Source: Tragulus kanchil
Taxonomy: Eukaryota > Chordata > Mammalia > Artiodactyla > Tragulidae
Assembly (NCBI GenBank): GCA_022376925.1
Contig: JAIOJX010000004.1
Span: 6,200,001-6,264,000, forward strand
Direction of reading: 5' to 3'
Length of the DNA stretch: 64,000 nucleotides
The first letter of the stretch is position 1. Each line of letters begins with the position of its first letter. Of this stretch, positions 1 to 64,000 are shown one piece after another. A model generated the notes under the pieces. The model had not been told where the DNA came from. It did not search any database and saw nothing but the letters and a program-made list of their open reading frames with translations. The position numbers were made by a program, and so were the translations under genes.

Positions 1-120
1 CAGGAAGCAAGTGTGTGCACTGGTGTTGTGGTGGCCAGAAAAGCACAGAGACCCCCTTCAGTCTGTTCCTCTCAGGGAAAACACCAAAGAGCTCTACAGG
101 GATGTCAAACTCATGCATCT

Positions 121-317
121 GGTGCATGTGTGCTCAGTTGCTCAGTCGTGTCTGACTCTGCGACACATGGACTGTAGCCTGCCAGGCTCCCCCCTGGAAT
201 TTTCCCCATGAGTTGCCATTTCCTATTTCAGGAGATCTTCCCAACCCAGGGATCAAACCTGAATCTCCTGCATTGACAGATGGATTCTTTACCACACAGC
301 TACCTAGGAAGCCCTCA
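121..317 (-). mobile_element. Bov-tA-type SINE
   Basis: Read on the minus strand this is a tRNA-like head (near 317, GGGCTTCCT-like) followed by a body ending in a GACTGAGC-like motif near 126. The plus strand shows the usual reverse features: a CAGTCGTGTCTGACTC-like block, ATGGACTGTAGCC and a GGATCAAACC degenerate B box. The family is tRNA-headed with a body derived from the BovB LINE and is mobilised in trans. The element is diverged and shows no clean target-site duplication. Its tRNA-head end is the left border of the first tandem duplication. Confidence 0.85.
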
Positions 318-2556
318 GGTCGCTTCCCACGCAAATACCTGGGAGAAGAACCTCTGAGTAGAGAGAGAATCTCATGCAAAAGTTCTGGAAGTTTGTCCAG
401 TGTGTTCAATGGCCAGTGGGATTAGAAGTTGTGTGAGCAGAGAAAATGCGAGGAGGAAAAGTAGTCTATGAGAGCAGAGGGGTGGAGAGAAAGGTGAAGA
501 CAGTGTCTGGTAGAGAAAGGCAAAGACAGAAGATAAAAGAACTTCATATTTATGATGCAAGGGAAACAGCATAGGTGGTCATTTTGGAAAATAAAATTCA
601 TCCTGAGTTGTAACAACAAAGTCTTCTTGCTTGACCTCTTGGAACCTAGCAGACTCTGAAGAAAGAAGAAACAGGTAATTCAGAGTCACGATCTATTAAG
701 CCAGTGCCATGCCTAAAATTTCTAATTTCCGTAAAGAACCAGGCATGATCCTGGAAGCCCTAGACATATAAGGCACTTCTATCTATTTTGATCAAGGATC
801 ACAGATCTCTCTTTATCTTTTTTTCCCTCCTTTCATCTCCCCTTTTCTCCCTCTGTCTGCTCCCTCCCTCCCTTCCTTCAGCTTTATTGGATTTTTTGTA
901 TTATGACGGTAATGGACATTTATTTTTATCATATCAAACAATTCAGAGGTGCATGAAGGAAGCATTAATAATCTTCCTCTTTAACCACCTCATCCCCAGA
1001 TAACCCATGCTAATAGTGCAGTCTGTACTTTTTTACATTTTTAAAAAATGCTCCTCAATTATATGAATTTCTCCCCTTTTTTCTAAAATAATAAAACTAA
1101 AACTCTCTATATTATTTGCTTTTATGACCTAAAATATATCAGAGAAAATGCTCTAGGTCAGGATATAAATCTAACTCAAATAATAATAGCTTCATAATAT
1201 TTCATCGTATGGATGCATACCATAAATTTATGTGGCCAGTCCACTACTGAGCAACATTCAAATAATTTTCAAATTTACTCTTCTTTCCCTTTCCTCTGTC
1301 CCTTCCTGTACCAACTGAACTGCAATAAATACCTGCATACATAATCTCTTTCATACAGATGCTTATATTTTACAGGTTTGAGTTCCAGATTATAGGATTT
1401 TTAGGACAAAGAGAGCATAAATACAATACCTTGATTAATAGGAAGCCCTCAGGTCGCTTCCCACGCAAATACCTGGGAGAAGAACCTCTGAGTAGAGAGA
1501 GAATCTCATGCAAAAGTTCTGGAAGTTTGTCCAGTGTGTTCAATGGCCAGTGGGATTAGAAGTTGTGTGAGCAGAGAAAATGCGAGGAGGAAAAGTAGTC
1601 TATGAGAGCAGAGGGGTGGAGAGAAAGGTGAAGACAGTGTCTGGTAGAGAAAGGCAAAGACAGAAGATAAAAGAACTTCATATTTATGATGCAAGGGAAA
1701 CAGCATAGGTGGTCATTTTGGAAAATAAAATTCATCCTGAGTTGTAACAACAAAGTCTTCTTGCTTGACCTCTTGGAACCTAGCAGACTCTGAAGAAAGA
1801 AGAAACAGGTAATTCAGAGTCACGATCTATTAAGTCAGTGCCATGCCTAAAATTTCTAATTTCCGTAAAGAACCAGGCATGATCCTGGAAGCCCTAGACA
1901 TATAAGGCACTTCTATCTATTTTGATCAAGGATCACAGATCTCTCTTTATCTTTTTTTCCCTCCTTTCATCTCCCCTTTTCTCCCTCTGTCTGCTCCCTC
2001 CCTCCCTTCCTTCAGCTTTATTGGATTTTTTGTATTATGACGGTAATGGACATTTATTTTTATCATATCAAACAATTCAGAGGTGCATGAAGGAAGCATT
2101 AATAATCTTCCTCTTTAACCACCTCATCCCCAGATAACCCATGCTAATAGTGCAGTCTGTACTTTTTTACATTTTTAAAAAATGCTCCTCAATTATATAA
2201 ATTTCTCCCCTTTTTTCTAAAATAATAAAACTAAAACTCTCTATATTATTTGCTTTTATGACCTAAAATATATCAGAGAAAATGCTCTAGGTCAGGATAT
2301 AAATCTAACTCAAATAATAATAGCTTCATAATATTTCATCGTATGGATGCATACCATAAATTTATGTGGCCAGTCCACTACTGAGCAACATTCAAATAAT
2401 TTTCAAATTTACTCTTCTTTCCCTTTCCTCTGTCCCTTCCTGTACCAACTGAACTGCAATAAATACCTGCATACATAATCTCTTTCATACAGATGCTTAT
2501 ATTTTACAGGTTTGAGTTCCAGATTATAGGATTTTTAGGACAAAGAGAGCATAAAT
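305..2556. repeat. Tandem duplication D1 (two 1118-bp copies)
   Basis: Copies at 305-1422 and 1439-2556, offset 1134. I saw only two substitutions (C701/T1835, G1065/A2199). The 16-bp filler 1423-1438 (ACAATACCTTGATTAA) resembles the true right flank after 2556 with about 8 bp deleted (ACAATAGCTTG at 2573). This looks like an error-prone contig end more than a biological junction. Confidence 0.9.
780..1420 (-). mobile_element. Degenerate old L1-like remnant (copy at 1914-2554)
   Basis: AT-rich sequence with a polypyrimidine tract (about 815-880). Blocks such as ATATTTCATCGTATGGATGC and a diverged 'accagtcc...gaacatt...' motif resemble the 3' end of ancient mammalian L1M elements in antisense. 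No open frame is preserved. Family assignment is by eye and weak; it could be another old interspersed repeat. Confidence 0.4.
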
Positions 2557-2589
2557 TTTAATCTACAATAGCTTGTTTTGTCTCTTTTA

Positions 2590-2760
2590 ATTATTTTTCA
2601 TTGAGCACTTTCACCTATATTATCTAAACTGATATTTATGGCACCTTCATTCAGTAGGCAAGGTGAGGGCATTGCCTTTACCCTGCAGGTGAACCTCAGT
2701 GAGGTTAAGTGACTTGTCCAAGGTCCCACAGGCAGCAAATGGCTGAGACCTCTTATAGCT
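2590..2760 (-). mobile_element. MIR SINE remnant
   Basis: Contains ATTGAGCACTTTC and then GAGGTTAAGTGACTTGTCCA plus AGGTCCCACAGGCAG. These are the reverse complement of the conserved MIR core and its Pol III-derived left part. Ancient mammalian tRNA-derived SINE, heavily diverged, single copy here. Confidence 0.75.
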
Positions 2761-2904
2761 CTTTTACTTCTGTGACTTGTGTTTGATCCAATAAGTATTC
2801 CTTCTCTTATCTTCCCTGGTTCTATTTTTGGAGATTCCCTAGGAAAAGAAAAAGGGCTCCATCAGAAAGATGGCTCCAGTTGTTTAAAGGATCCCGCTGA
2901 TGAA

Positions 2905-3105
2905 GGGCAGGTGTACGTGTGTGCACATGCTCAGTTGCGTCTGACTCCTTGCTGCCCCATGGACTGTGGCCCACCAGGCTCCTCCATCCGTGGAATTCTC
3001 CAGGTGGGAATACTGGAGTGGGTTGCCATTCCCTTCTTCAAGGGACCTTGGGATCCAACCATGTCACCTGCATTGCAGGCATATTCCACTGCGCTGGCAA
3101 GGAAA
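2905..3105 (-). mobile_element. Bov-tA-type SINE
   Basis: Plus strand shows GTCTGACTCCTTGCTGCCCC, ATGGACTGTGGCCCACCAGG, GGAATACTGGAGTGGGTTGC and then a degenerate tRNA part with CCTGCATTGCAGGCA. This is the reverse of a ruminant Bov-tA or BovA unit. The tRNA head near 3100 is eroded. Confidence 0.85.
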
Positions 3106-3824
3106 CTGGAGAAAGACATACTGCTGTGTAATTAAACATTTGTCAGAGGAAAGAAAGAGGTCTTCTCAAAGCTGGGTGTCTTGAAGGGTGGGTTTTAAGT
3201 TTTAAGAATTTTCAGTGGCCCTTTCATTGTTGAGATGATTCTCTGCCCATGGCATCTAAGCCCAAATATCCAGAGGAATGAAGAGACAAAAACTGGCCCC
3301 TAGCCTCCTCCATCTTTTGTCTCTGGGTCCACCTCCCCCGCTGGTGCCTCCCCATTGTCTGGTTTCTCGTATCCTGGGAGGCTGTTGATGAACGCCTGAT
3401 ACCCTGTGAAGGGCTAAATCCTCCTGGGTATGTTCAGTTTCTAACCAAAGAGTAATACAAGGCTCTCAGGGGAAACAAGCCTGGATTCAACACTGAGAAA
3501 AACCATGCAGAACAGGCCTCCACCCTCACTGCTCTTTTCCTTCACTAGATGTGGCCCAGTTTCTTCCCTGCCTTCACGCACCTCTGTGCCTTGGGACCTC
3601 TTCCTGCTCTCTCTGTCCCAATCTGCCAGCAAAAGAGGACATTTTTATTAGCCTTTATTCTTGAGCATGACTGCCAGCCTGTGGTTCTCTGTCCCTGGAG
3701 GATTTTCATTCTAACATCTCTTGGGGAGCATTCTCATTGTTTAAGAAAGAATTAATGATAAGTGAGACAGGGATGCGGGAACTGGGTGGCGTTTCCAGAG
3801 TTCCTGCAGTCAGTCCCAGGATGG
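3106..3824. other. Single-copy intergenic DNA, nothing recognised
   Basis: No repeat family, exon or RNA gene is recognisable here. The region lies outside the tandem duplications. Short open frames on both strands lack Kozak-plus-splice context and resemble no protein family I know. Confidence 0.6.
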
Positions 3825-3965
3825 CTAGCATTTACTGAGCACTTACATCATGCCAGGCACTGTTTCATCTCCACATCCATTCTAGGAGACATTTAGCAGA
3901 CCAGTTTTACCAACAAAGAAACTAAGGCTTGCCCTGGGTAAGTGTCTAGCTTATAGTTGTATACA
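3825..3965 (-). mobile_element. MIR SINE remnant
   Basis: TTACTGAGCACTTACATCAT followed by GCCAGGCACTGTTTCATC and later AAGAAACTAAGGCTTGCCC matches the antisense MIR layout (3' end, core, then the gap-rich left part). Old and diverged. Confidence 0.75.
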
Positions 3966-4199
3966 GTGCTTTACCAGTTTGATTAGTAATTAATGGGGTC
4001 ATTGATTGTAATTTTATTTGCACCAAGGAGAAAGTGCTGACAGTGAAACTAAAAAATGACTTTTGGAAATGATAAAAGTGGGAAAAAAAATACACCTTAG
4101 AACCCGTGGTTGTATGTGACAGATCTGGAGTTTGAAGCCCAAGAGATCTGCCTCTGTATGTAATAACTTTTCTGCTGTGTTCCTCTTGCCTTGGAGGAA

Positions 4200-4540
4200 C
4201 ACAGAGTTCTTTTTTTTTTTTTTTTTTTTTATATTTATTTATTTATTTATTTTTGGGCGGGGGTCGGGTTGGGGAGGGAGGGGAGCGGGCGGGCCACTTC
4301 TATTGGTCTTTCATTTCTCTATTTTCATCCGTCTTTGTTCTCTGGCTCCTGTGGGCCTCCCATCGTGGTGGCGTCTGCGCATGCGCTCCAGAGCTCCGGC
4401 TCGGTAATTGGACACATCAGTCCAGCCGCTCCGCGGCACGTGGGATCTTCCCAGGTCAGGGATCGAACTGGCGCCCCTTGCACTGCAAGGCAGTGTCCTT
4501 ACCCACTGGACCACCAGGGGAAGCCCACAGAGTTCTTTTT
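4200..4540 (-). mobile_element. CHR-like tRNA-derived SINE with GC-rich tail, intact with 15-bp TSD
   Basis: A perfect 15-bp direct repeat CACAGAGTTCTTTTT lies at 4200-4214 and 4526-4540, so the inserted element is 4215-4525 (about 311 bp). On the minus strand it starts with a tRNA-like head (GGGCTTCCCCTGGTGGTCCA), a B box (AGTTCGATCCC) and a CACGTG E-box. It then has a GCGCATGCGC palindrome (4377-4386), a CCAAT motif, a C-rich tail (G-rich on plus, 4256-4296) and an AAATA repeat with a poly-A tail. CpGs are partly retained, so the insertion looks young. The head resembles CHR SINEs of Cetartiodactyla; I do not recognise the tail from cattle or sheep repeats. It is the cleanest family member outside any duplication. 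Confidence 0.85.
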
Positions 4541-4581
4541 GATTCCTATTTTATGAAGTCAGCATTCCTCAGAATGTTCTG

Positions 4582-4629
4582 AAACAGTAGTAGATACCAT
4601 GGTGGAAAACAGTAGTAGATAGCATGTGG
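4582..4629. repeat. Short 24-bp tandem duplication
   Basis: AACAGTAGTAGATACCATGG is followed directly by AACAGTAGTAGATAGCATG, giving two imperfect 24-bp units. A local slippage-type duplication, unrelated to the kilobase staircase. Confidence 0.8.
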
Positions 4630-4964
4630 ACTGAGTAAGTTTGGGAAAGGTTGCATTAAATGGAGTATAATAGATGTTTCCACTGTAGGACTTCTTCAAG
4701 GGCTTTAACGTCACAATGTGTTACTTCTGAGAGAAGCATTCTTTGGAATTTTGGTCCTTTGGGACACATTTTGGAATACTTAGTGATAGGTCCTTTCTCT
4801 AATCCGACAACACGTGTATATAGAAGGGCAAGTTCTGTTTTGCTGAATAAATCCAGTCTTTGGGGCGGTGGACATTTATACTGGGCATGGTATGTCTATT
4901 TCTCACATCTAGCCTACATCTTTCATTCTGTATTAGTTTTACTAATAATGTTTAAATGCCTAGC

Positions 4965-5035
4965 ATGTGCATACCACGTCGCTTCAGTCGTGCCCAACTC
5001 TTTGTGAGCCTCTGGACAGTAACCCCCCAGGCATA
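4965..5035 (-). mobile_element. BovA-like SINE 3' fragment
   Basis: GCTTCAGTCGTGCCCAACTC TTTGTG followed by a diverged 'ggacagtaaccccccaggc' segment resembles the BovB-derived end of a Bov SINE on the minus strand. Only about 70 bp is recognisable, so this is a truncated or decayed fragment. Confidence 0.5.
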
Positions 5036-5694
5036 GTGGTTTTCAAAGCATAGTTAAATGGCCACGGACTCCAAACTTTTAAAAATAAAGCATCCCTCCC
5101 AGAAAACAGAGCATTGTTTTATGCCAGCATTATAGTTCCTCCAGGACCGACCAAATGTTCTGATGAATGTGAAAGTCCCCTTTGCAGACTGGGAGACACC
5201 AATTTCCATTGTCTGATTACCTCAAAAAATTGTTTTGTAGAAACTTTTTGTATCAGTCACAGTTGTTTTTAGTTTTAAACAACAATCTACCTGATCCTTA
5301 ACCTAATGATGTTTAAGCAATAAAGCTATTCGACAGCCTAACTTCCTAAAATGGGAAGATGTTCAGAGGTATTTGGAGTTCAGGGTTCTTGCAGGCCATG
5401 AGTGACCTAGACTTTTAGTTTTTGCGCCCTTCCCCCCTGCAGCCCTGCCCCCACCACTGTGCTGCCTTGGTGCCTCCTGGACATGGGGTGTGTGCTACAG
5501 TCCCAGGCATCTCTTATCTGCCCAAAGCAGAAAAAGGGACAGGAGGCACTAACCACACTTTTCCTTTTTGTTAAGAAGCACAGTGTTCACAGCGTTCCTG
5601 GAAGTTCCCAGCAAACGTCTCCTAATATCTTATTGGTAGAACTGCTCGTATCTACAACCATACCTGACTACAAGGGAGTCAGAGACCAGGACTG

Positions 5695-5835
5695 ACATGG
5701 CTGGTTGTGTCCAAGTGATTCTCTAAGAGAGTCCTTCAGACCCATAGCATCACCATCACCTGGGAACTTGCTAGTCAAGCAAATCCTTGTGTCTACCCTA
5801 GACCTATTGAATCAGAACCCTTAGAATAGGGACAG
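5695..5835 (-). mobile_element. MER5A-like hAT remnant, left part (copy 6853-6993; other part 9590-9640)
   Basis: Contains CATCACCATCACCTGGGAAC, then ATTGAATCAGAACCC, as in the nonautonomous hAT element MER5A. The element is split by an L1: the missing terminal part reappears after the L1 as AATTCTGATACGCTC and TTTTGAGAACCACTGG (9595-9630). The L1 therefore inserted into a pre-existing MER5A. Strand is approximate. Confidence 0.65.
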
Positions 5836-5872
5836 TGGTGTGTGTGTGTGTCTGTGTATATGGGTGTGTGTT
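5836..5872. repeat. TG-rich microsatellite (copy 6994-7030)
   Basis: Interrupted (TG)n with a TATATGGG break, at the 3' (left) edge of the minus-strand L1 where its poly-A tail would be. It may have grown from the degraded tail. Confidence 0.75.
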
Positions 5873-7374
5873 ATTGAAATATGATTGATTTATGGTAACA
5901 TATTAGTTTCAGGTGTACAACATAGTGATTTGCTATTTTTATAGGTTATACTCCATGTAAAGTATTATATAATGTTGGCTGTGTTTCTCTGTGGCATGCA
6001 GTATACATTGTTATTTAGTGACTTTAGAGTACTTTGCGTCTCTTAATCCCCTACCCCTATTTTGCCCCTCCTCATTCCCTCCTCACTGGTAATCACTACC
6101 TTGTTCTCTATATCTGAGAGATTCTATTTTGTTATATTGAGTCATTCGTTTGATTTTTTAAGATTCCACATAGATGTGATAACATAGAGGATTTGCCTTT
6201 CTGTGTCTGACTTACTGCACTAAGTCAAATGTCTGTTAGATCTACTTACTGTTATTGCAGATGGCAAAATCTCCCTTTTTGTGTGGCTGAGTAATACTCC
6301 GCGGTGTGTGTGTTTTCTTTCTACCACAGGTTCTTATCCATTCTTCTGTCAATGGGCATTTAAGTTGCTTCCGTGTTTTAGCTATTTTGAATCGTGCTGT
6401 AATGAGCATTAGGATGCATGTATCTTTTTGCTTTCATTTCTTTCAGATATATACCCAGGCATGGAATTGTTGGGCCAGATGATAGTACAGTTTTTGGGTT
6501 TAGAATAATCTCCATACTGTTCTCCATAGTAGTGGTACCAATTTACATTTCCACCAACAGTGTAGGAGGTTTCCTTTTAGTTTGCGCCTTCCCCCTGCAG
6601 CCCTGCCCCCACCACTGTGCTGCCTTGGTGCCTCCTGGACATGGGGTGTGTGCTACAGTCCCAGGCATCTCTTATCTGCCCAAAGCAGAAAAAGGGACAG
6701 GAGGCACTAACCACACTTTTCCTTTTTGTTAAGAAGCACAGTGTTCACAGCGTTCCTGGAAGTTCCCAGCAAACGTCTCCTAATATCTTATTGGTAGAAC
6801 TGCTCGTATCTACAACCATACCTGACTACAAGGGAGTCAGAGACCAGGACTGACATGGCTGGTTGTGTCCAAGTGATTCTCTAAGAGAGTCCTTCAGACC
6901 CATAGCATCACCATCACCTGGGAACTTGCTAGTCAAGCAAATCCTTGTGTCTACCCTAGACCTATTGAATCAGAACCCTTAGAATAGGGACAGTGGTGTG
7001 TGTGTGTGTCTGTGTATATGGGTGTGTGTTATTGAAATATGATTGATTTATGGTAACATATTAGTTTCAGGTGTACAACATAGTGATTTGCTATTTTTAT
7101 AGGTTATACTCCATGTAAAGTATTATATAATGTTGGCTGTGTTTCTCTGTGGCATGCAGTATACATTGTTATTTAGTGACTTTAGAGTACTTTGCGTCTC
7201 TTAATCCCCTCCCCCTATTTTGCCCCTCCTCATTCCCTCCTCACTGGTAATCACTACCTTGTTCTCTATATCTGAGAGATTCTATTTTGTTATATTGAGT
7301 CATTCGTTTGATTTTTTAAGATTCCACATAGATGTGATAACATAGAGGATTTGCCTTTCTGTGTCTGACTTACT

Positions 7375-9531
7375 GCACTAAGTCAAATGTCTGTTAGATC
7401 TACTTACTGTTATTGCAGATGGCAAAATCTCCCTTTTTGTGTGGCTGAGTAATACTCCGCGGTGTGTGTGTTTTCTTTCTACCACAGGTTCTTATCCATT
7501 CTTCTGTCAATGGGCATTTAAGTTGCTTCCGTGTTTTGGCTATTTTGAATCGTGCTGTAATGAGCATTAGGATGCATGTATCTTTTTGCTTTCATTTCTT
7601 TCAGATATATACCCAGGCATGGAATTGTTGGGCCAGATGATAGTACAGTTTTTGGGTTTAGAATAATCTCCATACTGTTCTCCATAGTAGTGGTACCAAT
7701 TTACATTTCCACCAACAGTGTAGGAGGTTTCCTTTTCTCCACATCCACTCCAGTATTTGTTATTTGTGTTCTCTTTCATGATAGCCATTCTTTAAAGTAT
7801 GAGGGGGTATTTTATTGTGGTTTTGATGGTTAGCGATGTTGAACATTTTTTCATGTGTATGTTAGCCAATTGTGTATCTTCTTTAGAAAAGTGTCTATTA
7901 GGTATTCTACCCATTTTAAAATTGTTTTTTTTTTTTTTTTTAGTGATATGAAATTGTATTAGCTGGTTGTTTATTTTGGATATTAACCCCTTGTTAGAAC
8001 CTTGTCTCACACCATATACAAAAATAAACTCAAAATGAATTAAAGGCATAAATGTAAAACTGGAAATCATGAAACTCCTAGGAGGGAACCATAGACAGGG
8101 TACTCTTTAAGTTGTAGCAACATTTTTGTGTAGGCTTCCTTAGTGGCTTAGTGGTAAAGAATCTGCCTGCAATGCAGGAGACGTGAAGTCAGTCCCTGGG
8201 TTGGGAATATCCCCTGGAGGAGGGCATGGCAACTGATGCCAGCCTTCTGTCTGGAGAACCCCATGGACAGAGGAGCCTGGTGGGCTACAGTCCATGGGGT
8301 CGCAAAGAGTTGGACACAACTGAAGTGACTGAACATCAATGTTATTTTGGATTCATACCCTCAGGTAAAGAAAAAAAAAAAAGTCAGACCTAACCAGCAA
8401 AGGAAGCTATCAACAAGATGAAAAGAAAATTCACTGAATATTGATGCAAAATGTCCCTTTTGTGTGACTGCACTAAGTCAAATGTCTGTTAGATCTACTT
8501 ACTGTTATTGCAGATGGCAAAATCTCCCTTTTTGTGTGGCTGAGTAATACTCCGCGGTGTGTGTGTTTTCTTTCTACCACAGGTTCTTATCCATTCTTCT
8601 GTCAATGGGCATTTAAGTTGCTTCCGTGTTTTGGCTATTTTGAATCGTGCTGTAATGAGCATTAGGATGCATGTATCTTTTTGCTTTCATTTCTTTCAGA
8701 TATATACCCAGGCATGGAATTGTTGGGCCAGATGATAGTACAGTTTTTGGGTTTAGAATAATCTCCATACTGTTCTCCATAGTAGTGGTACCAATTTACA
8801 TTTCCACCAACAGTGTAGGAGGTTTCCTTTTCTCCACATCCACTCCAGTATTTGTTATTTGTGTTCTCTTTCATGATAGCCATTCTTTAAAGTATGAGGG
8901 GGTATTTTATTGTGGTTTTGATGGTTAGCGATGTTGAACATTTTTTCATGTGTATGTTAGCCAATTGTGTATCTTCTTTAGAAAAGTGTCTATTAGGTAT
9001 TCTACCCATTTTAAAATTGATTTTTTTTTTTTAGTGATATGAAATTGTATTAGCTGGTTGTTTATTTTGGATATTAACCCCTTGTTAGAACCTTGTCTCA
9101 CACCATATACAAAAATAAACTCAAAATGAATTAAAGGCATAAATGTAAAACTGGAAATCATGAAACTCCTAGGAGGGAACCATAGACAGGGTACTCTTTA
9201 AGTTGTAGCAACATTTTTGTGTAGGCTTCCTTAGTGGCTTAGTGGTAAAGAATCTGCCTGCAATGCAGGAGACGTGAAGTCAGTCCCTGGGTTGGGAATA
9301 TCCCCTGGAGGAGGGCATGGCAACTGATGCCAGCCTTCCTGTCTGGAGAACCCCATGGACAGAGGAGCTTGGTGGGCTACAGTCCATGGGGTCGCAAAGA
9401 GTTGGACACAACTGAAGTGACTGAACATCAATGTTATTTTGGATTCATACCCTCAGGTAAAGAAAAAAAAAAAAGTCAGACCTAACCAGCAAAGGAAGCT
9501 ATCAACAAGATGAAAAGAAAATTCACTGAAT
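7375..9531. repeat. Tandem duplication D3 (about 1065 bp)
   Basis: Copies at 7375-8439 and 8470-9531, offset about 1095. The 30-bp filler 8440-8469 begins ATTGATGCAAAATGTCCC. Differences are mainly a shorter T run (7925 versus 9019) and CCTTCTG versus CCTTCCTG in the SINE. The left edge GCACTAAGTCAAATG also occurs at 6217, so this sequence is present three times. Confidence 0.9.
8131..8341 (+). mobile_element. Bov-tA-type SINE inside L1 (copies 9224-9432 and 10316-10525)
   Basis: Sense orientation: a tRNA head (GCTTCCTTAGTGGCTTAGTG, GTAAAGAATCTGCCTGCAAT), a degenerate B box (AAGTCAGTCCC) and a BovB-derived body (CATGGACAGAGGAGCC, GTCGCAAAGAGTTGGACACA). It appears three times because D3 and D4 overlap across it. 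The third copy follows AAAACAGCTT from unrelated unique DNA, not L1, so that junction is artificial relative to the insertion. Confidence 0.9.
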
Positions 9532-11402
9532 GGGAAAAAATATTTGCAAAGGATATGTTCAATAAGAGATTTGTATTTAATAAAGTATCTGGGTAATTCT
9601 GATACGCTCAGTTTTGAGAACCACTGGCTTGGATCAATTATCTGTCATCCATGACCGGGTTTGTGGTTGCCCTGAACAGAACTGAGATTCCCTCTGTAAC
9701 ATGAAATTCAGGGATGTATATTGATCAGGCATCTATGTCTAACAGGGATATTAACCTTTGACTGTTGTATATATTATAGACAGGGTGGATTATTATTAAT
9801 GTTAAAAAATTGCATTGAGCATCCTTAGGCTTAAGAACTGGTGCTTTGTGTCTATTTGCTCTGTGATCTTGGGCACATACCCTGAGTCTGTTTCCTGCTC
9901 TTTGAAAGGGAGATATCCTTGCAGGGTTCCTGCAAATATCATTTAATACAGTGGATAAAGAAGGACCCTGAAAACCATAAGGCTTCATGTGCTGCCTGTT
10001 CCCACGTGTGTGCGGACTGTCTCTCTGCTTCTTAAGCATCTTGTTCAGCTTTCTTGGCTTGGTCCAGACACAGTCCCTGAGCAATGCTAATAGGAACCCT
10101 GTAGGCACAGCATACCAGGTTCCATCAACAAAGTCCAGATCTCCTGCTTGCTTGAGGCAGGGAGTAATATCTAGGGGAGAGGGTTCGAACAGGAGAGAGA
10201 ACTCACCGTGCCAGGAGAGTCAATGTTTTATTTTTGCTTTGACTATTCTTCCCTCAGCTTCTTACATGAGTTTCCTGAAGTTAACAACCCGGGGCCTTTC
10301 AAAACAGCTTTGTGTAGGCTTCCTTAGTGGCTTAGTGGTAAAGAATCTGCCTGCAATGCAGGAGACGTGAAGTCAGTCCCTGGGTTGGGAATATCCCCTG
10401 GAGGAGGGCATGGCAACTGATGCCAGCCTTCTGTCTGGAGAACCCCATGGACAGAGGAGCCTGGTGGGCTACAGTCCATGGGGTCGCAAAGAGTTGGACA
10501 CAACTGAAGTGACTGAACATCAATGTTATTTTGGATTCATACCCTCAGGTAAAGAAAAAAAAAAAAGTCAGACCTAACCAGCAAAGGAAGCTATCAACAA
10601 GATGAAAAGAAAATTCACTGAATGGGAAAAAATATTTGCAAAGGATATGTTCAATAAGAGATTTGTATTTAATAAAGTATCTGGGTAATTCTGATACGCT
10701 CAGTTTTGAGAACCACTGGCTTGGATCAATTATCTGTCATCCATGACCGGGTTTGTGGTTGCCCTGAACAGAACTGAGATTCCCTCTGTAACATGAAATT
10801 CAGGGATGTATATTGATCAGGCATCTATGTCTAACAGGGATATTAACCTTTGACTGTTGTATATATTATAGACAGGGTGGATTATTATTAATGTTAAAAA
10901 ATTGCATTGAGCATCCTTAGGCTTAAGAACTGGTGCTTTGTGTCTATTTGCTCTGTGATCTTGGGCACATACCCTGAGTCTGTTTCCTGCTCTTTGAAAG
11001 GGAGATATCCTTGCAGGGTTCCTGCAAATATCATTTAATACAGTGGATAAAGAAGGACCCTGAAAACCATAAGGCTTCATGTGCTGCCTGTTCCCACGTG
11101 TGTGCGGACTGTCTCTCTGCTTCTTAAGCATCTTGTTCAGCTTTCTTGGCTTGGTCCAGACACAGTCCCTGAGCAATGCTAATAGGAACCCTGTAGGCAC
11201 AGCATACCAGGTTCCATCAACAAAGTCCAGATCTCCTGCTTGCTTGAGGCAGGGAGTAATATCTAGGGGAGAGGGTTCGAACGGGAGAGAGAACTCACCG
11301 TGCCAGGAGAGTCAATGTTTTATTTTTGCTTTGACTATTCTTCCCTCAGCTTCTTACATGAGTTTCCTGAAGTTAACAACCCGGGGCCTTTCAAAACAGC
11401 TT
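9218..11402. repeat. Tandem duplication D4 (about 1092 bp)
   Basis: Copies at 9218-10310 and 10311-11402, head to tail with no filler. One substitution seen (GAACAGGAG at 10187 versus GAACGGGAG). The unit starts at a SINE edge and ends in unique sequence (CTTTCAAAACAGCTT). Confidence 0.92.
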
Positions 11403-13529
11403 GCCAAATAGCTCACAGCCAAACAGTGACAATAAAGAAGTTCAAGATGGGATACCGACTGTGGGCATGGGTAGATAATTCTCCCACCTTCCAGTGCTCT
11501 GGCACTTGCATGGTAAGGGGCGGTGGAATGGGATTTCTTTAGGAGGTGCTAGACACTTTTAAACAGCTAGAAGCTGCATGCATATAACATCACCCACTGC
11601 CTGTAATCTCAAGCATGTTTACAAGCTTTGAAAGTATTATAATCGTAAAGACCAGCTGAGCATAGCTCTCCACAGTCCAATCAATTCACTGGCAAGGATT
11701 TGTGTGGTGCCTGGGAGAGGGCACACATTGGCCTCCAGGCCAAAAAAGGACACAGGGAGTGATTATTTTGATATGTTAGCTGTTTGCTGATTCATCATTG
11801 ATTGCCTTCCTACTAATTGTAAGAGCCATCTTGCCTACCAGTCACAGCGGCAGGTAGTGGAAGAGAGAATGGCTGAGTCCAGAGAACTGGGGACTCCACT
11901 TGACAAAAAGCCTTTGAAATACAAGGTGCCAATCTGAGACAAGTGTGATCCTGTCAGGCTAAAATGTGAGGCTGTTTTGGTAAGAAGTTTGGTGAGTCCA
12001 ATTCTGGTTACAGGCAGAAGCCCCTGAAGCTCCCTCCTAAGAGAGAGTCAGAAGTTATGAACCAAGGACCACAATTAAAAATCTTTGCACAATTCTGGGA
12101 TTCTTACAAGTTTTGTTAATTCCTGTATGTGTCCACATAGCAATTAGCACATTCATCCTTACAGAAAGGCTTTTTTTTGTAGTAGGAAAAACTGGAGAAG
12201 CAACAAATTATTAAGGAGAGGTTAGATTGAGGAGAGAGTGATAGCTATTGATACTTGAAGAGAATCAGCTGGGAAGGACTGGAATAGAGCATAAGGGACT
12301 AGTTTACATTCGAGACGGATCACTGAGTGTGAACTGTGGAAAGTGCTGGGTGGAATCCTCTGACAATGAGATTACACATTGTGCCCTCAGGCCTCAGTGG
12401 AGTCAGTGTTTTTTTCTTCCCTCAGCTTCTTACATGAGTTTCCTGAAGTTAACAACCCGGGGCCTTTCAAAACAGCTTGCCAAATAGCTCACAGCCAAAC
12501 AGTGACAATAAAGAAGTTCAAGATGGGATACCGACTGTGGGCATGGGTAGATAATTCTCCCACCTTCCAGTGCTCTGGCACTTGCATGGTAAGGGGCGGT
12601 GGAATGGGATTTCTTTAGGAGGTGCTAGACACTTTTAAACAGCTAGAAGCTGCATGCATATAACATCACCCACTGCCTGTAATCTCAAGCATGTTTACAA
12701 GCTTTGAAAGTATTATAATCGTAAAGACCAGCTGAGCATAGCTCTCCACAGTCCAATCAATTCACTGGCAAGGATTTGTGTGGTGCCTGGGAGAGGGCAC
12801 ACATTGGCCTCCAGGCCAAAAAAGGACACAGGGAGTGATTATTTTGATATGTTAGCTGTTTGCTGATTCATCATTGATTGCCTTCCTACTAATTGTAAGA
12901 GCCATCTTGCCTACCAGTCACAGCGGCAGGTAGTGGAAGAGAGAATGGCTGAGTCCAGAGAACTGGGGACTCCACTTGACAAAAAGCCTTTGAAATACAA
13001 GGTGCCAATCTGAGACAAGTGTGATCCTGTCAGGCTAAAATGTGAGGCTGTTTTGGTAAGAAGTTTGGTGAGTCCAATTCTGGTTACAGGCAGAAGCCCC
13101 TGAAGCTCCCTCCTAAGAGAGAGTCAGAAGTTATGAACCAAGGACCACAATTAAAAATCTTTGCACAATTCTGGGATTCTTACAAGTTTTGTTAATTCCT
13201 GTATGTGTCCACATAGCAATTAGCACATTCATCCTTACAGAAAGGCTTTTTTTTTTTGTAGTAGGAAAAACTGGAGAAGCAACAAATTATTAAGGAGAGG
13301 TTAGATTGAGGAGAGAGTGATAGCTATTGATACTTGAAGAGAATCAGCTGGGAAGGACTGGAATAGAGCATAAGGGACTAGTTTACATTCGAGACGGATC
13401 ACTGAGTGTGAACTGTGGAAAGTGCTGGGTGGAATCCTCTGACAATGAGATTACACATTGTGCCCTCAGGCCTCAGTGGAGTCAGTGTCTTTTTCTTTTC
13501 CTGATACCGTGGTAAGGGGTTTGAAGGAG
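9600..13529. other. Low-repeat unique DNA, present partly in two copies
   Basis: Apart from the SINE copy at 10316-10525 I see no repeat family here. After removing D4 and D5 second copies it is about 1.7 kb of unique sequence. The largest open frames (127 codons minus at 9725-10108; 127 codons plus at 9987-10370) overlap each other antisense. The plus one runs into the SINE. I see no known domain or splice-bounded exon, so no gene is called. Confidence 0.55.
11338..13490. repeat. Tandem duplication D5 (about 1075 bp)
   Basis: Copies at 11338-12411 and 12414-13490, offset 1076-1079. The units meet in a T-rich tract (TTTTTTTCTTCCCTCAG). The T run at 12172 versus 13249 differs in length, otherwise near-identical. 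Overlaps D4 by about 65 bp. Confidence 0.9.
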
Positions 13530-13777
13530 GGTTGAAGGAGGGATGGATTAGGAATTTGGGATTAGTATATGCAAATTATTGTGTATAGAATGAATAAACA
13601 ACAAAGTCCTCCCACATAGCACAGGGAACCATATTCAATATCCTGTGATAAGCCATAATGGAAAAGAATATGAAGAAGAATGTATGTATATATATAAATG
13701 AATCACTTTACTGTAAAGCAGAAGTTAATGCAACATTGTGAATCAACTATACTTCAGTAAAATACATTAAAAAAAGA
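13530..13777 (+). mobile_element. L1 3' end, sense strand
   Basis: GGGATTAGTATATGCAAATT, CACATAGCACAGGGAACCAT, TGAATCACTTTACTGTAAAG and AATCAACTATACTTCAGTAA end in an A-rich tail at 13777. These are the conserved last 250 bp of older mammalian L1 elements. 5'-truncated, single copy. Confidence 0.8.
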
Positions 13778-13849
13778 TGAGCCTGGCTAGAATTTCAGAG
13801 AGAAGGTCAGGGCATACACAGCAGGAAAGTGCACGTCTATGTGTTATGT

Positions 13850-14345
13850 GATTGGCTTAGGGTGGAAATTCTTAGAGTGTAGTCTGGGGACACTTTGACA
13901 TGGGGAGTCAAAACTGTTTTCTTTATTTGCCTTTTTCACTCATTCCCTTATGAATGTACAGTTGAATTTTCCACAGGCAATATGGCTTATGATGTTGCAA
14001 CAGACTGAATAAAGAAGCAGATATGAATCCAGCTGTCTTCTATTAAGCCAGACATTGAAGAGATTTGCAAAAAAGTGAAACAGTCCCATGCTTGCGAGTG
14101 TTTTTGTTTGTGCACGCTTTGGGAAATGTAGTTACTTTTCATGAAAATAAATTATTTTTGTTCATGGGCTTATTGTTCAGTTGTATTTCAATAAATAATT
14201 CTTTTTAGTTCTCAATTTGAATTTCTCATTCAGTACAGTTGATAGATATAACCTACATAAACTAAGCTCTTTCAGATCTTCGATGATTTCAGAGAGTGTA
14301 AAGGAGTCCTGGGATCAAAAATCCTGTGGTCTGGTATTATGTGAA
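13850..14345. mobile_element. hAT-Charlie-like DNA transposon remnant (copy 15063-15424)
   Basis: Segments such as CAACAGACTGAATAAAGAAG, CAGATATGAATCCAGCTGTC and CCAGACATTGAAGAGATTTG, then GAGTGTAAAGGAGTCCTGGG, match my recollection of a Charlie-group hAT 3' region. The left part (TAGTCTGGGGACACTTTGAC) looks like an eroded terminal area. No transposase frame is preserved. Family name is from memory of the consensus and should be checked. Confidence 0.5.
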
Positions 14346-16115
14346 AGTGAAGTACAGCTAGACACTGTACTTCCAGAGAAGTGAGAGGATCTTTTAGATG
14401 CAACTGTGTGTTGGCTTCAGTGCTTCCAGGTAGAGGGTAGCCAGACTCCTGTCTTTGGCCCTTGTTGAGATTGTAGGACTTGGTAGGTTTACGTGCATCA
14501 TCATGTAAATCCAGCTTGTACATCTGGAAGTTCTCAGTTCACATACGGTTGAAACCTAGCTTGGAGGATTTGAGCATGACCTTGCTAGCATGTGAAGTGA
14601 ATGCAATTGTGTGGTAATTTGAACATTCTTTGGCATTGCTCTTCTTTGGGATTGGAATGAAAACTGACCTTTGGCAGTCCTGAGGCCACTGCTGAGTTTT
14701 CCAAATTTGCTGGCATATTGAGTATAGCATTTAACAGCGTTAGCTTTTAGGATGTGAAATGGCTCAACTGGAATTCCATCACCTCCACTAGCTTTGTTTG
14801 TGGTGATGCTTCCTAAGGTCCAGTTGACTTCACACACCAGGGTGTCTGGCTCTAGGTGAGTGATCACACCATCATGGTTATCCAGGTCATTAAGATCTTT
14901 TTTGTACAGTTCTGTGAATTCTTTCTGCCTCCTCTTAATATCTTCTGCTTCTGCTAGGTCCATGCTGTTTCTGTCCTTTATTGTGCCCATCTTTGCATGA
15001 AATATTCCTTGGTATCTCTAATTTTCTTGAAGAGATTTTTTCTAGCTTTCATTCTTGTTTCCTGGCTTATGATGTTGCAACAGACTGAATAAAGAAGCAG
15101 ATATGAATCCAGCTGTCTTCTATTAAGCCAGACATTGAAGAGATTTGCAAAAAGTGAAACAGTCCCATGCTTGCAGTGTTTTTGTTTGTGCACGCTTTGG
15201 GAAATGTAGTTACTTTTCATGAAAATAAATTATTTTTGTTCATGGGCTTATTGTTCAGTTGTATTTCAATAAATAATTCTTTTTAGTTCTCAATTTGAAT
15301 TTCTCATTCAGTACAGTTGATAGATATAACCTACATAAACTAAGCTCTTTCAGATCTTCGATGATTTCAGAGAGTGTAAAGGAGTCCTGGGATCAAAAAT
15401 CCTGTGGTCTGGTATTATGTGAAAGTGAAGTACAGCTAGACACTGTACTTCCAGAGAAGTGAGAGGATCTTTTAGATGCAACTGTGTGTTGGCTTCAGTG
15501 CTTCCAGGTAGAGGGTAGCCAGACTCCTGTCTTTGGCCCTTGTTGAGATTGTAGGACTTGGTAGGTTTACGTGCATCATCATGTAAATCCAGCTTGTACA
15601 TCTGGAAGTTCTCAGTTCACATACGGTTGAAACCTAGCTTGGAGGATTTGAGCATGACCTTGCTAGCATGTGAAGTGAATGCAATTGTGTGGTAATTTGA
15701 ACATTCTTTGGCATTGCTCTTCTTTGGGATTGGAATGAAAACTGACCTTTGGCAGTCCTGAGGCCACTGCTGAGTTTTCCAAATTTGCTGGCATATTGAG
15801 TATAGCATTTAACAGCGTTAGCTTTTAGGATGTGAAATGGCTCAACTGGAATTCCATCACCTCCACTAGCTTTGTTTGTGGTGATGCTTCCTAAGGTCCA
15901 GTTGACTTCACACACCAGGGTGTCTGGCTCTAGGTGAGTGATCACACCATCATGGTTATCCAGGTCATTAAGATCTTTTTTGTACAGTTCTGTGAATTCT
16001 TTCTGCCTCCTCTTAATATCTTCTGCTTCTGCTAGGTCCATGCTGTTTCTGTCCTTTATTGTGCCCATCTTTGCATGAAATATTCCCTTGGTATCTCTAA
16101 TTTTCTTGAAGAGAT
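13983..16115. repeat. Tandem duplication D6 (about 1053 bp)
   Basis: Copies at 13983-15036 and 15063-16115, offset 1079-1080. The 26-bp filler 15037-15062 begins TTTTCTAGCTTTCATTCTTG. The copies differ by single-base length changes (AAAAAAGTG versus AAAAAGTG, CTTGCGAG versus CTTGCAG). Breakpoints fall in the hAT remnant on the left and in BovB on the right. Confidence 0.9.
14346..14509. other. Unassigned segment between hAT remnant and BovB (copy 15425-15588)
   Basis: The 3' part of the minus-strand BovB stops at about 14510, in mid reverse transcriptase, and is followed by about 165 bp that matches neither BovB nor the hAT remnant as far as I can tell. It reads through in frame with BovB for about 83 codons (14272-14523), which is probably chance. 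Possibly a deletion scar. Confidence 0.4.
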
Positions 16116-16405
16116 CTCTAGTCTTTCCCATTCTATTATTTCCTCTATTTCTTTGCATTGTTCACTGAGGAAGGCTTTACTATCTCTCCTTGCTCTTCCC
16201 TGGAACTCTGCACTCAGTTGGGTGTATCTTTCCCTTTCTCTTTTGCCTTTTGCTTCTCTTATTTTCTCAATTATTTGTAAGGCCCCCTCAGACAACAATT
16301 TTGCCTTTTTTGCATTTCTTTTTCTTGGGGATGGTTTTGATCTCTTGTCTCCTGTATAGTATTATGAACCTCTGTCCATAGTTCTTTAGGACCTCTGTCT
16401 ATAGG
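14510..16405 (-). mobile_element. BovB (RTE) LINE internal fragment
   Basis: Minus-strand translation gives BovB ORF2 sequence between endonuclease and reverse transcriptase. From upstream to downstream it contains REAKGKRERERYTQL, MGTIKDRNSMDLAEAED, NHDGVITHLEPDTL and SVFIPIPKKSNAKECSN. Both ends are missing: no 3' tail on the left and no endonuclease on the right. D6 duplicates the left part and D7 the right part. True length is about 0.8 kb. Confidence 0.88.
15634..16298 (-). pseudogene. BovB ORF2 fragment (linker to early RT domain)
   Basis: BovB ORF2 encodes an endonuclease-reverse transcriptase of roughly a thousand residues that retrotransposes by target-primed reverse transcription and also mobilises Bov SINEs. 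Here two overlapping minus frames (16056-16298, then 15634-16158) together cover an uncharacterised linker and the first RT motifs (TTNKASGGDGIPVE, then a PIPKK motif). A frameshift near 16090-16150 separates them. The catalytic Asp-Asp motif lies beyond the truncated end. A second copy of the left part is at 14556-14990. Automated annotation often mislabels such frames as a craniofacial development protein-like gene; this is transposon debris. Confidence 0.85.
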
Positions 16406-16595
16406 TGCAAAGTGAACAGCTCTTACTGCCTTTCCTGTTCTCACTTGCTGCCTGGGAGATCTTAAGGCAGAGTCTTCCTCTATCCCTTAGTTGAAATCTT
16501 TATTTGGATTCCTCCACTGGAGGGGCATGGTAAGGCATCTTAGTCTTTGGGGTATGGCACTGCACTGTGTTTATGCCCATGAGCTTCTGTATTAA
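16406..16595. other. Unassigned sequence left of the SINE (copy 17569-17758)
   Basis: Between the last recognisable BovB sequence and the SINE target site I see no known family. It may be diverged BovB. Nothing coding is visible. Confidence 0.4.
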
Positions 16596-16884
16596 CAATC
16601 CCAGTTTGGTTTTTTTTCTCTTTCCCCCACCATGCCTCTTTTCCTTTATATTTATTTTCATCCATCTTTTTATTCTTTGGCATGTGTGGGCCTCCCATTG
16701 CAGTGGCCTGTCTCACCGGCTCTGGGCACATGCACTCTAGAGTGCTTACTTGCAATTGGACATATTGGTCTAGCCACTCCTTGGCACATGGATCTTCCCA
16801 GGCCAGGGTTTGAACCAGTGCCCCTTGCATTGCAAGGCATACTCTTTACCCACTGGACCACCAGGGAAGCCCCAATCCCAGTTT
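16596..16884 (-). mobile_element. CHR-like SINE, older copy, 12-bp TSD (copy 17759-18047)
   Basis: Direct repeat CAATCCCAGTTT at 16596-16607 and 16873-16884 bounds a minus-strand element at 16608-16872. The tRNA-like head GGCTTCCCTGGTGGTCCAGT is clear, but most CpGs have decayed: the B box reads GGTTCAAACCC-like on minus and the palindrome region reads GGGCACATGCAC. The C-rich tail is largely gone (T-rich CTCTTTCCCCCACC on plus), marking an older or different subfamily. The right TSD overlaps the 3' target site of the adjacent L1. Confidence 0.82.
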
Positions 16885-16997
16885 TTATTTTTATTTATTT
16901 ATTTATGTATTTATTTTTTATTCTTTATTTTAAAGGTTTTACAGAGTTTTGTTGTTCACAGACATGCATGTTCCCGGATCAGTCATATGCATACCCA

Positions 16998-17040
16998 TGG
17001 TCCCCACCCCCCCAGTTCCCCCCATCCACCCCTCCAGACC
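16998..17040 (-). other. G-rich tract in L1 3' UTR (copy 18161-18203)
   Basis: The plus strand reads CCCCACCCCCCCAGTTCCCC and continues C-rich to 17036, so the L1 sense strand has at least four runs of three or more G with short loops, fitting a G-quadruplex pattern. A polypurine, G4-capable tract in the 3' UTR is a known feature of mammalian L1. Folding itself is inferred. Confidence 0.7.
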
Positions 17041-18361
17041 TTCGCCCCACGCCATTGTAAGCACTCCTGTTCCCTTAGCACAATGACACTAGCTATCTTT
17101 TCCACATATAACAGTATAGGTTTCCATGTTACTCCCTCCAAGCTTCCCCCTCCCTATTTCTTCCCCACAATGTTCCTATGCTCTGTCACTTTCCATGAGT
17201 TCCCTGCGTATGTTATCAAGATTGTCCTACTAGATTCCATATAGTTTGTCTCCCACCATCTTTTTTTGGTGAAGAGATCTCTAGTCTTTCCCATTCTATT
17301 ATTTCCTCTATTTCTTTGCATTGTTCACTGAGGAAGGCTTTACTATCTCTCCTTGCTCTTCCCTGGAACTCTGCACTCAGTTGGGTGTATCTTTCCCTTT
17401 CTCTTTTGCCTTTTGCTTCTCTTATTTTCTCAATTATTTGTAAGGCCCCCTCAGACAACAATTTTGCCTTTTTTGCATTTCTTTTTCTTGGGGATGGTTT
17501 TGATCTCTTGTCTCCTGTATAGTATTATGAACCTCTGTCCATAGTTCTTTAGGACCTCTGTCTATAGGTGCAAAGTGAACAGCTCTTACTGCCTTTCCTG
17601 TTCTCACTTGCTGCCTGGGAGATCTTAAGGCAGAGTCTTCCTCTATCCCTTAGTTGAAATCTTTATTTGGATTCCTCCGCTGGAGGGGAATGGTAAGACA
17701 TCTTAGTCTTTGGGGTATGGCACTGCACTGTGTTTATGCCCATGAGCTTCTGTATTAACAATCCCAGTTTGGTTTTTTTTCTCTTTCCCCCACCATGCCT
17801 CTTTTCCTTTATATTTATTTTCATCCATCTTTTTATTCTTTGGCATGTGTGGGCCTCCCATTGCAGTGGCCTGTCTCACCGGCTCTGGGCACATGCACTC
17901 TAGAGTGCTTACTTGCAATTGGACATATTGGTCTAGCCACTCCTTGGCACATGGATCCTCCCTGGCCAGGGTTTGAACCAGTGCCCCTTGCATTGCAAGG
18001 CATACTCTTTACCCACTGGACCACCAGGGAAGCCCCAATCCCAGTTTTTATTTTTATTTATTTATTTATGTATTTATTTTTTATTCTTTATTTTAAAGGT
18101 TTTACAGAGTTTTGTTGTTCACAGACATGCATGTTCCCGGATCAGTCATATGCATACCCATGGTCCCCACCCCCCCAGTTCCCCCCATCCACCCCTCCAG
18201 ACCATCGCCCCACGCCATTGTAAGCACTCCTGTTCCCTTAGCACAATGACACTAGCTATCTTTTCCACATATAACAGTATAGGTTTCCATGTTACTCCCT
18301 CCAAGCTTCCCCCTCCCTATTTCTTCCCCACAATGTTCCTATGTCTATGCTCTGTCACTTT

Positions 18362-20583
18362 TTCCATGAGTTCCCTGCGTATGTTATCAAGATTGTCCTA
18401 CTAGATTCCATATATGTGTGTTAGTATGTTGTATTTGTCTTTCTCTTTTTGACTTACTTCGCTTTTTATGATAGGTTCTAGAACCAGCCACTTCCTTAGG
18501 ATTGAGTCTTCTGCATTTCTTTTAACAGCTGAGTAGTATTCCATTATATACATGTACCAGAGCTTTTGGATCCATTCATTTGTCGATGGACATCTAGGTT
18601 GCTTCCATGATCTAGCTATTGTATAGAGAGCTGCAATGAACATTGGGGTACAGGTGCTTCTTTCAGATTTGATTTCATCAGGATATAAGCCTAATAGTGG
18701 GATTGCTCGGTCGTATGGTGCTTCTATTTTTAGTTTTTAAAGAAATCTCCAGACTGTCTTCCATAGAGGCTGTATCAATTTACATTCCCACCAGCAATGC
18801 AAGAGTGTTCCCTTTTCTCCGCACCCTCTCCAGCATTTATTGTCTGCAGATTTTTTGATGATGGCCATTCTGACAGGTGTGAGGTGGTATCTGATTGTAG
18901 TTTTAATTTGCATTTCTCTAATAATAAGTGAGGTTGAGAATTGTTTCATGTGCTTTTGGGCCATCTGTATGTCCTCTTTGGAGAGGTGTCTCTTTAGATC
19001 TTTTTCCCATTTTTTTTTTTTTTTTATTTGATTGGGTTGTTCATTTTCCCTGTGCTGAGTTGTCTGAGTTGCTTGTAGATTTTGGAGATTAATTCTTTGT
19101 CTGTTGTTTCATTTGCTATGATTTTCTCCCACTCTGTGGGGTGTCTGTTCAGCTTTTTTGTGATTTATTTTGCTGTACAAAAGCTTTTAAGTTTCACGAG
19201 GTCCCACATGTTCATTTTTCTTTTCAGTTCCACTATTTTAATTGGTGGGTCAGAGAAGATTTTGCTTTGATTGATGTCCTTGAGGGTTTTGCCTATATTC
19301 TCCTCCAAGAGTTTGATGGTTTCTGGTCTTACATTTAGGTCTTTAATCCATTTTGAGTTGATCTTAGTGTATGGTGTCAGGGAATGTTCCAACTTCATTT
19401 GTTTGCATGTAGCTGTCCAATTCTCCCAGCACCACTTGTTGAAGAGGCTGTCTTTGTCCCATTTATCCTATGTCTATGTTCCATGAGTTCCCTGCGTATG
19501 TTATCAAGATTGTCCTACTAGATTCCATATATGTGTGTTAGTATGTTGTATTTGTCTTTCTCTTTTTGACTTACTTCGCTTTTTATGATAGGTTCTAGAA
19601 CCAGCCACTTCCTTAGGATTGAGTCTTCTGCATTTCTTTTAACAGCTGAGTAGTATTCCATTATATACATGTACCAGAGCTTTTGGATCCATTCATTTGT
19701 CGATGGACATCTAGGTTGCTTCCATGATCTAGCTATTGTATAGAGAGCTGCAATGAACATTGGGGTACAGGTGCTTCTTTCAGATTTGATTTCATCAGGA
19801 TATAAGCCTAATAGTGGGATTGCTCGGTCGTATGGTGCTTCTATTTTTAGTTTTTAAAGAAATCTCCAGACTGTCTTCCATAGAGGCTGTATCAATTTAC
19901 ATTCCCACCAGCAATGCAGGAGTGTTCCCTTTTCTCCGCACCCTCTCCAGCATTTATTGTCTGCAGATTTTTTGATGATGGCCATTCTGACAGGTGTGAG
20001 GTGGTATCTGATTGTAGTTTTAATTTGCATTTCTCTAATAATAAGTGAGGTTGAGAATTGTTTCATGTGCTTTTGGGCCATCTGTATGTCCTCTTTGGAG
20101 AGGTGTCTCTTTAGATCTTTTTCCCATTTTTTTTTTTTTTTTATTTGATTGGGTTGTTCATTTTCCCTGTGCTGAGTTGTCTGAGTTGCTTGTAGATTTT
20201 GGAGATTAATTCTTTGTCTGTTGTTTCATTTGCTATGATTTTCTCCCACTCTGTGGGGTGTCTGTTCAGCTTTTTTGTGATTTATTTTGCTGTACAAAAG
20301 CTTTTAAGTTTCACGAGGTCCCACATGTTCATTTTTCTTTTCAGTTCCACTATTTTAATTGGTGGGTCAGAGAAGATTTTGCTTTGATTGATGTCCTTGA
20401 GGGTTTTGCCTATATTCTCCTCCAAGAGTTTGATGGTTTCTGGTCTTACATTTAGGTCTTTAATCCATTTTGAGTTGACCTTTGTGCATGGTGTCAGGGA
20501 ATGTTCCAACTTCATTTGTTTGCATGTAGCTGCCCAATTCTCCCAGCACCACTTGTTGAAGAGGCTGCTTTTGTCCCATTTTA
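18362..20583. repeat. Tandem duplication D8 (about 1105 bp)
   Basis: Copies at 18362-19465 and 19479-20583, offset 1117. The junction TCCTATGTCTATGTTCCATG resembles a shortened form of the left flank (CCTATGTCTATG at 18336-18347, then TTCCATGAG at 18362). The last 120 bp of copy 1 is more diverged (GATCTTAGTGTATGG versus GACCTTTGTGCATGG; GCTGTCTTTG versus GCTGCTTTTG) and partly resembles the other L1 at 32100, which suggests chimeric joining. Confidence 0.9.
18401..18964 (-). pseudogene. L1-A ORF2 C-terminal (Cys-rich) region, first copy
   Basis: Two frames, 18737-18964 (with [20 protein letters not shown]) and 18401-18643 (with WYMYIMEYYSAVKRNAED), are the C-terminal end of L1 ORF2p. The CxxC...HxxxxC-like Cys/His cluster is needed for retrotransposition and sits downstream of RT. 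A gap and frame change between the two at 18644-18736 shows a disabling indel. The duplicate lies at 19518-20081. Confidence 0.85.
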
Positions 20584-20920
20584 TACTTTCGCCTCCTTTG
20601 TTAAAAGTAAGGTACCCATAGGTGCGAGGGTTTATCTCTGAGTTCTCAATCTTGTTCCATTGGTCTATAGTCCTGTTTTTGTGCCAGTACCATACTGTCT
20701 TGATGACTGTTGCTTTGTAGTAGAGTCTGAAGTTAGGGAGGCTGATTCCTCCAGCTCTGTTTTTTTTTTTCCTCAGGATTGCTTTGGCTATTCGAGGTCT
20801 TTTGTGTTTCCATATGAACTGTGTTATTCTTTGGTCTAGTTCTGTGAAAAATGTCAATGGTAGTTGAATAGGTATTGCATTGAATCTGTAGATGCTATTT
20901 GGTAGTATGGTCATTTTCAC
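20282..20920 (-). pseudogene. L1-A ORF2 RT thumb and downstream region
   Basis: A 212-codon open stretch covers the end of the RT thumb into the region before the Cys cluster: [54 protein letters not shown] and [11 protein letters not shown] are standard ORF2p landmarks in order. Frame is lost on both sides by indels. Part is repeated at 21516-21973 through D9, where an A-run length change shifts the frame. Confidence 0.88.
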
Positions 20921-22590
20921 AGTATTGATTCTTCTGACCCAGGAACATAGACCATCTCTCCATCTTTTAAGTCTTCTTTAATTTCTCTCATGAGTGTCTT
21001 GTAATTTTCTGTGTACAGTTCTTTTGTTTCTTTGGGTAGGTTTATTCCTAGATATTTTATTCTTTTGGTTGCAATGGTGAAGGGGACTGCCTCTTTGATT
21101 TCGTTTTCTGATTTTTCATTGTTTGTGTATAGGAATGCCAGTGATTTCTGTGTGTTGACTTTGTATCCTGCGACTTTGCTGAATTCATTGACTAGCTCTA
21201 GTAGCTTTGTAATAGAGTCTTTGGGATTTTCTATGTACAATATCATGTCATCTGCAAAAAGAGAGAGCGTGAATTCTTCCTTTCCAATCTGGATTCCTTT
21301 GATTTCTTTCTCTTCTCTTATTGCTGTTGCTAGAACTTCCAGGACTCTGTTGAATAGTAGTAGTGAAAGAGGACAACCCTGTCTTGTTCCTGATCTTAGA
21401 GGGAATGCTTTCAGTTTTTCACCGTTGAGGATTATGTTCGCTGTGGGCTTCTCATATATGGCTTTCACTATGTTGAGATAGGTTCCTTCTATGCCCATTT
21501 TCTGAAGAGTTTTGATCATAAATGGATGTTGTGCTTTGTGTATGGGGTCAGGGAATGTTCCAACTTCATTTGTTTGCATGTAGCTGCCCAATTCTCCCAG
21601 CACCACTTGTTGAAGAGGCTGCTTTTGTCCCATTTTATACTTTCGCCTCCTTTGTTAAAAGTAAGGTACCCATAGGTGCGAGGGTTTATCTCTGAGTTCT
21701 CAATCTTGTTCCATTGGTCTATAGTCCTGTTTTTGTGCCAGTACCATACTGTCTTGATGACTGTTGCTTTGTAGTAGAGTCTGAAGTTAGGGAGGCTGAT
21801 TCCTCCAGCTCTGTTTTTTTTTTCCTCAGGATTGCTTTGGCTATTCGAGGTCTTTTGTGTTTCCATATGAACTGTGTTATTCTTTGGTCTAGTTCTGTGA
21901 AAAATGTCAATGGTAGTTGAATAGGTATTGCATTGAATCTGTAGATGCTATTTGGTAGTATGGTCATTTTCACAGTATTGATTCTTCTGACCCAGGAACA
22001 TAGACCATCTCTCCATCTTTTAAGTCTTCTTTAATTTCTCTCATGAGTGTCTTGTAATTTTCTGTGTACAGTTCTTTTGTTTCTTTGGGTAGGTTTATTC
22101 CTAGATATTTTATTCTTTTGGTTGCAATGGTGAAGGGGACTGCCTCTTTGATTTCGTTTTCTGATTTTTCATTGTTTGTGTATAGGAATGCCAGTGATTT
22201 CTGTGTGTTGACTTTGTATCCTGCGACTTTGCTGAATTCATTGACTAGCTCTAGTAGCTTTGTAATAGAGTCTTTGGGATTTTCTATGTACAATATCATG
22301 TCATCTGCAAAAAGAGAGAGCGTGAATTCTTCCTTTCCAATCTGGATTCCTTTGATTTCTTTCTCTTCTCTTATTGCTGTTGCTAGAACTTCCAGGACTA
22401 TGCTGAATAGTAGTGGTGAAAGTGGATACCCCTGTCTTGTTCCTGATCTTAGAGGGAATGCTTTCAGTTTTTCACCGTTGAGGATTATGTTCGCTGTGGG
22501 CTTCTCATATATGGCTTTCACTATGTTGAGATAGGTTCCTTCTATGCCCATTTTCTGAAGAGTTTTTATCATAAATGGGTGTTGCACTTT
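20481..22590. repeat. Tandem duplication D9 (about 1054 bp)
   Basis: Copies at 20481-21534 and 21535 to about 22590. The right end of copy 1 is diverged (GACTCTGTTGAATAGTAGTA and AGAGGACAACCC versus GACTATGCTGAATAGTAGTG and AGTGGATACCCC in copy 2). Copy 2 agrees better with the second L1 in this window. Tail-specific divergence fits low-quality or chimeric contig ends. Confidence 0.88.
21970..22587 (-). pseudogene. L1-A ORF2 reverse transcriptase palm (copy 20917-21537)
   Basis: A 205-codon stretch holds the RT palm: [20 protein letters not shown], then [20 protein letters not shown], then the catalytic box [15 protein letters not shown]. The FADD Asp pair that coordinates metal is intact. 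In the other copy the R-Q-G-C-P-L motif reads normally. The flanking frame breaks and the upstream stop show that the element is not autonomous. Confidence 0.9.
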
Positions 22591-22722
22591 GACGAAGCCT
22601 TTTCTGTATCTATTGAGATGATCATGTGATTTTTGTCTCTCAGTTTGTTGCTATGGTGTATCACATTGATTGATTTGCAGATATTGAAGAATCCTTGCAT
22701 GCCTGGGATGAACCCGACTTGA

Positions 22723-23064
22723 TCATGGGTGTATGAGTTTTTTGATGTGTCGTTGAATTCTGTTTGCTAGGATTTTGTTGAGGATCTTGGCATCTAAATT
22801 CATCAGAGAAATTGGACTGTAATTTTCCTTTTTTGTGTTGTCTTTGCCTGGTTTTGGTATCAGGGTGATGGTGGCCTCGTAGAATGTGTTTGGAAGTTTT
22901 CCTTTCTGTGGAATTTTTTGGAAGAGTTTTAGAAGGACAGGCATCAGTTCTTCTTTAAATGTTTGGTAGAATTCGGCTGTGAAGCCATCTGGCCCTGGGC
23001 TTTTATTTTTGGGTAGATTTTTAATCACAGATTCGATTTCTGAGCTTGTGATTGGGTTGTTCAA
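22723..23064 (-). pseudogene. L1-A ORF2 fingers domain of RT
   Basis: [40 protein letters not shown] and [20 protein letters not shown] are the conserved N-terminal RT (fingers) landmarks of L1 ORF2p. The segment 22600-22720, which should continue into FIPGMQGF and the first catalytic Asp, is not open in the same frame. This part lies in the single-copy gap between D9 and D10. Confidence 0.88.
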
Positions 23065-23112
23065 AGTTTCTGTTTCTTCCTGGCTCAGTCTTGGGAGATT
23101 GATTCTTCCAGG

Positions 23113-25240
23113 TTGTCCAGTTTGTTGCCATAGACTTGCTCATAATAGTCCCTTAGAATCCTTTGGATTTCTGCAGTAGCTGTTGTAGTCTCTCCTTTTT
23201 CATTTTTGATTTTGTTGATCTGGTTCTTCTCTCTCTTTCTCTTGATGAGTCTGGCTAGAGGCTTGTCAATTTTGTTTACCTTTCAAAGAACCAGTTTTTT
23301 GTTTTATTTGTCTGTACTATAGTTTCTTTCATTTCTTTCTCATTTATTTCTGCTCTAGTCTTTATGATTTCTCATCTTCTGCTGGTTTGGGGATATATTT
23401 GTTCTTCTTTTTCCAATTGTTTTAAGTGAAGGGTTAGTCATCTGCTTCATATTTTCCTAGTTTCTTGAGGTGGGATTGTATTGCTATAACTTTCCCTCTT
23501 AGAACTGCTTTTGCGGTATCCCATAGGTTTTGCACGGTCGTATGTTCATTGTCATTTTCTTCTAGGAATTTTTAAATTTCTCCTTTGTTTTGCTCAGTAA
23601 TCAGTTGGTTTTTTAGGTATGTGTTGTTTAATCTCCATGTGTTTGTATTTTTAGCGTTTTTTTTTTCCTGTAGTTGATTTCTAGTCTCATTGCATTGTGA
23701 TCCGAGAAGATGGTTGACATAATTTTGGTTTTCTTTAATTGACTGAGGTTAGATTTGTGGCCCAAGGTGTGATCTATCCTGGAGAATGTTCCGTGAGCAC
23801 TTGAGAAGAAAGTGTATTCTTCTGCTTTTGGGTGGAACATCCTAAAGATATCGATGAGGTCCATCTTTTCTAGTGTGGCATTTAAGGCTTGTGTTTCTTT
23901 ATTAATTTTCTGTTTGGATGATCTGTCCATTGGTGTGAGAGGAGTGTTAAAGTCTCCTACTATTACTGTGTTATTGTTGATTTCTTCTTTTAAGTCTGAA
24001 AGTATCTGTCGTATGTATTGAAGTGCCCCTGTGTTGGGTGTGTAGATATTCATGACTGTTATGTCTTCCTCTTGGATTGATCCCTTAATCATGATGTAGT
24101 GACCTGCCTTGTCTCTTAGAATCTTCTTTACTTTAAAATCTATTTTGTCTGATATGAGGATTTCTAGTAGCTTTTTTGATGAGTTTTTTGTCCAGTTTGT
24201 TGCCATAGACTGGCTCATAATAGTCCCTTAGAATCCTTTGGATTTCTGCAGTAGCTGTTGTAGTCTCTCCTTTTTCATTTTTGATTTTGTTGATCTGGTT
24301 CTTCTCTCTCTTTCTCTTGATGAGTCTGGCTAGAGGCTTGTCAATTTTGTTTACCTTTCAAAGAACCAGTTTTTTGTTTTATTTGTCTGTACTATAGTTT
24401 CTTTCATTTCTTTCTCATTTATTTCTGCTCTAGTCTTTATGATTTCTCATCTTCTGCTGGTTTGGGGATATATTTGTTCTTCTTTTTCCAATTGTTTTAA
24501 GTGAAGGGTTAGTCATCTGCTTCATATTTTCCTAGTTTCTTGAGGTGGGATTGTATTGCTATAACTTTCCCTCTTAGAACTGCTTTTGCGGTATCCCATA
24601 GGTTTTGCACGGTCGTATGTTCATTGTCATTTTCTTCTAGGAATTTTTAAATTTCTCCTTTGTTTTGCTCAGTAATCAGTTGGTTTTTTAGGTATGTGTT
24701 GTTTAATCTCCATGTGTTTGTATTTTTAGCGTTTTGTTTTTCCTGTAGTTGATTTCTAGTCTCATTGCATTGTGATCCGAGAAGATGGTTGACATAATTT
24801 TGGTTTTCTTTAATTGACTGAGGTTAGATTTGTGGCCCAAGGTGTGATCTATCCTGGAGAATGTTCCGTGAGCACTTGAGAAGAAAGTGTATTCTTCTGC
24901 TTTTGGGTGGAACATCCTAAAGATATCGATGAGGTCCATCTTTTCTAGTGTGGCATTTAAGGCTTGTGTTTCTTTATTAATTTTCTGTTTGGATGATCTG
25001 TCCATTGGTGTGAGAGGAGTGTTAAAGTCTCCTACTATTACTGTGTTATTGTTGATTTCTTCTTTTAAGTCTGAAAGTATCTGTCGTATGTATTGAAGTG
25101 CCCCTGTGTTGGGTGTGTAGATATTCATGACTGTTATGTCTTCCTCTTGGATTGATCCCTTAATCATGATGTAGTGACCTGCCTTGTCTCTTAGAATCTT
25201 CTTTACTTTAAAATCTATTTTGTCTGATATGAGGATTGCT
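23113..25240. repeat. Tandem duplication D10 (about 1052 bp)
   Basis: Copies at 23113-24162 and 24188-25240, offset 1074-1075. The filler 24163-24187 (TCTAGTAGCTTTTTTGATGA...) looks like a degraded form of the true continuation (GCTACTCCAGCTTTCTTTTG at 25237). One visible internal difference: GCGTTTTTTTTTTCC versus GCGTTTTGTTTTTCC. Confidence 0.9.
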
Positions 25241-25458
25241 ACTCCAGCTTTCTTTTGATTTCCATTTGCATGGAATATCTTTTTCCAGCCTCTCACTTTC
25301 AGTCTATGAGTGTCTCTAGGTCTGACGTGGGTCTCTTGTAAACAGCATATATATGGATCATGTTTCTTGATCCATTCAGCCAGCCTGTGTCATTTGGTTG
25401 GAGCATTTGATCCATTTACATTCAAAGTAATTATTGATACAAATGTCCCTATTGTCAT
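24703..25458 (-). pseudogene. L1-A ORF2 endonuclease domain with nonsense codon 23 (partial copies 23628-24162 and 25964-26404)
   Basis: The ORF2 start ATG is at 25458-25456 on minus, giving a peptide with LNVNGSNAPTK (catalytic Asn), then a TGA stop at 25392-25390 where relatives have Arg (CGA), then LQETH (catalytic Glu), YTPNTG, VGDFNTPL, SRIDHTLG and SDHNAMRLEI. All AP-endonuclease-type landmarks are therefore present, but the frame is closed at codon 23 and shifted again after NYRKNK near 24730. The stop fits CpG decay of a CGA codon. The same stop codon recurs in the D11 copy, so it predates the duplication or was copied by it. Confidence 0.88.
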
Positions 25459-27137
25459 CTTATAAGTTTGGAGTTGATTTGTAAGGCTTCTCCTACTCTT
25501 GTATTTATTGGCTATATCAGGCCGTTTAACACTTGTTGTAGGGCTGGTTTTGTGGTACAGAATTCTTTTAGTTTTTGTCTGTCTGAGAAGCTTTTGACTT
25601 TTCCATCGATTCTGAATGAGATTCTTGCTGGGTAGAGAATTCTTGGTTGTAGGTTATTCTCTTTTAGCTGTTTAAATGTGTCTTGCCATTCTCTTCTGGC
25701 CTGCAGTGTTTCTGTTGAAAGATCCGCAGTTAGACGTATGGGGTTTCCTTAATAGGTTATTTGTTGTTTGCTCCTAGCTGCTTTTAGTAATCTGTCTTTA
25801 TATTTAGTCTGCGTTAGTTTGATTAGAATGTGCCTTGGTAATCCCAGTTTTTAATCCAGGCACTTCTATTACTGTCTTCTCATACTAGTTATTTAAACTC
25901 CCTGATCTTTCTTCATTAGTAATTGAAGATGATGGCATTTACCTCATACATTTGTTGAAGGTATTAAATGAGAGAAGCTATGTAAAGTACATAGTATAGT
26001 GCCAGGCCTATAGCAAGGCCTCTAGATGGATTAAACATTTGGTCCATCTTTTCTAGTGTGGCATTTAAGGCTTGTGTTTCTTTATTAATTTTCTGTTTGG
26101 ATGATCTGTCCATTGGTGTGAGAGGAGTGTTAAAGTCTCCTACTATTACTGTGTTATTGTTGATTTCTTCTTTTAAGTCTGAAAGTATCTGTCGTATGTA
26201 TTGAAGTGCCCCTGTGTTGGGTGTGTAGATATTCATGACTGTTATGTCTTCCTCTTGGATTGATCCCTTAATCATGATGTAGTGACCTGCCTTGTCTCTT
26301 AGAATCTTCTTTACTTTAAAATCTATTTTGTCTGATATGAGGATTGCTACTCCAGCTTTCTTTTGATTTCCATTTGCATGGAATATCTTTTTCCAGCCTC
26401 TCACTTTCAGTCTATGAGTGTCTCTAGGTCTGACGTGGGTCTCTTGTAAACAGCATATATATGGATCATGTTTATTGATCCATTCAGCCAGCCTGTGTCA
26501 TTTGGTTGGAGCATTTGATCCATTTACATTCAAAGTAATTATTGATACAAATGTCCCTATTGTCATCTTATAAGTTTGGAGTTGATTTGTAGGACTTCTC
26601 CTACTCTTGTATTTATTGGCTATATCAGGCCGTTTAACACTTGTTGTAGGGCTGGTTTTGTGGTACAGAATTCTTTTAGTTTTTGTCTGTCTGAGAAGCT
26701 TTTGACTTTTCCATCGATTCTGAATGAGATTCTTGCTGGGTAGAGAATTCTTGGTTGTAGGTTATTCTCTTTTAGCTGTTTAAATGTGTCTTGCCATTCT
26801 CTTCTGGCCTGCAGTGTTTCTGTTGAAAGATCCGCAGTTAGACGTATGGGGTTTCCTTAATAGGTTATTTGTTGTTTGCTCCTAGCTGCTTTTAGTAATC
26901 TGTCTTTATATTTAGTCTGCGTTAGTTTGATTACAATGTGCCTTGGTAATCCCAGTTTTTAATCCAGGCACTTCTATTACTGTCTTCTCATACTAGTTAT
27001 TTAAACTCCCTGATCTTTCTTCATTAGTAATTGAAGATGATGGCATTTACCTCATACATTTGTTGAAGGTATTAAATGAGAGAAGCTATGTAAAGTACAT
27101 AGTATAGTGCCAGGCCTATAGCAAGGCCTCTAGATGG
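24933..27137. repeat. Tandem duplication D11 (1097 bp)
   Basis: Copies at 24933-26029 and 26041-27137, offset 1108; filler ATTAAACATTT at 26030-26040. Differences: CATGTTTCTTGATCC versus CATGTTTATTGATCC, GTAAGGCTTCTCC versus GTAGGACTTCTCC, GATTAGAATG versus GATTACAATG. The unit crosses the L1 5' end into the downstream MIR, so it is not bounded by any element. Confidence 0.92.
25853..26029 (+). mobile_element. MIR SINE remnant (copies 26961-27137 and 28058-28235)
   Basis: ACTAGTTATTTAAACTCCCT, GATGGCATTTACCTCATACA, GGTATTAAATGAGAGAAGCT and AGTATAGTGCCAGGCCTATA follow the sense MIR layout. It directly abuts the right target-site copy of L1-A. Three copies exist because D11 and D12 overlap. 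Confidence 0.8.
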
Positions 27138-27321
27138 CAGTGGTAGGGTAGAATTAGGACCAGTGGGTTGAAGTCATAGGCAGGCAAATTTCATCTCCTT
27201 GAGAGAATGCACGTTAAGATATTAGTATAGTGCTTGGCATCTAATGATCACTTGATAAATGGCAATCGCTGTTACTGATATAATTATTTTTTAAAGTTGT
27301 ATGATATAGAAATTCCTTTAC

Positions 27322-27545
27322 CTAGTTGTTGTTGTTCAGTCTGTAAATCATGCCAAACTCTTTGTAACCCCCAGGGACTACAGCATGCCAGGTTTCCCTG
27401 TCATTCACTATCACCTGGAGTTTGCTCAAGTTCATGTCCATTGAACTGGTGATGCCAGCTAGCCATCTCATCCTTTGCTGTCCCCTTCTCATTTTGCCTT
27501 CAGTTGTTCCCAGCATCAGGATCTTTTCCAATATTTTTTCATGGA
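27322..27545 (-). mobile_element. BovB 3' end, 5'-truncated (copy 28419-28642)
   Basis: The left edge has the BovB-type GTTGTTGTTG tail, followed on minus by the ORF2 C terminus: MEKILMLGTTEGKMRRGQQ, RMRWLAGITSSMDMNLS, then RETWHAVV. This is the last 220 bp of BovB, the part shared with Bov SINEs. In-frame but far too short to act. Confidence 0.88.
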
Positions 27546-27594
27546 CCTAACATTCTTTTTGCCTAAGGCTGTCCCTGGATAAGTTTGGATGTAT

Positions 27595-27790
27595 TATATT
27601 GGGTTGTTGAGCTGTTTATTCATTCATTTCATAAATGTATTGAATGACTCAACTGGTACTACTCTAGATGCTGGGATTAAAAATTGATTCAAAGAACTGG
27701 AAGCATATGAGTAAAGAGCAGGCACTCAGTCATGTGATTCTGGAGAGGTGTTCATGCACTGGGTAAGCCAAGGTAGGACTCAGGAACTTC
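27595..27790 (-). mobile_element. L2-like remnant (copy 28692-28888)
   Basis: TTTATTCATTCATTTCATAA followed by ATTGAATGACTCAACTGGTA, CTAGATGCTGGGATTAAAAA and GAGCAGGCACTCAG resembles the antisense 3' end of L2. Assigned by general layout, not strong identity. Confidence 0.5.
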
Positions 27791-28971
27791 AGAGAAACTC
27801 TTCTGCCTGATGACTTACAAAACTGTACTCTGGTATGCCAGTAACATTGCAGAATGTCATGGCTGGTATCCTAACATCGATGGTACTTAATATGTTCTCT
27901 TCTGGCCTGCAGTGTTTCTGTTGAAAGATCGCAGTTAGACGTATGGGGTTTCCTTAATAGGTTATTTGTTGTTTGCTCCTAGCTGCTTTTAGTAATCTGT
28001 CTTTATATTTAGTCTGCGTTAGTTTGATTAGAATGTGCCTTGGTAATCCCAGTTTTTAATCCAGGCACTTCTATTACTGTCTTCTCATACTAGTTATTTA
28101 AACTCCCTGATCTTTCTTCATTAGTAATTGAAGATGATGGCATTTACCTCATACATTTGTTGAAGGTATTAAATGAGAGAAGCTATGTAAAGTACATAGT
28201 ATAGTGCCAGGCCTATAGCAAGGCCTCTAGATGGCAGTGGTAGGGTAGAATTAGGACCAGTGGGTTGAAGTCATAGGCAGGCAAATTTCATCTCCTTGAG
28301 AGAATGCACGTTAAGATATTAGTATAGTGCTTGGCATCTAATGATCACTTGATAAATGGCAATCGCTGTTACTGATATAATTATTTTTTAAAGTTGTATG
28401 ATATAGAAATTCCTTTACCTAGTTGTTGTTGTTCAGTCTGTAAATCATGCCAAACTCTTTGTGACCCCCAGGGACTACAGCATGCCAGGTTTCCCTGTCA
28501 TTCACTATCACCTGGAGTTTGCTCAAGTTCATGTCCATTGAACTGGTGATGCCAGCTAGCCATCTCATCCTTTGCTGTCCCCTTCTCCTTTTGCCTTCAG
28601 TTGTTCCCAGCATCAGGATCTTTTCCAATATTTTTTCATGGACCTAACATTCTTTTTGCCTAAGGCTGTCCCTGGATAAGTTTGGATGTATTATATTGGG
28701 TTGTTGAGCTGTTTATTCATTCATTTCATAAATGTATTGAATGACTCAACTGGTACTACTCTAGATGCTGGGATTAAAAATTGATTCAAAGAACTGGAAG
28801 CATATGAGTAAAGAGCAGGCACTCAGTCATGTGATTCTGGAGAGGGTGTTCATGCACTGGGTAAGCCAAGGTAGGACTCAGGAACTTCAGAGAAACTCTT
28901 CTGCCTGATGACTTACAAAACTGTACTCTGGTATGCCAGTAACATTGCAGAATGTCATGGCTGGTATCCTA

Positions 28972-29639
28972 CAATGACATCCAGCCTCTATAGGTCACTT
29001 AATATGATCTGTTCCTTGCCCAAATGGAGACATTTAGGTCCTATCTTTGAGTCCAGATCCTGGTAATATTCTCTTTAATGCTTATGATTCCCAAAGAATG
29101 CTGGTTTAGATGGGAAGTGACAGGAAGAGGGAAGAAGGACGAACTTTGGCCAGTTTTGCAATGGTCAAGTCAATCACTCAATGAGTGGAAGTGGGTTGGG
29201 CTCCAAGTATCCAACATGGCCCTGTGGGCTACAAGGGAGGCAGTGAAGCCCCATGGTAGCACTTTGGTAATAACTGATAACACTCTTAGGTATCACAGTC
29301 TTTTTAGTGCTACGAGGTAAAGTTTTCTCAACTGGAAAATAAAGATTTAGTTAGAAATTGCATTCAGCTGGTAGGAAGAAGAAAAATGCATAAATGGTGA
29401 CTTGAACAAATTAGGGTTTTATTTCTCTCACTTTAAAATGTCAGTGAATAGGCAGACCAAGGCTTGTGTGGCAGTTATGTAACCTAACAGTGACTCAATA
29501 TCGTTCTCCCTTTCTTCCTTGGTCTTCCTTTTTTCATCCTTAATGTGTGGTCACATGATGGCTGTTTCAGCTCCAACTCTCACATGAAAGTTATTTTTTT
29601 CCCCCAGGAATATAGAGGAACCATGGAAGGAAAAGAACT
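28972..29639. other. Single-copy intergenic DNA, nothing recognised
   Basis: Outside all duplications. An 80-codon plus frame at 29078-29320 has no recognisable domain or signal. No repeat family is evident. Confidence 0.55.
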
Positions 29640-29719
29640 CAGTTCTGTTTTATTTTTAATTAATATTTTAATTTTACTTTTACAGAGTTTCGTTTTTTAC
29701 AGATATGTACAATCCCAGA

Positions 29720-31925
29720 TTGGTTTTATGTATATCCCTGACCCCCTCCCTCCTCCACCTCCCTCCCAAGTGCCCCCAGTCCCGTCCCTCCAGACCATCT
29801 CACAGTGCCCCTACAGGATCTCCTATTCCCACAGTCAATGACAATAGCTATCTTTTTCACATATGATGGTATAGGTTTCCATGTTACTCCCTCTATGCCT
29901 CCCACCCCCTGTTCATTCCCCACAATGTCCATACACCTATTCTCTATGTCTATTGTTCCATCGCTTCTCTGTGTGTATTATCAGTACCATTTTACTAGAT
30001 TCTATATATATTTGTTAGTATACCATACTTGTCTTTCTCTTTTTGACTTACTTCACTTTGTATAATAGATTCTAGTTGTTAGGACCGATTCTGCATTTCT
30101 TTTTATACCTGAGAAGTGCTCAATTGTGTACATGTACCAGAGATTTTTTTATCCATTCATTTATTGATGGACATCTAGGTTGTTTCCATGTTCTAGCTAT
30201 TGTATAGAGAGCAGCAATGAACATTGGGGTAACAGTACTTCCTTCAATTTTGATTTCATCGGGGTATAAGCCTAATAGTGGGATTGCTGCATTGTGCAGC
30301 GCTTCTATTTTTAGTTTTTAAAGGAATCTTCATACTGTCTTCCATAGTGACTGTATCAATTTACATTCCCACCGGCAGTGCAGGAGTGTTCCCTTTTCCC
30401 TGCACCTTCTCCAGTATTTATTGTCTGTCGATTTGTTGATGGCCATTCTGACGGGTGTGAGGGGTTATCTCATTGTACTTTTGATTTGCATTTCTCTAAT
30501 AATAAATGACTTTGAGCATTGTTTCATGTGTTTTTGGGCCATCTGTATGTCTTCTTTGGAGAGATGTCTCTTTAGATCTTTTTTGCTTTTTTTGATTGGG
30601 TTGTTCATTTTTCTGATGTTGAGTTGTCTAAGATGCTTGTAGATTTTGTAGATTAATTCTTTGTCTGTTTCATTTGCTATGATTTTCTCCCGTTCTGTGG
30701 GCTGTCTGTTCACCTTGTTTGTAGTTTCTTTTGCTGTACAAAAGCATTTGAGTTTCATTAGGTTCCACATGTTAATTTTTAAGTTCCACTATTCTGAGGG
30801 TTCATTGAGTGTTTTGGAACCTAAAATTTCTACTTTTACAGATTGACAGCCCTTGGTTTTATGTATATCCCTGACCCTCCTCCACCTCCCTCCCAAGTGC
30901 CCCATCTCCCGTCCCTCCAGACCATCTCACAGTGCCCCTACAGGATCTCCTATTCCCACAGTCAATGACAATAGCTATCTTTTTCACATATGATGGTATA
31001 GGTTTCCATGTTACTCCCTCTATGCCTCCCACCCCCTGTTCATTCCCCACAATGTCCATACACCTATTCTCTATGTCTATTGTTCCATCGCTTCTCTGTG
31101 TGTATTATCAGTACCATTTTACTAGATTCTATATATATTTGTTAGTATACCATACTTGTCTTTCTCTTTTTGACTTACTTCACTTTGTATAATAGATTCT
31201 AGTTGTTAGGACCGATTCTGCATTTCTTTTTATACCTGAGAAGTGCTCAATTGTGTACATGTACCAGAGATTTTTTTATCCATTCATTTATTGATGGACA
31301 TCTAGGTTGTTTCCATGTTCTAGCTATTGTATAGAGAGCAGCAATGAACATTGGGGTAACAGTACTTCCTTCAATTTTGATTTCATCGGGGTATAAGCCT
31401 AATAGTGGGATTGCTGCATTGTGCAGCGCTTCTATTTTTAGTTTTTAAAGGAATCTTCATACTGTCTTCCATAGTGACTGTATCAATTTACATTCCCACC
31501 GGCAGTGCAGGAGTGTTCCCTTTTCCCTGCACCTTCTCCAGCATTTATTGTCTGTCGATTTGTTGATGGCCATTCTGACGGATGTGAGGGGTTATCTCAT
31601 TGTACTTTTGATTTGCATTTCTCTAATAATAAATGACTTTGAGCATTGTTTCATGTGTTTTTGGGCCATCTGTATGTCTTCTTTGGAGAGATGTCTCTTT
31701 AGATCTTTTTTGCTTTTTTTGATTGGGTTGTTCATTTTTCTGATGTTGAGTTGTCTGAGATGCTTGTAGATTTTGTAGATTAATTCTTTGTCTGTTTCAT
31801 TTGCTATGATTTTCTCCCGTTCTGTGGGCTGTCTGTTCACCTTGTTTGTAGTTTCTTTTGCTGTACAAAAGCATTTGAGTTTCATTAGGTTCCACATGTT
31901 AATTTTTGTTTTAAGTTCCACTATT
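29720..31925. repeat. Tandem duplication D13 (about 1075 bp)
   Basis: Copies at 29720-30797 and 30853-31925. The 55-bp filler 30798-30852 is readable as two degraded flanks. TTGAGTGTTTTGG matches the right flank TTGAGTGTTTTGC (31969), and CTTTTACAGATTGACAGCCC matches the left flank TTTTACAGATATGTACAATC (29695). Copy 2 also lacks about 7 bp near 30878. Confidence 0.92.
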
Positions 31926-32301
31926 CTATTAGGCAGGTCATGGAGGGTCTTGCTTTGATGTATGTCCTTGAGTGTTTTGCCTATATTCTCCTCTAAGAGC
32001 TTTATGGCTTATGGTCTTACATTTAGGTCTTTAATCCATTTTGAGGTTATCTTTGTGTATGGTGTCATGAAACGTCGCAGCTTCATTTTTTGCATGTAGT
32101 TGTCCAGTTTTCCCAGCACCACTTGTTGAAGAGGCTGTCTTTGTCCCATTTTATATTTTCACCTCTTTTGTCAAAAATAAGGTACCGATAGGTCTGTGGG
32201 TTTATCTCTGAATTCTCTACCTTGTTCCATTTGTCAATATTTCTGTTTTTGTGGGGTACCATACTGTCTTGATGACTGTTACTTAGCAGTATAGTCTGAA
32301 G

Positions 32302-33539
32302 TTAGGGAGGCTGATCCCTCCAGCTCCATTCTTCTTCCTCAGGATTGCTTTTGTTATCTGTGGTCTTTTGTGTTTCCATATGAACTGTGTGATTTTTTTG
32401 GTCTAGTTCTGTGAAGAATGTCATTGGTAGTTTGATAGGGAGTGCATTGAATCTGTAGATGCTATTTGGTAGTATGGTCATTTTCACAATATTGATTCTT
32501 CCGATCCAGGAACATGGAATACTTCCCTGTCTGTTTAAGTCATCTTTGATTTCTTTCATTAGTGCCATGTAATTTTCTGTGTACAGTTCTTTTGTTTCTT
32601 TGGGTAGGTTTATTCCTAGATATCTGATTCTTTTGGTTGCAATGGTGAAGGGGATTGCCTCTTTGATTTCATTTTCTGATTTTTCATTGTTTGTATATAG
32701 GAATGCAAGTGATTTCTGTGTATTGATTTTGTATCCTGCGACTTTGCTGAATTTGTTGATTACCTCTAGTAGTTTTGTAATAGTGTCTTTTGGGTTTTCT
32801 ATGTGTAATATCATGTCATCTGCAAATAGGGTTTTACTTCTTCTTTTCCAATCTGGATTCCTTTTATTTGGTTTTCTTCTCTTATTGCTGTTGCTAGAAC
32901 TTCCAGGACTATGTTGAAGAGTAGTGGTGAAAGTGGACACCCCTGTCTTGTTCCTGATCTTAGAGGAAATGCTTTCAGTTTTCACCATTGAGGATAATGG
33001 TTGCTGTGGGCTTCTCACATATGGCTTTCACTATGTTGAGATACGTTCCTTCTATGCCCATTTTTTTGAAGAGTTTTTATCACAAATGGGTGTTGGATTT
33101 TGTCAAAGTCTTTTTCTGCATCTGTTGAGATTATCATGTGCTTTTTGTCTCTCAGTTTGTTGTTATGGTGTATCACATTGATTGATTTGCAGATATTGAA
33201 GAATCCTTGCATGCCTGGGATGAACCTGACTTGGTCATGATGTATGAGTTTTTTAATGTGTCGTTGAATTCTGTTTGCTAGGATTTTGTTGAGGATTTTG
33301 ACATCTAAATTCATCAGTGAAATTGGTCTATAATTTTCTTTTTTTGTGTTGTCTTTGCCTGGTTTGGGTATCAGCATGATGGTGGCCTCGTAGAATGTGT
33401 TTGGAAGGTTTCCTTCCTGTGCAATTGTTTGAAAGAGTTTTAGAAGGACAGGCATCAGCTCTTCTTTAAATGTTTGGTAGAATTCGGCTGTGAAGCCATC
33501 TGGCCCTGGGCTTTTATTTTTGGGTAGATTTTTAATCAC
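32302..33539 (-). pseudogene. L1-B ORF2 reverse transcriptase
   Basis: Two overlapping minus frames. 33015-33539 has [60 protein letters not shown] and a D-A-E-K-D-F-D-K catalytic segment. 32302-33018 has [40 protein letters not shown] and [20 protein letters not shown]. Both catalytic Asp sites are present. Frameshifts near 33015-33070 and 32830 split the domain. This stretch is single-copy, so the breaks are not due to the tandem duplications. Confidence 0.9.
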
Positions 33540-34073
33540 AAATTTGATTTCTGAGCTTGTGATCGGGTTGCTCAGTTTCTATTTCTTCCTGATTGAGTCT
33601 TGGGAGATTAATCTTCTCTAAGAAACTGTCCATTTCTTCCAGGTTGTCCAGTTTGTTGCCATATATTTGTTCATAATAGTCTCTTATAATCCTTTGGATT
33701 TCTGCATTGTCTCTTGTAATCTTTCCTTTTTCATTTTTGATTTTGCTGATCTTATTCTTCTCTATTTTTTTCTTGATGAGTCTAACTAGCAATTTGTCAA
33801 TTTTGTTTATCTTTTTGAAGAACCAGCTTTTCATTTTATTTGTCTTTACCTTGTTTCTTTCATTTCTTTTTCATTTATTTCTGCTCTGATCTTTATGATT
33901 TCTCTTCTTCGGCTAACTTTGGGGTGTTTTTGTTCTTCTTTCTCCAGTTGTTGTAAGTGTATGGTTAGGTTGTCTGTTTGATATTTGTCTTGTTTCTTGA
34001 GGTGGGATTGTATTGCTATAAACTTCCCTCTTAGAATTGCATTTGCGGTATCCCATAGATTTTGCACTGTCAT
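33532..34073 (-). pseudogene. L1-B ORF2 linker between endonuclease and RT
   Basis: 33846-34073 (NLWDTANAILRGKFIAIQSH) and 33532-33834 ([40 protein letters not shown]) are the ORF2p linker and Z-region before RT. A stop lies between them at about 33840. Diagnostic order agrees with L1. Confidence 0.85.
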
Positions 34074-34183
34074 GTGTTTATTATCATTTTCTTCTAGGAA
34101 TTTTTTAAATTTCTCCTTTGATTTGTTCAGTAATCAGTTTGTTTTTTAGGTGTGTGTTGTTTAATCTCCATGTGCTTGTGTTT

Positions 34184-34624
34184 TTAGTGGTCTTTTTTCC
34201 TGTAGTTGATCTCTAGTCTCATTGCACTGTGATCTGAGAAGATGGTTGATATAATTTCAATTTTCTTGAATTGACTGAGGCTTGATTTGTGGCCCAAGAT
34301 GTGGTCTACCCCAGAGAATGTTCCATGAGCACCTGAGAAGAAAGTGTACTCTTCTGCTTTTGGATGGAAGGTCCTAAAGATATCAATGAGGTCCATATCT
34401 TCTAGTGTGCCATTTAAGGCTTGTGTTTCTTTATTCATTTTCTATTTTAATGATCTGTCCATTGGAGTGAGAGGAGTGTTAATGTCTCCTACTATGATTG
34501 TGTTAGTGTTGATGTCTTCTTTTATGTCTGAAAGTGTTTGTCTTATGTTTTGGGGTGCTTCTGTGTTGGGTGTGTAGATATTTACGATTGTTATGTGTTC
34601 CTCTTGGATAGTTCCCTTGATCAT
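34184..34624 (-). pseudogene. L1-B ORF2 endonuclease C-terminal half
   Basis: 34442-34624 holds IKGTIQEEHITIVNIYTPNT and a GDINTPL box, where the catalytic GDFN motif has Phe replaced by Ile. 34184-34438 continues with MDLIDIFRTFHPKAEEYTFF, SGVDHILGHKSSLSQF and the SDHSAM catalytic motif. A stop at 34439-34441 splits the domain. Single-copy part of the window. Confidence 0.87.
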
Positions 34625-35747
34625 TATATAGTGTTAGGCCTTATCTCTTCTAATCTTTATTTTAAGGTCTGTTTTGTCTGACATGAGGATTTCTACTCCA
34701 GCTTTCTTTTGATTTCCATTTGCATGGAGTATATTTTTTCCATCGTTTCACTTTCAGTCTATAGTTTTCTTTAGATCTGAAGTCAGTTTCTTGTAGACAG
34801 CACATATATGGATTTTGTTTTTTGTATCCATTCAGCCACTCTGTCTTTTGGTTGAGGTGTTTAGTCCATTTACATTTAAGGTAACTATTGATACAAATGT
34901 TCCTATTGTCATCTTCTTAAATGGTATGGTTGGTTAGTTTTGTAGATCTTTTTCTTCTCCTGTATTTGTTGTCTATATAAGTCCTTTTAACACTTGTTGT
35001 AAAACTGGCTTGGTGGTACTGAATTCTCTTAGTTTTTGCTTGTCTGTAAAGCTTTTGATTTCTCCATCCATTTTGATGAGATCCTTGCCAGGCAGAGTAT
35101 TCTCGGTTGTAGATTTTTCTCTTTCAGCACTTTAAAAGTGTCTTGCCATTCTTTTCTGACCTGCAGGGTTTCTGTTGAGAGGTCACCAGTTAAATGTATA
35201 GAATTTCCCTTGTATGTTACTTGTTGCTTGTCCCTTGCTGCTCTAAGTATTCTTTCTTTGTGTTTAGTCTGTGTTAGTTTGATTAGTATGTGTCTTGGTG
35301 TGTTTCTCCTAGAATTGGTCCTGTATGGGACTCTTTGTGCTTCTTGGACTTGACTATTTCCTTCCCCATGCTGGGGAAGTTTTCAACTATAATCTATCCA
35401 ATTTCTTTTCATATCTTTTCATTTTCTCTTTCTTCTGCTGGGATCCCTTTTATTTGATATTGTCCCAGGAGTCTCTAAGACTGTCCTCAGTTCTTTTCAT
35501 TCTTTGCTCTTTTTTCTGTTCTTCAACAGTTATGTCCACCATTCTGTCTTCCAGCTCACTTATCCATTCTTCTGCCTTGGATACTCTACTATTGAGTCCT
35601 TCCATAGTATTTTTAAGTTCAGCAATTGAGTTGTTTGTCTCTGTTTGTTCTTTTGTAAGTTCATCAATTGAGCTGTGTGTCTCTTTTAGTTTTTTTTTTT
35701 AAATTTCCTGCATGTCTTTCCCCAGTGTGTCAATTCTCTTGATTATT

Positions 35748-35888
35748 CTATTTTTGGAATTTTGAATCACTGTTACTATCACTTCTGAATTCTCTTTCTG
35801 ATAGTTTGTCTATTTCTTCTTTGGTCATTTGGGTCTGTATGTTTGTAGTTTGTCCCTTTATTTGTGCAGTATTTCTCTGTCTTTTCAT
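35748..35888 (-). pseudogene. L1-B ORF1 N terminus with stop at codon 47 (copy 36915-37055)
   Basis: The minus-strand ATG at 35888 starts MKRQRNTAQIKGQTTNIQTQ and continues MTKEEIDKLSEREF, a typical L1 ORF1p N terminus preceding the coiled coil. Codon 47 is TAG (35750-35748). The remaining ORF1 sequence down to about 35160 is in several frames. ORF1p is the RNA-binding trimeric chaperone of L1, so this element cannot make it. Confidence 0.8.
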
Positions 35889-36015
35889 TATTGTGTGTGT
35901 TTTGTTGTTTTATGTTATAGTCTTGGCTTCAGCGTTTTCTCTCTTGGATTCCTAGCATTGATCTTTGGCCTATGCATGGAGATTCCACCTCTGATTTCTT
36001 ATGGCATTCAGTGGT

Positions 36016-36325
36016 ATTAATTCAAATATAGATGCATGAGAGACAAAAGGCATATCCCTGATAACTGGCAATTATAAAATTGTGCCACTATTACCAAACT
36101 ATAATAGAAAGACATACATACATTCATTTCTGTAACTAAATCTGGATTGTCTAAAAGGGATAACATACAGGGGATTATTCTGGCAAATGATGGAACCAAA
36201 GCTGATACCCAACTCTCAAGATCTAACCTATATGAAATACATCCTGACTAACAAAACAAGAACAATATCCTGACTGGAGAAACGTTAATTAAAGCAGTTA
36301 TTCACTAGCAAATATAGAGGAGAAA
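36016..36325. other. Unique DNA beyond the L1-B 5' edge (copy 37183-37492)
   Basis: AT-rich sequence with no family I recognise. Without a target-site duplication I cannot say whether it is L1 5' UTR or flanking DNA. Confidence 0.4.
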
Positions 36326-37585
36326 GACCTGCAGGGTTTCTGTTGAGAGGTCACCAGTTAAATGTATAGAATTTCCCTTGTATGTTACTTGTTGCTTGTC
36401 CCTTGCTGCTCTAAGTATTCTTTCTTTGTGTTTAGTCTGTGTTAGTTTGATTAGTATGTGTCTTGGTGTGTTTCTCCTAGAATTGGTCCTGTATGGGACT
36501 CTTTGTGCTTCTTGGACTTGACTATTTCCTTCCCCATGCTGGGGAAGTTTTCAACTATAATCTATCCAATTTCTTTTCATATCTTTTCATTTTCTCTTTC
36601 TTCTGCTGGGATCCCTTTTATTTGATATTGTCCCAGGAGTCTCTAAGACTGTCCTCAGTTCTTTTCATTCTTTGCTCTTTTTTCTGTTCTTCAACAGTTA
36701 TGTCCACCATTCTGTCTTCCAGCTCACTTATCCGTTCTTCTGCCTTGGATACTCTACTATTGAGTCCTTCCATAGTATTTTTAAGTTCAGCAATTGAGTT
36801 GTTTGTCTCTGTTTGTTCTTTTGTAAGTTCATCAATTGAGCTGTGTGTCTCTTTTAGTTTTTTTTTTTAATTTCCTGCATGTCTTTCCCCAGTGTGTCAA
36901 TTCTCTTGATTATTCTATTTTTGGAATTTTGAATCACTGTTACTATCACTTCTGAATTCTCTTTCTGATAGTTTGTCTATTTCTTCTTTGGTCATTTGGG
37001 TCTGTATGTTTGTAGTTTGTCCCTTTATTTGTGCAGTATTTCTCTGTCTTTTCATTATTGTGTGTGTTTTGTTGTTTTATGTTATAGTCTTGGCTTCAGC
37101 GTTTTCTCTCTTGGATTCCTAGCATTGATCTTTGGCCTATGCATGGAGATTCCACCTCTGATTTCTTATGGCATTCAGTGGTATTAATTCAAATATAGAT
37201 GCATGAGAGACAAAAGGCATATCCCTGATAACTGGCAATTATAAAATTGTGCCACTATTACCAAACTATAATAGAAAGACATACATACATTCATTTCTGT
37301 AACTAAATCTGGATTGTCTAAAAGGGATAACATACAGGGGATTATTCTGGCAAATGATGGAACCAAAGCTGATACCCAACTCTCAAGATCTAACCTATAT
37401 GAAATACATCCTGACTAACAAAACAAGAACAATATCCTGACTGGAGAAACGTTAATTAAAGCAGTTATTCACTAGCAAATATAGAGGAGAAAGGAAGGAG
37501 GTGGATGGATAGGTAATGAGGAGAAATGAGGTCGCATTGCAAGGTTATGCAGGGAAAGATATCAAAGATTTGGATACAATAAGAT

Positions 37586-37872
37586 TTAGTATAGGGGCTT
37601 CCCTGGTGGTCCAGTGGGTAAAGAGTCTGCCTTGCAGTGCAAGGGGCACCGGTTTGATCCCTGGCACAGAAAGATCCCACATGCAGTGGGGCAGCTGTAC
37701 CTGTGTGTCCAATTAGGAGCCAGCACTCTGGAGTGTGTGCACCCAGAGCTGGTGCTCTGCATCAAGAAGCCATTGTGACAGGAGGCCCATACGGGCCAAA
37801 GAATTAAGATGAATGAAAATAAATAAATGAAAGACCAATAAAAGAGGTAAAAAAAAAAAAAAGTTAGTATAG
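37586..37872 (+). mobile_element. CHR-like SINE, sense strand, 9-bp TSD
   Basis: Direct repeat TTAGTATAG at 37586-37594 and 37864-37872 flanks a sense element at 37595-37863. It starts GGGCTTCCCTGGTGGTCCAG, with the A-box region TGGTCCAGTGGGTAAAGAG, the B box GGTTTGATCCC and a 3' part with GACCAATAAAAG and a poly-A tail. The C-rich tail segment of the young copies is absent (GACCAATAAAAGAGGTAAAA) and CpGs have decayed. This is the only plus-strand copy of the family here. Confidence 0.88.
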
Positions 37873-38889
37873 CAGGAAGAAAGCAGCAGAGAAATCAAGG
37901 AAAGGAACAGTTATAAAGATATTAGCAGTAGATATTATAATTTATAAGAGTTATCATGAAGGATTTGTGGTTAATAAAAAAAAATTAGTATAAAATAGGA
38001 CAAAGGCCAAAAAAAAAAAAACCATCAAACATATTGAAACAAAGCAAAACCAAAAAAGTTCATGGTACTCAGTTGTGGCCTTATCTTCTTTGTGTGTGGG
38101 TCATCTGCTAGTGTTTGATTCTGAAGCCATCCTAGAAGGTTTGATTCTGTCTTATCAGGGGCCGATTGTGGAGGTGTAGCAACTTCTTATATTTCAGGTT
38201 TCAGTGAGAGCCATATATAACATTTCTAGTGTGTTGAGGCGATAGGGTGGGGAATGGGGGACCCTTGCAGAACTGGTTTCTCTGGTTTCTCCACTGTGTG
38301 TCTATCTCTGTGCCACTTGCTTTCAGTGCTCCAGGCATTACCTTCTGCCAGCGCCCTTCTCTCTGCACTGGTGCCCCACCTCTCCACCAGGCCCTCTATT
38401 CTGTTTTGAAATATGTTTTTCAAAAACCCTGCTCACAAGCTTCTTACATTTCATGACAGGGACTTGGCTATGTGACACTCCCTATTTGCAAGAGATGTTG
38501 AGAGAATATTTTGCATGGGTCCTTTGCAGCTCTAAATAAAATTGAAGTTGATTTAGTAAGGTAGAAAGGGATAATGGATGTTGAACAGGTAGCTAGCATT
38601 CTTAGCTCTAGGAACCAAATAGTATTGTCTACCCCTTTGGTTTTGCAAGACTTACATGAGATGCTTCATGTACCTCGGTGTTCAGACATTGAGATATGGT
38701 TTGTCCAGGAGAAGGTGAGCATCCCTGTCCTCAGTGCATTCATCCTACAGGAGCAGAGACAGACAGGAGAAATGATGACATGACAGTTTACTAGGTGATA
38801 AACGATGAATTCAGTCATTTCACTGGATCTCCCTGGCCACAACCCTTTTGAGCTCCTACAGCCTCAGAACTTGGTATCAAAAAATCCTA
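37873..38889. other. Single-copy intergenic DNA, nothing recognised
   Basis: AT-rich on the left (runs of A at 37978 and 38010), more balanced from 38220. The open frames at 38226-38456 lie on opposite strands and show no family resemblance. Outside the duplications. Confidence 0.55.
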
Positions 38890-39085
38890 CTATCTGACCT
38901 TTATTGAGCACGTCTTACTGAGATTCTTCCTTATTGCTTTACATGCATGATCTCATTTGGCCTCAAGGCAACCCAATGTGGGTGGGTGATGGAAAGTCAG
39001 TACATTGATGGGGAAACTGAGGCTCTTTGAGGTAAGTAACTTACCATAGCCATGCTCTCATTAGAGGCTTTCTGGGGGGAGGAAC
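38890..39085 (-). mobile_element. MIR SINE remnant
   Basis: TTTATTGAGCACGTCTTACT, GATCTCATTTGGCCTCAAGG, GGGGAAACTGAGGCTCTTTG and GTAAGTAACTTACCATAG follow the antisense MIR arrangement. Confidence 0.8.
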
Positions 39086-39094
39086 GCAGGTATG

Positions 39095-39245
39095 CAGGAC
39101 TGTGAATCTGGTGCCATGCTTAAGCCCTGGCTCTGCTACCCCCATCCCCCCAGGTCCTCAGACAAGTCCTACCCCCTCTCTGAGCCTCAGTTTCCTCTTC
39201 AGTAAAATACATGGAACTAGATGAGCTTAAAGGTAGCTTCTGGCT
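39095..39245 (+). mobile_element. MIR-like remnant, sense
   Basis: GTGAATCTGGTGCCATGC, CCCTGGCTCTGCTACC, CTCTGAGCCTCAGTTTCCTC and TTCAGTAAAATACATGG match the sense MIR core. It lies about 10 bp from an oppositely oriented MIR; the two are separate insertions. Confidence 0.75.
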
Positions 39246-39825
39246 CTGGCCATTCAGAACTCTCTCCTCTGAACTGTTAAAAGAAAATTAGAAATAAAAG
39301 ATGAAATCATGATTCTTCCACAGATTAAACTTGTATTAAATATTTTAACTCCTTTAATGAGGAAACAGCTGTGATATTACAACCAGTTCAAAGGAGACTC
39401 CAAAGAACAGGAGCATTTAGAAAGCAGGCATATTGAAATGAATTTGCAAATGGAGACAAAACTAGTTTTTTTTTTTTTTTCCAAACAAAGTGGGGAGGGT
39501 TGTTCTCCCCCTGGGCAGAATTCATTTGCATGTCTACAGGCAAGAATTATTTGGCACTGTTATCAATTATTTACAATTTTTAGAGTAAAAATAATTCCCA
39601 GAGTTGGATCAGATATGGTGGGCGGGCATGCTGTGGACAATGTGTCATTTTCTGTTGAAATACATGTTTTCTCCTGTAGACTCCAGTAGAAGTCTTCCAG
39701 TCTGGTCACCCTGATCTTGTTTCCTGTCGAGGCCTTATGTTTCTGCCTCCAGGAAACATGTACCATCCTCTTCTGCCTGCTACTTCATAGACATGTGCCT
39801 TTTGAATTTGGTTTGACTTAAGAAA
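39246..39825. other. Single-copy intergenic DNA, nothing recognised
   Basis: Includes a T run at 39465-39480. An 83-codon plus frame at 39438-39689 crosses this T run and is probably chance. Confidence 0.5.
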
Positions 39826-40140
39826 AATAATTATGGAGTAGATTTACAATGTTACATTAGTTTCAGTTCAGTATAGTGAGTCACTTATACATATATGTGT
39901 ATAAACATACTATTTTTTAAAAAAACATTCTTGTCTATTATCTGTTATTACAAGATATTGAGTAGAGTTCCTTGTGCTATACAGTAGGTCCTTGTTGATT
40001 ATCTATTTTATATATAATAATGTGTGTATTTTATTCCCAAACTCCTAATTGACTCCCCTCTCCTTGCTTTGGTAACTGTAAGTTAGTTTCCTATGGCTTG
40101 TACTTCCATTGCTTCCAGAAAATCTTCGTTGTTTAATCTC
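39826..40140 (-). mobile_element. L1 3' end (partial copy 41089-41257)
   Basis: Plus strand shows GATTTACAATGTTACATTAG, TATTGAGTAGAGTTCCTTGT, ACAGTAGGTCCTTGTTGATT and TTCCCAAACTCCTAATTGAC, the reverse of the conserved terminal L1 3' UTR. 5'-truncated to about 300 bp. D15 cuts into it at 39971. Confidence 0.85.
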
Positions 40141-40429
40141 TCTTTGAATAGACCAGGAAAACCAGTTGGAAGGTGGTGTCAGGTGTCCCCTTGTGGTGTG
40201 ACAGGACCAGGAGGCTACACCACAGGATGCTTCCCTAACCGCTCTGCTCCAGGGCTTGGCTCCTGAGGTGGCTCAGTCACCAAGTGGTTAAGTAGCCCTG
40301 GGAAAGTACTCAACTTTAAGTTCATCTGGAAATCCCACAACTCCACACAAAGACAGCTGTCTTTGACAACTGGGAAGAGCTTTCTTCTCTAAGAGGGACG
40401 TTTGGAAGGCCACATGGCAGAGTCAAAGT

Positions 40430-40546
40430 GTATGGAGTTTGGTGTTAGGGTTTGATTTCCATGTGGTCTCTGTCACCAGCTGTGTGACCATGGGTTAGTC
40501 TCCTCACCTTAATTTGTGTATCTGTAATATGGAAATAATGATCGTC
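40430..40546 (+). mobile_element. MIR remnant, sense (copy 41547-41662)
   Basis: GTTTGGTGTTAGGGTTTGAT, ACCAGCTGTGTGACCATGGG and TTAGTCTCCTCACCTTAATT, then ATCTGTAATATGGAAATAAT, are a clear sense MIR core. Confidence 0.82.
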
Positions 40547-40980
40547 TGTGGTGGACTGAAAAATGGTCTTCTCCTAGAGGCCATTCTCCCCAGTCCTCAG
40601 AACTCATGAATGCTACCTTATTTGGAAAAAGGGTCTTTGCAGATGTAATTAAGGATCCTGAGAAGAGGAGATTATGCTGGATTAGTCAAGGGATCTTACA
40701 TGCAATCACAAATGCCCTTGTAAGAGAAAGGCAGAGGGAGACTCAACATACAGGAGGCAGTGATCTGAAGACAGAGAGGATGACTGGAGTCCTGCACTGA
40801 GCAACTCTCACCAGAAACCGAAAGAGCCAAGGAACAGACACATTCCAAGTGCCCCTGAAGTGGGCATGACCTTGCCGAGTTTCAGACTAAAGACCTCCAG
40901 AATTCCAAGAAATGCTTTTCTTGTGTTTCAGGCACCACGTTTGTGGTCTTTTGTTATGGCAGCCCCAGTAAGTTAACACA
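40547..40980 (+). mobile_element. MLT1-type solo LTR of an ancient ERVL-MaLR element (copies 41663-42096 and, partial, 42915-43192)
   Basis: A 434-bp segment starts TGTGGTGGACTG and ends AGTTAACACA (TG...CA). Internal MLT1-like blocks: CCTTATTTGGAAAAAGGGTC, TTTGCAGATGTAATTAAGGA, AGCCAAGGAACAGACACATT, GACCTCCAGAATTCCAAGAA and GTTTGTGGTCTTTTGTTATG. No gag or pol sequence lies beside it, so it is a solo LTR, an old remnant shared by placental mammals. D15 and D16 place it two and a half times. Confidence 0.8.
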
Positions 40981-41818
40981 ATGTCTGCTGGCCTCATGGG
41001 ATTCTGGTGAAGCTCAAAGAGGAGAGAATCCAACAGTGCTTTAAAAATGGTCAAATGCAAGCTAGGGTTCAATGTTGGTATTCTTATTCTTGTGCTATAC
41101 AGTAGGTCCTTGTTGATTATCTATTTTATATATAATAATGTGTATTTTATTCCCAAACTCCTAATTGACTCCCCTCTCCTTGCTTTGGTAACTGTAAGTT
41201 AGTTTCCTATGGCTTGTACTTCCATTGCTTCCAGAAAATCTTCGTTGTTTAATCTCTCTTTGAATAGACCAGGAAAACCAGTTGGAAGGTGGTGTCAGGT
41301 GTCCCCTTGTGGTGTGACAGGACCAGGAGGCTACACCACAGGATGCTTCCCTAACCGCTCTGCTCCAGGGCTTGGCTCCTGAGGTGGCTCAGTCACCAAG
41401 TGGTTAAGTAGCCCTGGGAAAGTACTCAACTTTAAGTTCATCTGGAAATCCCACAACTCCACACAAAGACAGCTGTCTTTGACAACTGGGGAGAGCTTTC
41501 TTCTCTAAGAGGGACGTTTGGAAGGCCACATGGCAGAGCCAAAGTGTATGGAGTTTGGTGTTAGGGTTTGATTTCCATGTGGTCTCTGTCACCAGCTGTG
41601 TGACCATGGGTTAGTCTCCTCACCTTAATTTGTGTATCTGTAATATGGAAATAATGATTGTCTGTGGTGGACTGAAAAATGGTCTTCTCCTAGAGGCCAT
41701 TCTCCCCAGTCCTCAGAACTCATGAATGCTACCTTATTTGGAAAAAGGGTCTTTGCAGATGTAATTAAGGATCCTGAGAAGAGGAGATTATGCTGGATTA
41801 GTCAAGGGATCTTACATG

Positions 41819-43973
41819 CAATCACAAATGCCCTTGTAAGAGAAAGGCAGAGGGAGACTCAACATACAGGAGGCAGTGATCTGAAGACAGGGAGGATGAC
41901 TGGAGTCCTGCACTGAGCAACTCTCACCAGAAACCGAAAGAGCCAAGGAACAGACACATTCCAAGTGCCCCTGAAGTGGGCATGACCCTGCCGAGTTTCA
42001 GACTAAAGACCTCCAGAATTCCAAGAAATGCTTTTCTTGTGTTTCAGGCACCACGTTTGTGGTCTTTTGTTATGGCAGCCCCAGTAAGTTAACACAATGT
42101 CTGCTGGCCTCATGGGATTCTGGTGAAGCTCAAAGAGGAGAGAATCCAACAGTGCTTTAAAAATGGTCAAATGCAAGCTAGGGTTCAATGTGGGCAACAA
42201 TTGATAAGTCATATGGAGACACCCTGGCTTCCCTAGTGGCTCAGAAGGTAAAGACTCCTGCATAGCAGGAGACACAAGTACTATCCCTGGGTCAGGAAGA
42301 TCCCCTGGAGGAGGAAATGGAAACTGAATCCAGTGTTCTTACCTGAATAATCTCAATGGACAGAGGAGCCTGGTGCAGCCTACAGTCCATGAGGGCGCAC
42401 AGAGTCGAACATGCCTGAACGACTATCGCTTTCATTTTCATGGAGATATCCATTCACAGTTTGCACATTCACACAGGACTTTGATCAGTAACAACGAGGA
42501 TTGCATGGAAAAATAAATCAAATTTTTTCTCAAGTAAAAAGAAAAGTAAATATTCCCCATTGACCTCACTTTACGTTGGCCTGCTGTTTTCAATGTAAGA
42601 GCCTGAGGTCATGGCCTCTCCCTTGCAGCTGTCCTGCCCATGGGGTCATGGGATTGACTGTCAGAGAGTGGATCTGTGCCTCGCCAGCACCACTGGCTAC
42701 ACTGAAATAGTGTTGTTATCACCAGGAGACCCGGAGTGATAGCGAGAGCAAGTGACTTTTGTTTTCACCCATCTCAGGGTGAAAACTGGCACAGCAGAGA
42801 GATGGTAGGATTGAGATGCCTTTGTCCTGCCAGGACTCAGTGCAGCAGACTGGGGGGAAGCAGCAGCACCGCAGGGTTGAAATGGGGAAGCCAGGCCTAT
42901 AGCGGGGAAAATTTGCAATCACAAATGCCCTTGTAAGAGAAAGGCAGAGGGAGACTCAACATACAGGAGGCAGTGATCTGAAGACAGGGAGGATGACTGG
43001 AGTCCTGCACTGAGCAACTCTCACCAGAAACCGAAAGAGCCAAGGAACAGACACATTCCAAGTGCCCCTGAAGTGGGCATGACCCTGCCGAGTTTCAGAC
43101 TAAAGACCTCCAGAATTCCAAGAAATGCTTTTCTTGTGTTTCAGGCACCACGTTTGTGGTCTTTTGTTATGGCAGCCCCAGTAAGTTAACACAATGTCTG
43201 CTGGCCTCATGGGATTCTGGTGAAGCTCAAAGAGGAGAGAATCCAACAGTGCTTTAAAAATGGTCAAATGCAAGCTAGGGTTCAATGTGGGCAACAATTG
43301 ATAAGTCATATGGAGACACCCTGGCTTCCCTAGTGGCTCAGAAGGTAAAGACTCCTGCATAGCAGGAGACACAAGTACTATCCCTGGGTCAGGAAGATCC
43401 CCTGGAGGAGGAAATGGAAACTGAATCCAGTGTTCTTGCCTGGAGAATCCCATGGACAGAGGAGTCTGGTGCAGCCTACAGTCCATGAGGCGCACAGAGT
43501 CGAACATGCCTGAACGACTATCGCTTTCATTTTCATGGAGATATCCATTCACAGTTTGCACATTCACACAGGACTTTGATCAGTAACAACGAGGATTGCA
43601 TGGAAAAATAAATCAAATTTTTTCTCAAGTAAAAAGAAAAGTAAATATTCCCCATTGACCTCACTTTACGTTGGCCTGCTGTTTTCAATGTAAGAGCCTG
43701 AGGTCATGGCCTCTCCCTTGCAGCTGTCCTGCCCATGGGGTCATGGGATTGACTGTCAGAGAGTGGATCTGTGCCTCGCCAGCACCACTGGCTACACTGA
43801 AATAGTGTTGTTATCACCAGGAGACCCGGAGTGATAGCGAGAGCAAGTGACTTTTGTTTTCACCCATCTCAGGGTGAAAACTGGCACAGCAGAGAGATGG
43901 TAGGATTGAGATGCCTTTGCCCTGCCAGGACTCAGTGCAGCAGACTGCAGCAGCAGCACCGCAGGGTTGAAAT
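41819..43973. repeat. Tandem duplication D16 (about 1062 bp)
   Basis: Copies at 41819-42883 and 42915-43973, offset 1096. Filler 42884-42914 begins GGGGAAGCCAGGCCTATAGC and resembles a corrupted form of the true right flank (CAGCCATGAGGCTCAGCC, 43974). Near its right part copy 1 also departs from the SINE consensus (ACCTGAATAATCTC versus GCCTGGAGAATCCC in copy 2). Confidence 0.9.
42227..42445 (+). mobile_element. Bov-tA-type SINE (copy 43323-43540)
   Basis: Sense: TGGCTTCCCTAGTGGCTCAG, AAGACTCCTGCATAGCAGGA, TCAGGAAGATCCCCTGGAGG, ATGGACAGAGGAGCCTGG and GAACGACTATCGCTTTCAT. tRNA head plus BovB-derived body, complete in length, with a C-rich start and no clean TSD. Confidence 0.9.
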
Positions 43974-44268
43974 GCAGCCATGAGGCTCAGCCTGCCAGCA
44001 CAGACTGCGTTCCAGTGGTGCAGAGGCCAGTCTGGGGTGGGTGCATGCCAGGAGCAGGTAGAAGGGTCTCATCTTTGCCAGAACAGAGCTATGTCTACCC
44101 TCCACTCCCTAACTCCACCTCAAACACAAAACCAGCCAAGATGCTCTGTAAAGGGTGCTGGCCCAGACCTCATGGACATTTTGGGGACTGTATCTTGTGC
44201 CTGTTTTTTCCCTCAACGCTTAAGCTAAGACATTCTACTTGCCAGAACCTCATCTTTGTCCCCTAGTT

Positions 44269-44790
44269 GTTGTTTAGTCTCTAAGTCATGTCTGACTATT
44301 TGTGATCCCATGGACTGTAGCCCACCTGGCTCCTCTATCCAGGACTCCTCTATCCAGGACTGGCCTGGGGAGCCATGAACTCCTCCAGGGGAATCTTACC
44401 AGCCCATGGATTGAACCCATGTCTCCTGCTTGATAGGTGGCTTCTTTTTTTTTTGACGGGGAGAGGCGGGTTGGGGAGGGAGGGGGGCAGGCGGGCCACT
44501 TCTATTGGTCTTTCATTTCTCTATTTTCATCCATCTTTGTTCTTTGGCTCCTGTGGGCCTCCCATCACAGTGGCCTCTGTTGTTGCAGAGCACCCGCTCT
44601 GGGCGCATGCGCTCCAGAGCTCTGGCTCGGTAATTGAACACATCGGTCCTTCCGCTCTGCGGCACGTGGGATCGTCCCTGGCCAGGGATGAACTGGCGCC
44701 CCTTGCACTGAAAGGCGGTGTCCTTACCCACTGGACCACCAGGGAAGCCCGATAGGTGGCTTCTTTATCACTGAGCCACCTGGGAGGGCC
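44269..44790 (-). mobile_element. Bov-tA SINE interrupted by a CHR-like SINE (copy 45368-45889)
   Basis: The left part 44269-44446 (GTTGTTGTTTAGTCTCTAAG, GACTGTAGCCCACCTGGCTC) and the right part 44751-44790 (TCACTGAGCCACCTGGGAG) together form one minus-strand Bov-tA. It was split by the younger element at 44447-44750. The left part also carries a 15-bp tandem duplication, CTCCTCTATCCAGGA twice (44332-44361). Confidence 0.88.
44432..44765 (-). mobile_element. CHR-like SINE with GC-rich tail, perfect 15-bp TSD (copies 45531-45864 and, partial, 46694-46930)
   Basis: GATAGGTGGCTTCTT occurs at 44432-44446 and 44751-44765, so the element is 44447-44750 (304 bp). On minus it has the head GGGCTTCCCTGGTGGTCCAG, a CACGTG E-box, a GCGCATGCGC palindrome (44604-44613), a CCAAT motif and a G-rich plus-strand tail (44458-44492, GGGTTGGGGAGGGAGGGGGG). 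The B box has lost one base (CATCCC). It lacks the long AAATA microsatellite of the copies near 58 kb. Confidence 0.9.
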
Positions 44791-45611
44791 TGTGTTGCCT
44801 AGACCAGTCCTATATTCTGTTTCCTCTCTCTAGGAAGGGCCCGATAGGCTTTCTGCGTTGCTTACTATCTGTGCCTCGCCAGCACCACTGGCTACACTGA
44901 AATAGTGTTGTTATCACCAGGAGACCCGGAGTGATAGCGAGAGCAAGTGACTTTGTTTTCACCCATCTCAGGGTGAAAACTGGCACAGCAGAGAGATGGT
45001 AGGATTGAGATGCCTTTGTCCTGCCAGGACTCAGTGCAGCAGACTGCAGCAGCAGCACCGCAGGGTTGAAATGCAGCCATGAGGCTCAGCCTGCCAGCAC
45101 AGACTGCGTTCCAGTGGTGCAGAGGCCAGTCTGGGGTGGGTGCATGCCAGGAGCAGGTAGAAGGGTCTCATCTTTGCCAGAACAGAGCTATGTCTACCCT
45201 CCACTCCCTAACTCCACCTCAAACACAAAACCAGCCAAGATGCTCTGTAAAGGGTGCTGGCCCAGACCTCATGGACATTTTGGGGACTGTATCTTGTGCC
45301 TGTTTTTTCCCTCAACGCTTAAGCTAAGACATTCTACTTGCCAGAACCTCATCTTTGTCCCCTAGTTGTTGTTTAGTCTCTAAGTCATGTCTGACTATTT
45401 GTGACCCCATGGACTGTAGCCCACCTGGCTCCTCTATCCAGGACTCCTCTATCCAGGACTGGCCTGGGGAGCCATGAACTCCTCCAGGGGAATCTTACCA
45501 GCCCATGGATTGAACCCATGTCTCCTGCTTGATAGGTGGCTTCTTTTTTTTTTGACGGGGAGAGGCGGGTTGGGGAGGGAGGGGGGCAGGCGGGCCACTT
45601 CTATTGGTCTT

Positions 45612-47778
45612 TCATTTCTCTATTTTCATCCATCTTTGTTCTTTGGCTCCTGTGGGCCTCCCATCACAGTGGCCTCTGTTGTTGCAGAGCACCCGCTCTG
45701 GGCGCATGCGCTCCAGAGCTCTGGCTCGGTAATTGAACACATCGGTCCTTCCGCTCTGCGGCACGTGGGATCGTCCCTGGCCAGGGATGAACTGGCGCCC
45801 CTTGCACTGAAAGGCGGTGTCCTTACCCACTGGACCACCAGGGAAGCCCGATAGGTGGCTTCTTTATCACTGAGCCACCTGGGAGGGCCTGTGTTGCCTA
45901 GACCAGTCCTATATTCTGTTTCCTCTCTCTGGCATGGTCCCACCTATGTGCTCTGGGAACTCACAGTAATTACACTATGATGTAGCTGTTAATTAGTCAA
46001 TTAACTGCTTGCTGAGTATTAAGCACTTACTCTAAGTCAGGCAAGGACTTGCTGGGGCTACTTGATAGAGACAGCAGACTAGACCCCTCCCTCTAGGCAG
46101 TTTGTGAGGTGGGGAATCTTTAATCAAACAATCTCTCAAGGAACTCTGTAAATGATGATGTCCTGTGGGGATATATCACTTCACATGCTAGCACTCACTT
46201 CACACTTTAGCAAAGTAATGCTCAAAATACTCCAAGCTAGGCTTCAACAGCATGTGAACTGAGAACTTCCAGATGTACAAGCTATATTTAGAAAAGGCAG
46301 AAGAACCAGAGATCAAATTGCCAATGTCCATTGGGTCATAGAAAGAGCAAGGGAATTCCAGAAAAACATCTACTGCTGCTTCATTGACTATGCTAAAGTG
46401 TGGATCACAACAAACTGTGGAAAATTCTGAAAGAGATGGGAATACCAGACCACTTACCCTGCCTCCTGCAAAGCCTGTATACAGGACAAGAAGCAACAGT
46501 TAGAACTGGACATGGAACAACAGATGGTTCCAAATTGCCAAAGGAGTACATCAAAGCTGTCTATTGTCACTCTGCCTATTTAATTTATACAAAGAGTACA
46601 TCATGCAAAATGCCAGTCTGGATGAAGCACAAGCTGGAGTGAAGATTGGCAGAAAAAATACCATTAGTCTCAGATATGCAGATGACACCACTATCATTTC
46701 TCTATTTTCATCCATCTTTGTTCTTTGGCTCCTGTGGGCCTCCCATCACAGTGGCCTCTGTTGTTGAGAGCACCCGCTCTGGGCGCATGCGCTCCAGAGC
46801 TCTGGCTCGGTAATTGAACACATCGGTCCTTCCGCTCTGCGGCACGTGGGATCGTCCCTGGCCAGGGATGAACTGGCGCCCCTTGCACTGAAAGGCGGTG
46901 TCCTTACCCACTGGACCACCAAGGAAGCCCGATAGGTGGCTTCTTTATCACTGAGCCACCTGGGAGGGCCTGTGTTGCCTAGACCAGTCCTATATTCTGT
47001 TTCCTCTCTCTGGCATGGTCCCACCTATGTGCTCTGGGAACTCACAGTAATTACACTATGATGTAGCTGTTAATTAGTCAATTAACTGCTTGCTGAGTAT
47101 TAAGCACTTACTCTAAGTCAGGCAAGGACTTGCTGGGGCTACTTGATAGAGACAGCAGACTAGACCCCTCCCTCTAGGCAGTTTGTGAGGTGGGGAATCT
47201 TTAATCAAACAATCTCTCAAGGAACTCTGTAAATGATGATGTCCTGTGGGGATATATCACTTCACATGCTAGCACTCACTTCACACTTTAGCAAAGTAAT
47301 GCTCAAAATACTCCAAGCTAGGCTTCAACAGCATGTGAACTGAGAACTTCCAGATGTACAAGCTATATTTAGAAAAGGCAGAAGAACCAGAGATCAAATT
47401 GCCAATGTCCATTGGGTCATAGAAAGAGCAAGGGAATTCCAGAAAAACATCTACTGCTGCTTCATTGACTATGCTAAAGTGTGGATCACAACAAACTGTG
47501 GAAAATTCTGAAAGAGATGGGAATACCAGACCACTTACCCTGCCTCCTGCAAAGCCTGTATACAGGACAAGAAGCAACAGTTAGAACTGGACATGGAACA
47601 ACAGATGGTTCCAAATTGCCAAAGGAGTACATCAAAGCTGTCTATTGTCACTCTGCCTATTTAATTTATACAAAGAGTACATCATGCAAAATGCCAGTCT
47701 GGATGAAGCACAAGCTGGAGTGAAGATTGGCAGAAAAAATACCATTAGTCTCAGATATGCAGATGACACCACTATCAT
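45612..47778. repeat. Tandem duplication D18 (about 1084 bp)
   Basis: Copies at 45612-46697 and 46694-47778, joined through 4 bp of shared TCAT. The junction fuses the BovB RT sequence GATGACACCACTATCAT to the middle of a SINE (TTCTCTATTTTCATCC), which creates a false 67-codon frame at 46564-46767. Differences: TGTTGTTGCAGAG versus TGTTGTTGAGAG. Confidence 0.92.
46010..46160 (-). mobile_element. L2-like remnant (copy 47091-47241)
   Basis: GAGTATTAAGCACTTACTCT, AGTCAGGCAAGGACTTGCTG, then TAGACCCCTCCCTCTAGGCA resembles the antisense L2 3' end with its 'gagcacctac...ccctgccctcaaggag' layout. Tentative. Confidence 0.5.
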
Positions 47779-48530
47779 GGCAGAAAGTGAAGAGGAACTA
47801 AAAAGCCTCTTGATGAAGGTGAAAGAGGAGAGTGAAAAAGCTGGACTAAAACTCAGCATTCAAAAAATGAAGATCATAGCATCTGCCCCATCACTTCATG
47901 GAAAATAGATGGACAAACAATGGAAAGAGTGACAGATTATTTTCTTGGGCTCCAAAATAACTGGATGGTGACTACAGTCATGAAATTAAAAGACACTTGC
48001 TCCTTGGAAGAAAAGTTATGACAAACTTACACAGTGTTTTAAGAAGCAGAGACATCACCTTGCTCTCAAAAGTCTGTATAGTCAAAGCTATGATTTTGCC
48101 AGGAGTCATGTATGGATGTGAGAGCTGGACCATAAAGGAGGTTGAGTGACAGAGAATTGATGCCTTTGAACTGTGGTATTGGAGAAGACTCTTGAGAGTC
48201 CCTTGGGCTGCAAGGAGATCAAACCAGGCACTCCTAAAGGAAATCAGCCCTGGATATTCATTGGGAGGAGTGATGCTCAAGCTGACTCTCCAAAACTCTG
48301 GTCACCTGATGCACTGAGATGACTCACTGAAAAAGACCCGGATATTGGGAGAAATAGAAGGCAGAAGGAGAAGGGGGTGACAGAGATGGTTTGCTGGCAT
48401 AACTGAATCAATGGAGATGAATTTGAACAAGCTCTGGGAGATAGTGAAGTACCGGAAAGCCTGATGTGCTGCAGTCCATGTGGTCATAAGGAGTTAAAAA
48501 CGATGGAGTGAGTTGAACTGACTGACTAAC
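46180..48530 (+). mobile_element. BovB (RTE) LINE, 5'-truncated, complete 3' end
   Basis: Plus-strand BovB from mid-RT (AAAGTAATGCTCAAAATACT) to its 3' tail (GTTGAACTGACTGACTAAC) near 48530. The true contiguous element is about 47261-48530 (1.27 kb); 46180-46697 is a partial first copy made by D18. It keeps the RT, connection and C-terminal parts and the region homologous to Bov SINEs. Many stops and frameshifts make it inactive. Confidence 0.9.
47481..48480 (+). pseudogene. BovB ORF2 RT and C-terminal region
   Basis: Reading several frames in order: FIDYAKVW (catalytic Asp region, 47464), MDHNKLWKILKEMGIPDHLP (47481), LYTGQEATVRTGHGTTDG, SLRYADDTTIMAESEEELKS (47645-47908, catalytic YADD intact), then after frameshifts YGCESWT-like and MKLTLQ-like C-terminal motifs. 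BovB ORF2 reverse-transcribes its own RNA and probably Bov SINE RNA. The F-x-x-G-V-R-Q-G motif is corrupted (GSKLPKEYIKAVY). Confidence 0.87.
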
Positions 48531-48761
48531 TTTGGAGATAAATACAAGGTCCTGAGGGAGAGAACTTCTCAGATTGGAGGAACTGGAAAGGTGTCTGTGA
48601 GGAAGGGACTTTTATCTGGGGATTTTATGGATAAGTACGAGTTCATTTGGTGCACAGTTTGGATCTGCTGATTGTGTATGTGGGTGCTTCCAGGAAGAAT
48701 AAGTAAGGGGGACTAATGCTGACCTGGATCTGAGGGGCTAGAAGGAAGGGATGTGGCTTTC

Positions 48762-50903
48762 TTGGATTGAGTGAGGAGATGATAAGTGGTAGATGGGGGC
48801 AAAGGCCATTTTAACCATCTTTGTCTTTATTCAGACTACATTCATAGGCACCTGCAGGGGAATTTGAAGCAGGAAACTGGCATGATCCGGATTGGCTGCC
48901 AGATGGAGAATAGGTTGGATAGGACACAGTGGAAGCCGAGACAATTAGGAGGCTCTTGAGAAAGAAGGACTCTAGGAAACACTGGATTCAACCTTTCCCC
49001 ACGTGGATGGAGTTGAACTGGTGGCTAAACTTCCCCATTCAGTTGGCAAACAAGGCAGGACTTTAACTTTGGTTTAGTGATTTCTAGGCCAAAATACTTT
49101 GGATCCTACTACATTTAAGTAAATTATTTCCTTTTTGTAGGGATAGTAATAATGGTTGTGTGTCCTTCAAAGGCAACTTAAGATGTTCTGTGGTCTTATT
49201 AAAACTTTTTTAGAGAGTGATAAAGGAAAATTCAGCACTGAATTTCTAATTAACTTGTAATCTGACCACATGGATGACTACTTTGGGTTCCCCATCATAT
49301 TCAAGACAGGGTAATATGGTGAGTTGACAAGTTAGCACTGCAAAGCCAGGTAAACATGAGTTCAAATTCCAGATCCACTGTTTCTCAAGCTCTCCCCCTT
49401 AGCAAATATGACCTCTCTGAGGCTGAATTTCTTCAGCTAAAAATGGGTGTTGTAACAGTAGTTTCCATACTGTGGTGTTTTGTTAAAAGCAAATATGTCT
49501 CTGAGATGTAGTAAGTGCACAATAAATGTGTTATGGGTATGGTGATGATAATATTGATCTATTTAGCAAAGAGAGAGTGTGTTCTTTCTGAAGAGTTATT
49601 TAATTTCATTTTTAATAAGTTCTATAAAACGTATGGTCTGTTGATATAAAAGGGTCTGTCCTAGGTATGGTTCATATTCCCAAGGTGACTAAATGGAGGA
49701 ATAAGACAAGTCTGTAAGTGATTCAATAACATTTCCTATTCTTAGTAAAATGGAGATTCAGTGCCAGAGGTGTCCTATACAACTGGTGGAATTCAGAGTG
49801 TCTTAGGGCAAAGGTGGTTCCTAAAATGCTTTTTGGATTGAGTGAGGAGATGATAAGTGGTAGATGGGGGCAAAGGCCATTTTAACCATCTTTGTCTTTA
49901 TTCAGACTACATTCATAGGCACCTGCAGGGGAATTTGAAGCAGGAAACTGGCATGATCCGGATTGGCTGCCAGATGGAGAATAGGTTGGATAGGACACAG
50001 TGGAAGCCGAGACAATTAGGAGGCTCTTGAGAAAGAAGGACTCTAGGAAACACTGGATTCAACCTTTCCCCACGTGGATGGAGTTGAACTGGTGGCTAAA
50101 CTTCCCCATTCAGTTGGCAAACAAGGCAGGACTTTAACTTTGGTTTAGTGATTTCTAGGCCAAAATACTTTGGATCCTACTACATTTAAGTAAATTATTT
50201 CCTTTTTGTAGGGATAGTAATAATGGTTGTGTGTCCTTCAAAGGCAACTTAAGATGTTCTGTGGTCTTATTAAAACTTTTTTAGAGAGTGATAAAGGAAA
50301 ATTCAGCACTGAATTTCTAATTAACTTGTAATCTGACCACATGGATGACTACTTTGGGTTCCCCATCATATTCAAGACAGGGTAATATGGTGAGTTGACA
50401 AGTTAGCACTGCAAAGCCAGGTAAACATGAGTTCAAATTCCAGATCCACTGTTTCTCAAGCTCTCCCCCTTAGCAAATATGACCTCTCTGAGGCTGAATT
50501 TCTTCAGCTAAAATGGGTGTTGTAACAGTAGTTTCCATACTGTGGTGTTTTGTTAAAAGCAAATATGTCTCTGAGATGTAGTAAGTGCACAATAAATGTG
50601 TTATGGGTATGGTGATGATAATATTGATCTATTTAGCAAAGAGAGAGTGTGTTCTTTCTGAAGAGTTATTTAATTTCATTTTTAATAAGTTCTATAAAAC
50701 GTATGGTCTGTTGATATAAAAGGGTCTGTCCTAGGTATGGTTCATATTCCCAAGGTGACTAAATGGAGGAATAAGACAAGTCTGTAAGTGATTCAATAAC
50801 ATTTCCTATTCTTAGTAAAATGGAGATTCAGTGCCAGAGGTGTCCTATACAACTGGTGGAATTCTGAGTGTCTTAGGGCAAAGGTGGTTCCTAAAATGCT
50901 TTT
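48762..50903. repeat. Tandem duplication D19 (1071 bp)
   Basis: Copies at 48762-49832 and 49833-50903, no filler; the join is inside a short T run (AAAATGCTTTTTGG versus AAAATGCTTTTTTTGG). Differences: TTCAGAGTG versus TTCTGAGTG and AGCTAAAAATGG versus AGCTAAAATGG. The unit contains no complete mobile element other than a MIR, so repeat-mediated recombination cannot explain it. Confidence 0.93.
49310..49530 (+). mobile_element. MIR remnant, sense (copy 50381-50600)
   Basis: CATGAGTTCAAATTCCAGAT, CTTAGCAAATATGACCTCTC, TGAGGCTGAATTTCTTCAGC and TAGTAAGTGCACAATAAATG give the sense MIR order, including the 3' AATAAATG end. Confidence 0.8.
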
Positions 50904-51109
50904 TTTGGAGGATGAGTAGGGTTTATTTTTTTGAAGATGAGAAGGTAGTCAACCATTTTGGATATTTTCCTTTGTATTATAAAAGCTACACTTGATCTCT
51001 TCAGAAAATTTAGAAAAAGTCAGTAAATGAAAAGAAGAAAAATAAAAATTCCACTGTGAAGCCACCAGCTGAGATAACTACTTATCATGAACTCGCATAA
51101 TTTTAAAAG

Positions 51110-51850
51110 TTTATTGTGTAAGTACATACACACACAGTTATACAAATGGGATTGTACTACCCTAGAACCAGTTTTTTTCTTTTTACTTCAAAACATATTT
51201 TAAAATATTTTTTCATTCCACTGAATGTCCTAATCTGTATTCTTTTACAAGATGGCCATAAGAGGGGATGCAGAGAGGTACAGAAAAACAAAGTCCTGGA
51301 AAGTCACTGTACATTATGAGGGTGAGCGTGATGTACAGGGGAACGCCAGGGAAGTGGGGCTTCCCAGCAGGTGGGGAGCTGAGAGAGTGAACAAGGAGGC
51401 ATGGGTCAGCGCCTTATGGGAGATCAGGGTAGAAGATACAAGCAAAAGGCCTGAGGGGATTTCATAGGAGTGTTTGAACGCTGCTAGATCACAGTCTGGA
51501 GAGGACAAAAGGCGACCAGTGACAGGGGTCAGCCTTCTCACTCTGGCATGTTTGGTTTTAAGGGTACCGTACTCACAGCCTATTTGTGGGAATGTTGAGG
51601 CAGCAGGAAAATATATTTTTAGCGGTTACTGGGTATTTGACTCTTGGAGATCCAATGATATGTTTAACCAAGCTGTTTTGGGTGAACATCTGTGAATGTT
51701 TCCCGTTTGGATTTTTTGTTTATTTTTTGCTTGTATAAATAATACTACAACAAACATAGTTGTAGCTGTAGCTAAATGATGCAGTCACACACAATTTATT
51801 TCCTGAGGCTGAATTTTTGTAGTGGAGTTACTGAACCTAAGGGGCATGCC
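51110..51850 (-). mobile_element. Old L1-like remnant split by unassigned DNA
   Basis: 51110-51240 (ACATATTTTAAAATATTTTT, ATTCCACTGAATGTCC) and 51700-51850 (TGCTTGTATAAATAATACTA, GTGGAGTTACTGAACCTAAG) look like two parts of an antisense old L1 3' region. The intervening 51250-51690 has moderate GC and a 71-codon plus frame (51252-51467) that I do not recognise. Assignment is weak. Confidence 0.35.
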
Positions 51851-52121
51851 GTTAAAAAAATATTTTATTTTCTGAGTTCTGGAAATGATTAGTAGGCATG
51901 CACTTTCAAATGCATTTTATTTGTAAGTTCTTATTTTTTAGCAAGTGACAGAGCCCTGTCATGGATCCCTGCTGCCTGTTTGTATGGTACCAGTCTGTCA
52001 TCTCTCCTCCTTTCCAGTGACTGTTTTATCTCTCATGATATTGGCCTGAGAGAGGTTACTAGACCTATCTTACTCTCTAGGCTTGTTTTTGTAACTTTTA
52101 TACCATTTTCCCCTAACATAC
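51851..52121. other. Intergenic DNA, nothing recognised
   Basis: No feature seen apart from T-rich tracts. Single copy. Confidence 0.5.
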
Positions 52122-52860
52122 ATTTAATTTTTTTATTGAAGTATGGTTAATTTACAATGTTATGTGAAATTTTTGGTTAGCAAAGTGACTGTTATACATA
52201 TTATTTTTTATATTCTTTTCCAATGTGGTTTATCCATGGATCTTGAACACAGTTCCCTGTGTTATACAAGTAGGACTTTGTTGTCCATCCAATCTATATG
52301 TAATAGTTCGTATCTACTAACCTCAAACTTCTAGTCCATCCCCACCCCACCCTCCACTTACTTTGTTAGCCACAAGTCTGTTCTCTATGTCTGAACATCT
52401 GTTTCTGCTTTGTAGATAGGTTCATTTGTGCCACATTTTAGATTTTGTATGTAAGTGGTGTAATGTGGTATTTGTCTCTTTCTGACTTCACTCAGTATGA
52501 TAATCTCTAGTTGCATCGATGTGGCTAGAAATGACATTATTTCATTCTTTTTTACGGCTGTGTAGTATTTCATTGTATGTATATGTACCACATTTCCTTT
52601 ATCTGTTTATCTGTTGATAAGCACTTAGATTGTTTCCTCATCTTGGCTATTGTGAATAGTGCTGCTTTGAACATAGGGACACGTGTATCTTTTTTTTGAA
52701 TTGTAGCTTTGTCTATTTATATACAGGAGTGGGATCATATGGCATGAATATTTAGAGTTTTCTGAGGAACCTCCATATTGTTTTCCATAGTGGCTACAAC
52801 AACTGAACATTCCTTCCAACTGTGTAAGAGGATTCTTCTCTAACATATTATTTTTTTAAA
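52122..52860 (-). mobile_element. L1 3' end and ORF2 C-terminal remnant (right part copied at 53567-53998)
   Basis: TTTTTTTATTGAAGTATGG and TTACAATGTTATGTG mark the L1 3' end at the left. Minus frames at 52625-52846 (YGKQYGG... after a Cys-rich relic) and 52385-52591 (MVHIHTMKYYTAVKKNEIMS) are ORF2 C-terminal relics. The YYxAVKKNE motif is diagnostic of L1 ORF2. Truncated and dead. Confidence 0.85.
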
Positions 52861-54702
52861 TGCCATTTAAGAAAATGAGACATTTTAATTGGTATTGTAC
52901 TACATTCTTAGGTTATGAATGGGTAGGTTTTTAATAGGCAGTGGAAAAGGAGAGACCCTTTCATGCAGTTGGTGTGAAACAGTAAAGGAGTGATGATGTT
53001 AAAGGCTTAAAGCTAGCCACTGTCAGTCTAGTTCTGGCCCACAGAAGCATGTTGTTTGTCTATAGCATGTTTGAAAAATTATTATTACTATTTACATCAG
53101 ATCATCAGGGGATTTCATATGGATATCTGCTTTGCTGAGTTCTCATCATTCAGAAGTTCTGGCAAGCCTGAACCAGGCTTCAATCTGGAACAAGACTGTT
53201 TTTCCAGATTGATTGAAATATAATTGACATAGCACATAGTATCAGTTTAAGGTGTGCAGTGTGTTGATATATTTGTAAATAGTAATCATTTTGCAAATGA
53301 TTACCACCATAGCATTAGTTGATACCTGTATCATGACAAATAACTACCATTTCATTTTTCCAGTGAGCATATTTAAGGCTGATTCTCCTAGCAGTTTTCA
53401 AGTATGTAATAGAGTGTTATTAACTATAATCATTATAATGGTATATTTGGTCCCCAGACCTTATCTATATTATTACTGATAGTTTGTCCTCTTTGACCAG
53501 TGTTTCTCCCTTTTACCTGCTCCCAGTCCTGGTAACCACCATTCTCATCTCTGTGTCTGTAACTCATTTTGTGCCACATTTTAGATTTTGTATGTAAGTG
53601 GTGTAATGTGGTATTTGTCTCTTTCTGACTTCACTCAGTATGATAATCTCTAGTTGCATCGATGTGGCTAGAAATGACATTATTTCATTCTTTTTTACGG
53701 CTGTGTAGTATTTCATTGTATGTATATGTACCACATTTCCTTTATCTGTTTATCTGTTGATAAGCACTTAGATTGTTTCCTCATCTTGGCTATTGTGAAT
53801 AGTGCTGCTTTGAACATAGGGACACGTGTATCTTTTTGAATTGTAGCTTTGTCTATTTATATACAGGAGTGGGATCATATGGCATGAATATTTAGAGTTT
53901 TCTGAGGAACCTCCATATTGTTTTCCATAGTGGCTACAACAACTGAACATTCCTTCCAACTGTGTAAGAGGATTCTTCTCTAACATATTATTTTTTTAAA
54001 TGCCATTTAAGAAAATGAGACATTTTAATTGGTATTGTACTACATTCTTAGGTTATGAATGGGTAGGTTTTTAATAGGCAGTGGAAAAGGAGAGACCCTT
54101 TCATGCAGTTGGTGTGAAACAGTAAAGGAGTGATGATGTTAAAGGCTTAAAGCTAGCCACTGTCAGTCTAGTTCTGGCCCACAGAAGCATGTTGTTTGTC
54201 TATAGCATGTTTGAAAAATTATTATTACTATTTACATCAGATCATCAGGGGATTTCATATGGATATCTGCTTTGCTGAGTTCTCATCATTCAGAAGTTCT
54301 GGCAAGCCTGAACCAGGCTTCAATCTGGAACAAGACTGTTTTTCCAGATTGATTGAAATATAATTGACATAGCACATAGTATCAGTTTAAGGTGTGCAGT
54401 GTGTTGATATATTTGTAAATAGTAATCATTTTGCAAATGATTACCACCATAGCATTAGTTGATACCTGTATCATGACAAATAACTACCATTTCATTTTTC
54501 CAGTGAGCATATTTAAGGCTGATTCTCCTAGCAGTTTTCAAGTATGTAATAGAGTGTTATTAACTATAATCATTATAATGGTATATTTGGTCCCCAGACC
54601 TTATCTATATTATTACTGATAGTTTGTCCTCTTTGACCAGTGTTTCTCCCTTTTACCTGCTCCCAGTCCTGGTAACCACCATTCTCATCTCTGTGTCTGT
54701 AA
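52424..54702. repeat. Tandem duplication D20 (about 1137 bp)
   Basis: Copies at 52424-53562 and 53567-54702, offset 1140-1143; join CTGTAACTCATTTTGTGCC. The second copy lacks three T (CTTTTTTTTGAATT versus CTTTTTGAATT). It spans the end of one L1 remnant, 330 bp of unique DNA and the start of the next L1. Confidence 0.92.
52861..53195. other. Unique DNA between two L1 remnants (copy 54002-54335)
   Basis: No feature recognised. It contains no open frame of note. Confidence 0.5.
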
Positions 54703-54844
54703 GTTTGGCCTTTTTAGGTTCTGCATATAGGTGAAATCATACAATATTTATTTATTTTTTGACTTGTTTGCATCAGTATAATACCCTCAATGTCCATTTA
54801 TGTTGTCAAAAATTGGCAGGATGACCTCTTTTCTTAAAGCTGAA

Positions 54845-54902
54845 GACTCCTCCATTGTATGTGTGTGTGCTTGTATGTACATACATACCTACATAACATA
54901 CC
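54845..54902. repeat. TG/TACA simple-repeat tract
   Basis: ATGTGTGTGTGCTTGTATGT followed by ACATACATACCTACATAACA, inside L1-C. TG-rich on the left and ACAT-rich on the right, so it can partly self-pair. Confidence 0.7.
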
Positions 54903-55726
54903 TTCATCCATTCAACTGTTTATGGACACATAGATTGTTTCCATATCTTGGCTATTGTGAATAATGCTGCAATGAATTTAGGAATAAAGATAGTCTCTTC
55001 AAGATCCTGTTTTCATTCCCTTTAGATTCTATACCCAGAATTAGGATTACTAGATCATATGGTAGCTCTGTTTTTAATTTTTTGAGGAATTTCCATACTA
55101 TTTTCCATAATGGTTGTACCAATTTACATTCCCACCAATAGCACACAAGGATTCCCTTTTGCTACTTCTTCTGGAACACTTGCTTATCTTTTTTTGTCTT
55201 TTTGATGATAGCCATCCTGACAGGTGTGCAGTGATCCATCGTTGTGGTTTTGATTTACAGTTTCCTGATGGTTAGTGATAATGAGCACCTTTCTATGTAC
55301 CTGTTGGCTATATGACTGTCTGTATGTCTTCTTGTATAAACATCTATTCAATTCCTATGCTCATTTTAAAATTAGATTTTTTTTGCTATTGAGTTATATG
55401 AGTGCTTTATATATTGGATATATTTTGTCATAGTCCCATTTGTTTGCATTTGCTTTTGTTGACTTTAATTTGGAGTCATATCCAAAAAATTTCCATTACC
55501 AATGCCAGGGCACTTACCCTCTTCCATTTCTTCTAGGAATTTCATGGTTTCATTCAAGTCTTGCCTTCAAATCTTTAATCACTTTTGAGGTGATTTTTCT
55601 GTATGGTGTAGGATAGGGGTCCAGTTTTTTCCTTCTGTATGAGGTTAATCTAATTTTTCCCAAACCAATTATTGAAGAGAGTATCTTTTCCCAATTGTAT
55701 ATTCTTGGCTTCTTTGTCACAAATTG

Positions 55727-55760
55727 ACTATATATGTGTATACACACACACATATATAGA
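55727..55760. repeat. Palindromic TATA/CA microsatellite
   Basis: CTATATATGTGTATACACAC continues ACACATATATAG, giving an almost perfect inverted repeat (TATATATGTGT against ACACACATATATA). Able to form a cruciform; probably a degenerate simple repeat. Confidence 0.75.
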
Positions 55761-55824
55761 CTTTTTTCTGGGGTGACTATTTTGTTCCGTTGATCTGTAT
55801 GTCTATTTTATGCCAATACCATAC

Positions 55825-56675
55825 TGTTTTGATTGTTGTTGTTGTCCAGTCACTAAGTCATGTCTGACTCTTTATGACCCCATGGACTGCAGCATGCCAG
55901 GCTTCCCTGTTCTCTGCTATCTCCCAGAGTTTGCTCAAGTCCATATCCATTGAGTCCATAATGCTATGTAACCATCTCATCCTCTGCTGTCCTTTTCTCC
56001 TTTTGCCTTCAGTCTTTCCCAGCATCAGAATCTTTTCCAATGAATCAGTTCTTTGTATCAGGTAGCCAAAGTATTGGAGCTTCAGCTTCAGCATCAATCC
56101 TCCCAATGAATATTCAGGGTTGATTTCTTTTGGATTGACTGATTTGGTCTCCTTGCAGTTCAAGGAACTCTCAAGAATCTTCTTCAGCACCATAATTCAG
56201 AAGCATCAGTTCTTTGGCACTCAGCCTTCTCAGTGCTCAGTCCAACTCTCACATCCATATATGACCACTGGAAAAACCATAGGTCTGACTATACTCTCCT
56301 TTGTTGGCAAAGTGATGTCTTTGCTTTTTAATATGCTGTTTAGGTTTATAATAGCTTTTCTCTCAAGAAGCAAGTGTCTTCTAATTTCATGACTGCAGTC
56401 ACCATCTGCAATGGTTTTACAGCTCAGGAAAAGATAATCTGTCACTCCTATGTTTTTCCCTTCTATTTTCCATGAAGTTGATGGGACCAACTGCCATGAT
56501 GTCAGTTTTTTTGAATGTTGAGTTTTAAGCTAATTTTTTCACTTTCCTCTTTCACCCTCATCAAAGGGATCCTAGTTTCTCTTCACTTTCTGTCTTTAGA
56601 GAGGTATCATCTGTCTATCTGAGGTTATCGGTATTTCTCTTGGCAATCTTAATTCCAGTTTGTGATTGTTTTGAT
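55825..56675 (-). mobile_element. BovB 3' fragment inserted in L1-C, 9-bp TSD (copy 57035-57821)
   Basis: TGTTTTGAT at 55825-55833 and 56667-56675 bounds an 833-bp, 5'-truncated BovB. It starts at the left with the GTTGTTGTTG tail and ends within ORF2. Removing it restores the L1 order CCATAC-TGTTTTGAT-GACTAC. Only a 5'-truncated RTE copy; the second copy lacks the first 54 bp because D21 starts at 55888. Confidence 0.88.
55858..56490 (-). pseudogene. BovB ORF2 C-terminal region
   Basis: Minus frames 56230-56490 (SCKTIADGDCSHEIRRHLLL, NSILKSKDITLPTKESIVRP, VIYGCESWTEH) and 55858-56193 (MVLKKILESSLNCKETKSVN, GGLMLKLKLQYFGYLIQRTD, MDSMDMDLSKLWEIAENREA) are consecutive parts of the BovB C terminus. 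A frame break at 56194-56230 separates them. Confidence 0.9.
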
Positions 56676-58172
56676 GACTACAACTTCTTTTTTTCTTTTC
56701 CCCATTGGGCCTCTTTTATTTTTATATTTATTTTCATCTATCTTTTTATTATTTGGCCTGTGTGGACCTCCCACTGCAGTGACCTCTCTTGTTGCAGAGC
56801 ACCAGCTCTAGGCACATGCGCTCTAGAGTGCTGCCTCATAATTGGACACACTGGTCCAGCCCCTCTTTGGCACGTGGGATCTTCCCGGGCCAGGGATCAA
56901 ACGGGTGCCCCTTGCACTGTAAGGTAGACTCTATACCCACTGGACCACCAGGAAAGCCCTGACTACAGTTTTTAATAGAGTTTGAAATCAAGGATTGTGC
57001 TGGCTCCAACTTTGTCCCTTTTCAAGGGGGGGATTGCAGCATGCCAGGCTTCCCTGTCCTCTGCTATCTCCCAGAGTTTGCTCAAGTCCATATCCATTGA
57101 GTCCATAATGCTATGTAACCATCTCATCCTCTGCTGTCCTTTTCTCCTTTTGCCTTCAGTCTTTCCCAGCATCAGAATCTTTTCCAATGAATCAGTTCTT
57201 TGTATCAGGTAGCCAAAGTATTGGAGCTTCAGCTTCAGCATCAATCCTCCCAATGAATATTCAGGGTTGATTTCTTTTGGATTGACTGATTTGGTCTCCT
57301 TGCAGTTCAAGGAACTCTCAAGAATCTTCTTCAGCACCATAATTCAGAAGCATCAGTTCTTTGGCACTCAGCCTTCTCAGTGCTCAGTCCAACTCTCACA
57401 TCCATATATGACCACTGGAAAACCATAGGTCTGACTATACTCTCCTTTGTTGGCAAAGTGATGTCTTTGCTTTTTAATATGCTGTTTAGGTTTATAATAG
57501 CTTTTCTCTCAAGAAGCAAGTGTCTTCTAATTTCATGACTGCAGTCACCATCTGCAATGGTTTTACAGCTCAGGAAAAGATAATCTGTCACTCCTATGTT
57601 TTTCCCTTCTATTTTCCATGAAGTTGATGGGACCAACTGCCATGATGTCAGTTTTTTTGAATGTTGAGTTTTAAGCTAATTTTTTCACTTTCCTCTTTCA
57701 CCCTCATCAAAGGGATCCTAGTTTCTCTTCACTTTCTGTCTTTAGAGAGGTATCATCTGTCTATCTGAGGTTATCGGTATTTCTCTTGGCAATCTTAATT
57801 CCAGTTTGTGATTGTTTTGATGACTACAACTTCTTTTTTTCTTTTCCCCATTGGGCCTCTTTTATTTTTATATTTATTTTCATCTATCTTTTTATTATTT
57901 GGCCTGTGTGGACCTCCCACTGCAGTGACCTCTCTTGTTGCAGAGCACCAGCTCTAGGCACATGCGCTCTAGAGTGCTGCCTCATAATTGGACACACTGG
58001 TCCAGCCCCTCTTTGGCACGTGGGATCTTCCCGGGCCAGGGATCAAACGGGTGCCCCTTGCACTGTAAGGTAGACTCTATACCCACTGGACCACCAGGAA
58101 AGCCCTGACTACAGTTTTTAATAGAGTTTGAAATCAAGGATTGTGCTGGCTCCAACTTTGTCCCTTTTCAAG
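55888..58172. repeat. Tandem duplication D21 (about 1138 bp)
   Basis: Copies at 55888-57026 and 57035-58172, offset 1146-1147; 8-bp G-rich filler GGGGGGAT. One base is lost in copy 2 (GGAAAAACC versus GGAAAACC). The unit holds BovB, a SINE and L1-C flank. Confidence 0.93.
56676..56967 (-). mobile_element. CHR-like SINE, intermediate age, 7-bp TSD (copy 57822-58113)
   Basis: GACTACA occurs at 56676-56682 and 56961-56967 around a minus-strand element (about 56683-56960). Head GGGCTTTCCTGGTGGTCCAG, B box GTTTGATCCC-like, CACGTG retained, palindrome decayed to GGCACATGCGCTC. The C-rich tail is short. It inserted in L1-C sequence next to the BovB TSD. Confidence 0.85.
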
Positions 58173-59214
58173 ATTTCTTTGATTGTACAGGGTCTTTTGC
58201 AGTTACATACATATTTCAGGAAGGATTTTTTTTTCTTTCTGTGAAACATACCATTGGAATTTTGACAAGGATTACACTGAATCTGTGGATTGCTTTGAGA
58301 AGTATGCACATTTAAATTATATCAATTCTAATCAATGTGCATGAAATGTCTTTTCATTTATTTATGTCTTTTTTACTTTCTTTTTTTTTTTAAATATTTA
58401 TTTATTTATTTTTGGGGGGGCGGGTTGGGGAGGGAAGGGGTGGGCGGGCCACTTTTATTGGTCTTTCATTTGTCTATTTTCATCCGTCTTTGTTCTTTGG
58501 CTCTTGTCGGCCTCCCATCGCGGTGGCCTCTGTTGTCGCAGAGCACCGGCTCTGGGCGCATGCGCTCCTGAGCTCCGGCTCGGTAATTGGACACATCGGT
58601 CCAGCCGCTCCATGGCACGTGGGATCTTCCTGGGCCAGGGATCAAACGGGTGCCCCTTGCACTGTAAGGTAGACTCTATACCCACTGGACCACCAGGAAA
58701 GCCCTGACTACAGTTTTTAATAGAGTTTGAAATCAAGGATTGTGCTGGCTCCAACTTTGTCCCTTTTCAAGATTTCTTTGATTGTACAGGGTCTTTTGCA
58801 GTTACATACATATTTCAGGAAGGATTTTTTTTTCTTTCTGTGAAACATACCATTGGAATTTTGACAAGGATTACACTGAATCTGTGGATTGCTTTGAGAA
58901 GTATGCACATTTAAATTATATCAATTCTAATCAATGTGCATGAAATGTCTTTTCATTTATTTATGTCTTTTTTACTTTCTTTTTTTTTTTAAAATATTTA
59001 TTTATTTATTTTTGGGGGGGCGGGTTGGGGAGGGAAGGGGTGGGCGGGCCACTTTTATTGGTCTTTCATTTGTCTATTTTCATCCGTCTTTGTTCTTTGG
59101 CTCTTGTCGGCCTCCCATCGCGGTGGCCTCTGTTGTCGCAGAGCACCGGCTCTGGGCGCATGCGCTCCTGAGCTCCGGCTCAGTAATTGGACACATCGGT
59201 CCAGCCGCTCCGCG
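58015..59214. repeat. Tandem duplication D22 (about 600 bp), SINE-to-SINE
   Basis: Copies at about 58015-58613 and 58616-59214, offset 601. Both borders lie at the same place (GGCACGTGGGATC) inside two similarly oriented CHR-like SINEs. The unit is the distance between those two SINEs. This is the only pair here with clear SINE homology at both breakpoints. It is also much shorter than the others. Confidence 0.9.
58366..58700 (-). mobile_element. Hybrid CHR-like SINE (young left part, older right part)
   Basis: From 58366 to about 58613 the sequence equals the young SINE at 58966-59214 (same left TSD, G-rich tail, GCGCATGCGC at 58556-58565). From about 58616 onward it equals the older SINE head at 58017-58106 (TCAAACGGGTGCCCCTTGCA, GTAAGGTAGACTC) and its flank GACTACA. 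Target-site duplications do not match across it. This is the product expected from unequal exchange, or mis-joining, between the two SINEs. Confidence 0.9.
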
Positions 59215-59321
59215 GCACGTGGGATCCTCCCAGGCCAGGGATCGAACCGGCGCCCCTTGCACTGCAAGGCGGTGTCCTTACCCACTGGACCACCAGGGAA
59301 GCCCTCTTTTTTACTTTCTTT
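58966..59321 (-). mobile_element. CHR-like SINE with GC-rich tail, youngest-looking, 17-bp TSD
   Basis: TCTTTTTTACTTTCTTT at 58966-58982 and 59305-59321 is a perfect TSD, giving an element of about 322 bp (58983-59304). On minus: head GGGCTTCCCTGGTGGTCCAG, A-box region, exact B box GGTTCGATCCC, CACGTG (59216-59221), TCCGCGG-type CpGs, GCGCATGCGC (59156-59165), CCAAT motif, C-rich tail and AAATA repeat with poly-A. With nearly all CpGs intact this is the best family reference in the window. Confidence 0.92.
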
Positions 59322-61243
59322 CATCAATGTCTTATGGCTTTCAGTGTATGGATATCTGACATCTTTCATTAAATTTAGTCCTATAAACTTTATTCATTTC
59401 AGTGTTATTGTAAGTGGGTTTTTTTCTAAACTGTTTTTGATGATTTGTTCTTAGTATGTAGAAATGCAGCTGGTTTATATATATTGAGTTTGTATCCTGC
59501 AACTTTACTGAAATTGTTTATTAGCTGCAACATTTTGGTGAAGTTTTTAGGAGCTTCTATAGACAATACTATGTTATCTACAAATAGAGGCACTTTTATT
59601 TCTTCCTTTCCAATTCGGATGCCATTTATTTCTTTTCCTTGCCTAGTTGCTCTACCTACCATTCCCAGGAATCTGTTGAATGAAAGTGGGAAGAGTGGGC
59701 ATCCAGTTCTGTCCTTTTCTAAGAAGAAAAGCTTTCAGTTTTTCACTGTGTATAATAAATGTTATTAATAGCTTGGTCTTGTCATATATCACATTTATTG
59801 TGTTGAGGTACACGTACTCTATAACCAATTTGTTCAGAGTTTTTATTATAAAAGGATGTTGAGTTTTGTCAAGCAATTTTTCTGTATTATGATCATGTAT
59901 AATTATTATCTTTTATTTTGTTGCTGTGGTATATCACATTTATTGACTTGTGAGTGTTGAGCCATCCTTGTGTCACTGGAATAAATCTCACTTGACCATG
60001 TTGTGTACTCCTTTTAATGTACTGTTGAAATCAGTTTGCTAATAGTTTCTTGAGGATTTTTACATATATGTCCATTGAGGATTGTTGTTGTTCAATCACT
60101 AAGTCATGTCCAATTCTTTGCAACCCCATGGACCATAGACCTCTAGGATCCTCTGTCCTTGGGGTTTTCCAGGGAAGAACATTGGAGTGTGTTTCCTTTT
60201 CCAGGATATCAGGGATTGAGCTCACATCTCCTGCATTGGCAGGCAGATTCTTTACCACTGAGCCACTGGGAAGCCCTCTTTTTACTTTCTTTCATCAATT
60301 TTCTTTCAGTGTATGGATATCTGACATCTTTCATTAAATTTAGTCCTATAAACTTTATTCATTTCAGTGTTATTGTAAGTGGGTTTTTTTCTAAACTGTT
60401 TTTGATGATTTGTTCTTAGTATGTAGAAATGCAGCTGGTTTATATATATTGAGTTTGTATCCTGCAACTTTACTGAAATTGTTTATTAGCTGCAACATTT
60501 TGGTGAAGTTTTTAGGAGCTTCTATAGACAATACTATGTTATCTACAAATAGAGGCACTTTTATTTCTTCCTTTCCAATTCGGATGCCATTTATTTCTTT
60601 TCCTTGCCTAGTTGCTCTACCTACCATTCCCAGGAATCTGTTGAATGAAAGTGGGAAGAGTGGGCATCCAGTTCTGTCCTTTTCTAAGAAGAAAAGCTTT
60701 CAGTTTTTCACTGTGTATAATAAATGTTATTAATAGCTTGGTCTTGTCATATATCACATTTATTGTGTTGAGGTACACGTACTCTATAACCAATTTGTTC
60801 AGAGTTTTTATTATAAAAGGATGTTGAGTTTTGTCAAGCAATTTTTCTGTATTATGATCATGTATAATTATTATCTTTTATTTTGTTGCTGTGGTATATC
60901 ACATTTATTGACTTGTGAGTGTTGAGCCATCCTTGTGTCACTGGAATAAATCTCACTTGACCATGTTGTGTACTCCTTTTAATGTACTGTTGAAATCAGT
61001 TTGCTAATAGTTTCTTGAGGATTTTTACATATATGTCCATTGAGGATTGTTGTTGTTCAATCACTAAGTCATGTCCAATTCTTTGCAACCCCATGGACCA
61101 TAGACCTCTAGGATCCTCTGTCCTTGGGGTTTTCCAGGGAAGAACATTGGAGTGTGTTTCCTTTTCCAGGATATCAGGGATTGAGCTCACATCTCCTGCA
61201 TTGGCAGGCAGATTCTTTACCACTGAGCCACTGGGGAAGCCCT
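59295..61243. repeat. Tandem duplication D23 (about 965 bp)
   Basis: Copies at about 59295-60276 and 60266-61243, offset 965. The join lies in GGGAAGCCCTC, which is the shared tRNA-head end of the CHR-like SINE (59295) and the Bov-tA SINE (60267). Copy 2 lacks about 9 bp at its start (CATCAATTTTCTTTCAG versus CATCAATGTCTTATGGCTTTCAG). Confidence 0.9.
60076..60277 (-). mobile_element. Bov-tA-type SINE in L1-C (copies 61041-61243 and 62139-62340)
   Basis: Left: GTTGTTGTTCAATCACTAAG and ACCCCATGGACCATAGACC. Right: CTCCTGCATTGGCAGGCAGA, then TTTACCACTGAGCCACTGGG. Complete minus-strand Bov-tA with tRNA head at the right. Three copies because D23 and D24 overlap on it. Copies differ only by GGGGAAGCCC versus GGGAAGCCC and a few bases near the left end. 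Confidence 0.9.
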
Positions 61244-63110
61244 CACTGGGGATATTGACCTGTAATTTCTGTTTTTCATAGTGCTCTTTTTTGGTTTTGG
61301 TATCATAGTAATACTGGCCTTGAAAATTGTGTTTGGAAGTGTTCTATGTTTTTAGAAGAGTTGGAGAAGGATTGATAATTAGTCTTTAATATTTGACTAA
61401 ATTTACTATTGAAGCCATCTGGCCCTATGCTTTGATTTTTGGGGAGTTTTTAAAATTAATGATCCAGTCTTCTTACTGTTATTTGTCTATTCAGATTTTC
61501 TATTTCTTCATGGTTCTGTCTTGGTAGATTGTATGTTTATAGGAATTTATCTATGTTTTCTTTGTTGTCAAATTTGTTGGCATATAATCATTCATAGTTG
61601 TCTCATGATTTTGTATTTTTATTGATCAGTTACAATATATCCTCTTTTCTGGTTTTACTTATTTGAGTCATCATTCTGGGAAGCCATAAAGGTTTGTCTG
61701 TTTTGTTTATTTTTCAAAAAAATCAGCTCTCAGTTTCACTGACCTTTTCTATTGTCTTCTTAGTCTGTCTTTCATTTGTTTCCCCTCTTGATCTTTCTAA
61801 TTTCCTTCCTTTTTCTAACTTTTGGCTTACTGTGTTTTTTACTCCTTGAGGTGTAGAGTTAGGTATTAGCTGGGCCTTGATTGACTGGATAGGATGTTTC
61901 TACCCCTGTTAGGGGAGAAATGTTCTAGTTTGCCTCAGGTCTCATCACTCTAAGGTTTCTAAAGGCCAACAGTCATCAAAGAAATGCCTGGTATATTGTT
62001 TTACTTACTCCCATGACCCTCAGCGAATCCTTGTGTCACTGGAATCAATCTCACTTGACCATGTTGTGTACTCCTTTTAATGTACTGTTGAAATCAGTTT
62101 GCTAATCGTTTCTTGAGGATTTTTCCATATATGTCCATTGAGGATTGTTGTTGTTCAATCACTAAGTCATGTCCAATTCTTTGCAACCCCATGGACCATA
62201 GACCTCTAGGATCCTCTGTCCTTGGGGTTTTCCAGGGAAGAACATTGGAGTGTGTTTCCTTTTCCAGGATATCAGGGATTGAGCTCACATCTCCTGCATT
62301 GGCAGGCAGATTCTTTACCACTGAGCCACTGGGAAGCCCTCACTGGGGATATTGACCTGTAATTTCTGTTTTCATAGTGCTCTTTTTTGGTTTTGGTATC
62401 ATAGTAATACTGGCCTTGAAAATTGTGTTTGGAAGTGTTCTATGTTTTTAGAAGAGTTGGAGAAGGATTGATAATTAGTCTTTAATATTTGACTAAATTT
62501 ACTATTGAAGCCATCTGGCCCTATGCTTTGATTTTTGGGGAGTTTTTAAAATTAATGATCCAGTCTTCTTACTGTTATTTGTCTATTCAGATTTTCTATT
62601 TCTTCATGGTTCTGTCTTGGTAGATTGTATGTTTATAGGAATTTATCTATGTTTTCTTTGTTGTCAAATTTGTTGGCATATAATCATTCATAGTTGTCTC
62701 ATGATTTTGTATTTTTATTGATCAGTTACAATATATCCTCTTTTCTGGTTTTACTTATTTGAGTCATCATTCTGGGAAGCCATAAAGGTTTGTCTGTTTT
62801 GTTTATTTTTCAAAAAAATCAGCTCTCAGTTTCACTGACCTTTTCTATTGTCTTCTTAGTCTGTCTTTCATTTGTTTCCCCTCTTGATCTTTCTAATTTC
62901 CTTCCTTTTTCTAACTTTTGGCTTACTGTGTTTTTTACTCCTTGAGGTGTAGAGTTAGGTATTAGCTGGGCCTTGATTGACTGGATAGGATGTTTCTACC
63001 CCTGTTAGGGGAGAAATGTTCTAGTTTGCCTCAGGTCTCATCACTCTATGGTTTTTCTAAAGGCCAACAGTCATCAAAGAAATGCCTGGTATATTGTTTT
63101 ACTTACTCCC
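60930..63110. repeat. Tandem duplication D24 (about 1082 bp)
   Basis: Copies at 60930-62012 and 62028-63110, offset 1098. Filler ATGACCCTCAGCGAA (62013-62027) partly resembles the true right flank AGATGAC. Differences: GAATAAATC versus GAATCAATC, AATAGTTTC versus AATCGTTTC, CTCTAAGGTTTC versus CTCTATGGTTTTTC. Confidence 0.92.
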
Positions 63111-64000
63111 AGATGACTTTTTTCCATCAGTTTTTTGGCTGGTATCTTAGGCATCTGAATATGAACCCTGTGGCTTAGAGTTTGCATGGGGAATAGTTCC
63201 TTTTGGTTGGAGGATAGAAAACATGAAGGCGGGTAGTGGGGAAGAAAACTGGAAAGGCAGCTTATGACAGAGAAAGGGAGAGTCCTGAAACCAGCCATCA
63301 CATCTAGACTTTATTTTTTAGGCATAAGGATGCTACTGAGGAACCTGAAGCTCTTAACTGACATCCTAGCCTCCTGTCCTAGAACAGCTTCCGCCTGTTC
63401 ATTTAAATGTTCTTTCCTTTTGCTGCATTTTCTCTTTGCTATCTCTGTTCCCAACGGGGAGTGTTTTCAAAAGGCTAGACAGCTGTTTACATCTCCTTTT
63501 AAATGGAGGCATTGTGGCTCTTCCCTCCCTCTAAGGACATCTTGTAAATTGCTCTCTCATTGTGAGAAGAGCAGCCCTTGCTTCTCTGTCTGTTCCACCT
63601 CCCTGGGTGGAGGCTGGGGCAAGTAGAACAGAAGCACTTCACTCCATTGGTGTCCTCCTTGATTTGCCGGGATTTGTGGAAAAAACAGAAAGGCCTTTGT
63701 TAGCTGTTGTCAAGCAGTTCCTGGTTGAAATCCATTTGCGAAGTGATCAACTTGCAGAAAATCTTTGTGTATTCCTGGGTGTGGTCTTTGGATGTAGCCT
63801 GAATGTGATGAGACAAGTGCTGGTATGGAATCTTCTAGTCTTGGCTGCGTAGTCCATGAGCTCTGTGTCTCTGTTTTGCCCCCCTTTTAAATTTTGGGGG
63901 ATGAGGGACAAAAGTTTTCTTTTTTATTTCTAGCTCTCATTTGTTTCCCTTTTTTTGATCTTTCTAATTTCCTTCCTTTTTCTAACTTTTGGCTTACTGT
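62868..64000. repeat. Start of a further duplication D25, cut by the window edge
   Basis: 63937-64000 repeats 62868-62929 (TCATTTGTTTCCC, then TTTCTAATTTCCTTCCTTTT) at offset about 1070, with two extra T in the second copy. The rest of the copy lies beyond the window, so the staircase continues to the right. Confidence 0.88.
63111..63936. other. Single-copy unique DNA, no gene called
   Basis: No repeat family is recognised. Plus frames at 63264-63626 (120 codons) and 63562-63852 (96 codons) are open. The second contains PGFVEKTERPLLAVVKQFLV, which looks protein-like, but I know no family and see no supporting splice or promoter signals. A coding exon cannot be excluded from sequence alone. 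Confidence 0.45.

Follow-up and report, generated by a model that had tools for sequence, protein, structure and literature searches.

In the fuzzy-Bruijn-graph assembler wtdbg2 (Redbean), consensus is made stretch by stretch between common nodes, and a node overlap limit of 256 bp places node starts ~768 bp or more apart. The available portions of two papers describe 1024-bp segments that serve as vertices (PMC10989838) and bins of 256 bp (PMC11831799). Under the term homotype false duplication, the Vertebrate Genomes Project describes under-collapsed sequence that appears twice in an assembly, as set out in the accessible part of PMC9516828. The window considered here, a stretch of 64,000 nt from Tragulus kanchil (JAIOJX010000004.1, 6,200,001-6,264,000), carries a staircase of tandem pairs that is most likely not a real genomic feature and that is compared below with both systems.

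Tandem pairs in the window and across the assembly

Self-BLAST and a recount identified 25 tandem junctions in the window, in agreement with the 24-25 consecutive units proposed in a first-pass annotation. The offsets between copies span 974-1168 bp at 24 of the 25 junctions and equal 600 bp at the remaining one (965-1168 bp and 601 bp had been claimed), and they sum to 27,061 bp, close to the earlier figure of ~26 kb. Adjacent units have up to 375 bp in common, as judged from secondary self-BLAST matches at offsets of 2,063-2,288 (~5-370 bp had been described previously). Identity between copies ranges from 97.8 to 99.8%, with the 600-bp pair an outlier at 93.9%, and the length and identity of the copies exclude a chance origin. 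The window contains zero N letters, and a search at gathering scores gave no match to Rfam families in it. The pairs are as follows (span: first copy and second copy, offset in bp, identity):

305..2556: 305-1422 and 1439-2556, offset 1134, 99.8%
5412..7736: 5412-6578 and 6574-7736, offset 1162, 99.5%
7372..9531: 7372-8439 and 8467-9531, offset 1095, 99.3%; 365 bp in common with unit 5412..7736
9210..11402: 9210-10310 and 10303-11402, offset 1093, 99.5%
11338..13497: 11338-12418 and 12414-13497, offset 1076, 99.6%
13983..16115: 13983-15036 and 15063-16115, offset 1080, 99.7%
16101..18421: 16101-17249 and 17264-18421, offset 1163, 98.4%
18362..20581: 18362-19464 and 19479-20581, offset 1117, 99.4%
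20474..22591: 20474-21538 and 21528-22591, offset 1054, 98.6%
23113..25259: 23113-24180 and 24188-25259, offset 1075, 99.3%
24933..27137: 24933-26029 and 26041-27137, offset 1108, 99.6%
26797..28971: 26797-27873 and 27895-28971, offset 1098, 99.5%
29695..31927: 29695-30795 and 30834-31927, offset 1139, 97.8%
35158..37493: 35158-36326 and 36326-37493, offset 1168, 99.8%
39971..42191: 39971-41075 and 41089-42191, offset 1118, 99.4%
41817..43974: 41817-42884 and 42914-43974, offset 1097, 98.7%
43767..45930: 43767-44831 and 44867-45930, offset 1100, 99.7%; a SINE inside each copy
45609..47778: 45609-46697 and 46691-47778, offset 1082, 99.7%
48756..50904: 48756-49834 and 49828-50904, offset 1072, 99.7%
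52422..54702: 52422-53562 and 53564-54702, offset 1142, 99.65%
55884..58172: 55884-57026 and 57031-58172, offset 1147, 99.7%
57875..59305: 57875-58474 and 58475-59074, offset 600; exceptional pair with a chimeric SINE
59275..61244: 59275-60278 and 60249-61244, offset 974, 98.6%
60929..63111: 60929-62013 and 62027-63111, offset 1098, 99.3%
From 62865: 62865-63875 and 63934-64946, offset 1069, 99.4%; the second copy ends 946 bp beyond the window end

The pattern extends beyond this locus. Tandem units are carried by all 23 separate 10-kb stretches examined, which were placed at round coordinates on 14 of the 16 large chromosome-scale contigs, the window's contig included, and which constitute a sample of the genome. 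With pairs defined by an offset of 500-1400, a length of at least 200 bp and at least 90% identity, 93 of 94 offsets from these stretches and an 84-kb region around the window fall within 950-1250 (median 1110, interquartile range 1093-1131), and extra copies make up 31% of the bases in the 23 stretches. Single exons are also doubled, at 5 of 13 RPB2-family sites (leaving out one apparent doubling that consists of two overlapping rows 164 bp apart) and at 4 of 11 DNA-polymerase-B sites. N-runs, which are not necessarily gaps, are present in stretches L009, L015 and L030; the L030 unit split by such a run was merged in the final recount and stands as two entries in the list of 86 complete units. 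This list, taken from an earlier count, is the basis of the spacing, difference-position and three-copy analyses.

Unit spacing and the position of differences

In collapsed coordinates, successive units start ~1.6 kb apart on average, and short spacings are scarce: only 2 of 70 lie below 680 bp, a threshold chosen post hoc, where ~24 would be expected under an exponential distribution, and one of these two (228) arises where stretch L009 begins inside a unit. The counts are 22 spacings in 680-860, 0 in 861-937 and 12 in 938-1100, forming clusters, with limits likewise set after inspection of the data, that have means of 761 (SD 64) and 1029; about half of the 761 cluster lies below 768. The cluster analysis and that of a 256-bp comb were made without the two lowest spacings (-475 and 228). 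The comb signal itself is faint, with R at 0.28-0.32 and P at about 0.004-0.14 depending on range and null, and periods other than 256 bp score higher in all five ranges tested. The largest sequences common to adjacent units, 394 bp in stretch L016 and 441 bp in L019, exceed the sum of one 256-bp bin and the unit excess (about 341).

Over 91,339 columns, 190 substitutions and 168 indels separate the two copies of the units, a divergence of ~0.4%. These differences are concentrated at unit ends, with successive tenths of the unit containing 112, 25, 16, 15, 21, 22, 21, 15, 31 and 80 of them in 83 of the 86 units, a set that excludes both fragments of the L030 unit and the 600-bp pair. In 81 simulated pairs with uniform divergence the profile is flat, and the even spread expected of real tandem duplication is thus absent from the observed pairs. 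This control covers the two-copy profile. In the 25 regions where overlapping units yield three copies, the odd columns number 50 in the first copy, 15 in the middle copy and 100 in the third, and in 2 regions it is the middle copy that departs most from the others. Within the first copy, 35 of the 50 fall in the last fifth, at the 3' end, while 75 of the 100 in the third copy fall in its first fifth, at the 5' start, although 4 of the 25 regions supply 65 of those 100. Errors thus lie where they are expected for separately made consensus blocks, at the outer ends.

Origin of the staircase

Units of near-constant length in every stretch sampled, a floor to their spacing and frayed outer ends are all signs of an artefact. 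Because the pattern recurs throughout the sample and has the look of overlapping blocks laid down unmerged, it is, judging from the sequence, almost certainly an assembly artefact of some kind and not biology. The explanation that is probably correct is that of unmerged overlaps between adjacent consensus blocks in a wtdbg2-type assembly. Such an assembler would lay a contig as a chain of ~1-kb nodes and build a separate consensus for each stretch, node to node; neighbouring stretches should then merge across their common node, and many common nodes may instead have been kept on either side, which would give each of them a second copy in tandem. That wtdbg2/Redbean was the assembler used, and that blocks went unmerged at its consensus stage, is our inference. 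The spacing clusters at 761 and 1029 and the scarcity below 680 would fit 1024-bp nodes made of 256-bp bins. The first-pass annotation had likewise proposed unmerged overlaps, and that part of its account stands; its placing of them between contigs, or in gap-fill flanks, was rejected, as the window is free of N, units start ~1.6 kb apart and 14 contigs are affected, and overlapping blocks inside contigs are the better fit.

Some observations weigh against wtdbg2 in particular. The units are ~85 bp longer than 1024 bp, an excess that is explained loosely, and the genome, once collapsed, would measure ~2.2 Gb, somewhat small by ruminant standards. Human wtdbg2 assemblies of 2.73 and 2.77 Gb in one benchmark table, in the part of PMC11831799 available, are not inflated, and therefore a run-specific failure must be assumed here. 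Literature searches returned no published account of this failure among the matches listed, and the available portions of a wtdbg2 dog assembly paper (PMC8228171), a modified-wtdbg2 paper (PMC12037172) and a ruminant chromosome paper (PMC11628655) do not mention a pattern of this kind. The evidence for an artefact names no program, and unmerged overlaps from another assembler, a polisher or an in-house pipeline would accord with the unit length, the weak comb and the benchmark sizes; this origin is nonetheless rather unlikely, given that ~1-kb units and a spacing floor near three quarters of 1024 fit wtdbg2 bins, and polishing chunks of fixed step are disfavoured by the irregular spacing.

Readings in which the copies are genuine sequence fare far worse. 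Divergence at the level seen between copies would be plausible as heterozygosity if each copy represented one parental allele, yet such heterotype false duplication predicts two copies with differences spread along them, and the observed end-loaded differences, the three copies where units overlap, the near-constant unit length and the 6 of 86 pairs that are 100% identical make it very improbable. Most improbable of all is an unknown replication-linked process that produces real tandem duplications of near-constant 1.1 kb over ~31% of the genome's length, a possibility that the first-pass annotation had raised. Besides the tandem structure itself, copy ends overlap by at least 3 bp at 26 of 86 junctions and by at least 5 bp at 21, against 6.6% and 0.9% of random joins, as microhomology repair would give, although this comparison is uneven, with observed ends taken from BLAST extension and control ends from exact matches. 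Real duplication would have to double ~31% of the sampled bases together with single polymerase exons, and it is not supported by the near-constant length, the spacing floor, the end-loaded differences, the three-copy regions, the recount across the sampled stretches or the unmatched letters between copies at 51 of 86 junctions (two of which represent one N-run split).

The 600-bp pair is a separate case. Its SINE at 58414-58704 is chimeric, with a start that matches the SINE at 59014-59304 and an end that matches the SINE piece starting at 57875. Non-allelic homologous recombination between SINEs leaves a chimeric SINE of this kind, but beyond that piece the copies are the same apart from a single A within a run, and the pair lies amid artefactual units. 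For these reasons a false join between two similar SINEs ~600 bp apart is likelier than a real SINE event, and it probably accounts for the exception.

Consequences and comparison with known systems

If the preferred reading of unmerged consensus blocks is true and the sample is typical, ~1 Gb of the 3.17-Gb assembly would be redundant duplicate sequence. Work based on it would then yield wrong gene models and exon counts, wrong figures for genome size and repeat content, and wrong surveys of copy number and tandem duplication, and automatic scans would go on reporting false 'duplications'; a flag on the assembly record and reassembly are called for.

With its ~1-kb nodes and 256-bp bins (available portions of PMC10989838 and PMC11831799), wtdbg2, which makes consensus between common nodes, is a candidate counterpart for the staircase; the two part in that wtdbg2 merging normally works, according to the latter source, and in that the median unit offset, while close to the 1024-bp node, is longer. 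As in homotype false duplication, the second copy would be under-collapsed sequence and not the other haplotype; that class of error is, in the accessible part of PMC9516828, ascribed to accumulated read errors and detected by depth and k-mers, whereas the units described here, seen in the assembly sequence, are tandem, near-constant in length and present in all stretches sampled.

The tandem staircase in the window and across the assembly

Self-BLAST and a recount bore out the staircase described in the first-pass annotation, with coordinates and sizes that proved nearly correct. The window contains 25 tandem junctions, at which the offset from copy 1 to copy 2 is 974–1168 bp in 24 cases and 600 bp in one, for a total of 27,061 bp; the two copies of each unit are 97.8–99.8% identical, or 93.9% in the 600-bp case.

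The window corresponds to C3:6200001–6264000 of the assembly (3.167 Gb), which comprises 32 contigs, 16 of which exceed 70 Mb, the next largest being 10.7 Mb. Sampling covered 25 stretches, each 10 kb long, at selected positions that are mostly round numbers; two of these flank the window and were merged with it into one 84-kb stretch, while the remaining 23 lie on 14 contigs, and units were found in all 23. Counting only pairs at offsets of 500–1400 bp, the sample and window region hold 94 junctions (9 truncated by a stretch end), and 93 have an offset of 950–1250 bp (median 1110, IQR 1093–1131). The share of bases that are extra copies is 30.6% for the 23 separate stretches (bootstrap 26.6–34.3%, range 10.7–44.6%) and 40.2% for the 84-kb region; taken at face value, the sampled share extrapolates to a collapsed assembly of ~2.2 Gb. 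Runs of N of 62–446 bases occur in three sampled stretches (L009, L015, and L030), and L030 has two 446-base runs 1119 bp apart, which suggests that the N stretch itself is doubled as well.

Differences between copies and spacing of units

Across 91,339 columns from 83 of 86 complete units, the copies differ by 190 substitutions, 97 homopolymer indels, and 71 other indels. Differences per tenth of the unit number 112, 25, 16, 15, 21, 22, 21, 15, 31, and 80, whereas uniformly distributed differences simulated in 81 pairs and run through the same BLAST step, a control that covers this two-copy histogram, gave a flat profile (40, 39, 36, 30, 38, 35, 32, 39, 35, and 43). Where two units overlap, three copies are present (25 regions, 6,905 columns), and the columns with one odd letter number 50 for the first copy, 15 for the middle copy, and 100 for the third, with all three copies differing in 3; these columns are not independent events, as 65 of the 100 third-copy columns come from four regions. 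First-copy odd columns concentrate in the final fifth of a region (35 of 50) and third-copy ones in the first fifth (75 of 100); three regions are free of differences, and two have their odd letters mostly in the middle copy. The picture is one of consensus blocks built separately, frayed at their ends, and placed end to end.

In collapsed coordinates (extra copies removed), start-to-start spacing is at least 680 bp in 68 of 70 cases, the exceptions being 610 bp and, at a stretch end, 228 bp; an exponential distribution would place ~24 below this limit which, like the clusters that follow, was chosen post hoc on data already inspected. Spacings number 22 at 680–860 bp, none at 861–937 bp, and 12 at 938–1100 bp, and the first two clusters average 761 bp (n = 23, counting the spacing of 610 bp) and 1029 bp (n = 12), close to three and four 256-bp bins of the long-read assembler wtdbg2 (Redbean). 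By formal test, the 256-bp periodicity is only suggestive (R 0.28–0.32, P ~0.004–0.14 depending on range and null, with another period scoring higher in all five ranges). Copy ends overlap by at least 3 bp at 26 of 86 junctions against 6.6% of random joins, a comparison not relied on here because the control is uneven, the observed ends being products of BLAST extension; unmatched letters lie between the copies at 51 of the 86.

Repeats and doubled exons

Reading frames in the window resemble BovB and BovA/Bov-tA repeats, and its SINE is presumably tRNA-derived. The genome is probably that of a ruminant, and a set of 16 large contigs would suit mouse-deer, among other species. A Pfam search assigned no family to the BovB-like frame, and an Rfam search of the window gave no match. 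Two L1-like stretches, 82–87% identical and ~8–13 kb apart, lie on the minus strand within 18227–35299, the first, which is the one scanned for domains, supplying the domain-bearing frames listed here. The SINE copies reach ~290–340 bp, with mutual similarity of ~76–91%.

20917–25296, minus strand, L1-like frames with reverse transcriptase and endonuclease domains
4208–4526, SINE copy
16649–16876, SINE copy
37591–37847, SINE copy
44458–44750, SINE copy
58414–58704, SINE copy
59014–59304, SINE copy

The plus strand of the window (1–64000) has a strong A/T skew (T 22,590, A 15,632), possibly reflecting a predominance of minus-strand repeats. By eye, paired SINE matches ~1.1 kb apart also occur on other contigs.

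The 600-bp case (57875–59305) involves a middle SINE whose start resembles the downstream SINE and whose end resembles the upstream one; beyond the SINE piece the copies differ by one A within a run. A false overlap join between two SINEs explains this arrangement; for this case only, genuine SINE–SINE recombination, which would look alike, is a less likely alternative.

Pfam profile matches, counted over genes and pseudogenes together, repeat at 1.07–1.19 kb in 5 of 13 sites for the RNA polymerase second subunit and in 4 of 11 for B-family DNA polymerase, one site of the latter being threefold. It is difficult to see how genes of such polymerase-type families could function with single exons doubled. 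Similar pairs are present among myosin and COX1 matches. COX1-like stretches with internal TGA codons occur on contigs C6, C26, C27, C5, and others; since all 40 COX1 matches listed are in large contigs, these stretches may represent mitochondrial DNA copied into the nucleus.

Origin of the staircase

The staircase is most likely non-biological. The first-pass annotation had proposed unmerged overlaps between contigs, an account that is right in kind and extends to every sampled stretch, but the overlaps seem to lie within contigs. The wtdbg2 consensus program handles each node-to-node stretch by itself and joins adjacent stretches across the node they have in common; a 256-bp overlap of nodes is permitted by default. 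According to two papers, reads are cut into 1024-bp segments that serve as vertices (PMC10989838) and 256-bp bins are used in a tiling arrangement (PMC11831799). Were the merge over a shared node to fail, tandem copies about one node long would be left, with errors at block ends, as is observed.

The artefact status is much firmer than the identity of the program. Literature searches found no published account of such a merge failure, which does not in itself show that there is none. Against wtdbg2, the mean unit is ~85 bp longer than 1024 bp, and the largest shared stretches, 394 bp (L016) and 441 bp (L019), exceed the limit of the simple model. Human wtdbg2 assemblies, moreover, measure 2.73 and 2.77 Gb in a benchmark table of one paper (PMC11831799), and a merge failure would therefore be a fault of one run rather than normal wtdbg2 behaviour.
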